64,000 nt of DNA from Leptolyngbya sp. FACHB-8 (GTDB lineage: Bacteria; Cyanobacteriota; Cyanobacteriia; Elainellales; Elainellaceae). A program made the translations under genes and the position numbers. Numbering within the stretch: position 1 is the stretch's first letter; every line of letters starts with the position of its first letter. Where the stretch lies: contig NZ_JACJOO010000074.1 in the NCBI RefSeq assembly GCF_014695575.1, forward strand, positions 1 through 64,000, written 5' to 3'. This document shows positions 1 to 64,000 of this stretch, in pieces. Below the pieces are notes generated by a model. The model saw only the letters and a list, made by a program, of their open reading frames with translations. It made no database searches and had not been told where the DNA came from.

Positions 1-120
1 AACTGAAGCAATACCGGGGGATTGCAACCCGGTACGATAAGCTAGCGGAGAGCTTTTTAGGGGGTATCTACCTGGCAGCAACGCTCATCTGGCTTAATTG
101 ATGACACGCCCTAGGAAAAT

Positions 121-1935
121 ATGGACATCTTTGAATTCTCGAAGCAGAAGAAACAGATATCGAGTCGAATAGAAACTTTACAAAATCAGATCGGCCTCAC
201 AAGCGATACGAATTCTGAATTATTAGAGCAGTCTCTAGAAGAACTTCAGGTTGCCATGGAGGAACTGCAGGTTGCTGAAGAAGAACTGCACCAGCAAAAT
301 GAAGAGTTACTCGCAGCCCATATAGTCATTGAAACGGAGCGGCTACGTTATCAAGAACTTTTTGAGTTTGCATCCGAAGGCTACCTGGTGACCGATGCCT
401 ATGGCGCGATCCGAGAAGCCAACAAGAAAGCGGCTGATCTCTTGGGAGTTAGCCCATCCAAACTGCGCGGTAAACCCCTCATCTCTTTCATTGAACTGGA
501 AGCACGAAGTATTTTCCGGAAGAATCTGCTGCATGCACTGCAACTTGATTCGGAATATGACTGGGAAATCAAAATCCAGCCACGCCAGGGCTACGCCTTT
601 GACAGTGCTCTTAAAGTCGCGGTTGTGCGGCAAGAAGAGGGAGAGCCGACCGCTTTGCGATGGATTGTTCGGGACATTACGCCTCAAAAAGAGGCAGAGG
701 CTCAGCTTCAAGCCCTGAATACGCAACTGATGCAGCGTAATGTTGCTGATGAAGCCCTGCGCCAGATTGGCGATCGCCTCCGCGACAACCTCGACGAAGC
801 CCATATCCTGCAAACGACCCTGCAAGAACTTACCCTGGCGCTGAATCTAAAAGCCTGTGACATTGGCCTTTACGACCTGTCAGCCCAGACCTCTACCGTT
901 CATGGCGCATTTACCCAAATACCCGTTTCTCCTTCCAATCGGGGAGTTGTAGCCATGCAAAGCTTCCCAGAAGGGTATCGGCAATTGTTGCAGTGTCAAA
1001 CGTTCCAGTTTTGCGAATTGAATAACCCAATCCGGGGTGAGGTTTCGATCCTGGCATGTCCGATTGTCGATCACCAGGAGGTGTTAGGCGACATCTGGTG
1101 TTTTAGTGCCAAGGAGCAGGCATTAACGCCGAGTGAGGTGTACCTGATTCAACAGGTGGCTAAGCAGTGTGCGACCGCCCTCCGCCAAGCTCGCCTCTAT
1201 AAGGAGTCGCAAAACCAGGTTGAACAGTTGAAAAAACTCAACTGGTTAAAAAATGACTTTTTAAGCACGATTTCTCATGAATTACGGACGCCATTAACCA
1301 ACATGAAAATGGCCCTGTATGTAATAGACATCGCTAAATTTGACGAGCAGAGAGAGCGGTGTTTGCACATTTTGCGGGAGGAGTGCGATCGCGAAGCCAA
1401 TTTAATTACAGATCTCCTCGATTTGCAATATCTAGAAGCAGGAGCCTACCCAGAACTGGCCCTGGATAGCCTGGATGTGAGAGCCTGGCTCCCTAAATTT
1501 GTGGAGCCGCTCAAAGCCGCGTTTACGACGTCCCAACAACCCTTCTCCATCCAGCTCTCCCGCAAGTTGCCCCGCCTCCTGACCGTTCGCCAGAAGCTAG
1601 AACGCATTCTGCAAGAACTTCTAAAGAACGCCAACAAACATACCCCTTTCGGTGGTGAAATCAAACTGACGGTTGAGCGCGATGTGGAGAGCGATCGCCT
1701 GCTCATCATCGTACAAAACCAGGCTGAAATTCCTACCGAAGAGTTGCCCTATGTCTTCGAAAAGTTCTACCGTACCCCCAACTTCAATCCTTCCTTCATT
1801 GACGGAACGGGCCTCGGCCTTCCCCTTACTAAACGACTGGTGGAATACCTACAGGGCACCATTACGTTAACCAGCGGCCAGGGTTGGACAAAGGCGACCG
1901 TGAGCCTGCCGCTCCACCTGCGCCACAAGTCCTAG
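121..1935 (+). CDS. PAS-GAF sensor histidine kinase
   Basis: Probable cytoplasmic sensor kinase of 604 residues with no membrane segment. Residues 1-75 form a Glu/Gln-rich coiled coil, followed by a PAS domain (about 75-190), a GAF domain (about 215-355), a HisKA dimerisation domain with the H-box SHELRTPL (phospho-acceptor His386) and a HATPase domain with an N-box (NANKHTP) and a G-box (GTGLGLPL). There is no receiver domain, so it should signal to a separate response regulator, which is not next to it. The GAF lacks the Cys-His pair of bilin-binding GAFs, so I do not call it a photoreceptor. The ATG is preceded by AGGA. The first 120 bases hold no recognisable gene. Confidence 0.93.
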   Translation: MDIFEFSKQKKQISSRIETLQNQIGLTSDTNSELLEQSLEELQVAMEELQVAEEELHQQNEELLAAHIVIETERLRYQELFEFASEGYLVTDAYGAIREANKKAADLLGVSPSKLRGKPLISFIELEARSIFRKNLLHALQLDSEYDWEIKIQPRQGYAFDSALKVAVVRQEEGEPTALRWIVRDITPQKEAEAQLQALNTQLMQRNVADEALRQIGDRLRDNLDEAHILQTTLQELTLALNLKACDIGLYDLSAQTSTVHGAFTQIPVSPSNRGVVAMQSFPEGYRQLLQCQTFQFCELNNPIRGEVSILACPIVDHQEVLGDIWCFSAKEQALTPSEVYLIQQVAKQCATALRQARLYKESQNQVEQLKKLNWLKNDFLSTISHELRTPLTNMKMALYVIDIAKFDEQRERCLHILREECDREANLITDLLDLQYLEAGAYPELALDSLDVRAWLPKFVEPLKAAFTTSQQPFSIQLSRKLPRLLTVRQKLERILQELLKNANKHTPFGGEIKLTVERDVESDRLLIIVQNQAEIPTEELPYVFEKFYRTPNFNPSFIDGTGLGLPLTKRLVEYLQGTITLTSGQGWTKATVSLPLHLRHKS

Positions 1936-1975
1936 GGATTCATCAAACACAACAAGAATGCAGAAGTCCTAAATA

Positions 1976-2032
1976 GGGAAGTCAGCTTGTGTTTGAAGGT
2001 GCAAAGCACTTTCAAACACAAGCTGACTTCCC
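1976..2032. terminator. 27-bp-stem hairpin after the kinase gene
   Basis: Inverted repeat with 27-bp arms (one G:T wobble) and an AAA loop, 41 bases after the kinase stop codon. It has no T-run, so it may be an intergenic hairpin repeat or an mRNA 3'-end stabiliser rather than a classical terminator. With the next hairpin it accounts for most of the 374-base gap before comM. Confidence 0.6.
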
Positions 2033-2192
2033 CTGTTGCCGTGACGCGACAGCATCCGAGAAATACAGTGGTGCTTTCGTACTGTTTTAGGGAACTCTAC
2101 AGTTTATGGGTTTATAACCACTGCCCTTTAATCTACCTGAGCAGGAGCAGTTAAGCCTCTTCTGCTCATACAGAGCCCTCTATAGAGTAGCC

Positions 2193-2246
2193 GTATGTTT
2201 TTTGCTGGGATGCCCGATACGCAGACATCCCAGCAAAAAAACGTAC
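2193..2246. terminator. Bidirectional terminator-like hairpin upstream of comM
   Basis: Arms of about 20 bases around a 13-base loop. Each arm carries a run of six or seven A or T outside a GC-rich core (GCTGGGATG / CATCCCAGC), which suits termination in either direction. It lies about 65 bases before the comM start. Confidence 0.55.
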
Positions 2247-2309
2247 CGTTCTCATCCGAAGCGGAGCTTGTATTACGTGGGCTGAATGGCGATCGCAATT
2301 AGGAATTGT

Positions 2310-2543
2310 ATGCTTTCACGAGTCTGGAGTGCATCACTCATTGGCATTGATGCGGTTAAAGTTGGGGTTGAAACGGACATTGCCGGGGGCTTACCCGGCA
2401 TCGTTGTCGTGGGCCTCCCGTCTCAGGAAGTGCAGGAATCAAAAGAGCGCGTTAGGGCCGCGGTGAAAAACGCAGGTTACGCCTTTCCCATGCGCAAGAT
2501 TGTCGTTAACCTCACCCCTGTTAGGTTTACTTGGAGTAAATAA
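2310..2543 (+). pseudogene. comM: comM 5' fragment (Mg-chelatase-like AAA+ ATPase)
   Basis: The first ~70 codons match the ComM/YifB N-terminal domain, with the typical runs [36 protein letters not shown] and [18 protein letters not shown]. Similarity stops abruptly after NLTP (about 2520), and the frame closes after seven unrelated codons. I take the ATG at 2310 as the true start because MLSRVWSAS is the usual beginning; an in-frame ATG lies at 2286. ComM is a hexameric helicase that promotes branch migration in natural transformation. The rest of the gene lies 23 kb away at 25585-26391, and the middle, including Walker A, is absent from this window. Confidence 0.92.
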
Positions 2544-2849
2544 ATTGAAAACGGCTGAAAACCCTTCTGTTATGAGAGGTTCAAATTTTTGGTGGGTGTA
2601 ACGAGTCGATGAGAGGTATGGTCCTGCTCTGGTTGGTTACGATTTCTTATAATCTTTGGCGGAAAGCGGGAACCTGCTTCCCTACATTACTTCTACTTTG
2701 TAAACACGTTTGAGGAACCCATTCGCTTTCTTGAGCAAATTGTTCATACTTTTCTCCTGTCGAAGCAATTGGGAATAGTATCATTGAGCGAACGGACAGT
2801 TATTATTCATCAAACTTCCTGTGGACAAAGCCATGAAGCTCTAACATGA

Positions 2850-3140
2850 TTAAGCGGTGCTAAGAAAACTGCTGCCGGTTACAGAAAGACAAAGAAGTTG
2901 ATCCAGCGATGGTGGAGGGAACTAGATCTTGCCCAAGAGGCTTTAGCAGACCGTGGAGGTTTTTACTATACGTTCATCTCTCTTGTTGAGAGGGGAGGGA
3001 CAAGTCCTACTTGGCTAACGTTGATCGGCTAACTCAAATCCTTGACATTTCAATACAGAGCTTTTTCTTCGATATGAGGTGGAGCTGCCGTCTAATGATT
3101 CCACTGAGTAACAGTGATAAATTAGATATCAATTGATGTT
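2850..3140 (+). pseudogene. Frameshifted XRE-family regulator remnant
   Basis: From about 2880 the forward frame reads through an XRE-type helix-turn-helix (LDLAQEALADRGG, FISLVERGGTSPT), then hits a stop at about 3030. A +1 shift near 3005 restores the rest of the motif (LANVDRLTQILDIS) and runs to TGA at about 3137. No start codon is obvious upstream. It ends about 35 bases before the HExxH gene, so it probably once regulated that gene. The stretch from 2544 to 2850 shows nothing recognisable. Confidence 0.6.
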
Positions 3141-3172
3141 TCTCTATATAATTTCAGTTTTTCTTCGTAAAA

Positions 3173-4573
3173 GTGAGCTGGAAATTGACTATGACGCCTG
3201 AAAAAACGATGGGTCAGAAATTAGAGGAGATACTGAAAAAATGGCGTGGCTTTCCGAACCTTACGGCAGACGGTAGATATGAATTCTTGACTCAAACTGT
3301 GTTTGCGAACTCAGTTGAAATGAAGGATTTTGTAGAACTTTATAAGGATCCTAAAAATGTAATTCTTATAAGGAAAATCTGGTCAGTAATCATTCATGAA
3401 ATAACCCATTGGCTGGATCATACAAGCACTCTTTGGGGCCAAAATAATCTTGTCTCTATATATAATGCGTTTAATGCCTTTTACGTCCAGGATGAAGAGG
3501 AGTTATGGAGAATAATAAAACTATTTTCTGAGATTTCAAGAAATAATTGCGAGGATTACTATCGTGTAAACGGTCCAGCAATTCATAGTAATTCCTGGCG
3601 TAGAGTACCATGGAAATATGAGTACTCTTTTGGCTTGCAGTATGGCAGTGATGGTAGACTCCGGTCAGATCGTCCATTCCTAACTACACGATTTAAGAGC
3701 TTTGAGGATTCTCTTATCAGCCGAGTGCCACTTTCTATTGTTTCCTTAATGGAAACAATAGCTACAGCCGCCGAGTTTGAGCTTGAATATACAATTATTT
3801 TTCCTGAACTTGAAAAACAACTAGATGCGGATCAATTGCTAGTTGAATCCCAATTGTTTCAGTCTATGTGTATTGAGAAAATTTATAATCCAGAGCTAAC
3901 TGCTTACTCAGTGGCGACTCATTGTCTCGCCAATTTTATGGAAATTCAGGATATTGGATTAGCTTATCGGCTCTCATCAGCTCTAGCATCATTATGCCTC
4001 AATCTTCCCTCTCAAGTATTTAGTCAGCTTAAATTACCTAAAGATTTCAAAGAACAACAGCCTTTATCAATACATAGATTTATAGATGAGAGAGCTTCTC
4101 AACTGTTATCTGGAAAAGATAGAAGCTTTGCTTTCTTTGTGCTGGCTCAATATGCTTCAAGTGATAATGTTTCAAATTTATATGAGTGGCTTGAAAGCGT
4201 AGTCACTTCTGCTGGCTTGCCTCCCATTCCAGAACTACAAAGTATGGTGGTTAGTGAAATGGAAGTTATAGAGCAGGAGATGTTAAATGGCCCCCTAACA
4301 GGTCGTCTGAGAGGAATACTAGAAATCGGTAGGCAAAACTTCATGAAACGAGGTATGAGTGGCAATCATTTAATATGCCTGGAATCACTCTTCTCCAAGA
4401 AGAAGGAACTAAAGTTACCTCCAATACTGTTAGGAGATGATCAAGTCATTGATATTGAATCAGCGTCAAATTTAGTGCCATATCCTGTTGATGAGCTTGA
4501 AAGCTGGATTTTTGAAGTATGGGATCTTGAAGGTAGATTAAGAGAATTTCAACGAGCATGTATAGCTTATTGA
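3173..4573 (+). CDS. HExxH-motif protein of unknown family
   Basis: A 466-residue protein I do not recognise overall. Its one clear signature is a zincin-like motif, IIHEITHWLDH, with H75, E76 and H79 numbered from the GTG at 3173; an ATG at 3191 is an alternative start. The sequence is soluble, mostly helical-looking, with no signal peptide. A decayed XRE regulator lies directly upstream, an arrangement reminiscent of XRE-ImmA/IrrE pairs, but the protein is much longer than ImmA and the third zinc ligand cannot be assigned. The gene is AT-rich and lacks HIP1 sites, unlike the host genes in this window, which suggests transfer. Metalloprotease function is inference. Confidence 0.75.
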   Translation: MSWKLTMTPEKTMGQKLEEILKKWRGFPNLTADGRYEFLTQTVFANSVEMKDFVELYKDPKNVILIRKIWSVIIHEITHWLDHTSTLWGQNNLVSIYNAFNAFYVQDEEELWRIIKLFSEISRNNCEDYYRVNGPAIHSNSWRRVPWKYEYSFGLQYGSDGRLRSDRPFLTTRFKSFEDSLISRVPLSIVSLMETIATAAEFELEYTIIFPELEKQLDADQLLVESQLFQSMCIEKIYNPELTAYSVATHCLANFMEIQDIGLAYRLSSALASLCLNLPSQVFSQLKLPKDFKEQQPLSIHRFIDERASQLLSGKDRSFAFFVLAQYASSDNVSNLYEWLESVVTSAGLPPIPELQSMVVSEMEVIEQEMLNGPLTGRLRGILEIGRQNFMKRGMSGNHLICLESLFSKKKELKLPPILLGDDQVIDIESASNLVPYPVDELESWIFEVWDLEGRLREFQRACIAY

Positions 4574-4743
4574 TAGAGATACTATTTATAGTTCGTATCT
4601 CTTCGTGTTGTCTTATTTTTCTAACACTGATACTTAAACATTGATAGGAATATTAATTGAAGACTTTAAGATTTTCACTCTAAGATCTAAGAGAATCTAC
4701 ATTTATTGTCCCCCCCCGCAGCGGTGTAAGATAAAAGGCTATT

Positions 4744-6189
4744 GTGTTACTGGATGACCTAGAGATAAACATGGTTACTCTTGAAAGTCTAGAACAATGG
4801 CTACTTGCTCCGTCAGAGACGGAGCAGCTTGAATTTAAGGAAGCTAAACAGCAATACGATACAACTAAACTTTTACGGTACTGTGTGGCTTTAGCTAATG
4901 AGGGTGGAGGTTATTTAGTCTTAGGCGTCACCAATAAGCCTCCTCGTACCATAGTTGGGACACAGGCATTTCCATCTCCAACGTCTTTGAACAGTGTTAA
5001 AGCTCTAATTGTAGAGAAACTTAGATTTCGGGTAGAAGTAACAGAGCTACAGCACCCTAATGGTCGGGTGCTCGTTTTTGAAATACCTACTCGTCCTGTA
5101 GGGCAAGCATTCACTTTTGATGGCGCTTACTTGATGCGCGCGGGTGAAGATTTGGTGCCAATGACGCCAGATATGCTCAAGCGCATTTTTGCTGAAGATC
5201 ATCAAGACTGGTTTTCTCAACCTGCTCGCTCTGATGCTAGCTCTGATAATGTTATTGCCCTTCTCGATACCCAAACATATTTTGAGCTGTTAGATATTCC
5301 CTATCCAACAAGCCGCGATGCTGTTTTAGAGCGGTTGCAGAGTCAAGATTTAATTAAACAAACATCTCAAGGTTGGATAATCACAAATCTGGCCGCTATT
5401 CTTCTGGCAAAAAAATTAGATGCCTTTTCTTCCAATCTGGCTCGTAAAGCTCCCCGTGTCGTTATATATGAAGGCATAAACAAGCTTCAAACGCGCGATG
5501 ACAAGACAGGTAATCGCGGTTATGCAGTTGGCTTTGAAGGGCTAGTTGATTTCGTCCACTCAGCAGCCCCCAAAAATCGCTTCATTGAAGAAGTAATGCG
5601 GGAAGAAGTAAAAATGTTTCCAAAACAGGCTTTGAGGGAGTTAATTGCTAACGCACTAGTGCATCAAGATTTTCTCGCTACAGGTGCTTCAGTAATGATT
5701 GAGATGTACAGTGATCGAATTGAAATTTCTAATCCTGGTATTCCACCTATTCAAGTAGAACGCTTTATTGACGAATATCGTTCACGTAACGAGCAACTCG
5801 CTGACCTTATGCGTCGTTTTGGCATTTGCGAGGAAAAGGGTAGCGGTATTGACAAAGTAGTAAGTGCAGCAGAGATTTTTCAGTTACCTGCGCCAGATTT
5901 TCGAGTTGGTGAGACACGTACTACATCCGTCTTATTCGCTCATCAAGACTTTTCCGATATGGGTAAATCAGATCGAATTCGCGCTTGCTACCAACATTGC
6001 TGCCTAAAATATGTTAGTAATCAACGAATGTCAAACCAGTCTCTACGGGAACGATTTGGTTTTGACGAGTCGAAGAATGTTTTAGTGTCTCAAGTAATTG
6101 GTGTGACCAAAGAAGCAGGACTAATCAAAGCAGATGACTCTGCTTCTAGTTCGACTCGCTATGCTCGTTATCTTCCCTTTTGGGCCTAG
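4744..6189 (+). CDS. AlbA_2 (Schlafen-like) DNA-binding protein with HATPase_c_4 domain
   Basis: A 481-residue member of the RecG-like/divergent-AAA_4 regulator family. The N-terminal AlbA_2 domain carries EFKEAKQ and ALANEGGGYLVLGVTN (about 25-65). A GHKL-type HATPase_c_4 region follows (LIANALVHQD, IEISNPG, EEKGSGIDKVV), and the C-terminus looks like a winged helix. The annotated start is GTG 4744; an ATG at 4771 (MVTLESLEQW) is equally plausible. Such proteins are common in accessory regions as presumed transcriptional regulators or defence-associated factors. The gene is AT-rich with no HIP1 site, on the same strand as and about 170 bases after the HExxH gene. The 170-base gap contains a C9 tract and nothing else notable. 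Confidence 0.85.
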   Translation: MLLDDLEINMVTLESLEQWLLAPSETEQLEFKEAKQQYDTTKLLRYCVALANEGGGYLVLGVTNKPPRTIVGTQAFPSPTSLNSVKALIVEKLRFRVEVTELQHPNGRVLVFEIPTRPVGQAFTFDGAYLMRAGEDLVPMTPDMLKRIFAEDHQDWFSQPARSDASSDNVIALLDTQTYFELLDIPYPTSRDAVLERLQSQDLIKQTSQGWIITNLAAILLAKKLDAFSSNLARKAPRVVIYEGINKLQTRDDKTGNRGYAVGFEGLVDFVHSAAPKNRFIEEVMREEVKMFPKQALRELIANALVHQDFLATGASVMIEMYSDRIEISNPGIPPIQVERFIDEYRSRNEQLADLMRRFGICEEKGSGIDKVVSAAEIFQLPAPDFRVGETRTTSVLFAHQDFSDMGKSDRIRACYQHCCLKYVSNQRMSNQSLRERFGFDESKNVLVSQVIGVTKEAGLIKADDSASSSTRYARYLPFWA

Positions 6190-6471
6190 TAGTGCTTAAA
6201 AGCAAATCTATATAATTGAGGCTCAAAGCCTAAAATGCTTACAAATCAAGTACTTGGGTGCTTAAAAGCAAATTATAGCTGACCATGCAATAATTTTTAC
6301 TCAGAGCTTTATTTCATCCTCTTTATGATTTTATATAGGATCTTGCATAGGACGATTTGAAGGCAAAAGATGAGGCATAACCTGTCTCTATTACATATGG
6401 TCTTGGGTTTTGCTCAAAATCTGCTGATGTTTAGAAAACCCTCCGTCTGGTTCAATCCCTATAAATTTCTA

Positions 6472-6720
6472 TCAAGGAATGATAATATTAGGCTGTTGCG
6501 GCTGCACCAACTCGATCGCACCCAACTTCTCTCCCAGCTCGGCCAGGTGGTCGGTGAATTGGTTGACATTATCAGCAACAGTGGCAGCTCCAGCCGTTAG
6601 CCCAACTACAGCTGTCCTATTAGTCATCAGACGCTTTAGGCGACGACCTACTTTGTTGCGACCGGGTAGCTCTAGGCTTTTCAGATTCTTCTCCAGATCC
6701 TCCAGTTCTATAAGATCTCT
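6472..6720 (-). pseudogene. C-terminal remnant of an unrecognised protein
   Basis: The minus strand reads 82 codons without a start codon, from an upstream stop at 6721-6723 to TGA at 6472. It includes GRNKVGRRLKRLMTNRT, a hydrophobic AVVGLTAGAATVAD stretch and a tail ending PNIIIP. The amino-acid pattern looks coding (alternating helix, one hydrophobic segment), so I read it as the 3' end of a lost gene. Family unknown. The rest of 6190-6868 shows no gene, only a short direct repeat (GTGCTTAAAAGCAAAT) at about 6192 and 6257. Confidence 0.4.
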
Positions 6721-6868
6721 TTATATGGATTAGTAATTTCTTTTGGAAAAGTTTTAGATTTGTTCTTTCAATAGCTTAACAAGTCAAAACAGTTGGGTAA
6801 TATTAGCTTAGTGTTCTGCGAATGATGACAGGCGATGCGAGTTAGACTTCTGTTCTTGGAGAACTTTA

Positions 6869-8146
6869 ATGGAAGCCAGAGACTCTTACCTGTCAGGAGA
6901 GCCGCCATCGTTAGATTTGACTACCGTCCCGGATATTCTTTTAACCCAAGCCCGAGAAAATAAAGCTTCCATTGCAAAGACCTTGCAGAATGTTTTAAGG
7001 CTTATCCGCTCTCATCTAGACATGGAAATCGCCTTTATATCTGAGTTTCGGGATGGAAGGCGTTTCTTTCGGTATATCGATTCAAAACATGAAGAAACTC
7101 CAATTCAAGTTGGGGGCTCGGGCCCTTTAGATGAAAGCTATTGCCAGCGAGTTGTCGATGGACGCCTACCTGAGTTAATTACAGATGCCTTGCAATGTCC
7201 GGCAGCTCTGGAATTAGAAGTCACGATAGCTCTGCCTGTTGGAGCCCATCTCAGTGTTCCGATCCGTTTAGGCAATGGTCGTCTCTATGGTACCTTCTGT
7301 TGCTTTAGCCGTGAGCCTGACCCAACTCTGGTCGAGCGAGATCTTTCCCTAATGCGGGTATTTGCAGAATTTGTCAGCCAGCAAATTGAGCAAGACCTTG
7401 TCGCAAATCAAGCCCGCCGTGAAGTAACCGAGAGAATTCTTTCAGTCTTAAACACCTCAAGTATTGGTATTGTCTACCAGCCAATCTACTGTGTCTCCCA
7501 GGACCGTTTTATTGGTTTTGAATCCCTCACCCGATTCATAGCTGATCCACCTCAAGCCCCAAACGTTTGGTTTGATGAGGCCCAACAGGTAGGTTTGAGC
7601 GAGCAACTTGAAATGCTTGTGATTAGTAAGGTTCTTCAGGACATGCCTCAATTTCCTGACGATGTGTATATTACGCTCAACGTAGCCCCCGAAAATATCC
7701 TAAGTGGAGCAATTACCCGGTCTCTAGTCAATGCTCCCCTTGAGCGGATTGTTTTGGAAGTTACAGAGCATGCGCCTATCGATGATTATGAAACCTTTGA
7801 ACGCACGCTCTTCCCACTCCGAGACCAAGGGACACGATTAGCTGTAGATGACGCAGGGGCGGGATACGCCAGCTTTCGACACATCCTGAACCTGAAGCCC
7901 GACATCATCAAACTGGATATGAGCCTTACACGCGGTATACACCTGGATGCTGCCCGCCGTGCACTTGCCACAGCTCTCATTACATTTGCTGGAGAAACAG
8001 AGAGTCAAATTGTGGCCGAAGGGGTTGAAACCATAGCTGAATTGGAAGTGTTAAAAAAACTGCGGGTTAACAAAGTGCAGGGGTACTTGATGGGCCGTCC
8101 CATGCCGAGTTCTGATGCGACTGCATTAGTGCAGACGTCCAGCTAA
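6869..8146 (+). CDS. GAF-EAL cyclic-di-GMP phosphodiesterase (copy 1)
   Basis: A 425-residue cytoplasmic protein with an N-terminal GAF domain (about 35-180) and a C-terminal EAL domain (about 192-415). EAL enzymes hydrolyse c-di-GMP to pGpG. The metal- and base-binding residues are all present: Q204 in YQPI, E218 in FESL (a Ser replaces the Ala of EAL), N271, E297 and E300, D327-D328, K348, E384 and Q404. It should therefore be active. No GGDEF domain is present. The GAF lacks an obvious chromophore Cys. The ATG follows TTGGAGAACTTTA, giving an SD-like GGAG. The paralogue at 12807-14084 differs by about 46 residues by my count, most densely in the first 35 residues. Confidence 0.93.
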   Translation: MEARDSYLSGEPPSLDLTTVPDILLTQARENKASIAKTLQNVLRLIRSHLDMEIAFISEFRDGRRFFRYIDSKHEETPIQVGGSGPLDESYCQRVVDGRLPELITDALQCPAALELEVTIALPVGAHLSVPIRLGNGRLYGTFCCFSREPDPTLVERDLSLMRVFAEFVSQQIEQDLVANQARREVTERILSVLNTSSIGIVYQPIYCVSQDRFIGFESLTRFIADPPQAPNVWFDEAQQVGLSEQLEMLVISKVLQDMPQFPDDVYITLNVAPENILSGAITRSLVNAPLERIVLEVTEHAPIDDYETFERTLFPLRDQGTRLAVDDAGAGYASFRHILNLKPDIIKLDMSLTRGIHLDAARRALATALITFAGETESQIVAEGVETIAELEVLKKLRVNKVQGYLMGRPMPSSDATALVQTSS

Positions 8147-8149
8147 ATT

Positions 8150-8290
8150 TCCACCGGCCTGGTAATCATTAGAGCAATTAGCTAGTGGGGTTAAGGCAGA
8201 GGGGTGAAGTCCTTCTTAAGACTTGGTAAATTAAGCGTGCCGTATCCTGACGTCAAGCCCGTCCACGGAAAATTCAAGTGGTTGTGACAC
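8150..8290 (+). other. Conserved 3' region after GAF-EAL copy 1
   Basis: About 140 bases between the stop codon and the terminator are retained in both copies of the duplication, with blocks such as AAGACTTGGTAAATTAAGCG unchanged. A small hairpin AGGGG-TGAA-CCCCT is perfect in copy 2 and partly mismatched here (AGGGG-TGAA-GTCCT). It could be a 3'UTR element or a small RNA; no coding potential is visible. Confidence 0.35.
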
Positions 8291-8325
8291 CCCGCCAAAA
8301 CCATCTGAGGGGCGGGATTTTTTTT
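8291..8325 (+). terminator. Rho-independent terminator after GAF-EAL copy 1
   Basis: CCCGCC and GGCGGG arms around a 14-base loop, followed by a run of eight T. The same terminator is present in copy 2 at 14229-14267. Confidence 0.85.
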
Positions 8326-8421
8326 GAACAAGTGGAGGCGAACGCCCTAGGGGACAAATTTCCTGTCTCTCTGCTGCGGTTCAAGGGAATATTCTAGGGA
8401 GGGAGCGGGAGGGCGATCGCT

Positions 8422-8697
8422 ATGTTTGAAACGCACTATTTTGTGACGGGCTCTTATGGAGTGCTTTCAAACAAAGGAGAAGTTTCGTTCTCGTTCCGCA
8501 AAAAAGTTTCGTTGCAGCACGACGGTACACCCGAAGGCGAGAGCGAGGAATTGCATAGATTGATTGAATCGCTGGAGAAGGAAGCGATCGCACAGCATGG
8601 ACAACACTGGCGTGCTCAAGGTTTTACAGATTCTGATGCTAGGTGGCAGCTATTAACCATCACACCCCTCGCTACTTCTAGAAGGAGCGAGCCATGA
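8422..8697 (+). CDS. Small hypothetical protein (91 aa)
   Basis: Soluble 91-residue protein with no recognised domain. The N-terminal half looks beta-rich (THYFVTGSYGVLS, EVSFSFRKKVSLQ) and the C-terminal half helical. The start codon sits directly after a HIP1 site. Its stop codon overlaps the start of the next gene (ATGA at 8694-8697), so the two are probably translationally coupled. I see no paralogue in the window. Confidence 0.65.
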   Translation: MFETHYFVTGSYGVLSNKGEVSFSFRKKVSLQHDGTPEGESEELHRLIESLEKEAIAQHGQHWRAQGFTDSDARWQLLTITPLATSRRSEP

Positions 8698-8864
8698 CTG
8701 AAGCAATCAAGCGGTTGAGTATGGGTGTGGGGTTACTGCTCATTACTGCTCTGCTCATCTATGCAGGGATGAGTGGAAGTCGGGAGCTGCCTGAGAAAAT
8801 ACTCATCATTCTCGTGGCTGCTATAGGTGGATTCGGGGCAGGTTATGTACTTGGGAGAGGGTAG
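8694..8864 (+). CDS. 56-aa two-TM membrane peptide
   Basis: A short gene overlapping its upstream neighbour by ATGA and preceded by AGGAGCGAGCC. It encodes two predicted membrane segments (about residues 10-25 and 36-52) ending in the motif GGFGAGYVLGRG. A clear paralogue at 19591-19764 ends GSFGAGYALGRSF, with conservation concentrated in the second helix. That supports both as real genes despite their size. The function is unknown; small two-helix proteins in accessory regions may be phage- or toxin-like, but nothing here proves it. Confidence 0.65.
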   Translation: MTEAIKRLSMGVGLLLITALLIYAGMSGSRELPEKILIILVAAIGGFGAGYVLGRG

Positions 8865-9172
8865 GGGTGATCGCCCCTCGCTGTTGATGGAAAAAGGCCC
8901 GGAAGAGGTGCTACCGAGCGCGACTGAATTAGAAAATCTATTCCAAATCCTCTCACCATCCACGGCAACAACCTACAGCAGATCCACCAGTAGGCCGGGG
9001 GGAGTGGTCAGGGGGATAGGTGATGATGCGGTAGTGACAGCAGGGTGCTTAACGTTGCCCAGGTTACAGTGAATCGGTTGGGGACGAGGTAAGGCGGCAG
9101 CAAAGAAGAACTAGGCACTGCCCCTCTCTCGACTCCATGGGATACTTTTGACAATGATAGAAGACCGATCGC

Positions 9173-9343
9173 ATGCCTAAGACCTACTACCAAGACTGCT
9201 TTTACTGTGACGTTAACAACTGCACTTGCGAACATCCTCGGGGCTGCGAGTTTCTGGCTTATATCGTGCGGTGTGCAGGGGCAGGGGTAAGGATGGATGC
9301 CTCAGACTGTCCTGGATTTAAATCAGTGGAGGGCACACGGTGA
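9173..9343 (+). CDS. 56-aa Cys-rich peptide
   Basis: Pattern: DCFYCD, then C-T-C, HPRGCEFLAYIVRC and a closing DCPGFK. The seven cysteines in CxxC-like spacing suggest metal binding. The adjacent downstream gene (9340-9567) encodes a paralogue with the same order of motifs. The two overlap by GTGA and are presumably one transcript. Starts at ATG 9173 beside a GATCGC site. Confidence 0.6.
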   Translation: MPKTYYQDCFYCDVNNCTCEHPRGCEFLAYIVRCAGAGVRMDASDCPGFKSVEGTR

Positions 9344-9567
9344 TTGAAAGCTGTTGTTATGACTGCATCTTCTGTGACCCATTGAATGAGGAGTGCGGGG
9401 GGTGCATTCATCCCTATGGGCCTGAATTTATGGCTTACATGGATAGCTGTCAAATGACAGGAATAGTTGTCAGCCCTCTAGACTGCCCTGTGTTTAAACC
9501 AGTAAAGAGTGAATTACTAAAGACCACACCCCAACAGCAAGGGATTCAGAGCCATGACCGACGATGA
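9340..9567 (+). CDS. 75-aa Cys-rich peptide, paralogue of the upstream gene
   Basis: GTG start at 9340 overlapping the previous stop. Motifs: CCYDCIFCD, EECGGCIHPYGPEFMAY, then C and DCPVFKPV. The arrangement matches the 56-aa upstream peptide (DC-x-x-CD, HP-x-G-x-EF-x-AY, DCP-x-FK), so the pair arose by tandem duplication. The last 20 codons extend beyond the shared domain and overlap the next gene by 14 bases. Metal binding is an inference from cysteine spacing. Confidence 0.6.
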   Translation: MIESCCYDCIFCDPLNEECGGCIHPYGPEFMAYMDSCQMTGIVVSPLDCPVFKPVKSELLKTTPQQQGIQSHDRR

Positions 9568-9772
9568 ACTAAAAGCACAGGTTTCCGAACTCGTTCCTTT
9601 CATAGAAGCGCTAACGGATGAAGAATTCGTGAATCTGCTACATACAGTCAGCAGAATGCAGATTAGTCGAGGACTGCAAGCGGAAGACGTAACCCTGTAC
9701 CCTGCAACCCCGGAGGAAATCATAGCCATTCTTGAAGCTATTAAGAACCCAGGCGCTCGCCCCAAGCAATGA
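9554..9772 (+). CDS. Small acidic hypothetical protein (72 aa)
   Basis: Helical, acidic 72-residue protein (MTDDELKAQVSELVPF at the start; TPEEIIAILEAIKNPG near the end). It begins inside the end of the Cys-rich gene and completes a five-gene run on the plus strand from 8422. No family recognised. The 9773-10254 stretch that follows holds a hairpin repeat and no convincing gene. Confidence 0.6.
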   Translation: MTDDELKAQVSELVPFIEALTDEEFVNLLHTVSRMQISRGLQAEDVTLYPATPEEIIAILEAIKNPGARPKQ

Positions 9773-9840
9773 ACCAACTGCGGAGGGCAGTTCATCCGTG
9801 AGTGACAATCGCTCAATGCCTAATTTTTCCCGTCGCTAAA

Positions 9841-9958
9841 CTGCTTATATAGGCCTATATTTTTCCAAAATCACGTCTACCGCCCATGAAAAACCCGCGT
9901 CGTCTGCGAGTACGACGCGGGAATCAAAACTTACGTGTTTTGAATTGTGCCACAAGTG
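9841..9958. repeat. Hairpin/GAATTGTG repeat, copy a
   Basis: Order of parts: CTTATATAGGCCTATATTTTT, ATGAAAAA, a perfect hairpin CCCGCGTCGT/ACGACGCGGG at 9894-9921, CAAAACTTA and GAATTGTGCCACAAG, ending at a HIP1 site. The same parts in the same order occur at 16655-16768, and the core recurs at three other places. The A-run before the stem would be a U-tract for transcripts on the minus strand. Confidence 0.65.
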
Positions 9959-10254
9959 GCGATCGCAATGCCTTAAACAAAAATGCCCGACCGCAGAAGG
10001 CAGGGCGAAAGTAGATTAATGTTTGAGATCTTTATAGTACACCTGAGCTGAATGCCCACTACAACTCCACCAGCAGAGCGGCGGCAGTCATTGTGGGAAA
10101 AAGTGGGGGTGGCTTGGGTGATTGGGTTATGCCAGAATGAGTGCCATTCCATCACCCATCCTTCGGGATAGTCGATGAGGGGTGATATACCTTGCCTAGA
10201 TCTGGTCATGGAAGGGATTACCCTTGAAAAAGCTGAAAAAGCGAGGCAGTTGCG

Positions 10255-10530
10255 ATGCTTACTAATGAAGCAGAGATCAAATTGCAAGCCCGAATGATAG
10301 CAGCTCGTTCCCCTCTGTCAGCCGATGAGGCTGAATGCCTTATCCGCTTCACCGACGAGGACACAAAGCTACTGGAGCAATGCGAGGAATTGGCAAAAAG
10401 GAGCGTAAGCTTTGCCTCCATAACTCAGTGGCTTGAGGGCAAGATAGGACGGGTTGAACCTGGTTCTCAGGCCTACACCTTCTGCGAAGCGGTTCTAAAC
10501 CTCGTCTCCAAACGTGAGCGGCAGCGCTAA
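10255..10530 (+). CDS. 91-aa hypothetical protein, first of a paralogous pair
   Basis: Starts MLTNEAEIKLQARM and ends in FCEAVLNLVSK. The paralogue 130 bases downstream (10664-10942) shares NEAEIKL-x-ARM, a following EAE-L-R segment, SI-x-WL-x-x-K-x-G-x-x-E and the Y-x-FCEAVLNL block. Helical and soluble; function unknown. The conservation between copies shows selection on the protein. Confidence 0.65.
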   Translation: MLTNEAEIKLQARMIAARSPLSADEAECLIRFTDEDTKLLEQCEELAKRSVSFASITQWLEGKIGRVEPGSQAYTFCEAVLNLVSKRERQR

Positions 10531-10663
10531 TAGACCGATGCAGGGCTGTCCAGCTTGAATACCAAGCCGGGAGATAGCGGTGTGAAATTAGAAACCGATG
10601 TACAACTGAAACAATGACTGCCATCAGGTCAGTTGGGGCTGAAGCCGGAGACAGGCGATTGCG

Positions 10664-10942
10664 ATGCAAGGTAATGAAGCAGAGATCAAGTTAAAAGCAA
10701 GAATGTTAGCAATTCGCCATCCGATCAAGGCAGAGGAAGCCGAGCACCTGGTTCGAACTATATACGGGAACGACGCATTGTTGAATGAGTGCCTAGTGCT
10801 CCTGAGTCAAGGGATACGCCTTACTTCCATCAACGAATGGCTTCAGCAAAAGCTGGGGCTGATTGAAAGGGAATCGCAGACGTACAAATTCTGTGAAGCG
10901 GTTCTCAATCTCTCGTTAGGAGCCCAGCGCAACTTACTATGA
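10664..10942 (+). CDS. 92-aa hypothetical protein, second of a paralogous pair
   Basis: Starts MQGNEAEIKLKARM and contains SINEWLQQKLGLIE and FCEAVLNLSLG. It is diverged from the 10255-10530 copy but collinear along its whole length. Its ATG is preceded by GCGATTGCG, as is the ATG of the first copy (GTTGCG). Its stop lies inside the start of repeat copy b. Confidence 0.65.
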   Translation: MQGNEAEIKLKARMLAIRHPIKAEEAEHLVRTIYGNDALLNECLVLLSQGIRLTSINEWLQQKLGLIERESQTYKFCEAVLNLSLGAQRNLL

Positions 10943-11005
10943 AAAACCCGCGCTGTTTGGGGTCACGCGGGCTATGACTGTAGTTTGCTGAATTGTGACA
11001 TGGAG
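10939..11005. repeat. Hairpin/GAATTGTG repeat, copy b
   Basis: ATGAAAAACCCGCG, loop, CGCGGG, about 18 bases, then GAATTGTGACA. It begins at the stop codon of the 92-aa gene. A further A-run hairpin (AAAAAGCCCACC ... GGTGGG, 11044-11074) follows. Confidence 0.6.
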
Positions 11006-11047
11006 AACAGGGCGACAGGTCTACCCAAAGGGCGAACGCCACAAAAA

Positions 11048-11076
11048 GCCCACCTCAAACAGCAGTAAGGTGGGTC
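11048..11076. terminator. A-tract hairpin
   Basis: CCCACC/GGTGGG arms after AAAAA, followed by GTCTTAG. A U-tract would form on minus-strand transcripts. Together with repeat copies b and c it accounts for most of the gene-free 10943-11399 stretch. Confidence 0.45.
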
Positions 11077-11200
11077 TTAGTCCGTGATTAATTCAATTCA
11101 AATTATCCTTCGAAAAGGATAGTAGAAAAGGTTGTCTGGAATACAAAGAGCTCTAGCAGCGCAATCGCCAACAAAACTAGGGATCGCTCTGTGGCCCGCA

Positions 11201-11269
11201 GAAAAGACCCACGCTTGTTGAATTTGGTGCAGACGCGGGTCGGGTCATGGCACTGAATTGTGCCATAAG
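11201..11269. repeat. Hairpin/GAATTGTG repeat, copy c
   Basis: AAAAGACCCACGC, long loop, GCGGGT, then GAATTGTGCCATAAG about 13 bases later. Same order of parts as copies a, b, d and e. Confidence 0.55.
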
Positions 11270-11399
11270 CCATAGCAAGTTTTGTCCACCGGGAGGGCGA
11301 TTTGAGAGCGATCGCTCTAGCCATTAATCCTCGCTTCTCACCAGCCCCAAGAAATCGCAAGCCAGAATTGCGAGGCAGGCTTAGCCATCGGTCCTATTG

Positions 11400-11552
11400 G
11401 AATTCAATTCGCTTTCAATGTTTTCCAAAGCATCCACCATCTTGAATGCAGGCACAATACGCCAACTTAACAACCCTAATTGCTGTCGTGTTTTCCCAGT
11501 AGCTGCTTCAATCCGTAGCAATAGACTTTCAAGCCGACTAGAATATGGGCTG
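11400..11552 (-). pseudogene. Fragment of the 79-aa protein family
   Basis: The minus strand encodes SSRLESLLLRIEAATGKTRQ, QLGLLSWR and KMVDA, matching the C-terminal half of the intact gene at 15722-15940 (RIEAATGKPRQQLGLLDWR, TVDA). The upstream half is missing: the frame meets a stop just before the conserved block. Nucleotide similarity extends through GCTTTCAATG and AAGCATCCACC beyond the coding end. Confidence 0.6.
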
Positions 11553-11666
11553 CATTATAATTTGACCAACTCAAAAACTTGACAAACAACGGCTTTTAAG
11601 TCGTTAGAAGGGGTTGTCAGCTATTTAGAGATTAGACAAGAACAAGTAAGCGGAGCAACTAGCTAG
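11543..11666 (+). pseudogene. Broken copy of the 86-aa gene at 17169
   Basis: The plus strand reads YNLTNSKT-stop-QTTAFKSLEGVVSYLEIRQEQV. The intact relative at 17169-17429 has Trp in place of the stop (KTWQTTAFRSLEGVVSYL). Most differences between the two copies fall at third codon positions, which supports a protein-coding past. From here to 11972 nothing is coding; a short TTTGTGTTGCTT segment at 11701 recurs at 12021. Confidence 0.55.
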
Positions 11667-11972
11667 GCGATCGCCTCACAGCGCTCTACCCCTACATTCT
11701 GTTTGTGTTGCTTGGGGCTCAATCTGCCCGAATGCTTGAGCACCCCTAAGTACCGGGAACGTGTTACTGGAGGAACTACTCTATAGTTACCTCCGGCACT
11801 GAGTTCGATGAGAATACCCAAATAAGAAACTCCGCTGAATAACGGAGGAAACGTTCCTTACTTCTTGAACGCGCTCTAACTTTATTGGATTGGATGTAAA
11901 AAATTTGTGCAACCAACGAAAGGGATACGCGTAGCAAGTGGGGAAAAGATTATTCACCCTGCTGTCATTCTC

Positions 11973-12190
11973 CTATGAGGGAAAGCGATTCACCTTACAG
12001 TGCCCTATCCCTACCCTCAGTTTGTGTTGCTTGCAGGTCGATGCTTCCGAAAGTTCGAGCCCCCTGGATGTCGAGGATGTGCTGCTGGGGTCTGCCTTGC
12101 CGTTGTCAGAATTTATCTCGAAATGTAGGTGAGGGCCGGTAGAGTTGCCTGTGCTGCCCATCAAGGCGATAAGGTAGCTGATCTGCTAGT
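11973..12190 (-). pseudogene. M23 (LytM-type) peptidase C-terminal remnant
   Basis: The minus strand contains LIALMGSTGNSTGPHLHFEI, the hallmark of the M23 metallopeptidase active site (HLH with a preceding G-STG-STG). The catalytic domain upstream of this motif is absent, and the tail after it is Ser/Thr-rich. It is a fragment of a peptidoglycan endopeptidase gene, perhaps from a phage or host envelope gene; only the last ~70 codons survive. Confidence 0.65.
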
Positions 12191-12207
12191 AATTGTGAGT
12201 ATTGCCA

Positions 12208-12423
12208 CTACTCCTCCAATGGGTATCGGTTGTAAATCTCTTGTGCCTCCCGTGGAGTAACCTCCCACGTAGGAAATAGCAGATAACCTGGTCGAACTAG
12301 TCGCTTTGCAACAGGAAGGCTAATGCTTCTATACAAAAACCTTTCAGGAGAATTCGGACTCCAAACATCAACTTCGACCCCTGGCTCATTGGGATCAATC
12401 ACAATCTGAAGGTCAGGTGGCAT
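12208..12423 (-). CDS. Small hypothetical protein (71 aa)
   Basis: From the ATG at 12423 the protein begins MPPDLQIVIDPNEPGVEV and ends EVTPREAQEIYNRYPLEE. An upstream in-frame ATG at 12516 would add 31 residues with an unlikely CCC-rich run, so I prefer the shorter form. Soluble, mixed beta/alpha, no family recognised. The 12424-12806 stretch that follows shows no gene, only the start of the second duplication at 12743. Confidence 0.5.
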   Translation of the reverse strand: MPPDLQIVIDPNEPGVEVDVWSPNSPERFLYRSISLPVAKRLVRPGYLLFPTWEVTPREAQEIYNRYPLEE

Positions 12424-12806
12424 AAATTTTGAGCAGCAGCAACACAGCAGTGAAATACAACAGCATTCACTGGCGTCACTTTTAATACATGTTGAAAGGT
12501 GTTTCCTCTCTATCAATCTGACCTACCCTCTGAAGACTTGAGAGAGTAAGGCCGAATGATAGATTTCACTATTCAGTATAGATTAATACTGTGCTTTATG
12601 GATAAATACGTAGATACTGGCATGAAGGGATGGCCTCATGTACCCATAAGCGCCTATGAAGGGTTAGTTGCAGCAGAGGTGTGACAAAGAACCGTCTGAA
12701 TGAAGACAGCTAAGAAGCTGAGATCCTTGTGTACTATCTACATAGTGTTCTCTAAGTGATGATAGGCAGCCGATGCGAGTCAAACTTCTGTTCTTGGAGA
12801 TCTTAA

Positions 12807-14084
12807 ATGGAAGCCCCAGACTCTTGCCTGTCAGTAGAGCGGCTATCATCAAACTCGACTGCCGTCCCAGATATCCTTTTAGCCCAAGCCCGAGAAGATG
12901 AAGCTTCCATTGCAAAAACCTTGCAAAACGTTTTAAGGCTGATTCGCTCTCATCTAGACATGGAAATCGCCTTCATCTCTGAATTTCGAGATGGAAGGCG
13001 TTTCTTTCGATATATCGATTCAGAGCAGGAAGAAACTCCAATTCAAATTGGAGACTCAAATCCTTTAGAGGAGAGTTATTGCCAGCGTGTTGTCGATGGA
13101 CGTTTACCAGAGTTAATTACGGATGCTTTGCAATGTCCAGCAGCACTGGAATTAGAAGTCACTGTAGCACTGCCCGTTGGCGCACATCTCAGTGTTCCGA
13201 TCTGTTTAGGAAATGGCTGTCTCTATGGTACCTTCTGCTGCTTTAGCCGTAAGCCAGACCCTACCCTGATGGAGCGCGACCTTTCCCTGATGCGAGCATT
13301 TGCAGAATTTGTCAGCCAGCAAATTGAGCAAGACCTTGTTGCAAACCAAACTCGCAATGAAGTCAGAGAGAGAATTCTTTCAATTCTGAATTCGTCAAGT
13401 ATTGGCATTGTTTACCAACCCATTTACTGTGTCTCCCAGGCCCGTTTTATCGGTTTTGAATCCCTCACTCGATTCATGGCTGACCCACCTCAAGCCCCAA
13501 ACGTTTGGTTTGATGAGGCCCAACAGGTAGGTCTGAGCGAGCGACTTGAAATGCTTGTGATTCACAAGGTTCTTCAGGATTTGCCTCAATTTCCTGACGA
13601 TGTGTATATTACGCTCAACGTGTCTCCTGAAAATATCTTAAGTGGAGCAATTACCCGGTCTCTGGTAGACGTCCCACTGGAGCGGATTGTTTTAGAAGTT
13701 ACAGAGCACGCGCCTATCGATGATTATGGAACCTTTGAACGTATGCTCTCCCCACTACGAGACAAAGGGGTACGATTGGCTGTAGATGATGCAGGGGCGG
13801 GATACGCCAGCTTCCGGCACATTCTGAATCTGAAGCCAGACATTATTAAGCTGGATATGAGCCTTACCCGCGATATACATCTAGACGCTGCTCGCCGTGC
13901 CCTTGCTACAGCTCTCATTACATTTGCTGGAGAAACGGAGAGTCAAATTGTGGCCGAAGGAGTTGAAACCATAGCTGAATTGGAAGTGTTAAAAAAACTG
14001 CGGGTTAACAAAGTGCAGGGGTACTTGATGGGCCGTCCTATGCCGAGTTCCGATGCAACTGTATTAGTGCAGGCGTCCAACTAA
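12807..14084 (+). CDS. GAF-EAL cyclic-di-GMP phosphodiesterase (copy 2)
   Basis: 425 residues with the same GAF plus EAL architecture as 6869-8146. Every catalytic position listed there is conserved (YQPI, FESL, LNVSPEN, LEVTEH, VDDAGAG, IIKLD, AEGVET, VQGYLMG). Roughly 46 substitutions separate the two, including R-to-C changes in the GAF at two positions (PICLGNGCLYG). Retention of both intact suggests each is functional or the duplication is recent. Copy 2 may respond to a different ligand through the altered GAF surface; that is conjecture. Confidence 0.93.
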   Translation: MEAPDSCLSVERLSSNSTAVPDILLAQAREDEASIAKTLQNVLRLIRSHLDMEIAFISEFRDGRRFFRYIDSEQEETPIQIGDSNPLEESYCQRVVDGRLPELITDALQCPAALELEVTVALPVGAHLSVPICLGNGCLYGTFCCFSRKPDPTLMERDLSLMRAFAEFVSQQIEQDLVANQTRNEVRERILSILNSSSIGIVYQPIYCVSQARFIGFESLTRFMADPPQAPNVWFDEAQQVGLSERLEMLVIHKVLQDLPQFPDDVYITLNVSPENILSGAITRSLVDVPLERIVLEVTEHAPIDDYGTFERMLSPLRDKGVRLAVDDAGAGYASFRHILNLKPDIIKLDMSLTRDIHLDAARRALATALITFAGETESQIVAEGVETIAELEVLKKLRVNKVQGYLMGRPMPSSDATVLVQASN

Positions 14085-14099
14085 ATTTCCGCAGTCCTA

Positions 14100-14228
14100 G
14101 TAAGCATTAGAGCAATGAGCTAGTGGGGTTAAGGCACAGGGGTGAACCCCTTCTTAAGACTTGGTAAATTAAGCGTGCCGCATCCTGAAGTTAAGCTCGT
14201 CCACGGAAAGTTCAATTGGTTGTGACAT
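14100..14228 (+). other. Conserved 3' region after GAF-EAL copy 2
   Basis: Counterpart of 8150-8290. Shared blocks include GCTAGTGGGGTTAAGGCA, TTCTTAAGACTTGGTAAATT and CGTCCACGGAAA. The internal hairpin AGGGGTGAACCCCT is perfect here. Confidence 0.35.
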
Positions 14229-14267
14229 CCCGCCAAAACCATCTGAGGGGCGGGATTTTTTCTTTTT
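14229..14267 (+). terminator. Rho-independent terminator after GAF-EAL copy 2
   Basis: CCCGCC/GGCGGG stem with a 14-base loop and TTTTTTCTTTTT following; homologous to 8291-8325. Confidence 0.85.
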
Positions 14268-14377
14268 AGACAAGTGGTGGCGAACCCAGTAGGAGCGAAG
14301 TTTCTGTTCCTCTGCTGCGGTTCTAGGGGACATTCTGTGAGGAGAGGGAAGGGGTAGGAGAGGGCAGCAAACTAACT

Positions 14378-14455
14378 GAGGAGCATGTGCTAATTCGCTA
14401 TGGGTCAGATGGAGAGGTTGTTGGACTCACAATCCTGAACGCCAGCAAGCGCTAG
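14378..14455 (+). pseudogene. DUF2283-like C-terminal remnant
   Basis: The frame KLTEEHVLIRYGSDGEVVG then LTILNASKR-stop resembles the closing segment of DUF2283 proteins (Y-D-x-x-G-x-VVG-x-x-ILNAS). No N-terminal half or start codon is present. It lies between the second duplication and the coiled-coil gene. Confidence 0.4.
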
Positions 14456-14583
14456 AATACCTGGAAATCTCAAGTGCCCCGCCACGACTGTGGATGGAAG
14501 CCGAGAAATTTTTCGCTGATAGCATCCAAAACCGATGCTCTCTCGTACAAGAAAAGTACAGCTGTGTCTGGAGTCGTGTTCTC

Positions 14584-14874
14584 ATGAATGCTGACGACCT
14601 TCGGCAACGTTTACTTGAGTGCGATCGCTACATTCTTGAATTGCAGTATGAGCTTACAAAAACCTTGGAATATAAACAGGTATTACTGAAGCACCATGCT
14701 GCCCTGTCGTCCCATGAACAACCTGGCTCAGAAATTGACGCTAGACTTCGAGGGCTAGAGAAAGAAATAACTCGGGCAAGTACGACCTTGGAAAGGCTCC
14801 GCTCCAATATTGCTAGTTGCTCAGATTTACGGGCAAGCATGGAGCGTTCGTGCCCTTCAGATATTGATGGATGA
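14584..14874 (+). CDS. Coiled-coil hypothetical protein (96 aa)
   Basis: From ATG 14584 the protein starts MNADDLRQRLLECDRYILE and is almost entirely helical with heptad-like leucines (LQYELTKTLEYKQVLLKHH; LRGLEKEITRASTTLERL). An upstream in-frame ATG at 14494 would add 30 residues. No domain recognised. The following 300 bases (14875-15184) hold two HIP1-like sites and a short inverted repeat near 15000 (TGCTCATCGTG/CACGATGAGCA). Confidence 0.55.
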   Translation: MNADDLRQRLLECDRYILELQYELTKTLEYKQVLLKHHAALSSHEQPGSEIDARLRGLEKEITRASTTLERLRSNIASCSDLRASMERSCPSDIDG

Positions 14875-15184
14875 AGCGTGCATGGCGATCGCCTCCATCA
14901 GGATGGAACTGACATATATTGGGGCTGGTCAGTGGCAGCAGGACTGCTAGGAATGCACCACTTAGGGGGCATCTGTCAGATTTATGCTCATCGTGTTTAG
15001 AGGTTGTAGAGCACGATGAGCATGAATGAATTTTGGGGAATATCTGGGGGGATAAGTTGGGGCGACCGCCTCAGTAGATCTGTCAAAAAAGATACCCCAA
15101 CTTCCTCTTATTGAGCAATGCCCCTGCTCTAAGGAAACTGTAAACAGGAAGAAGCCCTCAATCCTCCCTTTGAAAGTGGTCCCT

Positions 15185-15619
15185 ATGGTTCAGCAACCCG
15201 TTGAGAGTAAACTTGATCTTCAAGGGTTAAGGATTCTACTTGCCGAGCAGGACTGGAACACAGCTGAGCTGCTTCTCCTAATCTTGAAGAGTGCTGAGGC
15301 AGAAGTTGTTAAAACAGACTCAGCGTATGCAGCTCTGCATCACTTGCTAAACGAGCCTATAGATCTGGTCGTCTGTAACATTCAACTACCTGACATGCAC
15401 GGCCATGAGCTAATTCAGCAAATCCGCTCCAGACCCGAGAGGCGCATCAACCAGATACCAGCGATCGCACTTATTCTTACGGTCAATTCGTACTCCTACG
15501 CAATTGCTGAGCGCACAACGACAAGCGCAGGTTTTGACCGATTCATTTCTCTACCCGCAGAACCAGAAGAAATTGTAAATACAATTCTTGCTCTAGCCGG
15601 AAAGGCCAAGGGGCAGTAG
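15185..15619 (+). CDS. Degenerate receiver-domain protein (pseudo-receiver)
   Basis: 144 residues with the CheY-like fold pattern: LRILLAEQDWNTAELLL, IDLVVCNIQLPDMHGHELIQQIR, PAIALILT, AGFDRFISLPAEPEEIV. The phospho-acceptor aspartate is replaced by Asn65 (CNIQLPD instead of CDIQLPD), and the invariant Lys of KP is Leu (SLP). The paired acidic residues near the N-terminus are reduced to E21-Q22. It therefore should not be phosphorylated in the usual way and may act as a constitutive or protein-binding module. No output domain. An upstream TTG at 15170 is a possible alternative start; the ATG is preferred. Confidence 0.8.
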   Translation: MVQQPVESKLDLQGLRILLAEQDWNTAELLLLILKSAEAEVVKTDSAYAALHHLLNEPIDLVVCNIQLPDMHGHELIQQIRSRPERRINQIPAIALILTVNSYSYAIAERTTTSAGFDRFISLPAEPEEIVNTILALAGKAKGQ

Positions 15620-15721
15620 GGGCGTCATGCAATAGTGAATTCACCCCAGTATCATTAGTCAAGCGATGAGACTCAGGCAAGCTTAACTATCTTGTCAAAA
15701 GTTAACTCGCTTTCAATGACC

Positions 15722-15940
15722 TTAAGCATCCACCGTTCCAGATGCAGGTGGAGTACGCCAATCTAGCAGCCCTAATTGTTGTCGCGGCTTTCCAGTTGCG
15801 GCTTCAATCCGCTGCAATAAATTTTCGATGCGATTGTACTGGTATGTAAAATTTGCTCCAATCTTGATGCGACGTGATAGGTCACTCAGCGCTTCTACAA
15901 GGATTGCAGCATCTTGATCTGTTAGTAACAGGTCATTCAT
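15722..15940 (-). CDS. Small helical hypothetical protein (72 aa)
   Basis: Begins MNDLLLTDQDAAILVEALSD and ends LLDWRTPPASGTVDA. The leading seven codons of a longer frame (ATG 15961) are also possible. Predicted mostly helical and soluble. A broken copy is at 11400-11552, and a shorter trace (AAAGCATCCGCCATCTG) lies near 17126, showing the family has spread within this block. Confidence 0.6.
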   Translation of the reverse strand: MNDLLLTDQDAAILVEALSDLSRRIKIGANFTYQYNRIENLLQRIEAATGKPRQQLGLLDWRTPPASGTVDA

Positions 15941-16169
15941 GATTATTTTGTACACAAACAAAGAAACACATCTAACAGTAGTTACAGAAGGCTGGATACA
16001 GGAGTTGTATGCACCTATACAACCTGCTGATGGAGGTTTTCTTGCTTAACTAAGAAATTGTGAGAATTCTGTGAGGCGATCGCCATCGTTTTCAAAAAAA
16101 CACTCCTGGTGGAGTGGGCGGTTCTTGATCTCAGGTGTAACAGTACAGGAGGGGATATAACGACAGAAC

Positions 16170-16592
16170 ATGACTGAATTTAAGATGCTGGATGCTATCG
16201 CGGCTGAAATTGGTTCTCTTACAGTGGAGAATAGTAAATTTCGCCGAGAAATAGAATTACTTCAGAATGAAGTTGAATTGCTAAAGCAGCGGGCTACTGA
16301 CGCTGACACAAATTTTGAGGCGATTAGGCAAGATGCCGGAAAACTGAGACAGGCGTTAAGTGAATTGCGTGCTAATGCTGCACAGCTTAGAGCCGATGCC
16401 GCGCAAATGAGAGCGAATAGAGCACAAGGTTTGGCTGATGAAAAGCAACAAGCAGCCGACCAAGATTTACAGCAACAAGATTCTTCCCAAATTACGTCTT
16501 CTCAGATAGAGGCAGACAAGGCTCAGGATTGGGCAGATCAAGCACAAGCAAGAGCCGATATTGCTCAAAGGAAAGCTGACGAGCCGCAGTGA
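16170..16592 (+). CDS. Ala/Gln-rich coiled-coil protein (140 aa)
   Basis: The N-terminal part has a leucine heptad coiled coil (about 1-60). The rest is built from loosely repeated RADAAQ-like units (LRANAAQLRADAAQMRA; ADQAQARADIAQRKAD), separated by a Gln/Ser linker around residues 104-117. No signal peptide or membrane segment. Repetitive Ala-coiled coils are typical of structural or tail-fibre-like proteins, but I cannot assign a function. Confidence 0.65.
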   Translation: MTEFKMLDAIAAEIGSLTVENSKFRREIELLQNEVELLKQRATDADTNFEAIRQDAGKLRQALSELRANAAQLRADAAQMRANRAQGLADEKQQAADQDLQQQDSSQITSSQIEADKAQDWADQAQARADIAQRKADEPQ

Positions 16593-16654
16593 AGCCCTAA
16601 GTTGATAGAACCAAGCCTGCGCAGGCGATCGCAGGGATTGGGCTCTAGGGCAAC

Positions 16655-16768
16655 GACTTATATAGACTTATGTTTTTTGAAATTCTCACTTTCCTCAATG
16701 AAAAACCGCATCACTTTTGGGTGCAATGCATGGGGGGGGAACCAAAACTTATGAGGATTGTGCCCTAG
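16655..16768. repeat. Hairpin/GAATTGTG repeat, copy d
   Basis: GACTTATATAGACTTATGTTTTTT, then AATGAAAAACCGCAT, a G-rich right arm, CAAAACTTATGA and GGATTGTGCCC. It is collinear with copy a over its whole length. It overlaps the 3' end of the minus-strand gene 16749-17000. Confidence 0.6.
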
Positions 16769-17000
16769 GGTGCTGCTGGATGCGGGGCGATTGAACTGTG
16801 GTCCCTAGCAAAGGCAGAGAGTCGCGTTCAGCTTTAATTCCCATTTCGGATGCCTCATTCCATCCGCTCATATAAGACGGATCCTCTGGCAGCTGGGGAG
16901 ATGGATAAAGGTCAAGATAATAGTCCACAAATCCTGTTGCTTCTCGGATTGCAGGTGGCTGAACACACAGACGCAAAAGGTATCTGTCCACATTAGTCAT
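16749..17000 (-). CDS. GW-NEA family small protein, member 1
   Basis: 83 residues. The core GFVDYYLDLYPSPQLPEDPS then YMSGWNEASEMG is shared with 17910-18131 and 18341-18511. The C-terminal ~25 residues (after KAERDSLP) are encoded inside repeat copy d and are not shared, so they may be an extension caused by repeat insertion. No family recognised. Confidence 0.6.
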   Translation of the reverse strand: MTNVDRYLLRLCVQPPAIREATGFVDYYLDLYPSPQLPEDPSYMSGWNEASEMGIKAERDSLPLLGTTVQSPRIQQHPRAQSS

Positions 17001-17168
17001 GTATCAATCATGCTCAATTCATCTCACTAAATTCATTGAACAGTAGGATTGTGAGAATCTTGTGTGCGTGGGCTGCGGCTTCATGGCGTTTTCATGTGAG
17101 GCGATCGCCTTCTCTGTTGACGATCAAAGCATCCGCCATCTGTGCATCAGACGGTGCATTCTTAGCGG

Positions 17169-17429
17169 ATGAGAAAAGGCCCGCTGGCTTGTCACACTAG
17201 AAATGTGGCCCTGTTGATGACATCTACTTTAATGAACAATTCAAGATACCCTGCAACAAGTGTGGCTCTTAAGCTTGGTTATTACTTTTCCGTAAGCCAT
17301 CGAGGGTATGGTCGGTATTATAATTTGACTAATATAAAAACTTGGCAAACGACGGCTTTCAGGTCATTAGAGGGGGTTGTTAGCTATCTACAGGTTAGAC
17401 AAGAACAAGTAAACAGAGCAATCAGCTAA
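17169..17429 (+). CDS. Small hypothetical protein (86 aa)
   Basis: The C-terminal half (YYNLTNIKTWQTTAFRSL then EGVVSYLQVRQEQVNRAIS) is conserved in a broken copy at 11543-11666, with mostly synonymous differences. The N-terminal ~45 codons have no support and the true start may be further downstream. The stop is followed directly by a HIP1 site in both copies. Confidence 0.5.
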   Translation: MRKGPLACHTRNVALLMTSTLMNNSRYPATSVALKLGYYFSVSHRGYGRYYNLTNIKTWQTTAFRSLEGVVSYLQVRQEQVNRAIS

Positions 17430-17528
17430 GCGATCGCCAAAAGAAAGCTCACCATCGAGGGGTGCGTGGATATTTGACCTGTGCTGCTGGCTTTGTCGAA
17501 TGGCGGCGATCGCTAACGCCCCCCAATA

Positions 17529-17562
17529 AAAAAACCGCCCCTAGGAGGGCGGGCGGTTGTTT
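17529..17562. terminator. A-tract hairpin
   Basis: AACCGCCC/GGGCGGTT stem after a run of seven A, followed by GTTTGT. The surrounding 17430-17909 stretch shows no convincing gene; open frames crossing this hairpin look spurious. Confidence 0.5.
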
Positions 17563-17909
17563 GTATCAGATTGTATCCGTCCTCATTATTCCACCGATGA
17601 AGGTCGCCCTCCACAACAGTTTGGCAGTGGATGAGGTCTTAGGTAGCAATCGCATCCATCAAAGCAAAAGCTTGCATCCTGTAGGCAATGCGGGCTGAAA
17701 TCAAGACTATTGGGATTGTTGCACGAGTGGCTATCGCAAATACTCTCGCAGCAGCCCAACAAAAAGCCTTGGCAGCAAAGGCCAAGGCTTATCAGGTATG
17801 CTTTATTGCTCTATCATCCCACCCACACCGGGCACCGACCGACAGCAGAAACACTAATAGAGCGGCAGAAATTGTTGAGGGTGCTAGGTGGGGGTGCGGA
17901 GAATGCGAG

Positions 17910-18131
17910 TCAGTTGAACGATAGCAAGTTTAACGAGGGCGGCTCTCTGTTTTTAGATTTAACCCCTATTCTGTCAGCATCATCCCATCCACGCATATAG
18001 AATTCATCGTCGGGGAACCGAGGGGCTCCAAAGGAATCAAGGCAACGATCCATAAAGCCAGCTGATTTGCGACTGTGAGGAGGAAGGCCAACTGGCCAAC
18101 CAAAGTTATTACTCATCTCAATATCACTCAT
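17910..18131 (-). CDS. GW-NEA family small protein, member 2
   Basis: From ATG 18131: MSDIEMSNNFGWPVGLPPHS, then RKSAGFMDRCLDSFGAPRFP, DDEFYMRGWDDADRIG. Close to member 3 (RKSAGFVD, YMCGWNEA) and more distant from member 1. A longer frame from 18221 exists, but member 3 also begins near MSD, which favours the shorter start. Soluble, unknown function. Confidence 0.6.
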   Translation of the reverse strand: MSDIEMSNNFGWPVGLPPHSRKSAGFMDRCLDSFGAPRFPDDEFYMRGWDDADRIGVKSKNREPPSLNLLSFN

Positions 18132-18340
18132 CTTGACGACGGCAAAACTCGGTAGGTACTGGCTTAAGATTCCCCATTCGTCACCCATGTATCGGTTCGG
18201 TTGATGGGCGATCACCCACATAAAAGAAAACCGCCATCAAATTGACAGCGGCAACCCCTTCAAAGGTCTTGGCTTAGAATTCCCAGCGATCGCCCAGCGC
18301 CTAACTGTCAGGAGCGGATGTAGGGTTGATGAGCAGCAAT

Positions 18341-18511
18341 TTATTTATTCTGAGTTCTAGCGCCCATCCCTTGAGCCTCATTCCACCCACACATATAGAC
18401 TGCGTCATTAGGCAACCGAGGGAATGCAAAAGAATTCAGGTAATGATCTACAAAACCTGCTGATTTGCGGCTCCGAGGAGGAAGATCAGCGAGCCAACTA
18501 AAGTCACTCAT
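18341..18511 (-). CDS. GW-NEA family small protein, member 3
   Basis: 56 residues from ATG 18511: MSDFSWLADLPPRSRKSAGF, VDHYLNSF, PRLPNDAVYMCGWNEAQGMG. It lies on the same strand as member 2, about 210 bases away; the two are probably a tandem duplication. The 629 bases that follow (18512-19139) hold only hairpins and repeat copy e. Confidence 0.6.
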   Translation of the reverse strand: MSDFSWLADLPPRSRKSAGFVDHYLNSFAFPRLPNDAVYMCGWNEAQGMGARTQNK

Positions 18512-18785
18512 CTCAACGTTATCCACTAGGAATGTACTCCAGATTACGGTTTTCCGAGTGAGAATATGGAGCGTGTTTCTACTCCTGTTTTGTACCAAAA
18601 ACCCCCATTTTTTGCGGGGAATGCGGAGCAGAGGTGGAGGCTCCTAGCGATCGCTCAAGGCAAGCAAAACTACACACCACTGAAAGAAGTGCGGGAAGAC
18701 CCGAAATGTATTTGGAACTATGCCATAAGGGAAAAAGCTAGGGCTGTCAGTAGAGGAGAGCAGCAGAGACACGCCCTTAGTAAAA

Positions 18786-18807
18786 CCCCCAGCAACAGAG
18801 CTGGGGG
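18786..18807. terminator. GC-rich hairpin
   Basis: CCCCCAGC and GCTGGGGG arms with a six-base loop, preceded by TAAAA, so the U-tract would lie on the minus strand. Confidence 0.5.
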
Positions 18808-18915
18808 AACCATTCGATTGATCTTGACTATATCTTCCCACTCTATCGAGCAGCAACTCTACAGCAGATCCACGAGGAAATTAGTGACACTGGCTGAGAA
18901 TATGGGATTGCCTCA

Positions 18916-18981
18916 AATAAAAGCCGCAGTGCGGTGGAGTGCACGCAGCGTCAGTGCTAATCAATTGGATTGTGTCACAAG
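18916..18981. repeat. Hairpin/GAATTGTG repeat, copy e
   Basis: AATAAAAGCCGCAGTGCGG then, about 38 bases on, GGATTGTGTCACAAG. It is the most diverged copy of the family and is followed by another A-tract hairpin at 19000. Confidence 0.45.
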
Positions 18982-18999
18982 GGACGATCGTCAATAAAA

Positions 19000-19021
19000 A
19001 GCCCGCCTTCAATGGTGGGCT
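19000..19021. terminator. A-tract hairpin
   Basis: AGCCCGCC/GGTGGGCT stem preceded by AATAAAA, shortly after a GATCG site. Confidence 0.5.
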
Positions 19022-19139
19022 GAAATTTGACCTATGCTTACTGCTCGCATTGTTACATGTATGAGGCGAGCGGCCCCCCTGCCTGACCGTAGCAGACATT
19101 CGACCTGCTTCTTTTGTGCTAGATGTGAATATAGAGTCG

Positions 19140-19436
19140 ATGGAAGTGATCCCTATGCTGCTCAATGCAACCAGACGCATGATCTTGAAGATTAAGACGG
19201 TAGCTCCCCTGATGCAGGGGAAATGGGAATTTCGCCACGGAGAAGAAGTTATCAAAGCTGAAACCCTGGATCCAGGGGTCGCTACCATCAAAGTTCCTCT
19301 GGTTCCTGGAGATGCCCTTGATGTAGAGGTACAAGTGGCAACCCAATACGACTACAACCACGAAGTAGTCTCCACGCGCTACACCATAACCAAGGTCAAC
19401 GCTGTCCTATTGCAAGCAGCATTGGCCAGGGCATAA
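19140..19436 (+). CDS. Beta-rich hypothetical protein (98 aa)
   Basis: From ATG 19140: MEVIPMLLNATRRMILKIKT, a long alternating-hydrophobic stretch (EVIKAETLDPGVATIKVPL; DALDVEVQVATQYDYN) suggestive of a beta-sandwich, and an Ala-rich end. An ATG at 19116 would add eight residues. No signal peptide. A clean terminator follows 48 bases later. No family recognised. Confidence 0.6.
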   Translation: MEVIPMLLNATRRMILKIKTVAPLMQGKWEFRHGEEVIKAETLDPGVATIKVPLVPGDALDVEVQVATQYDYNHEVVSTRYTITKVNAVLLQAALARA

Positions 19437-19483
19437 GAGCGATCGCTCTCACTATCTCACTTTGGAACTCCATAGTCCTTCTC

Positions 19484-19516
19484 AAAAGCCCCCAGCTTGC
19501 AGCATGGGGGCTTTTT
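19484..19516 (+). terminator. Bidirectional rho-independent terminator
   Basis: AAAAGCCCCC / GGGGGCTTTTT with a 12-base loop. A decayed copy of this terminator together with its HIP1-flanked upstream sequence lies at about 23345-23430. Confidence 0.85.
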
Positions 19517-19590
19517 ACTGTGGTTGCGATCGCAATCGTATTGAAGACCACGTAAGATCCTGGTGAACTAGCAAAACGAAGGGACGTTGC

Positions 19591-19764
19591 ATGAATGAGC
19601 AGATGAAAGGGGTAGTTGTAGGAGCCGTTTTTCTCCTTGCTACCACTGCATTTGTCTATGAGGGTATAGCTGAAGACAAGCAGCTATCAGAGCAGGTCAT
19701 CTTGGTAACTTTGGCTGGCTTGGGTAGTTTTGGCGCTGGCTATGCACTTGGGAGAAGCTTTTAG
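19591..19764 (+). CDS. 57-aa two-TM membrane peptide, paralogue of 8694-8864
   Basis: Two hydrophobic helices (about residues 7-23 and 36-53). The C-terminal motif GSFGAGYALGRSF parallels GGFGAGYVLGRG in the copy 11 kb upstream. The connecting loop is acidic (EDKQLSEQ versus RELPEK). No partner gene overlaps its start, unlike the first copy. Function unknown. Confidence 0.6.
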   Translation: MNEQMKGVVVGAVFLLATTAFVYEGIAEDKQLSEQVILVTLAGLGSFGAGYALGRSF

Positions 19765-19934
19765 GGCTGCGATCGCCCATGACCGCCGAGATGGCTAAGA
19801 ATGCAGACGATTGGCTTTTGCGGGGAGCGATCGTCCCCACCCACACTATTTAGACCACTCCCCTCGGACAGAGATACTTTGGTGCAGAACTAGAGTTAGA
19901 TGATGGTTATTAATAAATCTTTCGCTGTAAATAC

Positions 19935-20102
19935 ATGGATAACCTGCACCTGAATCTTGATGAGCTTGTGCTACTTGAATCAGCACTACTGAGCTATTAC
20001 CAGGCTTGCAAGGAAGTCCACGGGTACGGTAGCAAAACCCTCGCTGTCTCAGCATTAGTCAAGAAGGTTCAGCAGAGAATTGACTTTGAAAAACAAGCAT
20101 AG
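19935..20102 (+). CDS. Small helical hypothetical protein (55 aa)
   Basis: MDNLHLNLDELVLLESALLS at the start and SALVKKVQQRIDFEKQA at the end; soluble and helical throughout. Directly followed by a HIP1 site and an A-tract hairpin, as for several other small genes here. No paralogue seen. Confidence 0.45.
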   Translation: MDNLHLNLDELVLLESALLSYYQACKEVHGYGSKTLAVSALVKKVQQRIDFEKQA

Positions 20103-20128
20103 AGCGATCGCCACCGCCCGTAATAAAA

Positions 20129-20152
20129 AGCCCACCCCATGAGGAGCGGGCT
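20129..20152. terminator. A-tract hairpin
   Basis: AGCCC/GGGCT-based stem after TAATAAAA; same style as the hairpins at 17529 and 19000. Confidence 0.45.
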
Positions 20153-20252
20153 GTTCTCTATACCAGGTGTATCTACCGTCATTCTCCTACCCATGCCCGT
20201 CACCTTCCACAGAAGATTCACCAGCACTTCAGCAAATAGGTAAGGGCGATTG

Positions 20253-20360
20253 GTGGAGGCGCAGAGAGCAGAAGAGATAAAAGAGGTGGTAGCAAAACTG
20301 GGCTATATTGCCGATCTCATAGAAGAGGACGATTGCTTACCAGCAGAAACGGTTCAGTAA
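20253..20360 (+). CDS. Possible 35-aa acidic peptide
   Basis: GTG start, then VEAQRAEEIKEVVAKLGYI and a short acidic tail to TAA. The amphipathic helix looks protein-like but there is no paralogue or clear ribosome-binding site, so this is only a candidate. Confidence 0.25.
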   Translation: MEAQRAEEIKEVVAKLGYIADLIEEDDCLPAETVQ

Positions 20361-20443
20361 GTTTCTCGTCTAAAGCTTAACTGATGTGGCTTAGATACAT
20401 TGTTTTGGGTTTGTTCCTCACCCTGAAAACCCAAGAGACAAGA

Positions 20444-20902
20444 TCAAGCCTCTGAGTCAAGAGCTAGTGAACTCTTTAAGAGGATACCAATGGTAGGGTT
20501 TCCCATACCTTTTGTGGGAAACCCTTTCATCTTAGCTGCAAGGATGAAGACTCCATTTGAAACGTAGGGGCAAAATCCTTGAGCCTTTCCCCATTTCTCT
20601 GCCCGGTGCTTCCAATGGTAGGACGAACGCTGCTTATCAGTGATCGCTTTGGTAGGTGTTAGTTTTGCCAGGTAACACAACGCAGTAAAAAGCTGTTCCT
20701 GTAAACCTACCTCGTCTTTGATAGACAGCATTTGGTTACGAAATTCCTGCCACCTCTCCAAGGTCGCATGTCCAGATAGGCTACTTTCTCCTACGAGCCC
20801 GTATCCGGCAGAAGTTAAACGTTCATCACTGCTGAGAATATCCAATGCTTGCTCTATTTCTGTTTTTGTTGGCACTGGATAGCTGGCTTTGCTCATAGTC
20901 AC
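20444..20902 (-). CDS. Hypothetical protein (152 aa)
   Basis: Soluble protein with helical N-terminal half (EIEQALDILSSDERLTSAGY) and a C-terminal segment WKHRAEKWGKAQGFCPYVSN, then GVFILAAKMKGFPTKGMGNP. No family recognised. It lies about 290 bases downstream of the DUF262 gene on the same strand; the intervening 20903-21191 stretch has no gene. Confidence 0.6.
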   Translation of the reverse strand: MTMSKASYPVPTKTEIEQALDILSSDERLTSAGYGLVGESSLSGHATLERWQEFRNQMLSIKDEVGLQEQLFTALCYLAKLTPTKAITDKQRSSYHWKHRAEKWGKAQGFCPYVSNGVFILAAKMKGFPTKGMGNPTIGILLKSSLALDSEA

Positions 20903-21191
20903 CCTTGCAGAACTAAATCTACGTTGCCAATGTAACGCAGCGTTGCCTTATAAGAATGATCGCTCTCAGCCTTCCAGTTCAGTCAACCCTGCAAGCAGTT
21001 CCCCTGCTCCAAAGCTTCAGCAAATCGCTGGTTTATACTCCTACTTTGTTTACATGTTCATCAAGTAAAATTGTTGTGAAAGCGTTTTGAGCATTTCGCT
21101 AAAGATAAAATCAGGTAGGTGTAGCCCAGGTGATCACGGAACGGCCTGATGACTCGATCTTGGGTTGCTCGTTCCTTTTGGCCGACTGTGC

Positions 21192-23063
21192 TCATACCAG
21201 CACCTCTTTCAGGCGATCGGGAGACCATACGCGCAGCACCAGCTCCCGCAGCACTTTATAGCGTTCTTCATGCTCCGCTTTACCAAAGTGGTCATAGGGC
21301 TTGAAATCCAGGTTGTACCGTTCCCGGAACGCTTTGAACTGTGGCTTATTCTGATAGGCCGCAGCGGTAAGGCTCATAGCATAAAGATTTTGGCTGGCAT
21401 AGTGGGGGAGCTTGTCCTCAAAAATCTTGTCCTGCAAGCTACGATTCACATCTGCTGGGAGGAGCAATAGACTGGCGAAGTGATTCCGCCATTCCTCGAA
21501 TTCGTTGGTGTTAGCAAAATCACGTCCGCATTTCCTGAAGTTGTTTGCCCATATATGTTCAATATCGAAGGGATTTCTGGGGGTGCGATCGACATAGGAG
21601 TCGAACTTGTCAGGCATACCAGACTCCTTCTCAATAAAGGATGTCAGGCGTGCTAGGAGGTGGTAAATATAGCGGCGGCTAAATTGATTCAGATTAAACT
21701 CCCAAAGCCCCCCTCTTCCCCTACTAGGGATACCTTCAAAGGACACTTCATCATTGGAAAGCTTTTGTGTCAGGATCTCGACCAGCTCCTCTAAAGGTTT
21801 TCGGCGAATATCACGACATAGGAGAAACATTGCGTAAGCTGTGCTGGAGTAGCCAACACGAACGTAGTTGACCACTCGACGCATTAGCCAAATATCGAGA
21901 TAGGTTGCTGTGGCTGATATCTTGCGACGTACTGTATCGCTGTTATCGGTGTCGCAGAGGGGGGCCAACAGAACCGTATTTTGCCAGGTAAACTCATTAT
22001 GAGCGTTGTAGAAGATTGCTTCCAACCCTGGCGTGTAGGAACGGCTTGCTGACAGAATGAGTTGGTAGGTTTTGGAAAAGAAGGTGAAGTGATCGGAAAT
22101 TAACGAAGAGTTAGCCGCCTGGGTACCTAGCTTCAAGTCTGAGCGCTTGTCCCGTACCCAGCGGTGGAAAGCGCTACCGATTAATTCCCAGTCTTTGTCT
22201 GCGGCTCCGGCTTTCCGATCGCGAATCGTATCAGCATATTGTGCCCGCAACCAGGCTTTAATGCAGACGGCATCCCGTTCGGGTTCATGGCTCCCGCCCC
22301 AGGAAATAAGGTCTAAAACCTGCTGTTTCCAAATTTGGTTTGCGGTGCGCCGTTGGTCGGCATCTTCAATGGGGGCAAGCAGGTAGGCTTTGAGCATATC
22401 GACGGGGCTGAGGGGCTTACCCCGGTCATTCATGGTCTCGAAAATGGCGTAGGCATAGTTGTCGTTGTCGGTCGCGATTTCAATGAGACCTACTTTGTTC
22501 ATTAGCCAGTAAATGAAATTAGGCAAAGCTTCACCTAGTTCACCAGCCAGATCCATTGTTTCAATGTCTTCATAACGGACATATATGTTCTGAACAGATT
22601 CATCTTTGCCTTCGGGATTGAAGTCCTTGCCATGAAAAAGTGCATCAATGACAGGCAAACGTTCCTGGATGTCCAGATTGAAGCTGGGTAGCCCCCAGTT
22701 ATCGCTAAAGATCAGGGGAGCGATTGTCCCAGCAATACCTAAATCCCTTTCCTTGGCAGCATTGTGGAGATAGATAAGCAGCAGAGTCAGCGAGGTAACG
22801 CGCTGCTGTCCATCAACCAGGTAGCTCTTACCGTTCCGCTTGCTGACTATGATGGAGCCGAGGAAGTAGTCTTCGTAGGCACTGACCCGTGTGGTGGGAT
22901 CGCCCTCCCGATAGCAGTTGGAGAATTTATCACGCAGGTCGGAGAGTAGCTCGTCGATGTTCTCCTTCTCCCATTTGTACTCCCGTTGGTACTCGTCGAT
23001 TGCAAATGATTGGTTTTGCAGAAGCTGTTGAACGGTGCGGTAATGGGGCGTAATTGTACTCAT
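21192..23063 (-). CDS. GmrSD-like DUF262/DUF1524 protein
   Basis: 623 residues. The N-terminal DUF262 domain (ParB-like nucleotide-binding fold) shows YQREYKW (25-31) and the signature VDGQQRVTSLTLLL (D84-GQQR88). The C-terminal DUF1524 domain has the His-Me-type nuclease signature DIEHIWANNF (E502-H503) and the following LLLLPADVNRSLQDK. This single-chain GmrS-GmrD arrangement is that of modification-dependent (type IV) restriction endonucleases, which cut foreign modified DNA. All signatures are intact. It lacks full HIP1 octamers. Function as a defence nuclease is inference from family; which modification is recognised cannot be read from sequence. Confidence 0.88.
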   Translation of the reverse strand: MSTITPHYRTVQQLLQNQSFAIDEYQREYKWEKENIDELLSDLRDKFSNCYREGDPTTRVSAYEDYFLGSIIVSKRNGKSYLVDGQQRVTSLTLLLIYLHNAAKERDLGIAGTIAPLIFSDNWGLPSFNLDIQERLPVIDALFHGKDFNPEGKDESVQNIYVRYEDIETMDLAGELGEALPNFIYWLMNKVGLIEIATDNDNYAYAIFETMNDRGKPLSPVDMLKAYLLAPIEDADQRRTANQIWKQQVLDLISWGGSHEPERDAVCIKAWLRAQYADTIRDRKAGAADKDWELIGSAFHRWVRDKRSDLKLGTQAANSSLISDHFTFFSKTYQLILSASRSYTPGLEAIFYNAHNEFTWQNTVLLAPLCDTDNSDTVRRKISATATYLDIWLMRRVVNYVRVGYSSTAYAMFLLCRDIRRKPLEELVEILTQKLSNDEVSFEGIPSRGRGGLWEFNLNQFSRRYIYHLLARLTSFIEKESGMPDKFDSYVDRTPRNPFDIEHIWANNFRKCGRDFANTNEFEEWRNHFASLLLLPADVNRSLQDKIFEDKLPHYASQNLYAMSLTAAAYQNKPQFKAFRERYNLDFKPYDHFGKAEHEERYKVLRELVLRVWSPDRLKEVLV

Positions 23064-23517
23064 ACCAACCTTCTATGGTAAGGAGTTCCTGCCCCTACCT
23101 ACTGCCAAGCGACCTCTGGAGCAGGAAATTTGTCCTCTCTAATATGCCCTTCAGAAGCTGGAATGTCTCATATTTATTTTTTCTACGAATTTTTGATTTA
23201 GGCTTCAGTCGACAGCGGGTTTAGCTGCTCCCATTCCGCTGACGATCGCACCCTGGAAAAGGCTAAACTTTGTACTGCCAATCCATCCGATGGCACGAGT
23301 TTTCTGCATAACATGCCCCACATAGGCAAACTTGTCTGGGTTGGAGCGATCGCCCTCACTAGCCTACTCCGGCACTCCGCAGTTTTCCTCAACACAAGTT
23401 CCCAAGCTCGCAGCATGGGGGTTTTATGTGGCTGCTTTGTAAAGAGCAAGTGCTTTTTCTAACTTTTGATGAAGGGTATCTACCGGGAAGCGTCTTAGCA
23501 TAAAACAGAATTTTTTA
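23064..23517. other. Gene-free stretch with a decayed terminator copy
   Basis: A HIP1 site at about 23351 is followed by CCCTCACT, CTCCGCAG, CCCAAGCTCGCAGCATGGG and GGTTTTA, recognisable as a degraded version of 19438-19516. No coding sequence is convincing. Confidence 0.45.
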
Positions 23518-23850
23518 ATGTCCCTGTTTATGTCCGTGGTTATGAGTTATCAAGCACCCAAAAACCTTGATAGAAGCGTAATTCAGCTAGCCCTTACTCT
23601 TGTGTATAAGACAGCTAATTTACATCGGCTCATCTATATACAGATGCTCCAAAACCTTGAAAAGTTGAATACCCTGCAACAGACATCCAACAGCATCTTA
23701 GGTTTACCTGGAGAAGATGAGGAAATAAATTTTTACATCATGATGCTCCAGCAGCAGTGCGAGAAGCAAAGGAAATATCTGGATGCAGTCTACAAAAGCC
23801 AGGATGACCTGCTTCAGCAAATACACAGCATTAACTCTTCAAATGATTGA
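23518..23850 (+). CDS. Hypothetical helical protein (110 aa)
   Basis: Helical throughout (LALTLVYKTANLHRLIYIQM; EDEEINFYIMMLQQQCEKQR), with a Gln/Lys-rich coiled coil at the end. An internal ATG at 23542 (MSYQAPKNLDRSV) is an alternative start. AT-rich and outside the HIP1-bearing core; no family recognised. Confidence 0.5.
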   Translation: MSLFMSVVMSYQAPKNLDRSVIQLALTLVYKTANLHRLIYIQMLQNLEKLNTLQQTSNSILGLPGEDEEINFYIMMLQQQCEKQRKYLDAVYKSQDDLLQQIHSINSSND

Positions 23851-24009
23851 TAAAGTGATGGGCTTGAGAGTAAAGAAGTACTCGTTCTTCATCAGCAAAC
23901 CGATCCAGAATCCGTAGTTCTTCAAAAGAAATTCTTCCAGCTTACGGTAGATGGGTTTTGGTTTTAGGAGCATCTACCTCGATGCCAGCCACCGCATCAA
24001 TTAAACTTA

Positions 24010-24110
24010 GGAGGTTTCTGCATAAGAATTTACCCAGAATGTTGGTGCTTTGCCCGCGGCGCGGGCAAAGCACCAACATTCTGGGGGTAATTTCATTACT
24101 GGAAATCTCC
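24010..24110. mobile_element. 101-bp MITE, copy 1
   Basis: Terminal inverted repeats GGAGGTTTC / GAAATCTCC, flanked on both sides by TTA (24007-24009 and 24111-24113), the expected target-site duplication. The centre is a near-perfect palindrome with arms ending in GGTGCTTTGCCCGC. A second copy, also 101 bp and flanked by TAA, is at 56621-56721. On the minus strand the sequence either side of it (LIDLGSARTDS before, LIDAVAGIEVDAPKTKTHLP after) looks coding, so it may have landed in an older gene remnant. It carries no transposase. Confidence 0.8.
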
Positions 24111-24187
24111 TTAGAATCAGTTCTGGCACTTCCTAAATCTATCAAATTCCTAGTAACTACATTTAGTATTATTGACTTGAAATAGTA

Positions 24188-24727
24188 TTACCACAGCTTT
24201 CCATAAGCATACCTATATTTTCCCATTTCAAATGCAACACAAAGTTCTAGTGTTATTTTCTCCCAGCTAAGGCTCACCAATCTTCTGTTATTAAAGTTAC
24301 TCAAATCACTTTCATCAGTAGTTGCGATTATCACCTTCTCTTCTGTTTCTTCTACAATATTTATTGCAGTCGCAATAAGCAGAACATCACCATCGAGGGA
24401 CTTTTTGTCTGCTAAAACTATTCCTTTATTTCTAGCTTCCCCCCATAGCTGTGCCGCTTTATGTACAATCCCTGTTGTGAGGCGCCAGTATACTAATCTA
24501 TCAGTCCGTTGTGTTAGTTTATCGAGGCGCTGAATACTAACTATACTCCTGTTCTGAAAGTACTCTCGTCTACACTCGTAATCACAAATCTCTGGTATCC
24601 CAAAAAGAAAAGACTCATCCTGCCGAGCCTCAAACCACTGTTTGCACTCTTTCGTTTTTGGGCTATCAGGGTTTGGATTAGACACCTGACTTAATACACC
24701 TGTATCAAGTAGGATTATCACGCTCAA
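24188..24727 (-). CDS. PIN-domain protein (VapC-like)
   Basis: 179 residues with the acidic signature of PIN ribonucleases: D8 in IILLDTGVLSQV, the Glu cluster in IPEICDYECRREYF, LDGDVLLIATAI, and TTDESDLSNF near the C-terminus. PIN toxins cleave tRNA or rRNA in a metal-dependent way. Its start overlaps the 3' end of the upstream 258-aa gene by 23 bases, so the two form one operon like a toxin-antitoxin pair, though the partner is much larger than a normal VapB. AT-rich and without HIP1 sites. Toxin activity is inference. Confidence 0.8.
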   Translation of the reverse strand: MSVIILLDTGVLSQVSNPNPDSPKTKECKQWFEARQDESFLFGIPEICDYECRREYFQNRSIVSIQRLDKLTQRTDRLVYWRLTTGIVHKAAQLWGEARNKGIVLADKKSLDGDVLLIATAINIVEETEEKVIIATTDESDLSNFNNRRLVSLSWEKITLELCVAFEMGKYRYAYGKLW

Positions 24728-25481
24728 ACCTATTCCTATAAAACTCCGAAGACTCTCTCATTTCCTCTTCAGAGTATTCTTGCTTCCATTGCTCAACAAG
24801 TTCTCTATAGGTAATTTTTCCAGGTTCGCGTGCATTACCACTTGCCCGAATTCTTTTGATTCGCTCAACCCCATCTTCGGAGGATTCAGTCTTTTCTAAT
24901 TGTTTTTCGATTGCCAATATAATAGTGTCTTTGAATTTCTCAAGAAGGTCATTTCTAACCCCAATACCCGGAAAGAAAATTTGCTCTTTTATTCGAGATT
25001 TTGAGAACCGACCAATCCGAGTAGTATATCGGATAATCTTTTTTACATGCTCTTGTGAGGGCTTGCGACGAGCTAAAGCTAGAGCTAAACGTTGATACCT
25101 TTGACGTGTTGATGGTAATACAGCGTTCCAATTTTCTGCAACCACTTCCGCTTGTCGAACCATAGCTTCAAAAAGTTCTCGTAAAACCCTCTCCATTAAT
25201 GGGGCTTCACCATCATCAGGCTGGAACTTCTTATCCTTAAAGTAGGAGTACCACTCTAAGTAAGTTCTGCCCTGCTCATGGGTATGAGCTATAGGGCTAA
25301 CCGCTGTGGGGGATCCCAATTCTTGATGCAAAAAATCTTGAATCTGATTCTCAAGAAGATCATTGTCAGCCAAGGCGATCTGACTCATACTCCGCCCCAT
25401 ATAAGTAAGTAACTTTTCCCATGCCAATGGTATTGGCAGGAGATAGACTAGGAGCAAAATGATTTGCGCTTTCACTTTCAT
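24705..25481 (-). CDS. Hypothetical partner of the PIN protein (258 aa)
   Basis: I do not recognise this family. The start at 25481 has a good ribosome-binding sequence (AAGAGGT, nine bases upstream) and gives an N-terminal hydrophobic stretch (IILLLVYLLPIPLAW); ATGs at 25400 and 25388 would remove it. The rest is a charged, helical protein with repeated basic/acidic segments (RQRYQRLALALARRKPS; EEEMRESSEFYRNRFERDN). The C-terminus resembles antitoxin-like acidic helices. It is co-transcribed with and overlaps the PIN gene, and its 5' end lies about 100 bases from the comM 3' fragment, transcribed divergently. Confidence 0.65.
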   Translation of the reverse strand: MKVKAQIILLLVYLLPIPLAWEKLLTYMGRSMSQIALADNDLLENQIQDFLHQELGSPTAVSPIAHTHEQGRTYLEWYSYFKDKKFQPDDGEAPLMERVLRELFEAMVRQAEVVAENWNAVLPSTRQRYQRLALALARRKPSQEHVKKIIRYTTRIGRFSKSRIKEQIFFPGIGVRNDLLEKFKDTIILAIEKQLEKTESSEDGVERIKRIRASGNAREPGKITYRELVEQWKQEYSEEEMRESSEFYRNRFERDNPT

Positions 25482-25584
25482 ATTATTCTACCTCTTGCTG
25501 TTGTGCTTCTATATCATCTTTGTGGAATTCTTCTACAACGTGAAAGCCTTTACCAGAAGGGGTTTTGGCGTTTTGGCTGTAGAT

Positions 25585-26391
25585 AAATCATTCGACGAAG
25601 CTCTGGAAGTCACCCGCATTCATTCCGTGGCCGGGTTGCTGAAGCAACGAGGAACGTTGGTGAGCGATCGCCCCTTCCGCAGCCCCCATCACTCCGCCTC
25701 TGGCCCCTCTTTAGTAGGTGGTGGCAGTTTCCCAAAACCCGGCGAAATCTCTCTGGCCCACCGTGGCATCTTGTTTCTGGACGAGCTAACAGAATTTAAA
25801 CGGGACGTTTTAGAATTCCTTCGTCAGCCGCTTGAGGATGGTTACGTCACCATCTCACGGGCTCGTCAGTCTCTCGGATTTCCTGCCCAATTTACTCTGG
25901 TCGCCAGCACCAACCCCTGCCCCTGTGGCTACTTTGGCGATACGGTACAGTCCTGTACCTGTAGCCCTCGCCAGCGCGAACAGTATTGGGCTAAACTTTC
26001 CGGACCACTGATGGATCGGATTGATTTACAAGTAGCGGTCAACCGCTTGAAGCCCGAGGAAATGGTGCAGGTATCGGGCGGCGAGAGTTCAGAGGTCGTG
26101 CGAGAGCGGGTGGAATTGGCGCGCGATCGCGCTAACCATCGCTTTGTAGACGAAAGCCTGCGCTGCAATGCCGAAATGCAAAGCCGCCACCTGAAAAAAT
26201 GGTGCCACCTCGACGACAACAGCCGCCTGTTACTGGAAGGAGCCATCCGTAAACTCGGCCTTTCGGCTCGTGCCACCGATCGCGTCCTCAAAGTGGGCCG
26301 CACAATCGCAGACCTGGCCGGGGATGAGCAATTGCAAACTCACCACGTTGCCGAAGCAATCCAGTACCGTACCATCGATCGGATGCAATGA
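25585..26391 (+). pseudogene. comM: comM 3' fragment
   Basis: From SFDEALEVTRIHSVAG to the end RTIDRMQ this is a faithful ComM C-terminal half: the lid region RPFRSPHHSASGPSLVGGG, Walker B ILFLDELTEF, the sensor-1 region VASTNPCPCGYFGD and the Mg_chelatase_C domain (LDDNSRLLLEGAIRKLGLSA). The preceding codons of the open frame (25459-25580, a hydrophobic run) are not ComM. Walker A (GPPGSGKT in ComM) and all between residue ~78 and ~237 are absent. The sequence is otherwise undamaged, so the break may be recent. Its TGA overlaps the next ATG. Confidence 0.92.
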
Positions 26392-27041
26392 GGATATCCA
26401 CCATGCTGAAACCATTAATTCGAGCGATCGCTATGCGCACAGGGCGACTCAGATGGCTTTACTGCAAAGTCTGTGACCCTTATGGGAATGAATATGCCCA
26501 GTATATGCAACGGCATGGCAATTTCTACTCCATGGGGGAAAATTGCAGCATCTTACCATCCACGACATTCACCGATCCGCAATATACCCGCCTCGGAAAT
26601 AATGTCCACTTCTCGACCTGCACCATTATTGGACATGATGGCAGCATTGCCATGCTGAATCATGCGTTCAATAAAAAGTTGGAAGCCGTTGGAAAAGTCG
26701 ATATTCGGGACAATGTATTTGTTGGCTATCAAGCCGTCATCTTGCCAGGTGTAACCATTGGCCCGAATGCCATTGTGGCGGCAGGAGCCGTGGTAACGCG
26801 CGATGTTTTGGAAGGCCAAATTGTAGCGGGTGTCCCCGCCCGCCCCATTGGTCATGTTGAAGACTTGGTTGAGCGACTAGAACAGCAAGGGCAGAAATTA
26901 CCCTGGATACACCTGATTCAGCAGCGGCCGGGTGGCTTTGATCCAGCAATGGAACCACTGCTCGTGGAGCTACGCACAGCCTATTTCTTTGCCGATGATG
27001 ACGTCAATAAGGCAACAGACAGTAGCAGCCAGGATGGTTAG
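26388..27041 (+). CDS. Left-handed beta-helix acyltransferase
   Basis: 217 residues with hexapeptide-repeat pattern from about residue 55 to 155 (ILPSTTFTDPQYTRLGNN; VDIRDNVFVGYQAVILPG; NAIVAAGAVVTRDV), closing with the typical IVAGVPARPIG. Proteins of this group transfer acetyl or other acyl groups to sugars or amino acids. ATG 26388 overlaps the comM stop (ATGA); another ATG at 26403 is possible. If comM is silenced by the island, this gene must be transcribed from within or beyond it. Substrate unknown. Confidence 0.85.
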   Translation: MRISTMLKPLIRAIAMRTGRLRWLYCKVCDPYGNEYAQYMQRHGNFYSMGENCSILPSTTFTDPQYTRLGNNVHFSTCTIIGHDGSIAMLNHAFNKKLEAVGKVDIRDNVFVGYQAVILPGVTIGPNAIVAAGAVVTRDVLEGQIVAGVPARPIGHVEDLVERLEQQGQKLPWIHLIQQRPGGFDPAMEPLLVELRTAYFFADDDVNKATDSSSQDG

Positions 27042-27104
27042 CCCCTCATTAGCCATTTTTGCCGGATGTGCGCTAGACGCGCATCTCACAGAATCTGGAT
27101 GAGA

Positions 27105-27959
27105 TTAAAACAAACTGAGCTGAGAGGGTGGAGCAGCCAGCGTATTCCAGGGGAGCGCGGGGACAGGCACAGCAGCCGTTTCGAGCAATGCCTGAAAGTG
27201 ACGGGCAAAGATAACCGATCGCTCCTCCACAGGGCAGTGAACGAAAAAGTAAACCCGTTTGCCAGCCTGGAGCCATTCTGCAACCTGGTGAACCCAGCCC
27301 TGCCAATAGGATTCGTTGAAATCCTGGTCGGGATGACTGATGTAGCGCACCAGGCAGAAATCAGTTGTGGAGACAGTGCAGAGGGGGACGCGAGGTTTCT
27401 TGCGTTCCGATAGTAACTGAGGGTCATCCTCGCAGTCATAGATTGGGCGGGTATCCAGGCTGACACGTCCCGTTCCCATGTGGGTCAGCAGCTCCGTGAG
27501 TCGTTCTTGCTGCGATCGTTGGAACCAGCCGATATGCCGCACCTCTACCGCCAACTCCGCTTCGTCCCGAGGCCACGCTTCCAGAAAAGTGGTGAGGTCA
27601 GCGAAGTTCTCAGGGCCGTAGCTGGGCGGCAGTTGGATGAACAGGGGGCCGAGGCGATCGCCCAAACCCTGCATCCGTTTGAGGAAAGCGATCGCCTCCT
27701 CAATATGGGGCACCAGTGGCCCTTGATGGGTAATGCCACGATGCAGCTTTGGGCAAAACTGGAACCCTTCAGGCGTCTCATCGGCCCAACGCTTCACCGT
27801 ATCCGCATCGGGTATCGAGTAAAAAGTGGTGTTCCCCTCAACGGTGGTGAGACGACGGCTGTAGAGGGTGAGAAAATCTCCGGCGCGGGTCTTCGGCGGG
27901 AAGAATTCGCCCACCCAGTCTTTGTAGCCCCACAGTGCACACCCAATGCGAAATTCCAT
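27105..27959 (-). CDS. DUF72 family protein
   Basis: 284 residues, full length for DUF72 (YecE-like), a TIM-barrel family of unknown reaction. Typical segments: IGCALWGYKDWVGEFFPP at the start, YSRRLTTVEGNTTFYSIPD, TPEGFQFCPKLHRGITH, FIQLPPSYGPENF and RVYFFVHCPVEERS. Convergent with the acyltransferase gene; the 63-base gap has no clear terminator. Confidence 0.9.
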   Translation of the reverse strand: MEFRIGCALWGYKDWVGEFFPPKTRAGDFLTLYSRRLTTVEGNTTFYSIPDADTVKRWADETPEGFQFCPKLHRGITHQGPLVPHIEEAIAFLKRMQGLGDRLGPLFIQLPPSYGPENFADLTTFLEAWPRDEAELAVEVRHIGWFQRSQQERLTELLTHMGTGRVSLDTRPIYDCEDDPQLLSERKKPRVPLCTVSTTDFCLVRYISHPDQDFNESYWQGWVHQVAEWLQAGKRVYFFVHCPVEERSVIFARHFQALLETAAVPVPALPWNTLAAPPSQLSLF

Positions 27960-28156
27960 AACGTCTACCTTGCTGCCGCAGACCTAAAGCCCTCATTTTA
28001 CCCAGCCGGATGACAACACGGGGTCAGCGAGAGCTGTTGATCAGCATTGGGGGCCCAACAAGCCATCGGTTATCGAGCTATGATCGCTAAGGATGCCCTT
28101 CGGTTCAAGTCACCCCACGTAATAGCGCAGCGCGCATTGATACGGGATGGGGTTGG

Positions 28157-30700
28157 TTGGTTCGGAGCATGATAAACTCTGCCTTTGCATACCGCTTTAT
28201 GGATTCTGCTTCGGTTTTACCGCTCGAACATTCGCGTACATTCCAGCGCCCAGAATTGCTCGCTCCAGCCGGTAACTGGGAGTGTGCAAAGGCGGCTGTC
28301 GAAAATGGAGCGGATGCCATTTACTTTGGGCTCGATCGCTTCAATGCCCGCATGCGTGCCCAAAACTTCACCGAGGCGGATCTGCCTGATTTGATGGCGT
28401 TCCTGCATCTGCGCGGCGTGAAGGGCTATGTCACCGTCAATACACTGGTCTTCCCGGCAGAGCTGCCCGAAGCTGAGCAATACCTGCGCAGCATCATCAC
28501 CGCTGGAGTGGATGCCATCATTGTGCAAGACGTGGGAATTTGTCGCCTCATCCGTCACCTATCTCCCGACTTTCCCATTCATGCATCCACGCAAATGACC
28601 GTCACCAGTAGTGCCGGTGTTGAGTTTGCGAAAAGCCTGGGCTGCAACTTGGTCGTGCTGGCCCGAGAATGCTCCCTGAAAGAAATCCATAAAATCCAAT
28701 CGCAAGTCGCTGAAACGGGGGCAACCTTACCTCTGGAAGTATTCGTGCATGGAGCACTCTGTGTCGCCTATTCCGGTCAATGCTTGACCAGCGAATCTCT
28801 GGGTGGCCGCTCTGCCAATCGGGGCGAATGTGCGCAAGCCTGCCGTATGCCTTACGAATTGATCGCAGACGGCAAGACAGTGGCATTGGGCGATCGCCAA
28901 TACCTTCTCAGCCCCCAAGACCTTGCCGGATTAGCCGTCCTCCCCGACCTGGTAAAAGCCGGGGTTCACAGCCTCAAAATTGAGGGACGGCTGAAAGCTC
29001 CTGAATATGTGGCGAACGTAACCCGCGTGTATCGGCAGGCATTAGATCGCGCCATGGTGGATCTGCCCGTACAGGAACCCTCCGATCGCTACGACCTGGA
29101 AATGGCCTTCTCGCGGGGCCTCTATACAGGCTGGTTTGAAGGCATCAACAATCAAGAGTTGGTTCATGCTCGCTTTGGAAAGAAACGGGGCGTGTATCTG
29201 GGAGACGTGACGCGAATTCAGGGCGATCGCATCACAATTCGCCAACAAGCTCCACTCAAACCCGGCGACGGTGTCGTATTCGATGCCGGGAAACCCGCCG
29301 ACCGAGAAGAAGGGGGACGGGTCTACAGCGTTGAGCATCACGGTAAAGACACCATCCTCACCTTTGGGCGGCGCGATCTAGACTGGCGGCGGGTGCAGGT
29401 GGGCGATCGCCTCTGGAAAACCAGCGACCCCGAACTCGACAAACACCTGCGTCAAACCTACGCTGGAGACACCCCGCAATTCCAACGCCCTATTTGGATG
29501 GAGGTACATGGGGAAGTAGGGATGCCCCTGGTGGCGATCGCTCGTGACGAGATCGGCCACGTAGCCCAGGTGGAATCCGAGATGCCCCTGGTGGAAGCGG
29601 AAAAGCAGCCGTTGGGGGGCGATCGCCTCACCGCACAGTTTGGCCGTTTGGGTGGAACACCCTTCCGCCTGGAGACGCTGACAACCCATCTTCACGGCAA
29701 TGTGATGCTGCCCGTCAGCGAGATGAACCGGATGCGGCGTGACCTGGTCAGCCAGATGGAAAACCTGCGTCGTCAGCCCAAACGCTGGGCACTCAACGCA
29801 GACGCATCCTACCGCCAGCTCATGCCTCCCATGGCTCCTGCCGTCGTAGCCCAGAAGCCAGAACTGATCGTGCTGGTGCGCAACCTGGCCCAACTGGATG
29901 CCGCCTTACAAGCTGGCATCGAAACCCTTTACTGCGAGTTCGAAGATCCCCGTCGCTATCGAGAAGCGATGCAGCGCGTCCGAGAGTTTCGAGGTGAAAG
30001 CGCCACACCGAAGCTGTTCGTCGCGCCTCCACGCATCACCAAACCCGGAGAAAACTGGATTTTGGATCAGGTGCGTAGTAGCCAAGCTGACGGTTATCTC
30101 GTTCGTAATTATGATCAGTTGCGCTACTTTGCTGATGCTCCCTGTGTCGGAGATTTTCCCCTCAATGTCGCCAATCCCATCACAGCCAGCCACTTCCACA
30201 ACCTTGGAATTCCACGGCTAACAGCCTCCTACGACCTCAACATTCATCAACTTGAGAATTTGCTAACAGCGTGTCCGCCTTCCTGGTTAGAGGTCACAAT
30301 CCATCAACACATGCCGATGTTCCACATGGAGCATTGTGTATTTTGTGCATTCCTTTCCGAAGGCACCGACTTTACAAATTGTGGTCGCCCGTGTGAACAA
30401 CATGATGTGAAATTGCGCGATCGCACCAACACCGAACACATTCTCCAAGCCGACGCAGGCTGCCGCAACACCGTCTTCAACGGCGTTGCACAAACCGGTG
30501 CAGAATATGTACAACGGCTTCTCCAATTAGGTCTACGTCATTTCCGCATAGAATTCCTAAACGAATCACCCGAACAAGTCGGACGAGCGATCGCCCTCTA
30601 TCATCAACTCCTCAACAGCGAAATCAGCGGAGCCCAACTCTGGAAAACCTTAAAGCTGCAAAACCAGCTCGGCGTAACTCGCGGCCCCATGGGCGTTTAA
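28157..30700 (+). CDS. Peptidase U32 family protein (RlhA/YdcP-type, long form)
   Basis: 847 residues. The N-terminal U32 catalytic barrel is clear (ELLAPAGNWECAKAAVENGA; GYVTVNTLVFPAE; FVHGALCVAYSGQC; ANRGECAQACRMPYEL). The conserved cysteines match those of tRNA/rRNA hydroxylases (TrhP, RlhA), which use an iron-sulfur cluster and prephenate. The C-terminal half (from about 400) contains the extra domain of long U32 proteins and a second Cys-rich segment (MEHCVFCAFLSEGTDFTNCG). 23S rRNA or tRNA hydroxylation is likely from the family; the target is not proven. Starts at 28169 or 28199 are alternatives. Confidence 0.88.
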   Translation: MVRSMINSAFAYRFMDSASVLPLEHSRTFQRPELLAPAGNWECAKAAVENGADAIYFGLDRFNARMRAQNFTEADLPDLMAFLHLRGVKGYVTVNTLVFPAELPEAEQYLRSIITAGVDAIIVQDVGICRLIRHLSPDFPIHASTQMTVTSSAGVEFAKSLGCNLVVLARECSLKEIHKIQSQVAETGATLPLEVFVHGALCVAYSGQCLTSESLGGRSANRGECAQACRMPYELIADGKTVALGDRQYLLSPQDLAGLAVLPDLVKAGVHSLKIEGRLKAPEYVANVTRVYRQALDRAMVDLPVQEPSDRYDLEMAFSRGLYTGWFEGINNQELVHARFGKKRGVYLGDVTRIQGDRITIRQQAPLKPGDGVVFDAGKPADREEGGRVYSVEHHGKDTILTFGRRDLDWRRVQVGDRLWKTSDPELDKHLRQTYAGDTPQFQRPIWMEVHGEVGMPLVAIARDEIGHVAQVESEMPLVEAEKQPLGGDRLTAQFGRLGGTPFRLETLTTHLHGNVMLPVSEMNRMRRDLVSQMENLRRQPKRWALNADASYRQLMPPMAPAVVAQKPELIVLVRNLAQLDAALQAGIETLYCEFEDPRRYREAMQRVREFRGESATPKLFVAPPRITKPGENWILDQVRSSQADGYLVRNYDQLRYFADAPCVGDFPLNVANPITASHFHNLGIPRLTASYDLNIHQLENLLTACPPSWLEVTIHQHMPMFHMEHCVFCAFLSEGTDFTNCGRPCEQHDVKLRDRTNTEHILQADAGCRNTVFNGVAQTGAEYVQRLLQLGLRHFRIEFLNESPEQVGRAIALYHQLLNSEISGAQLWKTLKLQNQLGVTRGPMGV

Positions 30701-30780
30701 TTACAAAGCTCAGCACACATACAAATAGCAGTGAAACACGCCCAAACCTGGGGGCCCAAAAACTCGGGGTCTGCTTCAAA

Positions 30781-30900
30781 ACCCCAGCAAAGCGAAGCGA
30801 CCTAACACCTCCCATGCAAGGCCTCCTTGCCGAGGGGGGTCTGGGGGGACGGGCAGCCGTCCCCCCACTCGGGGGGTTTGGGGGGCGACGCGCCCCCAAG
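30781..30900. repeat. GC-rich dispersed repeat, copy 1
   Basis: Contains GGGGGGACGGGCAGCC, GTCCCCCC and GGGTTTGGGGGGCGACGCGC. A second copy at 36356-36462 has GGGGGACGGGCCGCCG and GGTTTGGAGGGCGACGCACC in the same order. No coding function seen. Confidence 0.7.
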
Positions 30901-30934
30901 CCAAGCGTAGGCAAACACCCCAGCTTACATCAGA

Positions 30935-30981
30935 GTTATTGCTTGAAAAGCCGTGCGGAGCAAAGCTTTTCAAGCAATAAC
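30935..30981. repeat. 17-bp-stem hairpin
   Basis: GTTATTGCTTGAAAAGC and its exact complement around a 13-base loop. Between the U32 gene and the convergent recQ gene. Confidence 0.6.
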
Positions 30982-31005
30982 CCTCCCAGTTCTGAACACG
31001 TAACC

Positions 31006-31100
31006 CTAGGATGCATCCCACTTTTGTAAGTGAAGCGGGCTTCGCCCGCTTCACTTACAAAAGTGGGTTTCCAAATTTGCAGAAGTGGGGTGCACCCTAG
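31006..31100. mobile_element. MITE-like element CTAGGGTGCATCCC, copy 1
   Basis: Ends are inverted repeats: CTAGGATGCATCCCACTTTTG on the left and CAGAAGTGGGGTGCACCCTAG on the right. The inside is a further hairpin with a GTAAGTGAAGCGGGC arm. A shorter relative with the same ends lies at 61305-61360. It ends eight bases before the recQ stop. Confidence 0.7.
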
Positions 31101-31107
31101 CCCTATA

Positions 31108-32748
31108 CTAATCAGCCACAGGCCGAAGTAAATCCCGAAAGAGTACAACATCAATTCCCAAAGTTTTGTACCCAACCTGCTCAAAAAGCACAACAATCTT
31201 GTCCCCTTCATAACGCATCACCTCACCTTCACCCCAGCTCTTATGGGCAACCCGACTGGCAATCGGGAACGGTTGGCGATCGCTCTCCTCCACCACGACC
31301 CCAGCCCTACAGGAATCACAATAGTCGCAAGGAGCCTCAAACGCTTCACCAAAGTAATTGAGCAAATATTTACGGCGACAATCGCGCACTTCCGCATAAC
31401 CGCGCATCATTTCCAGACGCGATCGCTCAAAGTTCTGACGCCGCTCCTGAGCCGCGATCGCCGCTTCAGCTGCCGTAGATGTATCTTCCAGGCCACCCGC
31501 AACCACTTCTCCCGTAGGGGTCAGTTCGATCGCCTCCGCTTCCGCCAGACGCTGCAACGTTGCTTTCAGCTTGGCTTTAGATAAATCAAGTTGCTCGGCT
31601 AAATCCTTGGGGTCAACGGGCTCATCTTGATTTTGCAAAACCTCAGCAACTTGTTCTACATGCTCAGGTTCAATCCGAGTCTTGCTGGCAAAAAAGCGCC
31701 GCAATTTCAAATCATCAGTGTTGTAGAACAAAATAGCCTGAGCCGCTTCGCCATCTCGACCAGCACGACCAAACTCCTGATAGTAGGAGTCTACAGAGTC
31801 GCTAATGTCGGCATGAAAGACAAACCGCACATTGGGCTTATCCACTCCCATCCCAAAGGCCGTAGTAGCCACCAGCACCTCGATTTCGTCAGTCATAAAG
31901 CGAGTTTCAATCGCCCCTCGATCATCATGCTTTAACCCTGCATGATAGTGTTCAGCCTGGATGCCTTGCTCCTGTAGAAGGGTAGCAATCTCCTCAGTAC
32001 GCTTGCGAGTTGCAGCATAAACAATACCCGGCTTAGCCGACTGCATCACCTGTTTAACCAAAGCTTCCTGCTTTTCAGCTTCATCCTGCACCCGATGAAC
32101 AGCCAGGAAAATGTTCGGGCGATCGAACCCTTCTACAATGACCTCGGGCTTCTTCATATTCAGCCGTTGCACGATTTCATCTCGCACCGGAGGCGCAGCG
32201 GTTGCTGTCAGAGCCAGAATACGGGGATGATCGAGCGCTTCAATCACCTGTCCCAGACGCAAATAATCGGGGCGAAAGTCATGGCCCCAGGCACTAATGC
32301 AATGCGCTTCGTCAATCACAAACAGCGAGGGTTTTGCCGATCGCAACCGTTCTAAAGTTTCGCTCTGGTTAAACTGCTCGGGCGCAAGGAAGAGAAATTC
32401 GCTCGTCCCTGACTCCCAGGCTGCAAACCCCTCCTCTCGCTCCGCGGCACTTAAAGACGAGTTGATGACAGTGGCTTCGCCGACATCTTGCTGGGCGATC
32501 GCCTGAGCCTGGTCCCGCTGCAAGGCCATCAGCGGTGAGACCACCACCGTCGCCCCCGGCATCATGTAGGCCGCCAGCTGATAAATAGCCGACTTGCCGG
32601 AGCCCGTAGGCATCACAGCCAGGGTATCGTGCCCTGCTAAGACTGCCTGCACAGCCCGTTCCTGACCGGGGTAAAGTTTGTCATAGCCGAACCGTTCCTG
32701 AGCAAGTTGATGGAGGTTGGGTGTTTTTGCTTTGGCTGCTTTGGGCAT
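31108..32748 (-). CDS. recQ: RecQ-family ATP-dependent DNA helicase
   Basis: 546 residues from ATG 32748 (MPKAAKAKTPNLHQLAQERF); a longer frame to 32847 adds 33 unlikely residues. Superfamily-2 motifs are complete: Walker A PTGSGKS (47-53), DEAHCISAWGHDFRP, SPLMALQ, ATTAFGMGVDKP and QEFGRAGRDGE. The RQC zinc-binding cysteines follow (CRRKYLLNYFGE, CDYCDSC). No HRDC domain. It unwinds DNA 3' to 5' in repair and recombination. An unusual C-terminal tail (HKSWGEGEVMRYEGDKIVVL) resembles a small SH3-like fold, common in short RecQ forms. Confidence 0.93.
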   Translation of the reverse strand: MPKAAKAKTPNLHQLAQERFGYDKLYPGQERAVQAVLAGHDTLAVMPTGSGKSAIYQLAAYMMPGATVVVSPLMALQRDQAQAIAQQDVGEATVINSSLSAAEREEGFAAWESGTSEFLFLAPEQFNQSETLERLRSAKPSLFVIDEAHCISAWGHDFRPDYLRLGQVIEALDHPRILALTATAAPPVRDEIVQRLNMKKPEVIVEGFDRPNIFLAVHRVQDEAEKQEALVKQVMQSAKPGIVYAATRKRTEEIATLLQEQGIQAEHYHAGLKHDDRGAIETRFMTDEIEVLVATTAFGMGVDKPNVRFVFHADISDSVDSYYQEFGRAGRDGEAAQAILFYNTDDLKLRRFFASKTRIEPEHVEQVAEVLQNQDEPVDPKDLAEQLDLSKAKLKATLQRLAEAEAIELTPTGEVVAGGLEDTSTAAEAAIAAQERRQNFERSRLEMMRGYAEVRDCRRKYLLNYFGEAFEAPCDYCDSCRAGVVVEESDRQPFPIASRVAHKSWGEGEVMRYEGDKIVVLFEQVGYKTLGIDVVLFRDLLRPVAD

Positions 32749-33035
32749 AGTGGAGCGATCGCCTGCGTTTGAGGGGGCAACACTAAGGCATATCTCAAAA
32801 CCGTCTGGAGGGACTGATTTCCCGCCACGAAGCGTACGGCAAATCAACGTCTAAAACAGTCCTTAGTATGGGTCAGCATAATGAAGCCCTATACACAAAA
32901 AAACCGATACAGGACAGAGATGTGAGGCTCATGAGCTATCCAGAGATGGAAGTTGAAGTCGAGCTCAGGAACAAGTGGGATACCTCCCGCCCTACCCTTC
33001 CTCAATAGACCTCCTGCATCAATCGGTTTCTGAGG

Positions 33036-33076
33036 GCGTGAATCGTTGCACAGCTTTGCCATGCAACGATTCACGC
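33036..33076. repeat. 15-bp-stem hairpin before the Tab2 gene
   Basis: GCGTGAATCGTTGCA and its exact complement with an 11-base loop, about 140 bases before the Tab2 start. There is no T-run. The rest of 32749-33214 shows nothing else recognisable. Confidence 0.55.
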
Positions 33077-33214
33077 AGCAGGTTTAATCCTTCCTTCCTG
33101 AATCTCTATAGTTATGCCTCAGCAGTTGCTATCACTTTCCTGCCGCGAATGCACCCACAACCCCGTATGATCAAGGGCAGCAGCGTTATGCCTTTGGCCT
33201 TTATTTAGATCACA

Positions 33215-34078
33215 ATGCCCGTTATTTGGGAATTAGATTTTTACTCACGCCCCCTGGTGGATGAGAACCAGAAGAAACTCTGGGAAGTTTTAATTTGCGA
33301 AAGTCCCCTGGACATTACCCAGCCAGTAGACTCTTTATTCCAATTTTCAAAACTTTGCGCCAACACAGAAGTTAACTCGGTCTTTTTGCAAGAAGCCATT
33401 AAGGAGGCGATCGCCCAGGCACCCAGGCGCCCTGACAAAATCCGCTTCTTCCGGCGGCAAATGACAAATATGATTCTCAAGGGGTGCGAGGGAGCAGGAC
33501 TACCCGCCCAAGCCAGCCGCCGCACCATCGCCCTCAACCGTTGGATTGAGCAGCGCATGGCCGAGGTGTATCCCACCTACCCCAACTACAAAGAAAGCCC
33601 AAACCCCTCGGTATCGATGGGAATGCCGGTGCCCCAGCCCTTACCCGACCAACTTATCGGCCAGCAATGGGCCTTTGTCACCCTGGCAGCCTCCGCCTTC
33701 GCCGAGATGCCCGAGTGGGACATTGACTTCCGAGAATCCTTTCCGCTAGAGCTGGCTGACCTCAGCCCTGATACAGTTGTGCCGGGTCTGCTGATCTTTT
33801 CCCCACGAGCGCTGCCCCTGGCCGCATGGATGTCAGGGCTGGAGTTGGCCTGCGTGAAATATTTGCCAGGAGACACACCGCAACTGCTGCTGGAATCAGG
33901 CAGCAATGAGGCCTGGATTCTCTCAAATCTCAATACTGCTGATATGCGGCAGGAAGCCGAGAACTTTGAGAAGACCAAGCAACAAGCAAATCAGGTGCAT
34001 TTTCTCGGGGTGCAGACTGACCCAGACTCCGAAAGTTTTACCGGGTTCTGGCTGTTGCAGGAACTGAATCTAGCGTAA
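33215..34078 (+). CDS. Tab2/Atab2-like RNA-binding protein
   Basis: 287 residues, typical for the Tab2 family (DUF1092), confined to oxygenic phototrophs. Diagnostic blocks: WELDFYSRPLVDENQKKLWE, RFFRRQMTNMILKGC, YPNYKESPNPS, and the closing GFWLLQELNLA. In plants and algae Tab2 binds the psaB 5'UTR and promotes photosystem I translation; cyanobacterial members are inferred to act in photosystem assembly. The gene is alone on its strand between recQ and the TldD/PmbA-like gene. Confidence 0.92.
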   Translation: MPVIWELDFYSRPLVDENQKKLWEVLICESPLDITQPVDSLFQFSKLCANTEVNSVFLQEAIKEAIAQAPRRPDKIRFFRRQMTNMILKGCEGAGLPAQASRRTIALNRWIEQRMAEVYPTYPNYKESPNPSVSMGMPVPQPLPDQLIGQQWAFVTLAASAFAEMPEWDIDFRESFPLELADLSPDTVVPGLLIFSPRALPLAAWMSGLELACVKYLPGDTPQLLLESGSNEAWILSNLNTADMRQEAENFEKTKQQANQVHFLGVQTDPDSESFTGFWLLQELNLA

Positions 34079-34255
34079 TGTCCCCCGATCCCAGAAGATG
34101 GGTAAGAGAGAAAAACGGGGAGGCGATTCTCTTTCAGAGAGGCTTCGCCAACGCGCCGATGGTCTAACGGAGTCAAGGCAGCACCGTAGGAGTTGTCTTG
34201 CGGGTAGTTCGTGGGTTCGTAGGTTTTAACGTCTGAGGTCTTTCGTGACACAGGT

Positions 34256-35572
34256 ATGGGGTCAGATTATCTCGATTCTTCATCACGAGCGGAAGCATTA
34301 CTAGAGCTTGCGCTCCGCTCAGGTGCCGAGGCGGCAGAGGTGTATCAATCTCAGTCGCTCTCACGGCCCGTGTTTTTTGAGGGCAATCGGCTTAAGCAAC
34401 TGGAGGTTTCCCAGGCCGAAGGCATTGCCCTACGGCTTTGGCGTGACAATCGGCCCGGGCTAGCCGTTGCCTATGGCCCAGTCGAACCACAAGATTTAGT
34501 GGATCGGGCGATCGCTCTCAGCACCCTAAACGAACCTGAAACCATCGATTTATCAGCCGCAACCCCGAAGGTTTATCCCGATGTGGGAGAGACCGTCCCT
34601 GTAGAGCAGCTCGTCGCCTGGGGGAAAGAGGCGATCGCCTATGTGCGCGATCGCGTTCCCGAAATCCTCTGCTCCTCCGAGTGGGAATGCGACATCGAGA
34701 CGACTCGCCTGCTCAACTCCGAAGGGTTAGATTGCGGTTACACCGACACAACCCTGAGTTGCTACCTGGAAGCAGAACTGATCCGCGGCGACGACTTTCT
34801 GAACATTGCGGATGGGCAAACCGAACGGGGTAGCCTCGACCCCATCGGCCTTGCCGAGCAAATTGTGCAGCGCTTGGAGTGGGCCCATACCAACATCAAC
34901 CCTCCCAGCGGTCGCATGCCCGTGTTATTCACCTCCAAAGCCGCAGATATGCTCTGGGGCACCATTCAGGCCGCTATGAGTGGCAAGCAGGTGATTGAAC
35001 GGGCATCCCCCTGGAGCGAGCATCTGGGTGAACCCGTCCTTTCTCCCCTCATCACCATTACCCAAGACCCGGATGCAGGCCCCTTCAGTTGTCCGTTTGA
35101 TGACGAAGGCATACCCACTCAGCCCATTACCTTTATTAAAGAAGGGGTACTCCAGCTCTTCTACACCGATCACAAAATTGGTCGGGCTTTGGGAAGTGGC
35201 ACAACCGGCAACGGTTTCCGTCCGGGCTTGGGCAGCTATCCGGCTCCCGGTCTGTTTAATCTGCTGGTTCAGGCCGGGGTACAACCCCTACACAATCTGA
35301 TCGGCAATCTTAAGCACGGCCTCATCATTGATCAAATGCTCGGCGGCGGTGCAGGCATTTCTGGAGATTTTTCGATCAACGTCGATCTAGGCTACTACGT
35401 TCGAAATGGCGAGATCTTGGGGCGCGTGAAAGACACGATGGTGGCCGGCAACGTTTACACCGCTCTAAAAAATGTCGTGGATATTGGTGAAGATGCTGTC
35501 TGGAATGGAGCCTGCTATACCCCCTCAATCACAGTGGATGGACTATCCGTCATTGGGAGGCATGACGGATAG
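34256..35572 (+). CDS. TldD/PmbA family metallopeptidase (TldE-like)
   Basis: 438 residues matching the PmbA/TldE branch: GAEAAEVYQSQSLSRPVFFE, RPGLAVAYG, and the C-terminal GNGFRPGLGSYP then MLGGGAGISGDFSINVDLGY. TldD-TldE heterodimers process modified peptides in the cytoplasm. The zinc-binding HExxxH motif sits in TldD, not in TldE; it is absent here, as expected. No tldD is next to it. Its last codons overlap the start of the downstream amidase gene. Confidence 0.88.
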   Translation: MGSDYLDSSSRAEALLELALRSGAEAAEVYQSQSLSRPVFFEGNRLKQLEVSQAEGIALRLWRDNRPGLAVAYGPVEPQDLVDRAIALSTLNEPETIDLSAATPKVYPDVGETVPVEQLVAWGKEAIAYVRDRVPEILCSSEWECDIETTRLLNSEGLDCGYTDTTLSCYLEAELIRGDDFLNIADGQTERGSLDPIGLAEQIVQRLEWAHTNINPPSGRMPVLFTSKAADMLWGTIQAAMSGKQVIERASPWSEHLGEPVLSPLITITQDPDAGPFSCPFDDEGIPTQPITFIKEGVLQLFYTDHKIGRALGSGTTGNGFRPGLGSYPAPGLFNLLVQAGVQPLHNLIGNLKHGLIIDQMLGGGAGISGDFSINVDLGYYVRNGEILGRVKDTMVAGNVYTALKNVVDIGEDAVWNGACYTPSITVDGLSVIGRHDG

Positions 35573-36158
35573 TTTTACACCCCAACCTGGGGACTTGCTG
35601 TTTCAGCAAAAGGATATGTCCCCCATCCATCGCGTCATCAGCCAAGCTTTTCGAGGGTATCGAGGCTACTCCTTCAACCACGTCGCCCTCTGCATCGATG
35701 AACAGCGCGTCGTTGAGGCGACTACTCCTACTGTGCAATACACCGACATCTCGGTATTTCTCAACAGTTCGAGCAAAGACACCTATGAAAGACCTCGGGT
35801 TTGGGTGTTTCGCCTGACACCCGCCTACCGCTATCTGATCCGGGGAGCGATCGCCCACGCCCAAACGCTCCTGGGTCTGCCTTATAACCGAGATTTTGGC
35901 GATCGCAAAGACTCCTACTATTGCAGCGAGCTCATTCTCGACAGCTTCCGCTACGCCAACCAGGGCATCCCCCTGTTTCCAGAGACCCCGATGAACTTCA
36001 AAGATCCGGCAACAGGCGAGTTCTTTGAGTACTGGGTGAACCATTACCGCCAACTCAAAAAACCGATCCCTCACGGCAAACCAGGCTCCCACCCATCCCT
36101 GCTCACCCTCTCCGACAAATTAGATCCCATCCACCTCTACGGCGAGCTACTCCCATAA
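35562..36158 (+). CDS. YiiX-like permuted papain-fold amidase
   Basis: 198 residues from ATG 35562 (MTDSFTPQPGDLLFQQKDMS), preceded by GGGAGGC and overlapping the previous gene by 11 bases. The catalytic pattern is a His in the N-terminal half (YSFNHVALCIDEQRVVEA) and a Cys in the C-terminal half (DSYYCSELILDSFR), the circularly permuted NlpC/P60 order of YiiX/YebB proteins. Probable amidase or lipid/peptide hydrolase; substrate unknown. Translational overlap implies one transcript with the TldE-like gene. Confidence 0.82.
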   Translation: MTDSFTPQPGDLLFQQKDMSPIHRVISQAFRGYRGYSFNHVALCIDEQRVVEATTPTVQYTDISVFLNSSSKDTYERPRVWVFRLTPAYRYLIRGAIAHAQTLLGLPYNRDFGDRKDSYYCSELILDSFRYANQGIPLFPETPMNFKDPATGEFFEYWVNHYRQLKKPIPHGKPGSHPSLLTLSDKLDPIHLYGELLP

Positions 36159-36170
36159 CCTCATCAAGGT

Positions 36171-36293
36171 AACCTCAGTTCGGGATAAGCTGAAGTGCTC
36201 ATTTTGGCGTGCGCAAAGCGCACGCCAAAATGAGCGTTTTCGAGTGCCGCGCAACGCGCGGCACTCGAAAACGCCCTTAACCCGAACTCAGGT
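36171..36293. mobile_element. MITE-like element AACCTCAGTTCGGG, copy 1
   Basis: Starts AACCTCAGTTCGGGATAAGC, ends CTTAACCCGAACTCAGGT. Contains two internal hairpins (CATTTTGGCGTGCGC / its complement; GAGTGCCGCGC / its complement). Other copies at 59576-59657 (shortened) and 61008-61133. Confidence 0.8.
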
Positions 36294-36355
36294 AAGGTAA
36301 GCTCACGTGCCTGTTTTGGCGTGCTCAAAGCGCCCACCAAAATAAGTTTTGTCAA

Positions 36356-36462
36356 AGGGCGCGCGAAGCAGCCTCCCGAAAATGCAAAACCTCCTAGGCC
36401 GAAGGGGCCTGGGGGACGGGCCGCCGTTTCCCGGTCGGGAGGTTTGGAGGGCGACGCACCTC
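36356..36462. repeat. GC-rich dispersed repeat, copy 2
   Basis: Second copy of the element at 30781-30900; similarity runs from GCGCGAAGCAGCCTCCC through GGCGACGCACCTCC. Confidence 0.65.
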
Positions 36463-36463
36463 C

Positions 36464-36526
36464 GAATTTAGTGCATGTTTTGTGTGTGGTGTTCCGCGCA
36501 CCACACACAAAACATGCACTAAATTC
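36464..36526. terminator. 28-bp-stem hairpin at the convergent gene ends
   Basis: GAATTTAGTGCATGTTTTGT and eight further bases form an exact 28-bp stem with a seven-base loop (TTCCGCG). It ends seven bases before the stop codon of the giant kinase and may terminate both converging transcripts. Confidence 0.65.
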
Positions 36527-36533
36527 TGTATTT

Positions 36534-39500
36534 CTAAGGGTCTAGAAATTGCCGAATAACTTCCAACAAATGTTTCAGACTAACGGGTTTACTCAGATAT
36601 TGATTCGCACCCGCATTCATACAGTGATCCTGATCGCCTGGCATCACTAAGGCAGTCATCGCGATGATAGGAATGACATCCAATCTTGCATCTGCGCGAA
36701 TACGGCGAATTGCCTCTAAACCATCTATTCCGGGCATTTGAATATCCATCAAAATCAAATCAGGCCGATGAGTGCGGGCCATCGCAACAGCCTCTGCACC
36801 ATCCCTAACAACCAACATGCGATAGTTGCGGGCCTCCAGATAAGTTCTGAAGGTCGCCACGTTGGTTTCGTTGTCTTCAGCCAGCAGAATGAGGGGGGCG
36901 ATCGCCCCCTCCCCCTCTATCTCGGCTTCCATGCACTCTACAAACCCAGCCGCCAGAGGTTGCACCAGTTCGCTCGACACAGGCACACGATATGGAAGCG
37001 CCACGGTAAAACAGCTCCCTTGACCCAGGGAACTTTCAACTATCACCTGCCCCCCATGCAGTTCGGTAATCTGCTTAACCATCGCCAGCCCCAGCCCTGT
37101 ACCTGTTTGTTGACGATTCAGGTTGCTGTCAATCTGCACAAAGGGTTGGAAGAGCCGCCGCAAATCTGTTTCGGTGATGCCAATCCCAGTATCTGTAATT
37201 TGAAATAAAACCAGTGGCGAATCTTGAGCCACCAACTGAGGTGGGACCGTTGCCAGGCCATCCCAGGTGTTGCCCCGGCCCACAACCACTGTGAGGCTCA
37301 CCTGACCGCCCTCCGGCGTAAATTTCACCGCATTCGTTAACAGGTTAATTAGAACCTGCCGCATCCGCCGCTCATCGAGCGTAATAGCCTTGAGGCTCTT
37401 TGAAATGTGACTCGTAATTTTAATGCCCTTTTGAAAAGCCTGCTGTTTAACAAACAGCAAGCTGGATTCACAGAGATTCTCGACCAACACCGAATCTAAA
37501 TACAATTCCATATTGCCAGAGGCAATTTTAGCCAAATCGAGAATATCGTTAATCAGTTCTAACAGGTGTCGCCCACTCTTCTCAACGATGCTCAGTGCCT
37601 GTTGCTGCCGTTCATTCAGCGATCCTAAAAGCTCTTCTTGAAGTGCCTCTGACATCCCTAAAATTGCATTCAAGGGAGTCCGTAGTTCGTGGCTCATATT
37701 CGCCAGGAATTCATCCTTGAGGCGGGTAGCACGGGCCAACTCTTCGTTGGTTTGCAGCAATTGGACTTCGTATTGTTTACGCTCTGTAATATCACGTGAT
37801 GTTGCCAAAATTTGAAAGACTTGACCGTTGTCATCAAAAATTGGAGTCACGACGACATCCCACCATCTTAGGTTGCCTCTGGCAGTTGGGCAGCACCCTT
37901 GAAAGCGTGCCAGTTCGCCATTAATTGCCTGGATGAGGGCGGCTTCTGCAGATGGGTGGTACTCCGCAGGCCAAAAATCCACCCACTTTGTATTGTGAAA
38001 AACGCTTAAATCATCCACTTCTAAGAGGCATTTCCCCCCCTCATTGAGATAGACAAGATAACCATTCAAATCGATCGCTTTAATACAATCACTACTACTT
38101 TCAATTAGTCGTTGCTTAAACTCTTCGCTCTGGCGAAGTGAGAGTTCAACTTGTTTGCGATCGCTAATATCAAAATTAATACCAATCATGCTGCGGGGCT
38201 TGCCCTCCGCATCCCGTACCACCATGCCGTAGGTTTTAATAAACCGAATCCGACCATCCGGAAGCACAATTCGAAACTCGGTATCATAGTCTGCCTCACC
38301 CATCAGTGCTTGCTGAAGGGCGGCTTCTGTAGGGGCCAAATCATCGGGATGAACTCTATTTCGCCAAACTTCATTGTCGAATGGAGCATCCGTTTGGCGT
38401 GAAACTTCGTACAACTCACAAATGCGATCATCCCAGATGGTTGTATTGTTTGTAAGATCCCAATCCCAACAGCCAATTGCTGCCGACTTGAGAGCCAGGG
38501 TGAGCCGTTCCGAAAGCCGTTTCAGTTCGGCCTCAGCCCGTTTTCGACTGGTAATATCGCGCACAACCACCAGCACATCATCCTTGAGTAAAGGCACGAT
38601 GCGGGCTTCCTCACAACAGACTTGCCCCTGGTTGAGAAACTGATACTCCTGGCGCTGCAGTTGTCCCGTTTGAAGCGCCTGCTCCGCCAAAGAAATCCGT
38701 TCTCGGGCAATATCCAGAGGCAAAATTTCTAAAATAGAATGTCCGTCAACCGCGCCATGCCCCCCCAGATAACGAATTGCTCCTACGTTAGTAGCTCCCA
38801 TTTGCTGCCCATCTCGGCGCATTCGTACCAGGGCATCCGGAATCGCTTCCATGAGCGCACGATTTGTGGCTTCGCTCTGCTTCAGAGCCTCCTCTACCGT
38901 TTTGCGCTGGGTAATGTCAACATTGACTCCCGTCACAACCCAACAGGCTTCAGCAGCGTTGTAGTAAGTCGTGTAGGTAGCGGAAATCCATTTGAGACAG
39001 CCATTAGAATGTCGAAATCGGTAATCCAGCAGGCCGGATTCACCTTTAGCTTGAATGTTTTTTAACACCGTCTCGATGACAGGCAAATCCTCAGGAGGCA
39101 CCCGAGAAAGCCAAAGAGATTTATCGGCTACAAACTCATCTTCGGTATATCCAAAAATGGCTTCGCACCCTTTGGAGTAGTAGTCGTATTCAAACGTCCC
39201 GTCTGCCAATAGCCGGTATCCAATAATCCCAGCATCGGCACTATTGAGAATATCGCTGAGTTGCTTTTGAGAGGCCCGGAGTGCGAGTTCCAGTTGTTTG
39301 CGATCGCTGATATCGGCAAAGTAGCCAACGATCTCCAGGGGATTTCCGTGGGCATCTCGTACCAGCCGCAGTTCGTTCCGTGCCCACAAGTAATACCCAG
39401 CCTTATGGAGAAAGCGGTATTCCTGAATATGCTTCCCCTGTTCCAGCACAAGGGGCATTCCTGCAAGAATCTGGGGAGCATCTTGGGGATGAATATGCTC

Positions 39501-41903
39501 AACCCAGAAATTTGCATTCGCCAACACCTCGGTTGCCGTGTAGCCACTCAAGTTCAAGATATTGTCGCTGACAAACGTCGCTGCATAGTTTCCAAAGGGC
39601 TGACAGGTAAAGATCACAGCAGGGCTAGAAGAAAGCACAAATTGCAACCGTTCCCAAAGCAATTGGGCCTCTAATTCCGCCTCTTTACGTCGGCTGATGT
39701 CCATTTCAGAACCGATAATCCGTATCGGGACTCCCGTTTCATCCCAGAGGGCTTGCCCCCGGTCGAGAATCCAAATGTGGCTGCCATCTTTGCGCTGAAT
39801 CCGGTACTCTTCCTGGTAAAAAGCGGTTTTCTGAGCCAGATGGTCTGCAAGAGCCGACAGGACGCGATCGCGATCATCCAGATGAATGCGCTCAGTCCAT
39901 TCCTCCGGTGTACTGCCTGACTCATGCTCAGACAGACCTCGTAGTTCCCGCCAGCGTTTTGTACGAAAAGTTTCCCCCGTTTTTATATTCCAATCCCATA
40001 GGGAAGCATCGCTGCCTTGCAGTGCCAACTGCCAACGTTCATCACTTTCGCGCAGGGCTGCTGTACGTTGTGCAACTCTGACTTCTAGCTCCTGATTAAG
40101 CTGAGCGAGAGCAACCTCAGCCTGCTTGCGCTCGGTTACATCCCGAATCATGATCAGCACAATATTTTGATCAATCGGGCTAACGCGTACCTCCTCCCAG
40201 CACATTTCTCCATCCAATTCGAGGTGCTGTTCATAGACCTGCACCATGCCAGTTTTGAAGGCTTGCTCAACGACTTGCGATCGCTGAACCGCTATCGATG
40301 TGGGCAGCCAATCATCTCCTGTTGGGAATTCCAGGCCAGCGGGCGGCATCAACACTTTCCGCAGGGAACCACCACTTAACATCTCCAGATACTCGCCCTG
40401 CCGATTCATGCGAATGAGCAAATCGGGAATGGCATTGATGATGGCGCGGTTGGTCGCTTCACTGACGATGACCGAATCTGTGACCTGATCCAGGACTTGC
40501 GCCTGGTGCCGCAGAGTTGCTTCTAGTTGCTTGGCCGCGCTAATATCGCGACCTTCGGCAATGAGCATAACCACCTGCCCTGCCTCATCCCATACCGGTC
40601 GGAGCGAGAAATCGACAGGTACCAACTGCGTCTCAGCCGTTAATATCTCAACCTCATAACGAATGAATTTGCCCTCAGCCGCTTGAGCGATCGCGCCCCT
40701 CAACTGCTCGCGCACGACCTGAGAAACGTCCCACCAGGGCGTTTCCCAGAATGAGCAGTTTACAACGTCCTCTAACTGCAAGCCCTTAAAGATCAAGGCC
40801 GTTTGATTGGCCTCCAACAGTGTTCCGTCAGGAGCCAGCACTCCCGTCAAATGAAATGTGTTGTCAAAAATGCCTCGAAATTTGCGTTCACTAGCAGCCA
40901 GGGCATGAGTACGCTCGGCAACCTTCCGCTCCAGGGAGGCATTTAGGGTTTGAAGGTTTTGATAGAGGGTTGCCTGCTGAATAGCGATCGCCAGATGCAC
41001 GGACAACTGCTGAAGTAATCGAATATCAGTTGCTTCCCAATCACGGGGTGCAGCGCACTGATGCACAACTAACAATCCCCAAAGCGGCTTGGCTGCGTTT
41101 GGCAACAGAATCGGCACCACCAGGTTGGCCCGCACCTGATACCGTTCCAAAAGCTGGATATGACAAGCTGTCAGATTGGCTGCGTAAATATCAGAGACCG
41201 CCGAATAATGGCCATCCCGATAATTTCCACCCAGATTTTCTTGGAAGCACGTATCCATAACGGATATCAGCAAGCACGATTGCCAGGGAGGAATCACATC
41301 CTCCGCGACAATCGTTCCACTCATATCCGGGTTAAATTGGTAAATAACGACGCGATCGGCATTGACGAATGCCCGAACTTCTTCAACAATCGCCTGAAAG
41401 ATTTCATCCAGAGACAAATATTTTCGAATGCGAAGTGCCATTTCAGCAATGACGGCTTCCTGCTGGTGCGATCGGGTGAGTTGGCGGGTGAGGAGGGCGC
41501 GATCGCATACCTGATGGCAATAGGCCTGCAGTGAAACCGACGTAATCTCTTCTTTCAGCAGGTACTCCGCGGCTCCTAGCTTCATAGCCTGAACCACAAC
41601 CCGTGGATCTCCCTGATCCGCTACGATAATGACCGGCAACTGACTGGCTGGCTCGGTACGGATTGCTTTGAGAAATTCCAAGCCATCCCCATCAGGCAAC
41701 TGCAAATCCAACAACACCAGGTCAGGGCTCTGTGCGTGCCATACCTGCACAGCACCCTCCAAACTCTCAGCTTCGAGAAAGTAGTAGGACTGCTTCGGTT
41801 GAGATTTCAAATATTGAATGTAAATTGCCCGGTTGCCTGGCGAATTATCTACGATCAGGAGCTTCGGCAGGCAGGGGATATGCTGGGCAATCATAGGATG
41901 CAA
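36534..41903 (-). CDS. Multi-PAS hybrid histidine kinase with DXCF cyanobacteriochrome GAF
   Basis: 1789 residues. Order: receiver (about 14-130, acceptor D66 in LLDLQLPDGDG), GAF (about 165-310), eight PAS/PAC repeats (about 340-1390), HisKA (FLANMSHELRTPLNAIL), HATPase (NAVKFTPEGG, DTGIGI, GTGLGLAM) and a C-terminal receiver (LMDIQMPGIDG, ending with SKPVSLKHL). The GAF carries both hallmarks of a DXCF cyanobacteriochrome: D217-T-C219-F and C247-H248 in the context ANLTACHIQLLERYQVRANL. Such domains bind a linear tetrapyrrole through C247-type cysteines with a second thioether at the DXCF Cys, usually giving blue/green photocycles. Wavelength and output partner cannot be read from sequence. 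No membrane segments; no adjacent regulator. Confidence 0.95.
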   Translation of the reverse strand: MHPMIAQHIPCLPKLLIVDNSPGNRAIYIQYLKSQPKQSYYFLEAESLEGAVQVWHAQSPDLVLLDLQLPDGDGLEFLKAIRTEPASQLPVIIVADQGDPRVVVQAMKLGAAEYLLKEEITSVSLQAYCHQVCDRALLTRQLTRSHQQEAVIAEMALRIRKYLSLDEIFQAIVEEVRAFVNADRVVIYQFNPDMSGTIVAEDVIPPWQSCLLISVMDTCFQENLGGNYRDGHYSAVSDIYAANLTACHIQLLERYQVRANLVVPILLPNAAKPLWGLLVVHQCAAPRDWEATDIRLLQQLSVHLAIAIQQATLYQNLQTLNASLERKVAERTHALAASERKFRGIFDNTFHLTGVLAPDGTLLEANQTALIFKGLQLEDVVNCSFWETPWWDVSQVVREQLRGAIAQAAEGKFIRYEVEILTAETQLVPVDFSLRPVWDEAGQVVMLIAEGRDISAAKQLEATLRHQAQVLDQVTDSVIVSEATNRAIINAIPDLLIRMNRQGEYLEMLSGGSLRKVLMPPAGLEFPTGDDWLPTSIAVQRSQVVEQAFKTGMVQVYEQHLELDGEMCWEEVRVSPIDQNIVLIMIRDVTERKQAEVALAQLNQELEVRVAQRTAALRESDERWQLALQGSDASLWDWNIKTGETFRTKRWRELRGLSEHESGSTPEEWTERIHLDDRDRVLSALADHLAQKTAFYQEEYRIQRKDGSHIWILDRGQALWDETGVPIRIIGSEMDISRRKEAELEAQLLWERLQFVLSSSPAVIFTCQPFGNYAATFVSDNILNLSGYTATEVLANANFWVEHIHPQDAPQILAGMPLVLEQGKHIQEYRFLHKAGYYLWARNELRLVRDAHGNPLEIVGYFADISDRKQLELALRASQKQLSDILNSADAGIIGYRLLADGTFEYDYYSKGCEAIFGYTEDEFVADKSLWLSRVPPEDLPVIETVLKNIQAKGESGLLDYRFRHSNGCLKWISATYTTYYNAAEACWVVTGVNVDITQRKTVEEALKQSEATNRALMEAIPDALVRMRRDGQQMGATNVGAIRYLGGHGAVDGHSILEILPLDIARERISLAEQALQTGQLQRQEYQFLNQGQVCCEEARIVPLLKDDVLVVVRDITSRKRAEAELKRLSERLTLALKSAAIGCWDWDLTNNTTIWDDRICELYEVSRQTDAPFDNEVWRNRVHPDDLAPTEAALQQALMGEADYDTEFRIVLPDGRIRFIKTYGMVVRDAEGKPRSMIGINFDISDRKQVELSLRQSEEFKQRLIESSSDCIKAIDLNGYLVYLNEGGKCLLEVDDLSVFHNTKWVDFWPAEYHPSAEAALIQAINGELARFQGCCPTARGNLRWWDVVVTPIFDDNGQVFQILATSRDITERKQYEVQLLQTNEELARATRLKDEFLANMSHELRTPLNAILGMSEALQEELLGSLNERQQQALSIVEKSGRHLLELINDILDLAKIASGNMELYLDSVLVENLCESSLLFVKQQAFQKGIKITSHISKSLKAITLDERRMRQVLINLLTNAVKFTPEGGQVSLTVVVGRGNTWDGLATVPPQLVAQDSPLVLFQITDTGIGITETDLRRLFQPFVQIDSNLNRQQTGTGLGLAMVKQITELHGGQVIVESSLGQGSCFTVALPYRVPVSSELVQPLAAGFVECMEAEIEGEGAIAPLILLAEDNETNVATFRTYLEARNYRMLVVRDGAEAVAMARTHRPDLILMDIQMPGIDGLEAIRRIRADARLDVIPIIAMTALVMPGDQDHCMNAGANQYLSKPVSLKHLLEVIRQFLDP

Positions 41904-42230
41904 GCATTTTTGGAAGGGGGTAATCTTTAGGCCATTCTATGGTGCAGCAATTTGTCAGGAATCCGAGATCCTTCGTAGAAAGTAAATACCCCTTCATAAA
42001 AGCCAACAACAGTTCTTACAGAAGAACATAAAATCTTCAACTCATCGACGCCAAGTAATTATGGAATAAAGGTTCCAGGCATTAATTGAGAAGCTTTATG
42101 TAGGAACATCCTATTTTCTATACGACTGTTTTGAACGGCATTTCGGCATTATTTAGAGCACCATCTTCCCCTACATTGTGCATTATCCCCGAGGATTCCC
42201 TTAATCTAAACTGACGTTTTTTTACATGCG
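41904..42230. other. Gene-free stretch upstream of the giant kinase
   Basis: 327 bases between two minus-strand genes. It should contain the kinase promoter. I see no hairpin, repeat or small gene in it. Confidence 0.4.
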
Positions 42231-43496
42231 TTATGCGATCGCCATTTCCACTTTCGGATCGATCTCCCGAGGATACACTAACCAAATCTTTTGCAGGGGC
42301 TGTGTCAAAGTACGAAGCAACGGTGACACATCGCTAATTTCCTGCAAACCATCCTCCGTTTGCAGTTTAATCCCTCGCTGATAAAGGGTATAACCGCGAT
42401 TCCAGGCCACGCGAATGCCACAGTAATAATTGGGGACAAAACCGGCCTGTTGCAAGCGTGGTTGGAGAGCCTCCAGCAGGGCTTGCTGGGCCTTAGAACT
42501 ATAGGGGCTAATATCAAGCGTCTTCGGTAAATCGCGGTTCATAAAGCGGCGGCAGAGATCTGCAAGAATCGGGTCAGCATGCCGTTGCCACCGTTGCAGA
42601 TGGTAGACGAAAAGGTTGTCATCAGCCGCTAAATAGTGTTTCAGGGGGAGGCGATCGCCGTCGCCCCGCAACCAACCTGCCATTACCTCATCAGCATCCA
42701 GATTACCCTCGGCAAAATGTTCTTTCGCCCGCCGAAATGCCTGTTCTAAAACCCAGGTCGCCGCAATATTTTTCGGATGGTGATAAATCTGGGCATACAT
42801 AAAAAACCGCACGATGAGATAGTGTTCAATCGCAGTGATGCCTTTGCGAGCCACCACCAACTGCTGGCTCGCTGGATCAAACTTCATAGCCATCAGAATC
42901 CGGTCTAAATCCAACCGCCCATAGGAAGCCCCTGTGAAGTAGCTGTCACGCATTAAATAATCGAGGCGATCGCAATCCAACTGGCTCGACACCAACTGCC
43001 ACACCAGCGGAACGTTATGCTGCTTGGCATACACCTGTCGCAGTTGCCCCAGCAGTTCCGGGTCGTAGCTATCCAACACCTCTCGAATAGCGTGGGATTC
43101 TCCTAAAATGCGACCTGTCCAGACTTCGTGATGGGTTCCAAAAATGTCTTCACAGGTATGGCTAAATGGCCCATGTCCTAAATCATGCAATAACGCTGCG
43201 CAGAGGACAGTGGCCCGGTAGGGCTGTAGCTCCGGGTTATCTTGCGCCAGTAGATCAAAGGCGCGACGGGCGATCGCCATCACCCCCAGCGAATGGGTAA
43301 ACCGAGAGGATTCAGCCCCATGAAACGTAAGGCTAGCGGCTCCCAGTTGACGAATGCGGCGTAGTCGTTGAAACTCAGGCGTATCAATCAAGTGAACCAG
43401 TAGGGCTTCATCCGGTCGTTGGCGGTTCAATGTAATTGCACCATGCAACGGGTCGTGATAGGTGCGGCTAGACGACCGGGACGGGGAGGCAGTCAT
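42231..43496 (-). CDS. HD superfamily phosphohydrolase (dNTPase-like)
   Basis: 421 residues of the SAMHD1/YwfO-like group. Metal ligands are visible in TFHGAESSRFTHSLGVM (H of R-FxHSLG), ALLHDLGHGPFSHTCE (the HD pair) and CDRLDYLMRDSYFTGASYG (Asp). The N-terminal RTYHDPLHGAITLN is also typical. These enzymes hydrolyse dNTPs or other nucleotides. C-terminus ends on a HIP1 site. It is upstream of nothing on its strand except the long kinase gene, 327 bases away. Confidence 0.9.
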   Translation of the reverse strand: MTASPSRSSSRTYHDPLHGAITLNRQRPDEALLVHLIDTPEFQRLRRIRQLGAASLTFHGAESSRFTHSLGVMAIARRAFDLLAQDNPELQPYRATVLCAALLHDLGHGPFSHTCEDIFGTHHEVWTGRILGESHAIREVLDSYDPELLGQLRQVYAKQHNVPLVWQLVSSQLDCDRLDYLMRDSYFTGASYGRLDLDRILMAMKFDPASQQLVVARKGITAIEHYLIVRFFMYAQIYHHPKNIAATWVLEQAFRRAKEHFAEGNLDADEVMAGWLRGDGDRLPLKHYLAADDNLFVYHLQRWQRHADPILADLCRRFMNRDLPKTLDISPYSSKAQQALLEALQPRLQQAGFVPNYYCGIRVAWNRGYTLYQRGIKLQTEDGLQEISDVSPLLRTLTQPLQKIWLVYPREIDPKVEMAIA

Positions 43497-43619
43497 GGGA
43501 ATAGTACCAACGCTCTAGTCACATTAAAGCCCACCCATTTTGGTTCTGACGTCCTCCAAGAGCTAGGGCCTGTTTTATAGCAATGGCAATGTGCTGTACT
43601 TAATCGACGCAGTACTCAG

Positions 43620-43670
43620 CATCCAACTAAAGAGCGGGGGAACTAAGTTCCCCCGCTCTTCAGTTGGATG
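43620..43670. terminator. Hairpin between ctpA and the HD gene
   Basis: Interrupted stem of about 24 bp with arms CATCCAACT-AGAGCGGGGGAAC and a TAA loop, 16 bases after the ctpA stop. No T-run, but position and strength suggest it ends the ctpA message. Confidence 0.6.
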
Positions 43671-43685
43671 GATTTTGTAATCGCT

Positions 43686-44915
43686 TCAGGATGCTTGAGC
43701 TACGGTAACCTGCTTCGTTAAACACTCAACTGCCGCCTGAAACTGTGGGTCAACATCGGTGCCCAACTGGTTCCGATTCAGGGGGTCTGCCTCAATCACG
43801 ACGTCAGGCATAATACCCTGACGGTTAATGTCGTGGTGGTCGGGTGTTTCATAGCGGGCAATGGTCACCGCCAATCCGGAGCCGTCTGACAGGCTAAATA
43901 GAGATTGAATCAGCCCCTTACCAAAGGTGCGATCGCCAACCAATTGCGCCCGATGGTTGTCTTGCAGTGCCCCCGCCAAAATCTCACTCGCACTTGCAGT
44001 TCCCTGGTTGACCAGCACGACCAAGGGTTTGTCCGTTAATGCCTGACCATGGGCAAAAAAGCTGTCTTGAATGCCGTCGCGGTTAACCGTGTAAACAACC
44101 GTCGCATCATCCAACCACAGCCGCGCAATATCAATCCCCGCTTGCAATAGGCCACCAGGGTTGTTGCGTAAGTCCAGGATGTACGACACCGCTCCCTGCT
44201 GATCCAACTTGCCGACGGCATGGGCCACTTCACTGGCAGCATTGGCATTGAATTGGCTGAGACGAATGTAACCAATCTTTAAGTCTTTCTCATTTCGCAA
44301 CTCGGCGACCACGGGGTTAAGGGTGATGCGATCGCGCACCAACTGCACATCCTCAGGGCTACCCTCGTCCCGCCCTAGGGTCAGCTCTACAATGGTCCCA
44401 ACAGGACCGCGCATACGCTCGGCTGCCTCGTCCAAAGTCAGATTTTTGGCAGGAACACCATTGATTTTGAGAATGCGATCGTTCGGCTGAATCCCAGCCC
44501 GATCAGCTGGAGAGCCTTCAATAGGCGCAATTACGCGCAAATCACCCGTTTCTAACTCTTGAGTAATCTGAAGGCCAATACCATTCAACTCGCCCGATGT
44601 ATTGGTCTGCAAGCTCCGATACTGGTCAGGCTTGAGCAGACGTGTGTAGGGGTCATCCAGGGATGCCAACATTTTTTGAATGGCGCTATAGGCATCGTCC
44701 CGGGTATCGAGACGCTGTTGCAGAGCTTTTTGCCGCACCATCCACCAGTTCTGATGGTTGAAGGTGCTATCAACATAAGCCCGGTCCACAATCCGCCAGA
44801 CTTCGCTGAGTAATTTTTGTTCATCCGTGAAGGCAGAGGATGCCGGAGTCCAGAGGCTCAAACTGGCCACCAGCACAAGCAGGAGCAATCCGAATCGCAA
44901 AATCCATCTTTTCAT
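43686..44915 (-). CDS. ctpA: Carboxyl-terminal processing protease CtpA
   Basis: 409 residues: a signal peptide (residues 1 to about 28, LLLLVLVASLSLW ... SSA), an N-terminal helical region, a PDZ domain (about 105-185, GIGLQI ... DRILKINGVPAKNLT) and an S41 serine-lysine protease core with S308 in GTASASEI and K333 in FGKG. CtpA removes the C-terminal extension of the photosystem II D1 protein in the thylakoid lumen, which is needed for assembly of the oxygen-evolving cluster. It is divergent from petBD, an arrangement known in other cyanobacteria. Confidence 0.95.
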   Translation of the reverse strand: MKRWILRFGLLLLVLVASLSLWTPASSAFTDEQKLLSEVWRIVDRAYVDSTFNHQNWWMVRQKALQQRLDTRDDAYSAIQKMLASLDDPYTRLLKPDQYRSLQTNTSGELNGIGLQITQELETGDLRVIAPIEGSPADRAGIQPNDRILKINGVPAKNLTLDEAAERMRGPVGTIVELTLGRDEGSPEDVQLVRDRITLNPVVAELRNEKDLKIGYIRLSQFNANAASEVAHAVGKLDQQGAVSYILDLRNNPGGLLQAGIDIARLWLDDATVVYTVNRDGIQDSFFAHGQALTDKPLVVLVNQGTASASEILAGALQDNHRAQLVGDRTFGKGLIQSLFSLSDGSGLAVTIARYETPDHHDINRQGIMPDVVIEADPLNRNQLGTDVDPQFQAAVECLTKQVTVAQAS

Positions 44916-45371
44916 AAGCTCATCTTAAACCAACACTTTTCAATCCTCTGGACAGTTTTTCTAGAACCCTATGATTTTGTTCAGTGCACAGGATTTGCAA
45001 ATTAGGGGTTTCAAAAGACCTGACTAAACTTTCTCAGCATTTAATAAGGCTTCGGAGAAGTTGATTACTTCTGACTTATAAGACTTAAGACATCACCGGC
45101 CAAACAATCATTTAGAAGTTCCAGCCTTAGGAGGACTGCAGAATCTTCCATATAGATACCGATTGGCAACAGGAGCTGTTCAAAAGGAGTACCGCTTGCC
45201 TACCCCTGGTTCTCATATGTTGCCCGTCTCTATGCTCAAAATGGCACAGTTTGCTCAGCGGATTCCCATTTTTTTTCGGCGGAAAGCCGCAAGGGGCAAC
45301 GGATCAAAACCCTGATAGACTGTGTTACATTTTTAAGAAATCGCAGTATTTTATATCCCCCCTCTTGCTTC
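44916..45371. promoter_or_regulatory. Divergent ctpA / petBD promoter region
   Basis: 456 bases between two oppositely transcribed photosynthesis loci, so both promoters must lie here. I see a TTGATT ... TATAAG pair near 45060-45085 as a possible petB promoter, but it is weak. No riboswitch or hairpin stands out. Confidence 0.4.
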
Positions 45372-46040
45372 ATGTTTACAAAGCAGGTAACTGACTCCAA
45401 AGCCTACCAGTGGTTTGAGGAACGACTGGAAATTCAGGCGCTCGCTGATGACATTAGCAGTAAATACGTTCCTCCTCACGTCAACATCTTTTACTGCCTG
45501 GGTGGGATCACACTGGTGTGCTTCCTGATCCAGTTTGCTACCGGCTTTGCCATGACCTTCTACTACAAGCCCACCGTTACTGATGCGTTTGCCTCTGTGC
45601 AATACCTCATGACTGACGTGAGCTTTGGTTGGTTGATCCGCTCCATCCATCGCTGGTCTGCCAGCATGATGGTGCTGATGATGATTCTGCACGTCTTCCG
45701 CGTGTATCTGACAGGTGGCTTCAAGAAGCCCCGTGAGCTGACCTGGATCACGGGCGTAACTCTCGCTGTGATTACGGTTTCCTTTGGGGTAACGGGCTAC
45801 TCCCTTCCCTGGGACCAGGTTGGCTACTGGGCAGTGAAAATCGTTTCTGGCGTTCCTGAAGCTATTCCGGTTGTCGGTTCTCTGATGGTAGAACTGCTGC
45901 GGGGTGGTCAGAGCGTTGGTCAAGCGACTCTCACTCGTTTCTATAGCCTTCACACCTTCGTGCTGCCCTGGCTGATTGCTGTGTTCATGCTGGCCCACTT
46001 CCTGATGATCCGGAAGCAAGGGATCTCTGGGCCGTTGTAA
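45372..46040 (+). CDS. petB: Cytochrome b6
   Basis: 222 residues, the length of the cyanobacterial form. The four haem b ligands are H93 and H107 in helix B (SIHRW, MILHVFR) and H194 and H209 in helix D (SLHTF, AHFLM). C42 (IFYCLGG) is the covalent anchor for haem c_n. Four membrane helices are evident. It is the core of the thylakoid cytochrome b6f complex that oxidises plastoquinol. petD follows 105 bases later on the same transcript. The ATG follows GCTTC without a strong ribosome-binding site. Confidence 0.98.
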
Positions 46041-46145
46041 ATAACGATTCGCAGGGGCAGGGTAGAATAACTATCCTTCCCCTTTGGTCGCTACTTCCCT
46101 TTTTTCAACTCCCTGCAAGCCTTGTTAAAGGAGAACATTTGAGAC

Positions 46146-46628
46146 ATGGCCACGATTAAAAAGCCGGATCTGAGCGATCCCGCATTGCGCGAGAAGCTTA
46201 AGAAAGGGATGGGTCACAACTACTATGGTGAACCTGCCTGGCCAAATGACTTGCTGTACATCTTCCCCGTGGTAATTCTGGGGACGATCGCTTGCGTCGT
46301 TTGCCTTGCGGTTCTAGATCCCGCAGTAGTCGGTGAGCCTGCTAACCCCTTCGCAACTCCTCTGGAAATTTTGCCAGAGTGGTACCTGTACCCTGCCTTC
46401 CAAATCCTGCGCGTTGTTCCTAACAAACTGCTAGGAATTTCGCTACAAACTGCGATTCCTCTCGGTCTGATGCTGATTCCTTTCATCGAGAGCGTTAACA
46501 AGTTCCAGAACCCGTTCCGTCGCCCTGTTGCGACCACGCTGTTCTTGTTTGGAACTGCGTTCACCCTCTACCTAGGTATCGGCGCAACCATGCCCATCGA
46601 TAAGTCTCTGACGCTGGGCCTGTTCTAG
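46146..46628 (+). CDS. petD: Cytochrome b6f complex subunit IV
   Basis: 160 residues, full length, opening [19 protein letters not shown] and ending DKSLTLGLF. It includes the conserved [13 protein letters not shown] (the PEWY motif of the plastoquinol-oxidation site) and three membrane helices. Preceded by AAAGGAGAA, a good ribosome-binding site. Confidence 0.98.
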
Positions 46629-46722
46629 AGTCGGCTTTAAAAGTTGATGATTCGTGCGCTTCACGTACAAACAATCAACGCTTTCAGCGATTAAACGCGC
46701 TCTAGACTCATCTTCAAACATT

Positions 46723-46752
46723 AACTGCTCGTGCGCTTGCGTACGAGCAGTT
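46723..46752 (+). terminator. Hairpin downstream of petD (first)
   Basis: AACTGCTCGT and ACGAGCAGTT arms around GCGCTTGCGT, about 95 bases after petD. Confidence 0.55.
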
Positions 46753-46766
46753 CTTCGTTGAACCAG

Positions 46767-46809
46767 AGCCTTAATACTGCCATCATTTTGCGACGGCAGT
46801 ATTAAGGCT
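46767..46809 (+). terminator. Hairpin downstream of petD (second)
   Basis: AGCCTTAATACTGCC with its exact complement, 13-base loop, followed by TTTAA. Likely the end of the petBD transcript. The rest of the 46629-47088 gap, to the next gene, has no coding sequence. Confidence 0.65.
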
Positions 46810-47088
46810 TTAATGCGAGATGGGGAAATTACTATAACCTTTGTTACTAAAGGTAGTACGTCTCAAGAGGTACTTTTTAGAATAGAATGGGCTTAAAGGC
46901 AGGGGTTATCTCTCCGGAAACTTCAGCCTTTAGTATGAGGTGGTGGTCAGGCGCTCCAAAAACCACGTGTTATCAATCAATGACAAAACCCTTGGAGAAT
47001 CATAGCCTTTTGGCTATATTCGCTACAACAGACGTTAAACTGTGCCTAGTGTGTTCTTAGCTACTTAATTAGGGGATCTGTTAGAGGC

Positions 47089-47517
47089 GTGTTTCGGCGA
47101 ACTCATATTACCGTCAGTAGCGATCTTTCTGTAATAAATGATGTGCAAGACTGGTTTCGGCAGTTTTGCAATCCCTACGTCCGCGATTTCAACTGGCTCA
47201 AACAGCAATTCTATCCCTTACACCTGGCACTAACGGAAGGCTTTTCCAATGCCGTTCGTCATGCTCACCAGGAATTGCCTTCAGAGACGGAAATCGACCT
47301 GGATCTTGCTCTGTGGAACGATCGCATCGAAATTCGTATTTGGGACCGTGGTGAACCCTTCGACCCCAATAGCATCGAAGAACCCGAACTGGGTGTACCT
47401 CGCTTAGGCGGCTACGGATGGTTTTTGATCCGTCGTCTTGCTGATAAAGCCGTTTATGAACGAAGCCAGGATGGCCGAAACTGTCTGGTTATTGTGAAGC
47501 AAGGTGAAGAAAATTAA
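47089..47517 (+). CDS. RsbW-like ATP-binding protein (HATPase_c_2)
   Basis: 142 residues of the serine-kinase/anti-sigma type. The GHKL ATP-binding motifs are present: N-box LTEGFSNAVRHAH, G1-like WDRGEPFDPNS, and G2-like GGYGWFLIRRLAD. Such proteins phosphorylate an anti-sigma antagonist or act as switch kinases in partner-switching. No STAS-domain antagonist is adjacent. GTG start at 47089; no nearer ATG in frame. Confidence 0.85.
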   Translation: MFRRTHITVSSDLSVINDVQDWFRQFCNPYVRDFNWLKQQFYPLHLALTEGFSNAVRHAHQELPSETEIDLDLALWNDRIEIRIWDRGEPFDPNSIEEPELGVPRLGGYGWFLIRRLADKAVYERSQDGRNCLVIVKQGEEN

Positions 47518-47733
47518 TCCTCTTTTAATCCAGCAGAGAGGGGGGTAGGGCTTTGTTCCACCTCCCTCTTTGCTCAATTGGAAGATCAGGTATAGGGAAA
47601 TGACCCTAGCAATGAGTGTGGAAATCTTTCCAATACCCGACCCATCGAAGCAGATTATGCTGGTACTATACAATCCACAACCGGAAGAGCATGTCCCCTC
47701 GACGTCGGTTGCCCCGTGCAATAGGAGTCTGCG

Positions 47734-48141
47734 ATGAACCCCAACAATATGACCAGGCTATCTTTTAACCTGTCTGGGATTGGCCTCTGGCTGACCATTT
47801 TTGCGGTGATCTGGCTCCTGGGCGCCGTTGGTTTGGGATGGTTAGTCAAGTCAGTGGCCATCCTCCTGGTTTTGCTAGCGGTTGCTCCTGTGATTGCATT
47901 TATAGGATTCCGCTGGTGGTTGCGCCGTAACCTGGTAGAAGACGCTTGCCCAGTTTGCAACTACACAAGCGTTGGTCTCAACGGAACCCAATTGCGCTGC
48001 CCCAATTGCAGTGAACCCTTGCAAGTTGAGCAAAAGCATTTCATCCGGCTCACGCCTCCGGGAACGGTGGACGTGCAGGCCGTCGAGGTTTCAGCACAGG
48101 TGGTCGAGGATACGAGCGATCGCCAGATTACCGGAGCCTAA
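47734..48141 (+). CDS. Membrane protein with C-terminal zinc ribbon (135 aa)
   Basis: Two membrane helices (about residues 12-32 and 38-58), then a four-cysteine ribbon (CPVCNYTSVGLNGTQLRC then PNC) facing the cytoplasm by the positive-inside rule, and an acidic tail. No named family; hypothetical proteins of this build are common in cyanobacteria. The stop is followed by a short converging hairpin region before the CYTH gene. Confidence 0.7.
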   Translation: MNPNNMTRLSFNLSGIGLWLTIFAVIWLLGAVGLGWLVKSVAILLVLLAVAPVIAFIGFRWWLRRNLVEDACPVCNYTSVGLNGTQLRCPNCSEPLQVEQKHFIRLTPPGTVDVQAVEVSAQVVEDTSDRQITGA

Positions 48142-48245
48142 TCATTTCAGTAGGGAAAGGTATCCACACCTATCCCCCTCTTTACTGAGTTGCTCAGATT
48201 CTCAGCATTCCCAGTAAAGGAGGGTGTACCCTTAGCGCACACCCT

Positions 48246-48719
48246 CTACTGCGTGGCCCAAGTTTTGTAAGGATGCCGCATCAGGTAAGCATTGAAATAG
48301 CGCAGATCATCTGAAACTTCTTTGCCGATCCAATCAGGAATTTCAACGGCTTGCTCAGGGCTGGTTAGCTCAACCTCTGCCATAATTAGCCCTTCATTCT
48401 CTCCAAAGAATTCATCCACCTCCCAGAGACGATCGCCCCAGTGAATTCGGTAGCGTACCTTCTCAATGAGAGGGCGATCGCAAAGATGATCCAGCAATTC
48501 CTCCGCCTCAGATGGGGGAATGGAATACTCATACTCACGCCTGCAAATGCCGTCCGTTGCTCCTTTGATGGTGAGATACCCCTGGTCCCCCGCCAATCGA
48601 ACTCGGACTGTGCGCTCGGGTTGGGTCGTTAAGTACCCTTGTCGGTAGGGGACACCTTCCCCCAAGGTTCGCCACTGGTCACCCACCACCAAAAACTTGC
48701 GTTCAATCTCAAAAGGCAT
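48246..48719 (-). CDS. CYTH domain protein (triphosphate tunnel metalloenzyme)
   Basis: 157 residues, the short bacterial form. Starts with the signature EIERKFLV and continues with alternating charged strands (RVRLAGDQGYLTIKG; YEYSIPPSEAEELL; KVRYRI; WEVDEFFGENEGLIMAEVEL). The paired Glu/Lys/Arg residues line the tunnel that binds triphosphate and two metal ions. Likely an inorganic triphosphatase; adenylate cyclase activity is unlikely given the family branch, but I cannot prove it. Same strand as the PfkB kinase gene, 84 bases downstream of it. Confidence 0.9.
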   Translation of the reverse strand: MPFEIERKFLVVGDQWRTLGEGVPYRQGYLTTQPERTVRVRLAGDQGYLTIKGATDGICRREYEYSIPPSEAEELLDHLCDRPLIEKVRYRIHWGDRLWEVDEFFGENEGLIMAEVELTSPEQAVEIPDWIGKEVSDDLRYFNAYLMRHPYKTWATQ

Positions 48720-48803
48720 AAGCTTACCCTCAAAACTGGGTTCTCTTGGGTTTCATCAATCGGCTGCACATGATTTCGTAGGTTGGCCCACGAAATCACA
48801 GCT

Positions 48804-49790
48804 TCACACCTCCTCGAGTGAGTGCATATATAGGAAGGCTTCGACTTCCCGCGGGTCCGGTTGGGCTGCGATTGCTCCTGCCCGCATGGTAGTCAAGGCT
48901 CCTACTGCACTGGCATAAGTGATACATTCCCGAGTCTGTTCCGGGGTTTGAAACAATGTTTCCCCCTGCTGACACAATTGATGCAGGAACCCCGCTAAAA
49001 ATGCATCACCAGCCCCGGTGGTATCTTCCACATCTACGGGAAAAGCAGGGACAGCTCCCATATGACCTGCGATCGAGTAGGTGCAGCCCCGTTCTCCATC
49101 GGTAATCAAAACACCTCTCGCCTGGGGAAGTTGGGCCGCGATCGCCCCCGGATTACGGCTTTCAAACAGCCAATCTGCTTCCTCCGCTGACAATTTAAGA
49201 TACTGCACCCGATCCAGCAAGCCGCGAATAATCTCGGGCGCGGTATCCGGCGCATCCCAGAACATAGGCCGCCAGTTGACATCCATTAAGACCTGCAGGG
49301 AGTGTTGCTCGGCTAGATCGAGCGATCGCCGCACGGCTTCCGCTGTCTCAGGATAGGCCAATTCCAGCGTGCCCATGACGAGAAATTGGGCATGGGTAAA
49401 GAGCTCGGCAGGTAAGGTATCAGCACTGAGGAAGGCATCGGCAAATTCAGATGTCGGGTATTTGCCAAAGCCAGCGAAGTGGCGATCGCCCCCTTCCGTA
49501 CGGGTAACAAACACCGCTCGGGTAGGAGCCGTTGGATGCCGCTGGAGGCCCCGGAGATCTACTCCAATGGTTTCTAATAGCTCGACTAAGGTATCCCCAG
49601 TTTGATCGGAACCAACGCAGCCAACAAAAGCAGCAGGGGTACCCAACTTTACTAGCGCACAGGCCACATTTGCTGGGGCTCCGCCCGGATAATCCGTCCA
49701 AGACTTCACCTGGTCCAGTGGCAACCCTGGTTGATCTGCCAACTTATCAAACAACACTTCGCCTAAACACAACACCTGAGGATCAGCCAC
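48804..49790 (-). CDS. PfkB family carbohydrate kinase (fructokinase-like)
   Basis: 328 residues. N-terminal GEVLFDKLAD and substrate-binding DYPGGAPANVACALVKLG are typical of fructokinases. The C-terminal ATP/anion-hole motif is DTTGAGDAFLAGF with the catalytic Asp. Phosphorylates fructose or a related sugar with ATP. No sugar-transport or sucrose gene is adjacent, so the substrate is inferred from the family only. Confidence 0.9.
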   Translation of the reverse strand: MADPQVLCLGEVLFDKLADQPGLPLDQVKSWTDYPGGAPANVACALVKLGTPAAFVGCVGSDQTGDTLVELLETIGVDLRGLQRHPTAPTRAVFVTRTEGGDRHFAGFGKYPTSEFADAFLSADTLPAELFTHAQFLVMGTLELAYPETAEAVRRSLDLAEQHSLQVLMDVNWRPMFWDAPDTAPEIIRGLLDRVQYLKLSAEEADWLFESRNPGAIAAQLPQARGVLITDGERGCTYSIAGHMGAVPAFPVDVEDTTGAGDAFLAGFLHQLCQQGETLFQTPEQTRECITYASAVGALTTMRAGAIAAQPDPREVEAFLYMHSLEEV

Positions 49791-49987
49791 AGTGCTCCCT
49801 CAACTCACAATAATTGAATAGTTTTTTAGAGGTGGTTTGAAAGCCCTAAAAGGACCATTTTTCTTGCGCGCTTAGTACACACAAAATCAACATTTCAACT
49901 ACCCTCTCAACAGGCAATGACAGCCACTTCAAGACAGGCTAAAAGGGGCTGCCCTTCCTATTAAAACGCACTCATTTAATCCCGGTG

Positions 49988-50467
49988 TTAATCCAAAGGA
50001 ATTTCCTGAAGTAGAGTTGCAACTCGCTCACCAAATTCTGGGTCGGTATTAGCTAGACCCAACAATTGCAAGTACTCCTGGAGAGTCAACCCCGACGCTT
50101 CAATTAAGTGAAAGGCTTCTATTTCAACTTCCTGTTGTAACCGGAGCGATTCCAGTTCGGTTTCGGCGGCTTGCAGGTCGCCCTCACGACGGTCAAGCAG
50201 GGCCAGCACTTGCAAGTAAGCCCGGACAAACTGACTGACCTTCTCAAAAGAAATATCCTCTGCCTGAGGATTGGTTGCTGGGGGAAGGGGCTGGGCAACA
50301 TCTGGCAACGGGGATAGCTCATCCGCAGCCCAGGCAGGAGACACGATTCCGCATAAGATTATTCCGCCCCAGCAAATCCCCAGGAACAGGCGGCATATAC
50401 GAAGAACCGAGTGGATGAGGCTACTCCGGAGGGGGGAGGGGATGAAATGAGCCGAGCGATTCATCAT
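49988..50467 (-). CDS. DUF4168-like exported protein
   Basis: About 158 residues from the tandem ATGATG at 50464-50467. A signal peptide (LFLGICWGGIILCGI ... PAWA-AD) is followed by a helical domain (FEKVSQFVRAYLQVLALLDR; TLQEYLQLLGLANTDPEF) that fits DUF4168. Probably periplasmic. Its start overlaps the stop of the upstream 57-residue membrane protein by one base, so they are coupled. A longer frame reaching 50704 exists but its extra part is out of register with a better small gene. Confidence 0.75.
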   Translation of the reverse strand: MMNRSAHFIPSPLRSSLIHSVLRICRLFLGICWGGIILCGIVSPAWAADELSPLPDVAQPLPPATNPQAEDISFEKVSQFVRAYLQVLALLDRREGDLQAAETELESLRLQQEVEIEAFHLIEASGLTLQEYLQLLGLANTDPEFGERVATLLQEIPLD

Positions 50468-50640
50468 TACCAGCGCCGCGTCCGCTGCACGATGTCGACA
50501 ATGCCTGACCCAATCGTCGTGAACATCAACAGCCAGATGACCAACCCGGGAACAAAGGTCAGTATCCCAAAGCCCCGCAGTGCCCAGACTGCAATCAAAA
50601 TACCAAGGGATGCCAGAAATAGGGTGGTTTCGAGTCTCAT
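50467..50640 (-). CDS. 57-aa membrane peptide
   Basis: MRLETTLFLASLGILIAVWA, a glycine-rich turn, then GLVIWLLMFTTIGSGIVDIV and a basic tail RTRRW. Two predicted helices. Its TAA overlaps the start of the DUF4168-like gene. The next gene upstream (50735-51028) also ends in a two-helix segment; both show ALRGFG / SFGWLR turns, but I do not claim homology. Confidence 0.7.
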   Translation of the reverse strand: MRLETTLFLASLGILIAVWALRGFGILTFVPGLVIWLLMFTTIGSGIVDIVQRTRRW

Positions 50641-50734
50641 AAATCAAGCAGCCATCTAAAAGGGTATTTATACAGCTGATGCCGTGCCTTATCGGCGCGA
50701 ACAATCAACCGTTTCCCAAACTCCTCAACCCTAC

Positions 50735-51028
50735 TCAACGGGCATTGCGGATACCGGCCAAAATCCCAGAGCCGATCGCCAGCATAACCAGCGCCCAGAG
50801 CGCTTCACGGGGAACTTCGCGCAGCCAACCGAAGGACTGAAACAGCAACAGCAGAGCCATCATGACCAGGAGGATGCCGGTGACATAGAGAAAAATAGTA
50901 ATGGCCAGGTTGGGATTACGTCCCACAATCCTCACTCCACATGATGTCGAACATTGAAAACGGGTACTGAGCTGACCCACTTCAGCAATTTTACGGTACG
51001 GCTTCCGGCTTAGAACATCCGTCTCCAA
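50735..51028 (-). CDS. Small two-helix membrane protein (up to 97 aa)
   Basis: The C-terminal part has two hydrophobic helices (LAITIFLYVTGILLVMMALL; ALVMLAIGSGILAGI) and a basic end. The start is uncertain: ATG 51028 gives a 97-residue form with an unremarkable polar N-terminus, while GTG 50935 gives about 66 residues and looks better by composition. Function unknown. Same strand as the 57-aa and DUF4168 genes. Confidence 0.55.
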   Translation of the reverse strand: METDVLSRKPYRKIAEVGQLSTRFQCSTSCGVRIVGRNPNLAITIFLYVTGILLVMMALLLLFQSFGWLREVPREALWALVMLAIGSGILAGIRNAR

Positions 51029-51178
51029 TACAGTTACGGATGTTACTGAGACGTTAACATGGGCTATTGTGGCACGAGAGTTGTTGGGTGTGCGACAGGC
51101 GTAGACAATTGCAATTTCTTCAACTCTTTATCAAACCTTGAGCCATTCTATGCAAAGTCTGGTGCATAGTGTGAGCAG

Positions 51179-51817
51179 ATGGGCATAAGGGTGCTGGAAG
51201 GGTTGGAAATACTTGGAGTACAGGCCATGGTTGGTGGAATTGCATCTCACGGATTTGATGTTCCTGCAGAAGAGCCGAGCGCGATCGCCACGCTACACCC
51301 CGGCGAAGGAGCCCGGCTCACCCAGGGAGAAATTTTAGTCGATACCCAGACCCATACAGCCTGGGGAGCTGCTGTTACCGCCCGCATGTTTCTACCGATG
51401 CACTTGACCGCTGCCTGGGAACAGCTCACGGATTACCCCCGTTGGGTGCAGTTTTTTCCTGATATTACCCGTAGTGAAGTGGTGTTGGAGCGGAGCGATC
51501 GCAGTTGGAAGCGCCTCTACCAGGCAGCCACAAAAAACTTCTTCATATTTCAGGCTCAGGTAGATATTCACCTCAAAGTTTTTGAACAATATTTGAAAGG
51601 TCAGCGCAGCCGCATCCAGTTTCGGATGGAGCGGGGCAGCTTCCATGACTTCTCGGCAGATTTACACCTGGAGCAGTACGAGAACGGCACCTTGCTCACC
51701 TATCAAGTCAAAGCCACGCCAGCCATTCCTGTCCCTTCGGTCTTTATCCAGCAGGCCATCCGTATGGATTTGCCGGCTAACATGGAACAGATGCGGCGGG
51801 TGCTGCTACGAGGCTAG
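51179..51817 (+). CDS. START/SRPBCC (polyketide cyclase-like) protein
   Basis: 212 residues. The SRPBCC domain spans about 75-205: MHLTAAWEQLTDYPRWVQFF, PDITRSEVVLERSDRSWKRL, then alternating strands and a C-terminal helix with MDLPANMEQMRRVL. Binds a hydrophobic ligand; enzymatic role unknown. A second SRPBCC gene lies at 55870-56478. Internal ATG at 51227 (MVGGIASHGF) may be the true start. Followed 22 bases later by a signal-peptide protein on the same strand. Confidence 0.8.
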   Translation: MGIRVLEGLEILGVQAMVGGIASHGFDVPAEEPSAIATLHPGEGARLTQGEILVDTQTHTAWGAAVTARMFLPMHLTAAWEQLTDYPRWVQFFPDITRSEVVLERSDRSWKRLYQAATKNFFIFQAQVDIHLKVFEQYLKGQRSRIQFRMERGSFHDFSADLHLEQYENGTLLTYQVKATPAIPVPSVFIQQAIRMDLPANMEQMRRVLLRG

Positions 51818-51839
51818 TTTATTACCTCTGGAGATATTT

Positions 51840-52583
51840 ATGGGATTGCGTTCGTTCTTCACAGTGGCTCTTGCAGGGCTAGGTTTGGGCTTACCCGTTT
51901 CTGTAGCTATCCCTTCTGGGCTTGCCGTTCCGGCATCCACACCGGACGTGCAAGCCCCTGCAGGTGGCCCCGCAGTTTCGCAAGATAGCCTGCAGCGTTT
52001 GAGCTCAATGTTCTCACCCCAAATTCAGACAACGGTGGCTGCTTGTTGGGAACAGGGGAAAGTGAACCTGCAGACCACCCCGGTTAATGGTTGGGTGGTC
52101 TGTCAGGACGGCAGTGTTGTTGAAGGCGTGACCTACAATAACTACCTCTCAACAGTCGCGGATGTCATGGCAGCCAGTACCCTGGTGGGCCTCCGAACCG
52201 CGATGGATGCTGACCCTCGTCTCACACCTCAGGTATTGGCCACGTTTGTTAACACTGACCAGGGTAGTCAGCTCCTTCAAAATATTGTGCAGTCGGCTAT
52301 TGTGCAGGGAGGATTGCAGCCCGGCGATAGGCTAGAGTCAGCAGCAGTCCTGACCGATGCGGTCGTATTACGCCTAGTCGATAATTTGCAAGACCCAACC
52401 CGCCTCAACAGCCTGCTAGGAACACCTGAACAGTACACTCAGACGGTGGGCCAGTTCTGTGCCTCGCCAGGGATGGACATCGCTGCCGCTCAACAACAAA
52501 TTGGGTTGGATGCTATTCAGCTCTATGCGGTGTGCATTGAAGAATCGGGTACTATGCAGGAAGCCGTCCGACAGTTGTACTAG
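51840..52583 (+). CDS. Exported hypothetical protein (247 aa)
   Basis: Signal peptide at residues 1 to about 28 (FFTVALAGLGLGLPVSVAI, cleavage near VPA-S). The mature part is polar and Gln-rich, with Cys residues in TTVAACWEQGK, GWVVCQDGS, QFCASPG and YAVCIEES that could pair. No domain recognised. ATG 51840 with upstream TCTGGAGATA chosen over a longer overlapping frame. Directly follows the SRPBCC gene, so probably the same transcript. Confidence 0.65.
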   Translation: MGLRSFFTVALAGLGLGLPVSVAIPSGLAVPASTPDVQAPAGGPAVSQDSLQRLSSMFSPQIQTTVAACWEQGKVNLQTTPVNGWVVCQDGSVVEGVTYNNYLSTVADVMAASTLVGLRTAMDADPRLTPQVLATFVNTDQGSQLLQNIVQSAIVQGGLQPGDRLESAAVLTDAVVLRLVDNLQDPTRLNSLLGTPEQYTQTVGQFCASPGMDIAAAQQQIGLDAIQLYAVCIEESGTMQEAVRQLY

Positions 52584-52614
52584 ATAGCTCAACGCAATTA
52601 ACCATAAAATCCAA

Positions 52615-52651
52615 AATGCTGTGTCCCTCGCTTCGCAAGAGACACAGCATT
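52615..52651. terminator. Hairpin between convergent genes
   Basis: AATGCTGTGTC/GACACAGCATT stem with a 15-base loop, followed by ATTATTCT. It ends at the stop codon of the convergent flavin-like gene. Confidence 0.65.
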
Positions 52652-52652
52652 A

Positions 52653-53213
52653 TTATTCTGAGATGGCAGCCCCCAGCGGTGTTGGCATCTGGTCGATGCT
52701 GATGACATTCTTTTGTTTCCAGTAGTCCAGTAACCCCTGTTCGCCCTTTTTGTCGGCCCATCGTAGCAGGTCATCCCGCTGCTCATTCAGTGTCATGAGC
52801 GGCACACCCATACCGCAGGAGGTCTGAACCCGATCGATGGTAGCTACAATGATTTGGCGGGTGCCTGGGATTTCGGGTAAACAAGCAGCAAGGGTTTGCC
52901 ACTCGGGCATGGTCGGCAACACAGTTTTGCCGTAGCCATAAAGACGAAGTATCAACGGAGCCCGCTCAAAAGCACAAAACATAAACGTAATGCGCCCATT
53001 CTCCTGAAGGTGAGCCGAGGTTTCATTGCCACTTCCGGTGAGATCGCAGTAGGCGACTTGATTGGGTGACAAGACACGCAAGCAATCTAACCCTTTGGGA
53101 GACATATTAACGTGGCCAGTTTCGCTGAGGGGAGCTGTGGCCACAAAAAACATGGGCTGCTGGGCAATAAAAGCCTGAAGCTCATCGGTAATACTGTCAA
53201 ATACTTTAGCCAT
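52653..53213 (-). CDS. Pyridoxamine 5'-phosphate oxidase-like protein
   Basis: 186 residues from ATG 53213 (MAKVFDSITDELQAFIAQQ). The split-barrel flavin-binding pattern is clear: MFFVATAPLSETGHVNMSPK, DLTGSGNETSAHLQENGRIT, APLILRLYGYGKTV, and a C-terminal variable helix. Likely binds FMN or F420-like cofactor; substrate unknown. A longer frame up to 53342 adds 43 residues over intergenic sequence. Confidence 0.85.
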   Translation of the reverse strand: MAKVFDSITDELQAFIAQQPMFFVATAPLSETGHVNMSPKGLDCLRVLSPNQVAYCDLTGSGNETSAHLQENGRITFMFCAFERAPLILRLYGYGKTVLPTMPEWQTLAACLPEIPGTRQIIVATIDRVQTSCGMGVPLMTLNEQRDDLLRWADKKGEQGLLDYWKQKNVISIDQMPTPLGAAISE

Positions 53214-53289
53214 GGAACGGAGCAGAGGTAGAGGAAAGTGGAGTGTTCGTATCCTGCCAGTTTTTAAGGGTTTGGAAGCGATACTAAAA

Positions 53290-55011
53290 TTAAGGATTTT
53301 TTTGCTGAACGCTAGCGGTCGATGCCAGCAGGCAGCGGGCATCGAGCAACGTTAGATCGGGGGTTTGCAGAACCGTGCAGGTTGGAATGTATGGGACGAT
53401 CGCAGGCAGTTGCTTAGACTTAAGCTGGGCGATCGCGGCCTCCACCGTAGCATTAAACGAGCTGTGATAGAGCCAATCCTGCGAGGGTTGCAGGAAGTAA
53501 CCGGGGTCGAAGGCATTCGCATCCAGCAACCAGTAGTCAATGCCATAGGTCTCAATCGCCTGCCGCAGAGCAGCCGGGTCGGGGGAGTACTGGCCCTGGA
53601 TCACAGCCGTAGCTCGTTTCTGGATTTCGGCATAGTAGCGAATGTGGTGGGGCAGGGTCAGTTCGCGACCTACGAGGAGCGATCGCCCCGCAAAGGCTGG
53701 AATGTTATTGGCCTCCAGAGCCAGGGACGCAACCTGGATATCCTTGGGTTGCTGGGCCAGGTACTCGTACAGAACAGGAGCTTTGCCCACAATCCAGATT
53801 TGAAAAACCCGCAGTAGGGGAGGGTAGAGAGGCACGAACAGGATCGTTGCCAGCCCCAGGGCGACCAATCCTGCCTGAACGTTGTGCCTTATAGAACGAG
53901 CAATACGGCGATGGTTCCACCCATGTAGAAACCGCTCCAACAGAACCACCAGGAAAATCGCAGCGGCAATGGACAGCACAAAGCGCCAGGTGTGATACGT
54001 GTAGCGATTTGGGAAGTGCAGCCGCAGCAGCAGCAGATGGGCCAGCCCAAATAAGCCGAGTGAGGCAACGACCAGATCGAAGAGCAGCCGACTTTGGGGT
54101 TGAATGCGAGACGTTAGCGGAAAGCGCGATTTAGGAAGGAAGGGTAACGCAAAGCCCAACAGAACGACGGTTGGGAAGTAAGGCAACCCAGGCCCAATAG
54201 AGCCTTTAAAGAGAAGGCGCAACGCAAGTGGCTCAAAATAAACATTGCGTGCCCCAGGATAATACTCTGCCATAGACCGCATTTGGTCTGCGGTGATCAC
54301 CGGGCCATACTCTGATACATTTACATCCAACGCAAAAGGGATGAGAACGGCGATCGCGACCCCCAGTCCCAACGCCCACAACCGATAATCTGCCCGGTTG
54401 GAGGACAACTGCAGCGTTCGCTTCGACACTTTGATCAGACGCACCGTCAGCACTGCCACTGCGAGAATAGCGAGTTGGGGAAAAACCAGACCCTGGAGAG
54501 CGATCGCTCCAATACAGGGCCACACCGCTCCGGCCGCCAGAAAATCTAAAAAAGCACCAAAGATGGGATAAACGAAGGCCCGAGGTGAGGCGGACACCAG
54601 GTCATCGTTGAGCCAAATTTGCTGATTGAACAATAACACCGCCAGCACCGCGCCTACGGTGACTGGAAACAGTCGCAGAGTGAGGCGATAAATAAAAAAG
54701 GATGCGACAAGAGCTAACAGGGTCGGCAGAACTTTGGCAAAAGCTAGCGGTGCGATGCCAAGAAGAAACGCAAAACGATAAACAGCCTTAAATCCTAGCG
54801 GCGCAACGGAATGGAAATAGTTGATACTCCAGTCATTCGGGAACAACTCCGGATCAGCCCAACGTTGCATCCAAACAATGTGATGGCGTACGTCATCCTG
54901 AATCACATAGGGTTGATTCAGCCAGAAGATAGCGGAGAGCGCACCGTAAATCAGGGGAATTAGCAGGCTAATTAGCAATCCCTGACGGCGAGTCAGAGCA
55001 AAAGAGCGCAT
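53290..55011 (-). CDS. Multi-spanning membrane protein, GT-C-like
   Basis: 573 residues with about eleven hydrophobic segments. An acidic pair in the first loop (VIQDDVRHHIVW) followed by membrane helices recalls GT-C glycosyltransferases. The C-terminal region (IQVASLALEANNIPAFAGR; YGIDYWLLDANAFDPGYF) is soluble, as in those enzymes. No close named relative recognised. Its start is 2 bases from the SDR gene's end on the same strand, so they form an operon. Confidence 0.75.
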   Translation of the reverse strand: MRSFALTRRQGLLISLLIPLIYGALSAIFWLNQPYVIQDDVRHHIVWMQRWADPELFPNDWSINYFHSVAPLGFKAVYRFAFLLGIAPLAFAKVLPTLLALVASFFIYRLTLRLFPVTVGAVLAVLLFNQQIWLNDDLVSASPRAFVYPIFGAFLDFLAAGAVWPCIGAIALQGLVFPQLAILAVAVLTVRLIKVSKRTLQLSSNRADYRLWALGLGVAIAVLIPFALDVNVSEYGPVITADQMRSMAEYYPGARNVYFEPLALRLLFKGSIGPGLPYFPTVVLLGFALPFLPKSRFPLTSRIQPQSRLLFDLVVASLGLFGLAHLLLLRLHFPNRYTYHTWRFVLSIAAAIFLVVLLERFLHGWNHRRIARSIRHNVQAGLVALGLATILFVPLYPPLLRVFQIWIVGKAPVLYEYLAQQPKDIQVASLALEANNIPAFAGRSLLVGRELTLPHHIRYYAEIQKRATAVIQGQYSPDPAALRQAIETYGIDYWLLDANAFDPGYFLQPSQDWLYHSSFNATVEAAIAQLKSKQLPAIVPYIPTCTVLQTPDLTLLDARCLLASTASVQQKNP

Positions 55012-55013
55012 GG

Positions 55014-55862
55014 TTATTGAGGAGAGCGAGGACCAGATTGAGCAGCGACCTCAGCCACTAGCCGGTCAAAATACCAGTTCAGCCCTGGGGCCAGAAGGCT
55101 GTGGAGACGGTTGAGGACACTCATTTCCGTGCCAGGAGTAATGGCGAAGACCCGCCGCTCTACCCCACGCAGAATCTCCTGGGCAACGCCATCCGCACTC
55201 CAGGTTTCGGCGGTGGCGGTGATACGCTTAGTTTCCTCAGGCTTGGTCCGATTTTCAGCCTCCAATTGAGGGGTATCGGTATCGGGGGGGTAGACGATGG
55301 AAACGCCAATGCCAGAAGGTTTCACTTCTCCCCGCAAGGCTTCCGCCAACCCCCGCAACGCAAATTTGGTTGGGCTGTAGGGTGTGTAGCCATACAGCCC
55401 AACCAACCCAGCTCCGGACGATACCAGCACCAGATGACCGCGCTGCCGTACCTCCATAGCAGGCAGCACAGCGCGGATGCAATAGAGGGTGCCGAAGTAA
55501 TTGATCGCCATGGTCTGCTCAAAGATATCGATAGGCAGTTCCCGAAAATATCCGGGATGGGCAATGCCAGCACAGGTAATCAGCAGATCAGGGGTACCCA
55601 GAGCCGCGATCGCTCCTGCCATCGCCGCTTCTGCCTGGGTCCGATCGCTAACATCCGCTGAAAACACCTGTACCTGGGTTGAACTTGGGGTGAGGGCGGA
55701 TTGGGCGATCGCCAACTTGCCGGGGTCACGGGCCACCAGTGACACATTCATACCTGCCTGCACCAAACGATGGGCTGTTGCTAAGCCAATACCGCTCGAG
55801 CCCCCCGTAATAATGGCGTGTCCCCCGGCAACGATGCTCCCTGAATTCTGCATTTTAGCCAT
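55014..55862 (-). CDS. Short-chain dehydrogenase/reductase
   Basis: 282 residues, classical SDR fold. TGxxxGIG cofactor motif ITGGSSGIGLATAH, NNAG-equivalent ITCAGIAH, and active-site Ser ... Tyr-x-x-x-Lys in LVSSGAG and GYTPYSPTKFALRG. It resembles 3-ketodihydrosphingosine reductase-like SDRs (long C-terminal with LLAPGLNWYFDRLV). The gene is separated by 7 bases from the SRPBCC gene upstream on the same strand and 2 bases from the membrane protein downstream: a three-gene operon. Confidence 0.9.
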   Translation of the reverse strand: MAKMQNSGSIVAGGHAIITGGSSGIGLATAHRLVQAGMNVSLVARDPGKLAIAQSALTPSSTQVQVFSADVSDRTQAEAAMAGAIAALGTPDLLITCAGIAHPGYFRELPIDIFEQTMAINYFGTLYCIRAVLPAMEVRQRGHLVLVSSGAGLVGLYGYTPYSPTKFALRGLAEALRGEVKPSGIGVSIVYPPDTDTPQLEAENRTKPEETKRITATAETWSADGVAQEILRGVERRVFAITPGTEMSVLNRLHSLLAPGLNWYFDRLVAEVAAQSGPRSPQ

Positions 55863-55869
55863 ACTTGCC

Positions 55870-56478
55870 TTAGCCTTCTGCTCTACGTTCCATCTCTTGC
55901 TTCAAGGCACCCAGGGTATCCCGCAAGCTATTGCGGTAGATATTAAAGAAGAGGCCTCGGTTATCTGGCCCTGGATCCACATTAACCCGATGGGTCACCA
56001 CGACCTGATTTGGGTTGTTCGGTACAGGGTCAATCTGCCAGCTGCCAGCGACACTTTCGACATCGCCCTCGACCAGTTGAAAGTCAATCGCCCGGGGGAA
56101 GTTCTCAGTGGTTGCAAGCCGGACCCGAGTCCGGCGATTGAAAAAGGCCACTCGCACTTCATTGACCTGCTCAAATACCCGGCGGTTACCTTCACTGGCC
56201 AACAACTGGCTGGAGGCCACACCTGGTAGGAAGTTCTCAAAGTTGTCGTAGTCGGTCAGAACCTGCCAGGCCATTTCTGCTGGAACATTGACCAGCACTT
56301 GGCCTACAAATTGCCCCTCATCTCCTGATACCACTGGCCGGCCCGATTGCAAATCTCGATTCTGAGCCGTTTGAGCCACTAATGTGCCGGTTTGAGCCTG
56401 ACTAGCAGACAGATAGGTGAGAGGGAGGATCAGGGCGATCGCCACAACCGAAAGAAAACGAAGGGGAAACAATTTCAC
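55870..56478 (-). CDS. Exported SRPBCC family protein
   Basis: 202 residues with a signal peptide (LSVVAIALILPLTYLSASQA-Q) and an SRPBCC domain (VPAEMAWQVLTDYDNFENFL; LASEGNRRVFEQVNEVRVAF; PVPNNPNQVVVTHRVNVDPG). Periplasmic or luminal, likely lipid-binding. First gene of the operon with the SDR and the GT-C-like protein. The signal peptide distinguishes it from the cytoplasmic SRPBCC at 51179. Confidence 0.82.
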   Translation of the reverse strand: MKLFPLRFLSVVAIALILPLTYLSASQAQTGTLVAQTAQNRDLQSGRPVVSGDEGQFVGQVLVNVPAEMAWQVLTDYDNFENFLPGVASSQLLASEGNRRVFEQVNEVRVAFFNRRTRVRLATTENFPRAIDFQLVEGDVESVAGSWQIDPVPNNPNQVVVTHRVNVDPGPDNRGLFFNIYRNSLRDTLGALKQEMERRAEG

Positions 56479-56620
56479 AGTTCAAACGTTGACGAAAGGT
56501 TTACAGGAAAGAGACGGCAGTCTTTGTCTCTTTGTTCGCGAAAACGCCCGGATAGAAGTTATGGACAATTGTATAGCGATAGTCGCGGCGCCTCAGCCGT
56601 AAAAGAAATGCACGAACTAA

Positions 56621-56721
56621 GGAGATTTCTACATAAGAATTTATCTGGGATGTGGGTGCTTTGCCCGCTTCGCAGGGAAAGCACCCACATCCCGGAGGTA
56701 ATTTTATTACTGGAAATCTCC
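56621..56721. mobile_element. 101-bp MITE, copy 2
   Basis: Inverted ends GGAGATTTC / GAAATCTCC, flanked by TAA on both sides (56618-56620, 56722-56724). Centre: GTGGGTGCTTTGCCCGC / AGGGAAAGCACCCAC hairpin. Relative to copy 1 the stem bases differ (GTTGG versus GTGGG) but still pair. It sits exactly at the 3' end of the ketosynthase gene, whose TAG is formed by the target duplication plus the element's first base. Confidence 0.85.
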
Positions 56722-58580
56722 TAAGCATTCCTTTTAGGAACAATGCGATAGGTTTGACGCTGAAACGGGTAAGTCGGCAGTGGAATTCGACGGTTCCCAC
56801 GGGACGGATGAACCTTCGACCACTCCAACCCATATCCCACGATGTAACGCTCCGCCAGTTGGTGACAGGCTTCGAGAGACGGCTTTGCCTCCCACTCTGT
56901 CAACTCAGACGTTGCAGCACGCCCTTGATAGACAAAAGCGTCTGATTCGCCGCGCAGATAGGCGGAAATGCGATCGCTCAACTCTGCCATAGACTGCGCC
57001 ACAATTGCGAGCCGTTGGGGGAAGTGCGATCGCCCTACGGCGGCTGTCCAACACACATCTCCCAACCGTAGCTCAGGGTGTTTCTGAATATAAGCCTGGT
57101 AGCGCTCAGCAAGTTGCCGCAAGGCCGTTTCATCACGGGCAGAAAGGCACAGCACATTCCATCCGGGCAAATCTTGATCAACAGCAATGGGCACCGCTTC
57201 GTCAGGGGCATCGGCCAGCACCACATGGGCATTGGTACCGTTGAATCCAAAAGCGCTGACGCCAGCAATTCGGCGATCGCTCCCCTGCGGCCATGCGACC
57301 GGAGTTGTAGGCACCTGAATCGGCAATTCAGCCCAGGGTACATGTGGATTCGGCGTCTGATAATGCAGGTTGGGCGGAATTTGCTGATGTTTCAGAGCCA
57401 GCACTACCTTTAACAATCCAGCAATCCCGGAGGCTGCTTCCAGATGCCCAATGGTTGGCTTGACAGAGCCCAGGATGAGAGGCTTACCACTGGCGCGATC
57501 GCCTCCAAACACGGCCCCCAAGGCATTCACCTCAATCGGGTCTCCCAGTGCTGTGCCCGTACCGTGGGCCTCCAGATAACTCACCTGCTCCGGCTGCACC
57601 CGGCTATTGTCAAGCGCCTGCCGCACCAGGGCTTGCTGAGAAGGGCCATTGGGCACGGTCAGGCCACTGGTGCGCCCGTCGTGGTTGACCGCTGAGCCGA
57701 GAATCACGGCGTGAATGCGATCGCCATCGCGCTCAGCATCCCGCAGCCGCTTCAACACCACCATGCCACACCCTTCCGCTCGCACAAAACCATTGGCGTC
57801 GGCATCGAAGCTGCGGCAACGCCCATCGGGCGAGAGCATCCGTGCCCGCGCAAAATTAATTCCGGGTTCGGGTGACAGGATACGGTTCACGCCTCCCGCC
57901 AGAGCGAGGTTACATTCCCCATTGCGAAGACTCTGGCAGGCCAGGTGAACGGATACCAGGGAAGAAGAGCATGCCGTATCCACGGCCAGACTAGGCCCTG
58001 TCAACCCTAACAGATAAGAGAGACGGCCAGCAGCCACGCTGTGGGTGTTGCCCGTGGCCAAATAGGCGTCAATCTGCTCCGGTGCCTGATTGAGGAGTTG
58101 TTGCCAGTAGTCAATGCTGCAAATTCCAACAAAAACCCCGGTCAGGGAAGCATTTAGGGAATCGGGGGCGATCGCTCCATGTTCTAGAGCCTCCCAGCTC
58201 ACCTCCAGGAGTAGCCGTTGTTGTGGGTCGAGAGAAAGGGCTTCCCGAGGGGCCATGCGGAAAAAGGGAGCATCAAAATCCCACAGATGAGGCACAAACC
58301 CACCGCGCCGGGGGCAGCCCGGTAACGCTGGATCAGGGCTGTCATAGTCATCGGGGTTCCAGCGATCGCCCGGCACGTCAGTAATGGCATCTTGCGACTG
58401 ATGCAGAACACTCCAAAAACTGTCGGGCGAATCAACGCCTCCCGGCAAACGACAGCCCAAGCCAATGATGGCGATCGGTTCGGTGCGCGCCTGTTCCAGG
58501 GCATCAACCTTAGCTTGCAGTTCTTTCAGGGCAAGTAAGGCACGTTTAGTCGGTGACAACGAGTCGGGCTGTTCTGCCAT
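56721..58580 (-). CDS. AT-less type I polyketide ketosynthase
   Basis: 619 residues. A short coiled linker (1-33) precedes the KS domain (about 34-460) with complete catalytic triad: C204 in VDTACSSSLVS, H339 in EAHGTGTALGD and H379 in GSVKPTIGHLEA. The KS-AT linker follows, then the post-AT linker RRIPLPTYPFQRQTYRI; the acyltransferase domain between them (about 300 residues) is missing. No KR, DH or ACP. It could be a free-standing KS, a trans-AT-type module, or the remnant of a larger synthase. The stop coincides with a MITE, but removing the element would leave the same TAG. Confidence 0.88.
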   Translation of the reverse strand: MAEQPDSLSPTKRALLALKELQAKVDALEQARTEPIAIIGLGCRLPGGVDSPDSFWSVLHQSQDAITDVPGDRWNPDDYDSPDPALPGCPRRGGFVPHLWDFDAPFFRMAPREALSLDPQQRLLLEVSWEALEHGAIAPDSLNASLTGVFVGICSIDYWQQLLNQAPEQIDAYLATGNTHSVAAGRLSYLLGLTGPSLAVDTACSSSLVSVHLACQSLRNGECNLALAGGVNRILSPEPGINFARARMLSPDGRCRSFDADANGFVRAEGCGMVVLKRLRDAERDGDRIHAVILGSAVNHDGRTSGLTVPNGPSQQALVRQALDNSRVQPEQVSYLEAHGTGTALGDPIEVNALGAVFGGDRASGKPLILGSVKPTIGHLEAASGIAGLLKVVLALKHQQIPPNLHYQTPNPHVPWAELPIQVPTTPVAWPQGSDRRIAGVSAFGFNGTNAHVVLADAPDEAVPIAVDQDLPGWNVLCLSARDETALRQLAERYQAYIQKHPELRLGDVCWTAAVGRSHFPQRLAIVAQSMAELSDRISAYLRGESDAFVYQGRAATSELTEWEAKPSLEACHQLAERYIVGYGLEWSKVHPSRGNRRIPLPTYPFQRQTYRIVPKRNA

Positions 58581-58795
58581 GGAGCGTGCGTCGGTCTATG
58601 CAAAAGCGTTAATCCTGCTCAGTATGCCAGATAGTGCGGGAATACTGGTGAAGGAAGGGGCCAGTTATAACGATGACCCTCTAGTGCAGGCATGTCTTTG
58701 AGAGCTTGAGTGAGTGCAGCCTGGCCAGGCTCAAAAACATGCTTGAATCACCCAGGAACGTTATAACAATCAAACATCATTAACATCGCTGCATC

Positions 58796-59578
58796 ATGAT
58801 GCAAATTTCTCAAGGGCATTTAAATACGTTGGATTATTGCCCCCGGCTCTTTCAACATATTTACCTCGACCAATTAAGTATTCCACTGACCTTTGAGCAG
58901 CAGGAGGCGATGGCCCGAGGTAGCCGCTTCCACACATTGATGCAGCAGCACGAATTGGGGCTCTCTACCCAGGTGCTGGGTGAAGATGCGGCCCTCAGTG
59001 AACTAATGGAACGCTTTCTGGCAACGGCCCCAGATGTGATGCGGCGCGACCATGCGCTATTTCGGCAAAGTGAACATCGCCGTCAAATCGTCTTTCAAGA
59101 TTTTCTGATGACCGTTGTCTATGACCTGTTGATTCTGGAGCCAGAGCAGGCCGATATTTTGGACTGGAAAACAGGCTTGGGTCTACCATCAGCCCAGAAG
59201 CTAGAACGCAACTGGCAATTCAAGCTGTACCCCTTCGTTCTGGCAAAAACGAGTTCTTACTTACCCGAACAAATCACAATGACCTACTGGTTTGTGCAAC
59301 CGGGAGGGCCTGACGAAGCTTCAAACCCTCAAATGATGCGATTTCCCTATGCGGCGGAGAAACATCATGCGATCGCCGAAGAACTTAGCATCCTACTGGC
59401 CCGCTTAGAGCAATACCTGGAAGATTACCGGGCTGGACAGTTCCTTCCCCAGGTTGATGACGGAAATGGGCATTGTGAAGCATGTCCCTTTGCAATACGG
59501 TGCGATCGCAGTTCTATCCATCGCACGTCAGAAGCTACATTGCCCGCTCTAAATGACATCCATGAAGTCATTATTTAA
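58796..59578 (+). CDS. PD-(D/E)XK nuclease family protein (RecB/Cas4-like)
   Basis: 260 residues. The start ISQGHLNTLDYCPRLFQHIY supplies the first Cys of an iron-sulfur cluster; GSRFHTLMQQHE is motif I-like; ADILDWKTG gives D and K of the catalytic PD-(D/E)xK; CEACPFAIRCD gives the remaining cysteines. Typical of cyanobacterial stand-alone Cas4-like exonucleases. No CRISPR array or cas genes are near, so a DNA-repair role is more likely. The stop codon TAA is the first three bases of the adjacent MITE-like element. Confidence 0.88.
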   Translation: MMQISQGHLNTLDYCPRLFQHIYLDQLSIPLTFEQQEAMARGSRFHTLMQQHELGLSTQVLGEDAALSELMERFLATAPDVMRRDHALFRQSEHRRQIVFQDFLMTVVYDLLILEPEQADILDWKTGLGLPSAQKLERNWQFKLYPFVLAKTSSYLPEQITMTYWFVQPGGPDEASNPQMMRFPYAAEKHHAIAEELSILLARLEQYLEDYRAGQFLPQVDDGNGHCEACPFAIRCDRSSIHRTSEATLPALNDIHEVII

Positions 59579-59657
59579 CCTCAGTTCAGGATAGGCTGAA
59601 GTGCCCTTAGCGCGAGCTTTGCGCACTCAAAAATACCCTTAACCCGAACTCGGGTTA
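59576..59657. mobile_element. MITE-like element AACCTCAGTTCGGG, copy 2 (shortened)
   Basis: AACCTCAGTTCAGGATAGGC at the left and CTTAACCCGAACTCGGGTT at the right, with about 40 bases of the internal hairpins missing relative to the other two copies. It begins at the nuclease stop codon. Confidence 0.75.
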
Positions 59658-59673
59658 TTTAATATGCATATTC

Positions 59674-59741
59674 GCTCAACTTGATCAGGAAAAGAGAACC
59701 TGAGGTTAACCTCAGGTTCTCTTTTCCTGATCAAGTTGAGC
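59674..59741. repeat. 68-bp perfect palindrome
   Basis: The sequence is its own reverse complement from 59674 to 59741 with the centre at GTT|AAC and no loop. Half-sites include GCTCAACTTGATCAGG and AAAGAGAACCTGAGGTT. The inner part repeats AACCTCAG, the end of the neighbouring MITE family. Confidence 0.9.
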
Positions 59742-60650
59742 TTTGCAACAAGAACAAATTACTGACAAGTAATATCAACCTTTAACCTTTGCAATTTCTT
59801 AAAAGCAACCCACTTGAGTAATGACATCTTTGATACAAAATTAATTCATCCAAAAGGCATAGCCGGACAATTAGTCTTGCAAGAAGCAGTTTCTATCTAA
59901 AGAGGGATGCCAGCCATATAGAAGCAAAGGCTTAATTCCTGGTCTTATTAAAACCCTTAAACCTCGATACAACCTAATGGTATTCCTTAAAACTATCTAT
60001 TAACAACCTGAACCATTTTCTAAAGACTGATGCTCTAGCTGAAAAACACATCTAAGATGGAAATACCTGCAATTCAGGGCTTTTGAACGTATTGATAGAT
60101 GCCTTCTGCTATTTGTATACGGTTTAACTGAAAAGTCTCCCTAAAGACAGGTGTAATAGGTAAAGGAGGGATATGTAAATGACCGGAGAGCTTTGTAACT
60201 TTCTCTTTAGTTTTCTTGTATTTTTGCTTCTATTTAAATTAGATTTAATATTAGCAAATCAGGGATTACTCGGTTATCAGTTCTGGTTCAATTACACCAA
60301 AGTAATCCCTCGGCAGTAGAACTCCTGAAAGCATTAAGTTACGATAACTTTCAGAGGTTAGTAGAAGCAGTTTTGACAACTGCCTAAGAAACGAGAAGCT
60401 AAGATATTTGCTCCCTACTTCTTGGCATTGTTTCTTTCAAAATCTCCCTCTTGATTGTTCTCTTAAGCTCCCTGACTATCTGCTAAAAATTGTTCTTTTT
60501 CCTGTTTTGTAGCTATCTACTTCGTGCAACCGCTTTCAATCCAGCGCTATCTAAAGGTCCAGACATTAAGAAGTCTTCACCTTAAGATGCAGACGCTGAG
60601 GGATTGTTCCCGGAACCTCAAACAATTTTAATTAACCTATTTGGCATTTG
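59742..60650. other. 900-base gene-free AT-rich stretch
   Basis: No open frame of substance, no RNA gene recognised and no repeated element seen. Runs of imperfect GAAAGTCT/AACTTTC-like words occur but I cannot assign them a role. Confidence 0.45.
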
Positions 60651-60854
60651 ATGACTATGAATACTTGTCCTTGCTGCTCCGAACCACTACTGCGTCATGC
60701 TCAACGTGGCCGCATTTACTGGTTCTGCCCCCATTGCCATCAAGAAATGCCAAATCTTTCCACGCTGATTCTGGCTAATTCTCAAGCGGCAGTTTTGACA
60801 AGTGCAGATAACTCTCGGCCTAAGCCTCAAGTGCTGTCCTATGCTGGGCTTTAA
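60651..60854 (+). CDS. Small zinc-ribbon protein (67 aa)
   Basis: Four cysteines in two CxxC pairs (CPCCSEP, CPHC with H) at the N-terminus and a polar tail (SADNSRPKPQVLSYAGL). Fits a small rubredoxin-like zinc ribbon; hypothetical. An in-frame TTG three bases upstream is possible. A stem GAAAAACC/GGTTTTTC lies 20-60 bases after the stop. Confidence 0.6.
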   Translation: MTMNTCPCCSEPLLRHAQRGRIYWFCPHCHQEMPNLSTLILANSQAAVLTSADNSRPKPQVLSYAGL

Positions 60855-61007
60855 GTTTTGTTTATGAAGGTTGGTTTTTCGGGCTGCTTGTTAGAAAAAC
60901 CGATCTAATCAAGTTTCAAACCCTCATTTATTGCTCTACTTAATTTTTGATAGGACACAAGGAAGGGTTAGGGGTTTACCTTAACCCTTTTCTCGTATTC
61001 ATCTACT

Positions 61008-61133
61008 TAACCTCAGTTCGGGATAAGCTGAAATGCTCATTTTGGCGTGCGCTTTGCGCACGCCAAAATGAGCGTTTTCAAGTACCGCGCGTTGCGCGGC
61101 ACTCGAAAACGCCCTTAACCCAAACTCAGGTTA
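61008..61133. mobile_element. MITE-like element AACCTCAGTTCGGG, copy 3
   Basis: Near-identical to copy 1 (36171-36293), including both internal hairpins; the loop of the first has GCTTTGCG here versus GCAAAGCG there, i.e. the loop is inverted. Confidence 0.8.
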
Positions 61134-61174
61134 CTTACTCTCCGCTGAAAGTAGCCATCTTTAGCCTCAGGACA

Positions 61175-61266
61175 GGACGAAACATAAAACTACCTCTAAA
61201 ACCCAGTTTTTTCGTTGTGAGGGCTTCATCGCCACAATGGAAAAACTGGGTTTTAGAGGTTTTGTC
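61175..61266. repeat. Hairpin element with 20-bp arms
   Basis: CCTCTAAAACCCAGTTTTTT and its complement, plus a weaker outer GGAC/GTCC, around a 28-base centre. Single copy in the window. Confidence 0.65.
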
Positions 61267-61304
61267 CCATACTGAGATCTTTAACTGTAGATAACAGGTG
61301 CGAG

Positions 61305-61360
61305 GGGTGCATCCCACTTTTGCAAATTTGGAAACCCACTTACAAAAGTAGGATGCACCC
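61305..61360. mobile_element. MITE-like element GGGTGCATCCC, copy 2 (short)
   Basis: GGGTGCATCCCACTTTTG ... ACAAAAGTAGGATGCACCC. The internal CAAATTTGGAAACCCACTTA is found in reverse complement in copy 1 at about 31055-31085. Confidence 0.7.
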
Positions 61361-61442
61361 GGTGCGAGGGCTCTGGGCTGTTGTACCTCCGACGGTACCT
61401 GTGATACGGTTCTGGGTGTTTTCTCTAGCAAGTCAAACTTCT

Positions 61443-62969
61443 ATGAATCTCCCCTTAGTATTTGATATTGCACTAGGGCTCATCTTTATATTTCTAACTC
61501 TCAGTTTGTTAGCGTCAGAAGTCCAAGAACTGATTGCAACCCTGCTTCAGTGGCGGGCAGAACATCTTAAGCGCTCCATTGAAAACCTGATACTGGGCCA
61601 GGGCGAACAGGATCCGGCTTATCAGGAATTTGTGAATGAACTATACCGAAGCCCGTTAATCCGAGCCTTGAATCAGGAAGCCAAAGGAATTCTTCCTCGC
61701 TTCTTCCGGGATGTTGTACATGGAAGCGGAAGTGTAGTTCGTTCTGTGACGGGTCGTCAGGAAACGTTCGGGGGAAACAGAACCGGGCCGTCCTATATCC
61801 CTGCTCCAAGCTTTGCAGAAGCATTACTGCAAAAGCTTGGTATCGATGGCCTAGCACAGCAAGCCAGCGAACTAACCTTGAGACAGTTGTGCCGCGAACG
61901 GATAACGATGCTAGAGCGACTCCTTCAGTCCCTTCGCAATAGTGCTGGCGATGATTCACTGCTAGCAATAGAATTTGAAAGTTTAAAGCGCCAACTAATT
62001 GAGATTACTCGAGATTTCAAAGGTAACCGAATTCCTTTGTCGTTGGCCCTGGAGCAGGCGATCGCCCAAATCTCTCAGTTCCTCGACAATACAGAGCGCT
62101 TCCTGGATCACAACGACCAAAATTACGCCATCATTCGTACACGGTTGCCCTTTTTACGTCAGTCAATCCTTCAGAAGAAACTAGAACCCACGATCTATGA
62201 ACTTCTAGAGGTCGTCGTTAGAAATGATGTAGAGGTGCCAGCGGAATTAGCCGAGACAGTTCAGGAATTGCGTCAACGGCTCCGGTTTATTCCTCCAGAA
62301 TTGCGCTCTAACATTCTGTCACTGGCCCAGCAAGCCCAATTAAAAGCAAGCAACCTGCGGGACGGTGTTCGCCAATTGCAGGCCGAGATAGAAACCTGGT
62401 TTGACCGCTCGATGGATCGGGCATCGGGAGTTTATCGCCGCAATGCTAAAGGGTTTGCTATCATTCTGGGCATTTTGACAGCAATGGCCACGAATGCTGA
62501 CGCGTTTCTGATGGTGGAACGCTTATCCCAAGACACAGCCATTCGGACGGCCCTCACACAAACAACCGATCAATTGATTAGCCAGCAGTTTCAACGAGAT
62601 AACTTCCCCGATGCCGTGGGTGGAACAACCCCAGATATCCCAACCAATGAACCTGGCAATCCAACCGAAGTACCCACTACTGGAGAAGCTGATGCCCGTG
62701 CCTTAGAGCAAAACTTGAGCAGTGTCAAAGACGCTTTGGGTGATGTATTGGGTGATATTCCGCTTCCCCTGGGCTGGAATTCTGACAATCTTAGACGCCA
62801 ATTTCCAGCAGAGAGCAACCGCTTTCTCACCATACCCAAGTCACTTCTGGGTTGGCTGGTTACTGGAATTGCCATCTCTATGGGTTCGAGCTTCTGGTTT
62901 GACCTGCTGGGCAAAATCGTGCGGGTACGGAACACAGGCACACCGACCAAACCCAGCTCTAGCGATTAA
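61443..62969 (+). CDS. Large membrane-anchored hypothetical protein (508 aa)
   Basis: From ATG 61443: MNLPLVFDIALGLIFIFLTL, a first membrane helix, then about 320 residues of helical, charged cytoplasmic domain (with LLQKLGIDGLAQQASEL and a long coiled region around LERLLQSLRNSAGDDSLL). Two more hydrophobic segments near 340-355 (GFAIILGILTAMATNADAFL) and 470-490 (SLLGWLVTGIAISMGSSFWF) precede a short tail. The linker between them is Pro/Thr-rich. Family not recognised; similar proteins exist in many cyanobacteria as far as I can tell from architecture. The upstream 41 codons of a longer frame run into the MITE and are excluded. Confidence 0.8.
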   Translation: MNLPLVFDIALGLIFIFLTLSLLASEVQELIATLLQWRAEHLKRSIENLILGQGEQDPAYQEFVNELYRSPLIRALNQEAKGILPRFFRDVVHGSGSVVRSVTGRQETFGGNRTGPSYIPAPSFAEALLQKLGIDGLAQQASELTLRQLCRERITMLERLLQSLRNSAGDDSLLAIEFESLKRQLIEITRDFKGNRIPLSLALEQAIAQISQFLDNTERFLDHNDQNYAIIRTRLPFLRQSILQKKLEPTIYELLEVVVRNDVEVPAELAETVQELRQRLRFIPPELRSNILSLAQQAQLKASNLRDGVRQLQAEIETWFDRSMDRASGVYRRNAKGFAIILGILTAMATNADAFLMVERLSQDTAIRTALTQTTDQLISQQFQRDNFPDAVGGTTPDIPTNEPGNPTEVPTTGEADARALEQNLSSVKDALGDVLGDIPLPLGWNSDNLRRQFPAESNRFLTIPKSLLGWLVTGIAISMGSSFWFDLLGKIVRVRNTGTPTKPSSSD

Positions 62970-63112
62970 TATTGCTATTCGGCTGCAATTGAATCAGCGC
63001 TGATGCCAGACGTAGTAAGCTTTAGCAGCAATACAACGGCACAAACTCCATTAACAACGATTGAGGGTGACGTTTTTGCGCCACCCTCAATCGTTTGGTT
63101 CTTTCGCTAAGA

Positions 63113-63376
63113 CTACGCTTGAACGCGCCGTTCAAATTCGGCACGGGTATCTTCGACCTGTGCGAGAGCTTGGGTATACAACTCGCTATGCTCGGCTTTG
63201 AGCCAGGCCAACAGACGGTTAATTTGAGCGTTTCGCAGTTCCAAATCGGCCTGGAAAATGGTGGCGATCGCCATGTGCTGAGCGTACTGCTCTGGATGGC
63301 CCTGAGCAACAAAACTCGCCATTAGTACAGCCAGAGCCTGCTGCTTGACGGGGTCGGGCGTGGGTGAAGTAATCAT
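63113..63376 (-). CDS. Small helical protein downstream of the AAA gene (87 aa)
   Basis: Soluble, helical throughout (LAVLMASFVAQGHPEQYAQH; ELYTQALAQVEDTRAEFERR). 86 bases after the AAA ATPase gene on the same strand, so probably co-transcribed. No family recognised. Confidence 0.6.
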   Translation of the reverse strand: MITSPTPDPVKQQALAVLMASFVAQGHPEQYAQHMAIATIFQADLELRNAQINRLLAWLKAEHSELYTQALAQVEDTRAEFERRVQA

Positions 63377-63462
63377 CGGAATTTTTGAATTGCAGAGGTT
63401 AACAGTTGAAATCCTTCTGAAGAACGCTCGCTCAGGCGGATACCATTTGCGAGTGGTCAGGA

Positions 63463-64000
63463 TTAAGCACGGTTTTTCTGAGCTTCCAATAGCTCAAACG
63501 CGTGGGCAAAGTCTTCCGTGGTGATTTGCAGGGTGCTGGGGTCCTCCTGTCCTTCCGCCCGGAAGCGACGAATGGCTTCCAGGGCAGCCTGGTTACTCAG
63601 GAGAGCCAGATCGGCACCGTTCCAACCGTCGGTCTGGGCAGCCAGAGCCGCAAGATCCACTTCGGACAAGGGGCGATCTTCGTTATGGACTTGCAGAATC
63701 GCCAGACGGCTCGGCTCGTCAGGCAAGTCAATTTTAATTTGTAGGTCGAGACGACCCGCTCGTAGTAGTGCGGCATCCAGGGCATCAGGGCGGTTCGTAG
63801 CTCCCACAAGCAGCACATTCGTGGCGTCCTGAAGCCCATCCAATTCCGTGAGAAGCTGACCGACGACGCGATCGCTCACCCCTGAATCTCCAGAGAACTT
63901 ACCCCGAGCCGGAGCCAGGGTATCAATCTCATCCACAAACACTACACAGGGCGATGCCTGACGCGCCTTTGTAAACAGTTCTCGCACAGCCTGTTCGGCA
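63463..64000 (-). CDS. CDC48/VCP-like AAA ATPase (C-terminal part, cut by window end)
   Basis: The open frame continues beyond 64000. It contains Walker B CVVFVDEIDTLAPARG, the DSGVSDRVVGQLLTELDGL segment, and the second region of homology VGATNRPDALDAALLRAGRLD with its arginine finger. The C-terminal helical subdomain (ADLALLSNQAALEAIRRF) follows. The DSG-VSDRVV sequence is closer to CDC48/VAT than to FtsH, and there is no protease domain. The Walker A part lies outside the window. Confidence 0.88.
   Translation of the reverse strand, partial: AEQAVRELFTKARQASPCVVFVDEIDTLAPARGKFSGDSGVSDRVVGQLLTELDGLQDATNVLLVGATNRPDALDAALLRAGRLDLQIKIDLPDEPSRLAILQVHNEDRPLSEVDLAALAAQTDGWNGADLALLSNQAALEAIRRFRAEGQEDPSTLQITTEDFAHAFELLEAQKNRA

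Follow-up and report, generated by a model that had tools for sequence, protein, structure and literature searches.

A comM gene of Leptolyngbya sp. FACHB-8 split by a 23-kb island that probably derives from a Tn554-related transposon

Mobile genetic elements that disrupt comM have been described in Aggregatibacter, Acinetobacter, Mannheimia, Francisella and Pseudomonas (PMC4774983, in the part of the article used here). There, comM is a repeated integration site, as in the locus described below, and blocked transformation was proposed to benefit the element. However, these systems belong to Proteobacteria and rely on different integrases; in the text of that article, neither cyanobacter- nor Synechocystis nor Nostoc occurs. 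In addition, Tsy and Tn6022-like (Tn7-type) elements target comM through TnsF (PMC10293859, partial text). They are mobile elements with a strict specificity for comM, which they cut in the ATPase region, and Tsy uses tyrosine recombinases. In the same partial text, cyanobacteria come up solely in connection with a CRISPR-associated Tn7 element and in a reference. In cyanobacteria, genes are split by fdxN-type (XisF) elements, and comM is not named in Table 1 of interruption elements in the portion of PMC4874684 consulted. Finally, insertion of Tn554-related elements leaves a 6-bp footprint without target duplication (PMC10214605, in part). According to partial accounts, such transposons, with TnpA, TnpB and TnpC, are reported from Staphylococcus, Enterococcus and actinobacteria. 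No report of comM targeting in cyanobacteria was found in the literature searched, a weak absence since 'comM' also matches 'Comm.'.

The window, i.e. the whole stretch of 64,000 bases analysed here (bases 1-64000 of contig C72, 136,112 bases), contains two parts of comM separated by an island:

2310-2519, + strand: comM 5' fragment, codons 1-70, ending in ...NLTP; 87% amino acid identity to codons 1-70 of ComM in the same-genus genome G001
2519-2521, no strand: left junction, where the comM alignment ends after ...CTCACCCCT(G); presumed deletion breakpoint
2520-25586, no strand: accessory island of 23 kb between the comM fragments, from GC content and comparison with G001
25588-26391, + strand: comM 3' fragment, codons 242-508; 88% amino acid identity to G001 over 268 residues

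Both fragments, about 23.07 kb apart on the same strand, are real pieces of one comM gene, since their length and identity exclude a chance origin; the original prediction of a single comM split by an island of about 23 kb, with both parts in the same orientation, thus stands. The 5' fragment lies in an ORF (2286-2543) that continues into a short foreign tail and a stop, and the open frame of the 3' fragment reaches upstream to an ATG at 25459. The 3' fragment retains the Mg_chelatase domain (E 1.9e-68) and, by eye, Walker B. Alignment to G001, in which comM is intact, shows that codons 71-241 are absent (513 nt, 171 codons). The loss had been announced as about 160 codons including Walker A; its size is slightly larger, but Walker A (read by eye as GPPGSGKT in G001) is indeed gone. 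Because of this loss, comM is predicted to be non-functional in this strain, and a reduced natural transformation with divergent DNA may follow, as originally predicted. Codons 71-241 were not found elsewhere in the assembly (6.93 Mb, 95 contigs, 99.47% complete), and a search of the whole genome with full-length ComM (E <= 1e-20) returned only the two comM parts. The only other ChlI match (31.8 bits, 504-aa frame) and three other, weak Mg_chelatase matches (23-36 bits, frames of 323-693 aa) are other AAA proteins. Dating of the split by relative rates was dropped. With ten outgroups, the C fragment carries 8-12 amino acid changes versus 7-15 on the G001 side, hence no excess, which would fit a recent event or a retained function; the N fragment carries 2-5 versus 2-4, with the larger number on the window side for 9 of the 10 outgroups, and these changes are too few to use.

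The GC content of the island, in 1-kb steps, is 0.38-0.51, versus about 0.50 in the left flank and 0.53-0.59 in the right flank (26-31 kb). No DNA match to positions 6000-25590 was found in G001 at E <= 1e-5. The contig starts 2.3 kb before the comM 5' fragment. The island carries the following features:

3173-4573, + strand: ORF of 466 aa with an HExxH-like motif (by eye) and no family match
4744-6189, + strand: protein with AlbA_2/Schlafen-type DNA-binding (PF04326, 6.2e-15) and RecG-C-like HATPase (PF13749, 2e-22) regions
6869-8146, + strand: GAF-EAL protein, copy 1 of two (Pfam)
12807-14084, + strand: GAF-EAL-like protein, copy 2, 86% identical to copy 1 over 300 nt at the start
15170-15619, + strand: response-regulator receiver domain (PF00072, 1.4e-13)
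21192-23063, - strand: GmrSD-type (DUF262/DUF1524) protein, defence-like cargo (PF03235, 1e-34; PF07510, 2.6e-7)
24000-24117, no strand: MITE-like palindromic repeat of about 117 bp, with four further genomic copies, 97% identical
24188-24727, - strand: PIN-domain-like protein (PF01850, E 3.2e-4, 21.7 bits, below the Pfam cut-off of 23.6)
24705-25481, - strand: 258-aa protein, N-terminally hydrophobic (by eye), its gene directed away from the right terminus; no Pfam or NCBIfam match over cut-off

The original prediction had seen no integrase or transposase, and this was borne out: among ten island ORFs, Pfam detected neither a recombinase nor Tn7-type genes and NCBIfam gave nothing above its cut-offs, while six queries of recombinase type, drawn from other comM inserts, matched nothing significantly in the window. 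Inverted repeats at the island termini were also considered and rejected. A 25-column imperfect inverted match near the two ends scored 14, a value also attained in 4.8% of 1000 random pairs of segments, and its core, with one mismatch, occurs at 19 places in the genome versus 14 for the reversed control.

Tsy and Tn6022-like elements use the Walker B region (PMC10293859, partial text), whereas the window junction, at codon 242, sits close to Walker A, some 60 codons further upstream. With Walker B at about codon 304 (motif by eye), the junction is thus away from the AbaR/Tn6022-type site. The fdxN-type elements, unlike the element proposed here, use a serine and not a tyrosine recombinase, occupy other codons of comM and have left no trace in the island; the serine recombinases of two other genomes (G017 and G018) gave a best match in the window of E 0.43, outside the island. 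We also discarded a developmentally excised fdxN-type element, as no recombinase is present and excision could not restore comM because 171 codons are missing.

The right junction is more informative and comprises two features:

25517-25587, + strand: Tn554-like right terminus (CTTTGTGGAATTCTTCTACAACGTGAAAGCC ... GCTGTAGATAAA), from homology to the right ends in G100 and G210
25587-25592, + strand: presumed 6-bp footprint or core, ATCATT, beside the terminus, assigned by eye

G100, a Pantanalinema MAG, and G210 are cyanobacteria of another family in which comM is cut by Tn554-like elements. In both, as in the window strain (G000), the comM junction falls at codon 242/243, just before FDEALEV. 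Over about 70 bp, the right ends align with scores of 28 (window-G100), 34 (window-G210) and 27 (G100-G210), whereas the highest scores from 3000 shuffles per pair were 17, 19 and 17; the comparison comprises three right ends in all, and the left breakpoint has no comparator. The best scores among 2280 other island segments, on both strands, were 22 and 23. A motif combining the element end with comM occurs without mismatch at three places in 388 genomes, namely these three junctions; as it was derived from them, the informative part is its absence elsewhere. With up to two mismatches it occurs at 20 places in 19 genomes, and ComM adjoins the three junctions only. The G210 right end recurs at a second locus, identical over 55 nt and abutting a response-regulator gene, and is therefore probably mobile, which is indirect evidence of transposition, and for a relative only. 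Beside the terminus, the six bases read GAGCTT in G210, AAGGTT in G100 and ATCATT in the window. They differ among the junctions, as the footprint rule allows; the window copy lacks its left side.

Hence the right junction corresponds to a Tn554-like terminus, at a codon common to two other cyanobacteria, and the idea that the mechanism was unlike a transposon insertion is not supported. Close to that idea is a one-step replacement of codons 71-241 by foreign DNA through illegitimate recombination, for example during transformation, which would combine insertion and target loss in a single event without a recombinase. However, it does not predict a shared codon and the same 70-bp end in two genomes of another family, and we regard it as highly improbable.

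In G100, tnpA, tnpB and tnpC directly follow the comM 5' part, inside the left end of the element. They encode proteins of 371 aa (TnpA; Phage_integrase, 6.4e-34) and 640 aa (TnpB; 8.8e-36) and a DUF6262 protein (TnpC; 5.4e-17). The G210 contig stops 130 codons into tnpA, and the start of this gene alone is assembled. The same trio, in the same order, stands beside a JAB-domain gene and fexA on a Staphylococcus saprophyticus plasmid, with 45%, 38% and 33% identity to TnpA, B and C of G100. This plasmid trio, the comparator used for the G100 proteins, is probably of Tn554 type from its layout. Like Tn554-related transposons, the G100 element has genes for an ordinary and a large tyrosine recombinase plus a third gene, in the same direction beside one end, and the target, comM codon 242/243 in all three genomes, is specific. 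The window shares the right terminus of this tnpABC-bearing element, at the right end only. In contrast, the host phylum and the target (comM codon 242) are different from those of described members, and the window copy is devoid of tnpA, tnpB and tnpC. Searches of the window with TnpA/B/C of G100 and with queries from G036 gave no significant match. Because neither a tnp remnant nor a left end was seen, the assignment to the Tn554-like group is based on the target codon plus about 70 bp of right terminus. We file the island as a putative derivative of a Tn554-related transposon, not a member, because the window copy has no tnpABC.

The window strain has no tnpA homologue in its genome, as judged with a query that is positive in 18 of 290 genomes. 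At 22 of the 25 tnpA places found, comM is absent from the flanks; comM is therefore one target among several, others of these relatives being recQ, a position behind dnaN, and codon 216 of comM. The latter site is used by the Tn554-like element of G036, whose right end is not similar (scores 7-9). The comM parts of G100 and G210 lie on different contigs, and no cargo is shared between the island and the portions of these inserts that were compared. Near the right end, both the window and G100 have a PIN-like gene and a protein with a hydrophobic N terminus, but their sequences are not similar.

We propose, with a probability of about 0.8, that a Tn554-like element integrated into comM at codon 242/243 and that one deletion then removed comM codons 71-241, the left end and tnpABC. 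A site-specific Tn554-related transposon with TnpA, a large TnpB and TnpC would have inserted at this codon. A later single deletion would have started after codon 70 and ended inside the element, taking the three pieces together. The insertion is well supported; we infer the deletion step, including that the window copy once carried tnpABC. One deletion suffices because the missing part of comM and the absent tnpABC would have formed one contiguous stretch, and such a one-sided deletion would explain both absences. Two events may have occurred instead, and the comM middle is also deleted in G291, where there is no insert. The element is presumably no longer able to move by itself.

This contiguity is also what an assembly error would produce, through a misjoin at 2519/2520 that skipped a comM segment and tnpABC still present in the cell. 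The assembly comprises 95 contigs, and the comM inserts of G100 and G210 do break across contigs. However, positions 2400-6100 match only themselves within the assembly, leaving no apparent repeat to drive a misjoin, and neither missing piece was found on another contig, which makes such an error very unlikely. Alternatively, two elements could have entered one comM, near codon 70 and at codon 242, a deletion between them having fused both and taken the middle of the gene. Doubly interrupted comM genes do exist: the G181 gene aligns in three pieces (codons 1-55, 37-116 and 108-508) separated by about 22 and 24 kb, and G243 has a similar arrangement in which the first part is on another contig. 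Nevertheless, no clear insertion near codon 70 was seen in 44 genomes re-examined. The lone break there, in G291, is a plain internal deletion without insert that joins codons 1-67 to 456-508. As no element end was recognised at the left junction and one event more is required, we hold a pair of elements to be improbable and retain a single insertion followed by deletion.

The split comM is not singular: of 343 cyanobacterial genomes with comM, at least 23 have the gene split by large inserts. A large serine recombinase, related to those of fdxN-type elements (XisF-like where tested), flanks the comM parts at other codons in 13 of these genomes (e.g. G017, G135, G194). This count leaves out one-part cases (e.g. 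G028, G086, G090, G247, G271, G286), adjacent or overlapping frameshift-like cases (e.g. G010, G046, G269, G330, G148, G201, G236, G346, G364), genomes whose intact comM is accompanied by an additional partial or second copy (G106, G157, G264, G276, G357) and the internal deletion of G291. It is possible, though on the doubtful side, that comM is a many-sited landing gene across cyanobacteria, in which some XisF-type inserts act as off/on switches of ComM. If so, independent hits on comM would have come from XisF-like serine-recombinase elements, from Tn554-like transposons and from a phage-like tyrosine-integrase element. XisF-type elements are capable of exact excision, so that some inserts would alternately disable and restore ComM and, with it, the uptake of divergent DNA. 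The window would then be a locked-off end state, its loss made permanent by deletion.

Overall, an odd broken gene becomes an explained one. The locus points to Tn554-like elements in cyanobacteria, a phylum not named among their hosts in the parts of two papers considered, with targets among DNA-handling genes (comM, recQ and the dnaN end). It also suggests that mobile DNA and natural transformation, described as being in conflict in Proteobacteria and Firmicutes, oppose each other in cyanobacteria too, where several recombinase classes would choose comM, and it supplies concrete genomes in which reversible ComM loss is testable.

In the window, comM is split into two parts on the same strand, as the original prediction had proposed. 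Alignment to the intact gene of a same-genus genome (G001, 508 codons) delimits them as follows:

2310-2519, + strand, comM 5′ part, codons 1-70
25588-26391, + strand, comM 3′ part, codons 242-508 (hereafter C fragment)

Compared with G001, codons 71-241 are absent. The loss of Walker A with this segment is real, and its size is 171 codons (513 nt) rather than the roughly 160 first estimated. The whole assembly (6.93 Mb, 95 contigs, completeness given as 99.47%; the window is the start of the 136-kb contig C72) yielded neither a second comM nor the missing middle: a full-length ComM query returned the two known parts only, and the only further hits of PF13541 (ChlI) and PF01078 (Mg_chelatase) were weak ones, to other proteins (31.8 bits; 23-36 bits). 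ComM has a helicase role, and its motifs bear the usual Walker names. Because Walker A is lost, ComM activity is expected, judging from the gene, to be lost in this strain. Amino-acid changes are not in excess in the C fragment, which fits a recent event; a kept role could also account for it. Upstream of the split gene, 3′ of a histidine-kinase-like gene, lies a 27-bp inverted repeat (1976-2032, 96% complementary, 3-nt loop), possibly a terminator.

The C fragment starts at codon 242/243; in two other cyanobacterial genomes, G100 and G210, the cut in comM follows codon 243. In G100, the comM 5′ part ends in PPLSF and is followed immediately by the left end of a Tn554-like element and by tnpA, tnpB and tnpC (371, 640 and 289 aa; TnpC is a DUF6262 protein); the G210 contig ends 130 codons into tnpA. 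The 70 bp preceding the C fragment are alike in the window, G100 and G210. Local alignment scores of these right ends are 28 (window-G100), 34 (window-G210) and 27 (G100-G210), as compared to at most 19 for shuffles (3000 each) and to best scores of 22 and 23 for 2280 other island segments. A pattern made of the right end and the first comM bases was searched in 388 genomes drawn without completeness filter. Without mismatch it occurs only at the window, G100 and G210 junctions; when two mismatches are allowed, 19 genomes show it, at 20 places in all, of which these three alone adjoin ComM.

The G210 end is part of something mobile: 55 nt of it recur identically at a response-regulator gene (L139 1-61, G210:C389), and the end therefore belongs to a moving element. 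The six bases adjoining this second copy, GAGCTT, are also those of comM to the left of the copy in that gene, an agreement expected under the 6-bp footprint rule of Tn554-type elements (PMC10214605) if the second copy came from comM. The Tn554 link of the G100 trio is strengthened by a Staphylococcus saprophyticus plasmid, which carries an integrase, a second integrase and a DUF6262 gene in the same order (45%, 38% and 33% identical to TnpA, TnpB and TnpC), next to a JAB-domain gene and the cargo gene fexA. Such fexA elements presumably belong to the Tn554 family; Tn554 itself targets radC. Of 290 genomes searched with a tnpA query, 18 had a match, at 25 places in total. Three of these places are in comM, and the others include three in recQ and two behind dnaN, so that comM is one target among several. 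By eye, two of the three recQ insertions are at the Walker A of recQ (L142, L144, L145, 5′ of tnpA), and in both dnaN cases the Tn554-like element lies directly behind the gene (L151, L161). These cases show a leaning of cyanobacterial Tn554-like elements towards DNA-handling genes (comM, recQ, dnaN).

The best explanation, to which we give a probability of about 0.8, is insertion of a Tn554-like element in comM followed by one deletion, which is also the simplest account. The element would have entered at codon 242/243, placing its left end and tnpABC next to codon 243. A single deletion that started at comM codon 70 and ended inside the element would then account for everything that is missing: the left end, tnpABC and 513 nt of comM. 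Homology demonstrates the insertion step, and the deletion step is one that we infer. The same tnpA query found no homologue in the Leptolyngbya genome, which agrees with a deletion of tnpABC. The order of events could also have been different, because the middle of comM has been lost without insert in another cyanobacterium, G291, where an in-frame deletion joins codons 1-67 to 456-508 in one open frame (L167 363-734). G291 also slightly lowers the odds of two rival explanations.

No recombinase was seen in the 23-kb island, in line with the absence of integrase and transposase noted originally. Its GC content varies from 0.38 to 0.51 (1-kb steps). Among ten island ORFs scanned with Pfam, AlbA_2/HATPase, GAF-EAL, response-regulator receiver and GmrSD-type proteins were recognised, and a PIN match fell below threshold. 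The GAF-EAL gene is duplicated with its flanks (6829-8395 and 12767-14336, 5.94 kb apart, first 300 nt 86% identical):

12807-14084, GAF-EAL, second copy

Paralogues of island stretches occur elsewhere in the genome (contigs C12 and C76). A MITE-like palindromic repeat of 117 bp (24000-24117) has five genome copies (C31, C33, C51, C69, C72), the four others each being 97% identical to that of the window. DNA matches to 6000-25590 (E <= 1e-5) were found in 5 of 36 family genomes, the present one included, and G001 has none. ARAGORN detected no tRNA in the 64-kb window. Just 5′ of a 466-aa ORF, the region ~2870-3100 resembles, by eye, a disrupted helix-turn-helix (Xre-like) gene.

Cyanobacteria with a split comM are not uncommon. 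Searches of the 36 family genomes and then of 388 class genomes at least 90% complete gave a ComM match in 343 of the 388, and comM is split by a large insert in at least 23 of these 343, a lower bound since the 44 genomes searched again, picked because their matches were multiple, weak or absent, were not an exhaustive selection. One contig carries both parts, with over 2 kb between them, in 17 genomes (the present G000, G017, G036, G094, G135, G171, G181, G194, G217, G242, G243, G250, G251, G280, G298, G300, G322); in six others the parts fall on different contigs and meet at roughly the same codon (G018, G100, G175, G205, G210, G221). Insertion sites are near codons 37-41, 110, 216, 227, 242, 304 and 345-358. 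Two genomes, G181 and G243, have comM interrupted twice, near codons 37-41 and 110 (L087-L091, L104), with inserts of ~22-26 kb where measurable; the insert ends examined held no recombinase of the tested types. G357 has an intact comM and a separate partial one nearby (C9:192137-193663 and 226010-226310, ~32 kb apart), and G157 and G276 have the like; these may be elements that bring their own comM end.

By recombinase, the 23 cases comprise 13 serine recombinase, 3 Tn554-like and 1 phage-type insert, the window, and 5 without assigned class (G175, G181, G221, G243, G300). In G017 and G018 (codon ~112), a large serine recombinase lies directly inside the insert (62% mutual identity; L039 4330-5826 (-); L042/L043 for G017). 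Comparison of insert end pieces revealed a relative, 27-46% identical to that of G017, in 11 more (G094, G135, G171, G194, G205, G217, G242, G251, G280, G298, G322). NCBIfam, run on 3 of the 13, assigns those of G018 and G135 to XisF, the recombinase that excises the fdxN element, with 476 and 492 bits; that of G171, at 368 bits, falls just short of the cut-off of 375. The 13 elements sit at codons ~110 (three), 304 (six) and 345-358 (four) (also L093-L100, L106-L111, L117), and measure 23-72 kb where both comM parts share a contig. Tn554-like genes occur in G036 (codon 216) and in G100 and G210 (codon 242). The phage-type integrase is in a 17-kb insert at codon ~305 of G250, a small-genome cyanobacterium (L118, G250:C1:1173400-1191200). 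This insert also encodes an RNA polymerase of phage type (match to PHROG 414, and a weaker N4-like one).

AbaR islands are part of the known background of comM insertion. Mobile elements in comM have been described in several Proteobacteria, with the argument that they gain from blocking transformation (PMC4774983); as far as searched, that article has no mention of cyanobacteria. Tn6022-like and Tsy elements of Proteobacteria target the Walker B region of comM via TnsF (available part of PMC10293859), the region that the cyanobacterial codon-304 group also cuts (by eye). In the portions available, PMC4874684 counts 22 plus 3 interrupted cyanobacterial genes and does not name comM among them, PMC3414803 adds actinobacteria to Staphylococcus and Enterococcus as hosts of Tn554-related transposons, and PMC7292380 has nothing on comM. 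With comM being a hard search word, we found no literature report of its interruption in a cyanobacterium, nor any description of XisF-like serine or Tn554-like recombinases at this gene. The break in the window began in an ordinary way, its second step is the unusual one, and it is now largely explained. The main interest lies in comM itself, which in cyanobacteria is a repeated landing site for several recombinase classes.

Follow-up and report, generated by a model that had tools for sequence, protein, structure and literature searches.

To our knowledge, cyanobacteria lack Rho and make use of few intrinsic terminators. In Synechococcus elongatus, only about 22% of transcription units end intrinsically (PMC13289151). 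Multi-copy tandem small RNAs occur in cyanobacteria (PMC9045159), and the HIP1 palindrome has been tied to recombination in earlier work (PMC4390886). Integron attC sites were recognized in this study by paired RYYYAAC and GTTRRRY boxes around an imperfect inverted repeat. We analysed a stretch of 64,000 nt from Leptolyngbya sp. FACHB-8 (the window), for which an earlier note had described five copies of a hairpin with a conserved tail and had likened them to the attC sites that separate gene cassettes. Our analysis supports the presence of such an element in the gaps between small, partly paralogous genes of one genomic island, and the repeat family is real and larger than first described. 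We consider it moderately probable that the copies are parts of minus-strand intergenic intrinsic-terminator/3'-UTR modules, which were multiplied with gene blocks in plasmid-derived DNA.

Results

A two-module repeat family

Read on the minus strand, the full unit consists of a 15-nt box (CYYRTGNNACAATYC, the tail of the earlier note reversed), a short linker, a hairpin (H1), a conserved stretch of about 95 nt (R) and a second hairpin (H2). At the five places first noticed (a to e), the described sequences and their order were confirmed. The box-linker-H1 part of copy a lies at 9883-9958 (57.7 bits with model R2) and has a terminator-like hairpin with a 10-bp stem and T5 on the minus strand; that of copy b lies at 10936-11006 (56.5 bits), after the small gene 10664-10942, where homology with contig C47 continues through the element. 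Copy c (11197-11269; leave-one-out E of 0.17-0.49) has a hairpin of -14.6 kcal/mol with T4, copy d (16694-16771; 47.6 bits; weak stem, -6.1 kcal/mol) overlaps the 3' end of the minus-strand gene 16749-17000, and copy e lies at 18913-18983 (47.0 bits). About 45 nt beyond H1, reported as common to a and d, were borne out by the alignment of these two copies, the only ones to have them (9841-9885, no strand assigned). The first description had seen the repeat only in part: it overlooked copy f (17660-17729; 68.8 bits), three clear copies on the 4.3-kb contig C12 (g, 2595-2664; h, 3152-3229; i, 3946-4020) and a weaker, probably true copy on C47 (12075-12146; 28.5 bits). C12 was among the weak further places given by a sequence-only model of the five copies. 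All copies in the window are on the minus strand.

Since models R1 to R3 were built from the copies that they recover, we quote leave-one-out values, a fair test that looks for each copy by means of a profile of all the others; the strong window matches of R1 were the five copies only, on which it had been trained. With these five, the value was about 2e-4 for both a and b, 0.03 for e, 0.17 for c and 0.8 for d. After the addition of f to i, the values were 1.4e-5 for a, 7e-6 for b, 4e-4 for d, 1.5e-7 for f, 2e-13 for g, 2e-12 for h and 2e-7 for i, and neither c (0.49) nor e (0.65) was recovered on sequence alone with the nine copies. Copy e nevertheless remains a credible member, since an R-H2 module immediately adjoins it and keeps the register seen in f, g and i. 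None of 500 dinucleotide shuffles reached the pairwise scores of a-b, a-d and a-e, one matched that of d-e and two that of a-c, and the c-d, c-e, b-e and b-d alignments were at background. Of the five, a, b and d are thus firm by leave-one-out profiles, and e is supported by its adjacency to R-H2; copy c, linked to the others by the tail only, is a marginal member.

The tail recurs across copies as had been claimed, but with variants: f and h have TTGTTGCA, i has TTGGAGCA and the C47 copy has TTTTTACA. Searched by itself with one mismatch, the tail pattern gave 13 matches in the window against 9.1 expected, which is not significant. In coding terms, the box would fit a start codon (RTG NNA CAA TYC) or codons close to the end of a gene, as copy d overlaps the stop of 16749-17000. 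A conserved protein was considered and rejected by inspection, the frames beyond the box being different and R carrying frame-breaking indels between f and i.

R-H2 has nine firm copies in the window and on C12, each with a leave-one-out value of 1e-7 to 2e-19. The order box-linker-H1-R-H2 is found in f, e, g and i, and other places have one half only. All R-H2 copies in the window are on the minus strand: those of units f and e lie at 17529-17650 (63.9 bits with R3; leave-one-out 1.4e-11) and 18782-18908 (65.2 bits; 1.7e-8), one lies beside copy a (9979-10112; 64.9 bits; 1.2e-7), and another directly follows the stop of the minus-strand gene 17910-18221 (17761-17902; 77.6 bits; 1.6e-13). Two more come without box-H1, at 8891-9033 (76.1 bits; 2e-12) and at 20126-20266 (74.4 bits), the latter with a weak NsiR1-like 5' part. 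Further H2-like terminators, also on the minus strand, were found near b (11040-11084, by hairpin examination) and beside e (18996-19021; R2 match of 26.3 bits at 18991-19063).

A profile search of cyanobacterial genomes, as the earlier note had proposed, returned further copies on contigs of the same genome, but neither module was credibly matched in the other genomes searched. The box-linker-H1 part had no match at E<=0.01 in 290 other genomes of the class, the same-genus genome included, and R-H2 had only weak partial matches in 39 relatives (best 9e-4); because the number of candidates scored in each genome was limited, very weak copies may escape this search. Weak R1 and R2 matches on contigs C77 and C56 and in other genomes appeared to be chance matches inside other sequence. 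Rfam returned nothing for the whole window at the gathering score, and the families brought up by permissive scans (Hrs13, SNORD75, NsiR1, Thr_leader, isrK and anti-hemB) were all weak and well under it.

Hairpins and orientation

A T-tract follows the hairpin on the minus strand in 22 of the 22 hairpins examined. Wherever the fold left the tract free, 5-7 of its 8 bases are T; in 4 of the 22, the fold drew it into an extended stem, and the tract was taken from the sequence instead. The A-tracts on the plus side of every hairpin thus correspond to U-tracts of a minus-strand RNA, which points to intrinsic termination on that strand. Between 7 and 22 kb, 28 terminator-like sites were counted against 14.0+/-4.3 expected, 22 of them on the minus strand, whereas the flanking chromosome had no terminator excess (13 against 18.4 expected and 20 against 22.8).

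The statement that the stems differ and still pair is correct for most H1 and for all H2 hairpins taken individually; H2 stems vary in sequence between copies while R remains alignable. It does not extend to a common H1 structure or to covariation. RNAalifold gave a weak consensus on five copies and, once nine copies were aligned, none for the H1 stem, and H1d and H1f are weak hairpins (-6 to -7 kcal/mol). Because H1 covariation was not above the shuffle control, pairing rests on individual hairpins and not on covariation statistics.

The genomic island

The repeats lie in a genomic island of about 23 kb (2522-25590, no strand assigned) that replaces about 510 bp in the middle of yifB/comM. 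This Mg-chelatase-like gene is linked to natural transformation in other bacteria. Its 5' part remains at about 2310-2521 and its 3' part at about 25591-26391, and it is intact in the same-genus genome G001. The island has a G+C content of 46%, against 52% outside, and carries genes for a Schlafen/AlbA_2 protein, a GmrSD-type protein and two GAF-EAL proteins; a PIN-domain match was weak and below the cut-off. The GmrSD-type restriction protein is encoded at 21192-23063 (PF03235, PF07510). The GAF-EAL blocks at 6793-8413 and 12727-14352 are duplicates with 87% identity over 1.6 kb, and in a scan of genome contigs the homologues of the EAL protein were all distant, from Proteobacteria, Actinobacteria and Chloroflexi. 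The plasmid and phage records searched held no DNA relative, and viral contigs no relatives of two small proteins. The protein family of genes 10255 and 10664 is confined to this genome and absent from 59 relatives.

Two other dispersed repeats were observed. One is MITE-like, of about 125 nt with long palindromes and 84-100% identity (36161-36304 and 60999-61142 in the window; L024 6018, L025 3507, L026 4590 and 13006, and L028 6335). The other is palindromic, of about 110 nt (24004-24117 and 56615-56728 in the window; L025 5242; L027 17403).

Related contigs and duplicated blocks

The window contig, C12 and C47 are unlinked in the assembly. The C47 module is bounded by the stop of an intact lysozyme/M23 gene (12183) and by a T-tract, and it faces a convergent small plus-strand gene with the window homologues 10255 and 10664. 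The alignment of window 10676-11061 to this arrangement continues through copy b without a break, and a remnant of the C47 lysozyme/M23 gene is present at 11985-12172. Among plasmids, the best relatives of this gene are on large ones of Nostocales. Near the lysozyme/M23 and small-gene pair, C47 (L062) also holds cas-like genes at 3569-10744 (cas3-type helicase and csb-type proteins, by ORF inspection). C12 carries Dam-type and YspA-type genes. Duplicated blocks take modules along, as between window 17105-17723 and C12 3390-4014 (82%).

A sensitive self-comparison of window 6700-20500, C12 (L023) and C47 supplied the list of block ends. An exact HIP1 (GCGATCGC) lay within 12 bp on at least one side at 14 of 44 block ends, against about 3.9 expected, and on both sides at 7 of the 44, against 0.09 expected, several in register. 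These figures suggest that paralogous block ends coincide with HIP1 beyond expectation, and more often than with the tail; the coincidence is only suggestive because the ends are non-independent and alignments can be drawn into a shared HIP1. In f, g and i, homology stops at the box. Compared with C12, the window has about 500 bp extra from the f box to 18223, comprising R-H2 and the gene 17910-18221. Gain or loss of small genes as units at the copies, which the earlier note had proposed to check, is therefore seen for f/i only, and homology between other blocks often runs through the element or ends at HIP1.

Discussion

The repeats, their common orientation, the hairpins with T-tracts, the duplication of blocks and the island context were directly observed. 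We propose that H1 and H2 act as intrinsic terminators for minus-strand transcripts. In the intact context, represented by C47, box-linker-H1 would provide the lysozyme/M23 gene with its 3' UTR and terminator. Segmental duplication and deletion in plasmid-derived DNA would then have multiplied the modules together with neighbouring small genes, and tandem terminators would have been left between gene blocks. That transcripts do end at these hairpins, and that the modules were retained for this reason, is inferred. Some features speak against the terminator reading: for several modules, a minus-strand gene is not evident upstream, tandem terminators exceed what one gene needs, the sequence of the box and of R is conserved although plain terminators do not require this, the H1d and H1f hairpins are weak, and H1 covariation did not exceed the shuffle control.

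The main rival to the terminator/3'-UTR reading is an array of tandem small-RNA genes on the minus strand, in which the box would be an extended -10 element (TGNNACAAT), the linker or R the functional part and H1 or H2 the terminator. We regard it as unlikely, although it has several points in its favour. The box fits TGNNA(C/A)AAT in most copies, sequence-conserved stretches stand ahead of variable terminator stems, the modules are in tandem without ORFs between them, one R-H2 copy weakly matches NsiR1 (RF02399) at 20122-20178, and arrays of this kind are already known in cyanobacteria (PMC9045159). However, T hardly ever occupies the first position of the -10 hexamer, where most copies have C, a conserved -35 is absent, and the NsiR1 match has 23.2 bits against a gathering score of 39 and an E value of 0.1-0.6. 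In addition, what the module forms on C47 is just a 3' UTR, that of a protein gene. A promoter scan of the window gave no clear sites, and no hetF was noticed there. A more elaborate version, which we find quite doubtful, has two minus-strand small RNAs, box-H1 and R-H2, alternating in a tandem family on a plasmid, both equipped with a promoter and terminator of their own; this family would have spread with small-gene cassettes through crossovers at HIP1 palindromes and, at least once, at the box.

It is similarly improbable that the copies are a miniature mobile repeat (MITE or small dispersed repeat) inserted into many intergenic sites, with the box as one edge. The end of f, g and i similarity at the box and the presence of copies on several contigs of a single genome would be in line with such a repeat. 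On the other hand, neither terminal inverted repeats nor target duplications were seen, no consistent ends were noticed in the alignments, no empty site was found, copies are restricted to paralogous, plasmid-derived regions, and modules travel with genes in duplicated blocks.

The idea that the copies are attC-like cassette recombination sites is largely refuted and we give it very little credence: it draws on the intergenic position between small paralogous genes, on the extra 500 bp in the window relative to C12 with one junction at the box, and on an integron integrase gene elsewhere in the genome, but no copy has paired R''/R' boxes, the GTT of R' is not kept in the tail, shuffles yield as many pairs with attC geometry as the island does and no such pair in the island overlaps a copy, other block junctions are at HIP1 instead of the tail, and the integrase is interrupted and on a different contig. 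The earlier note was right that the window has no integron integrase, but not for the genome as a whole: on contig C38, such a gene (TIGR02249, 440 bits) is interrupted by an insertion that carries a serine recombinase. On C38 (L110), the integrase gene and the insertion, with its 554-aa serine recombinase, occupy 2206-2316, 2576-4240 and 4215-5069, and an attC-like end (GCAATTGTTAGATGC) lies upstream, near 1570. This contig had no matches to R2 or R3.

In the terminator/3'-UTR reading, a dense set of minus-strand terminators in one island would offer a natural test case of how foreign or plasmid-derived DNA orders its transcription, and the same array might serve as a test case for tandem small RNAs. 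HIP1 at paralogous block ends would provide a concrete, testable case for the old idea of HIP1-promoted recombination.

Compared with known systems, the copies resemble integron attC sites in being intergenic, hairpin-forming and placed between small genes, but they have no R''/R' boxes, and no working integrase was demonstrated. Cyanobacterial small dispersed repeats and HIP1-associated modules are also short, lineage-specific and intergenic, with HIP1 at block edges; in contrast, the present unit is a larger one with two hairpins, confined to one island and related contigs. The NsiR1 tandem array of heterocystous cyanobacteria is likewise multi-copy, with units of about 60 nt and a terminal terminator hairpin, whereas its DIF1 promoter and hetF neighbourhood were not seen here and the hairpins of our copies have diverged from each other. 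With intrinsic (rho-independent) 3'-UTR terminators, the modules share the GC-rich hairpin with a T-tract directly behind it and the position after or between genes; unlike ordinary ones, they form a repeated family with conserved flanks, often in tandem and unusually dense for a cyanobacterium.
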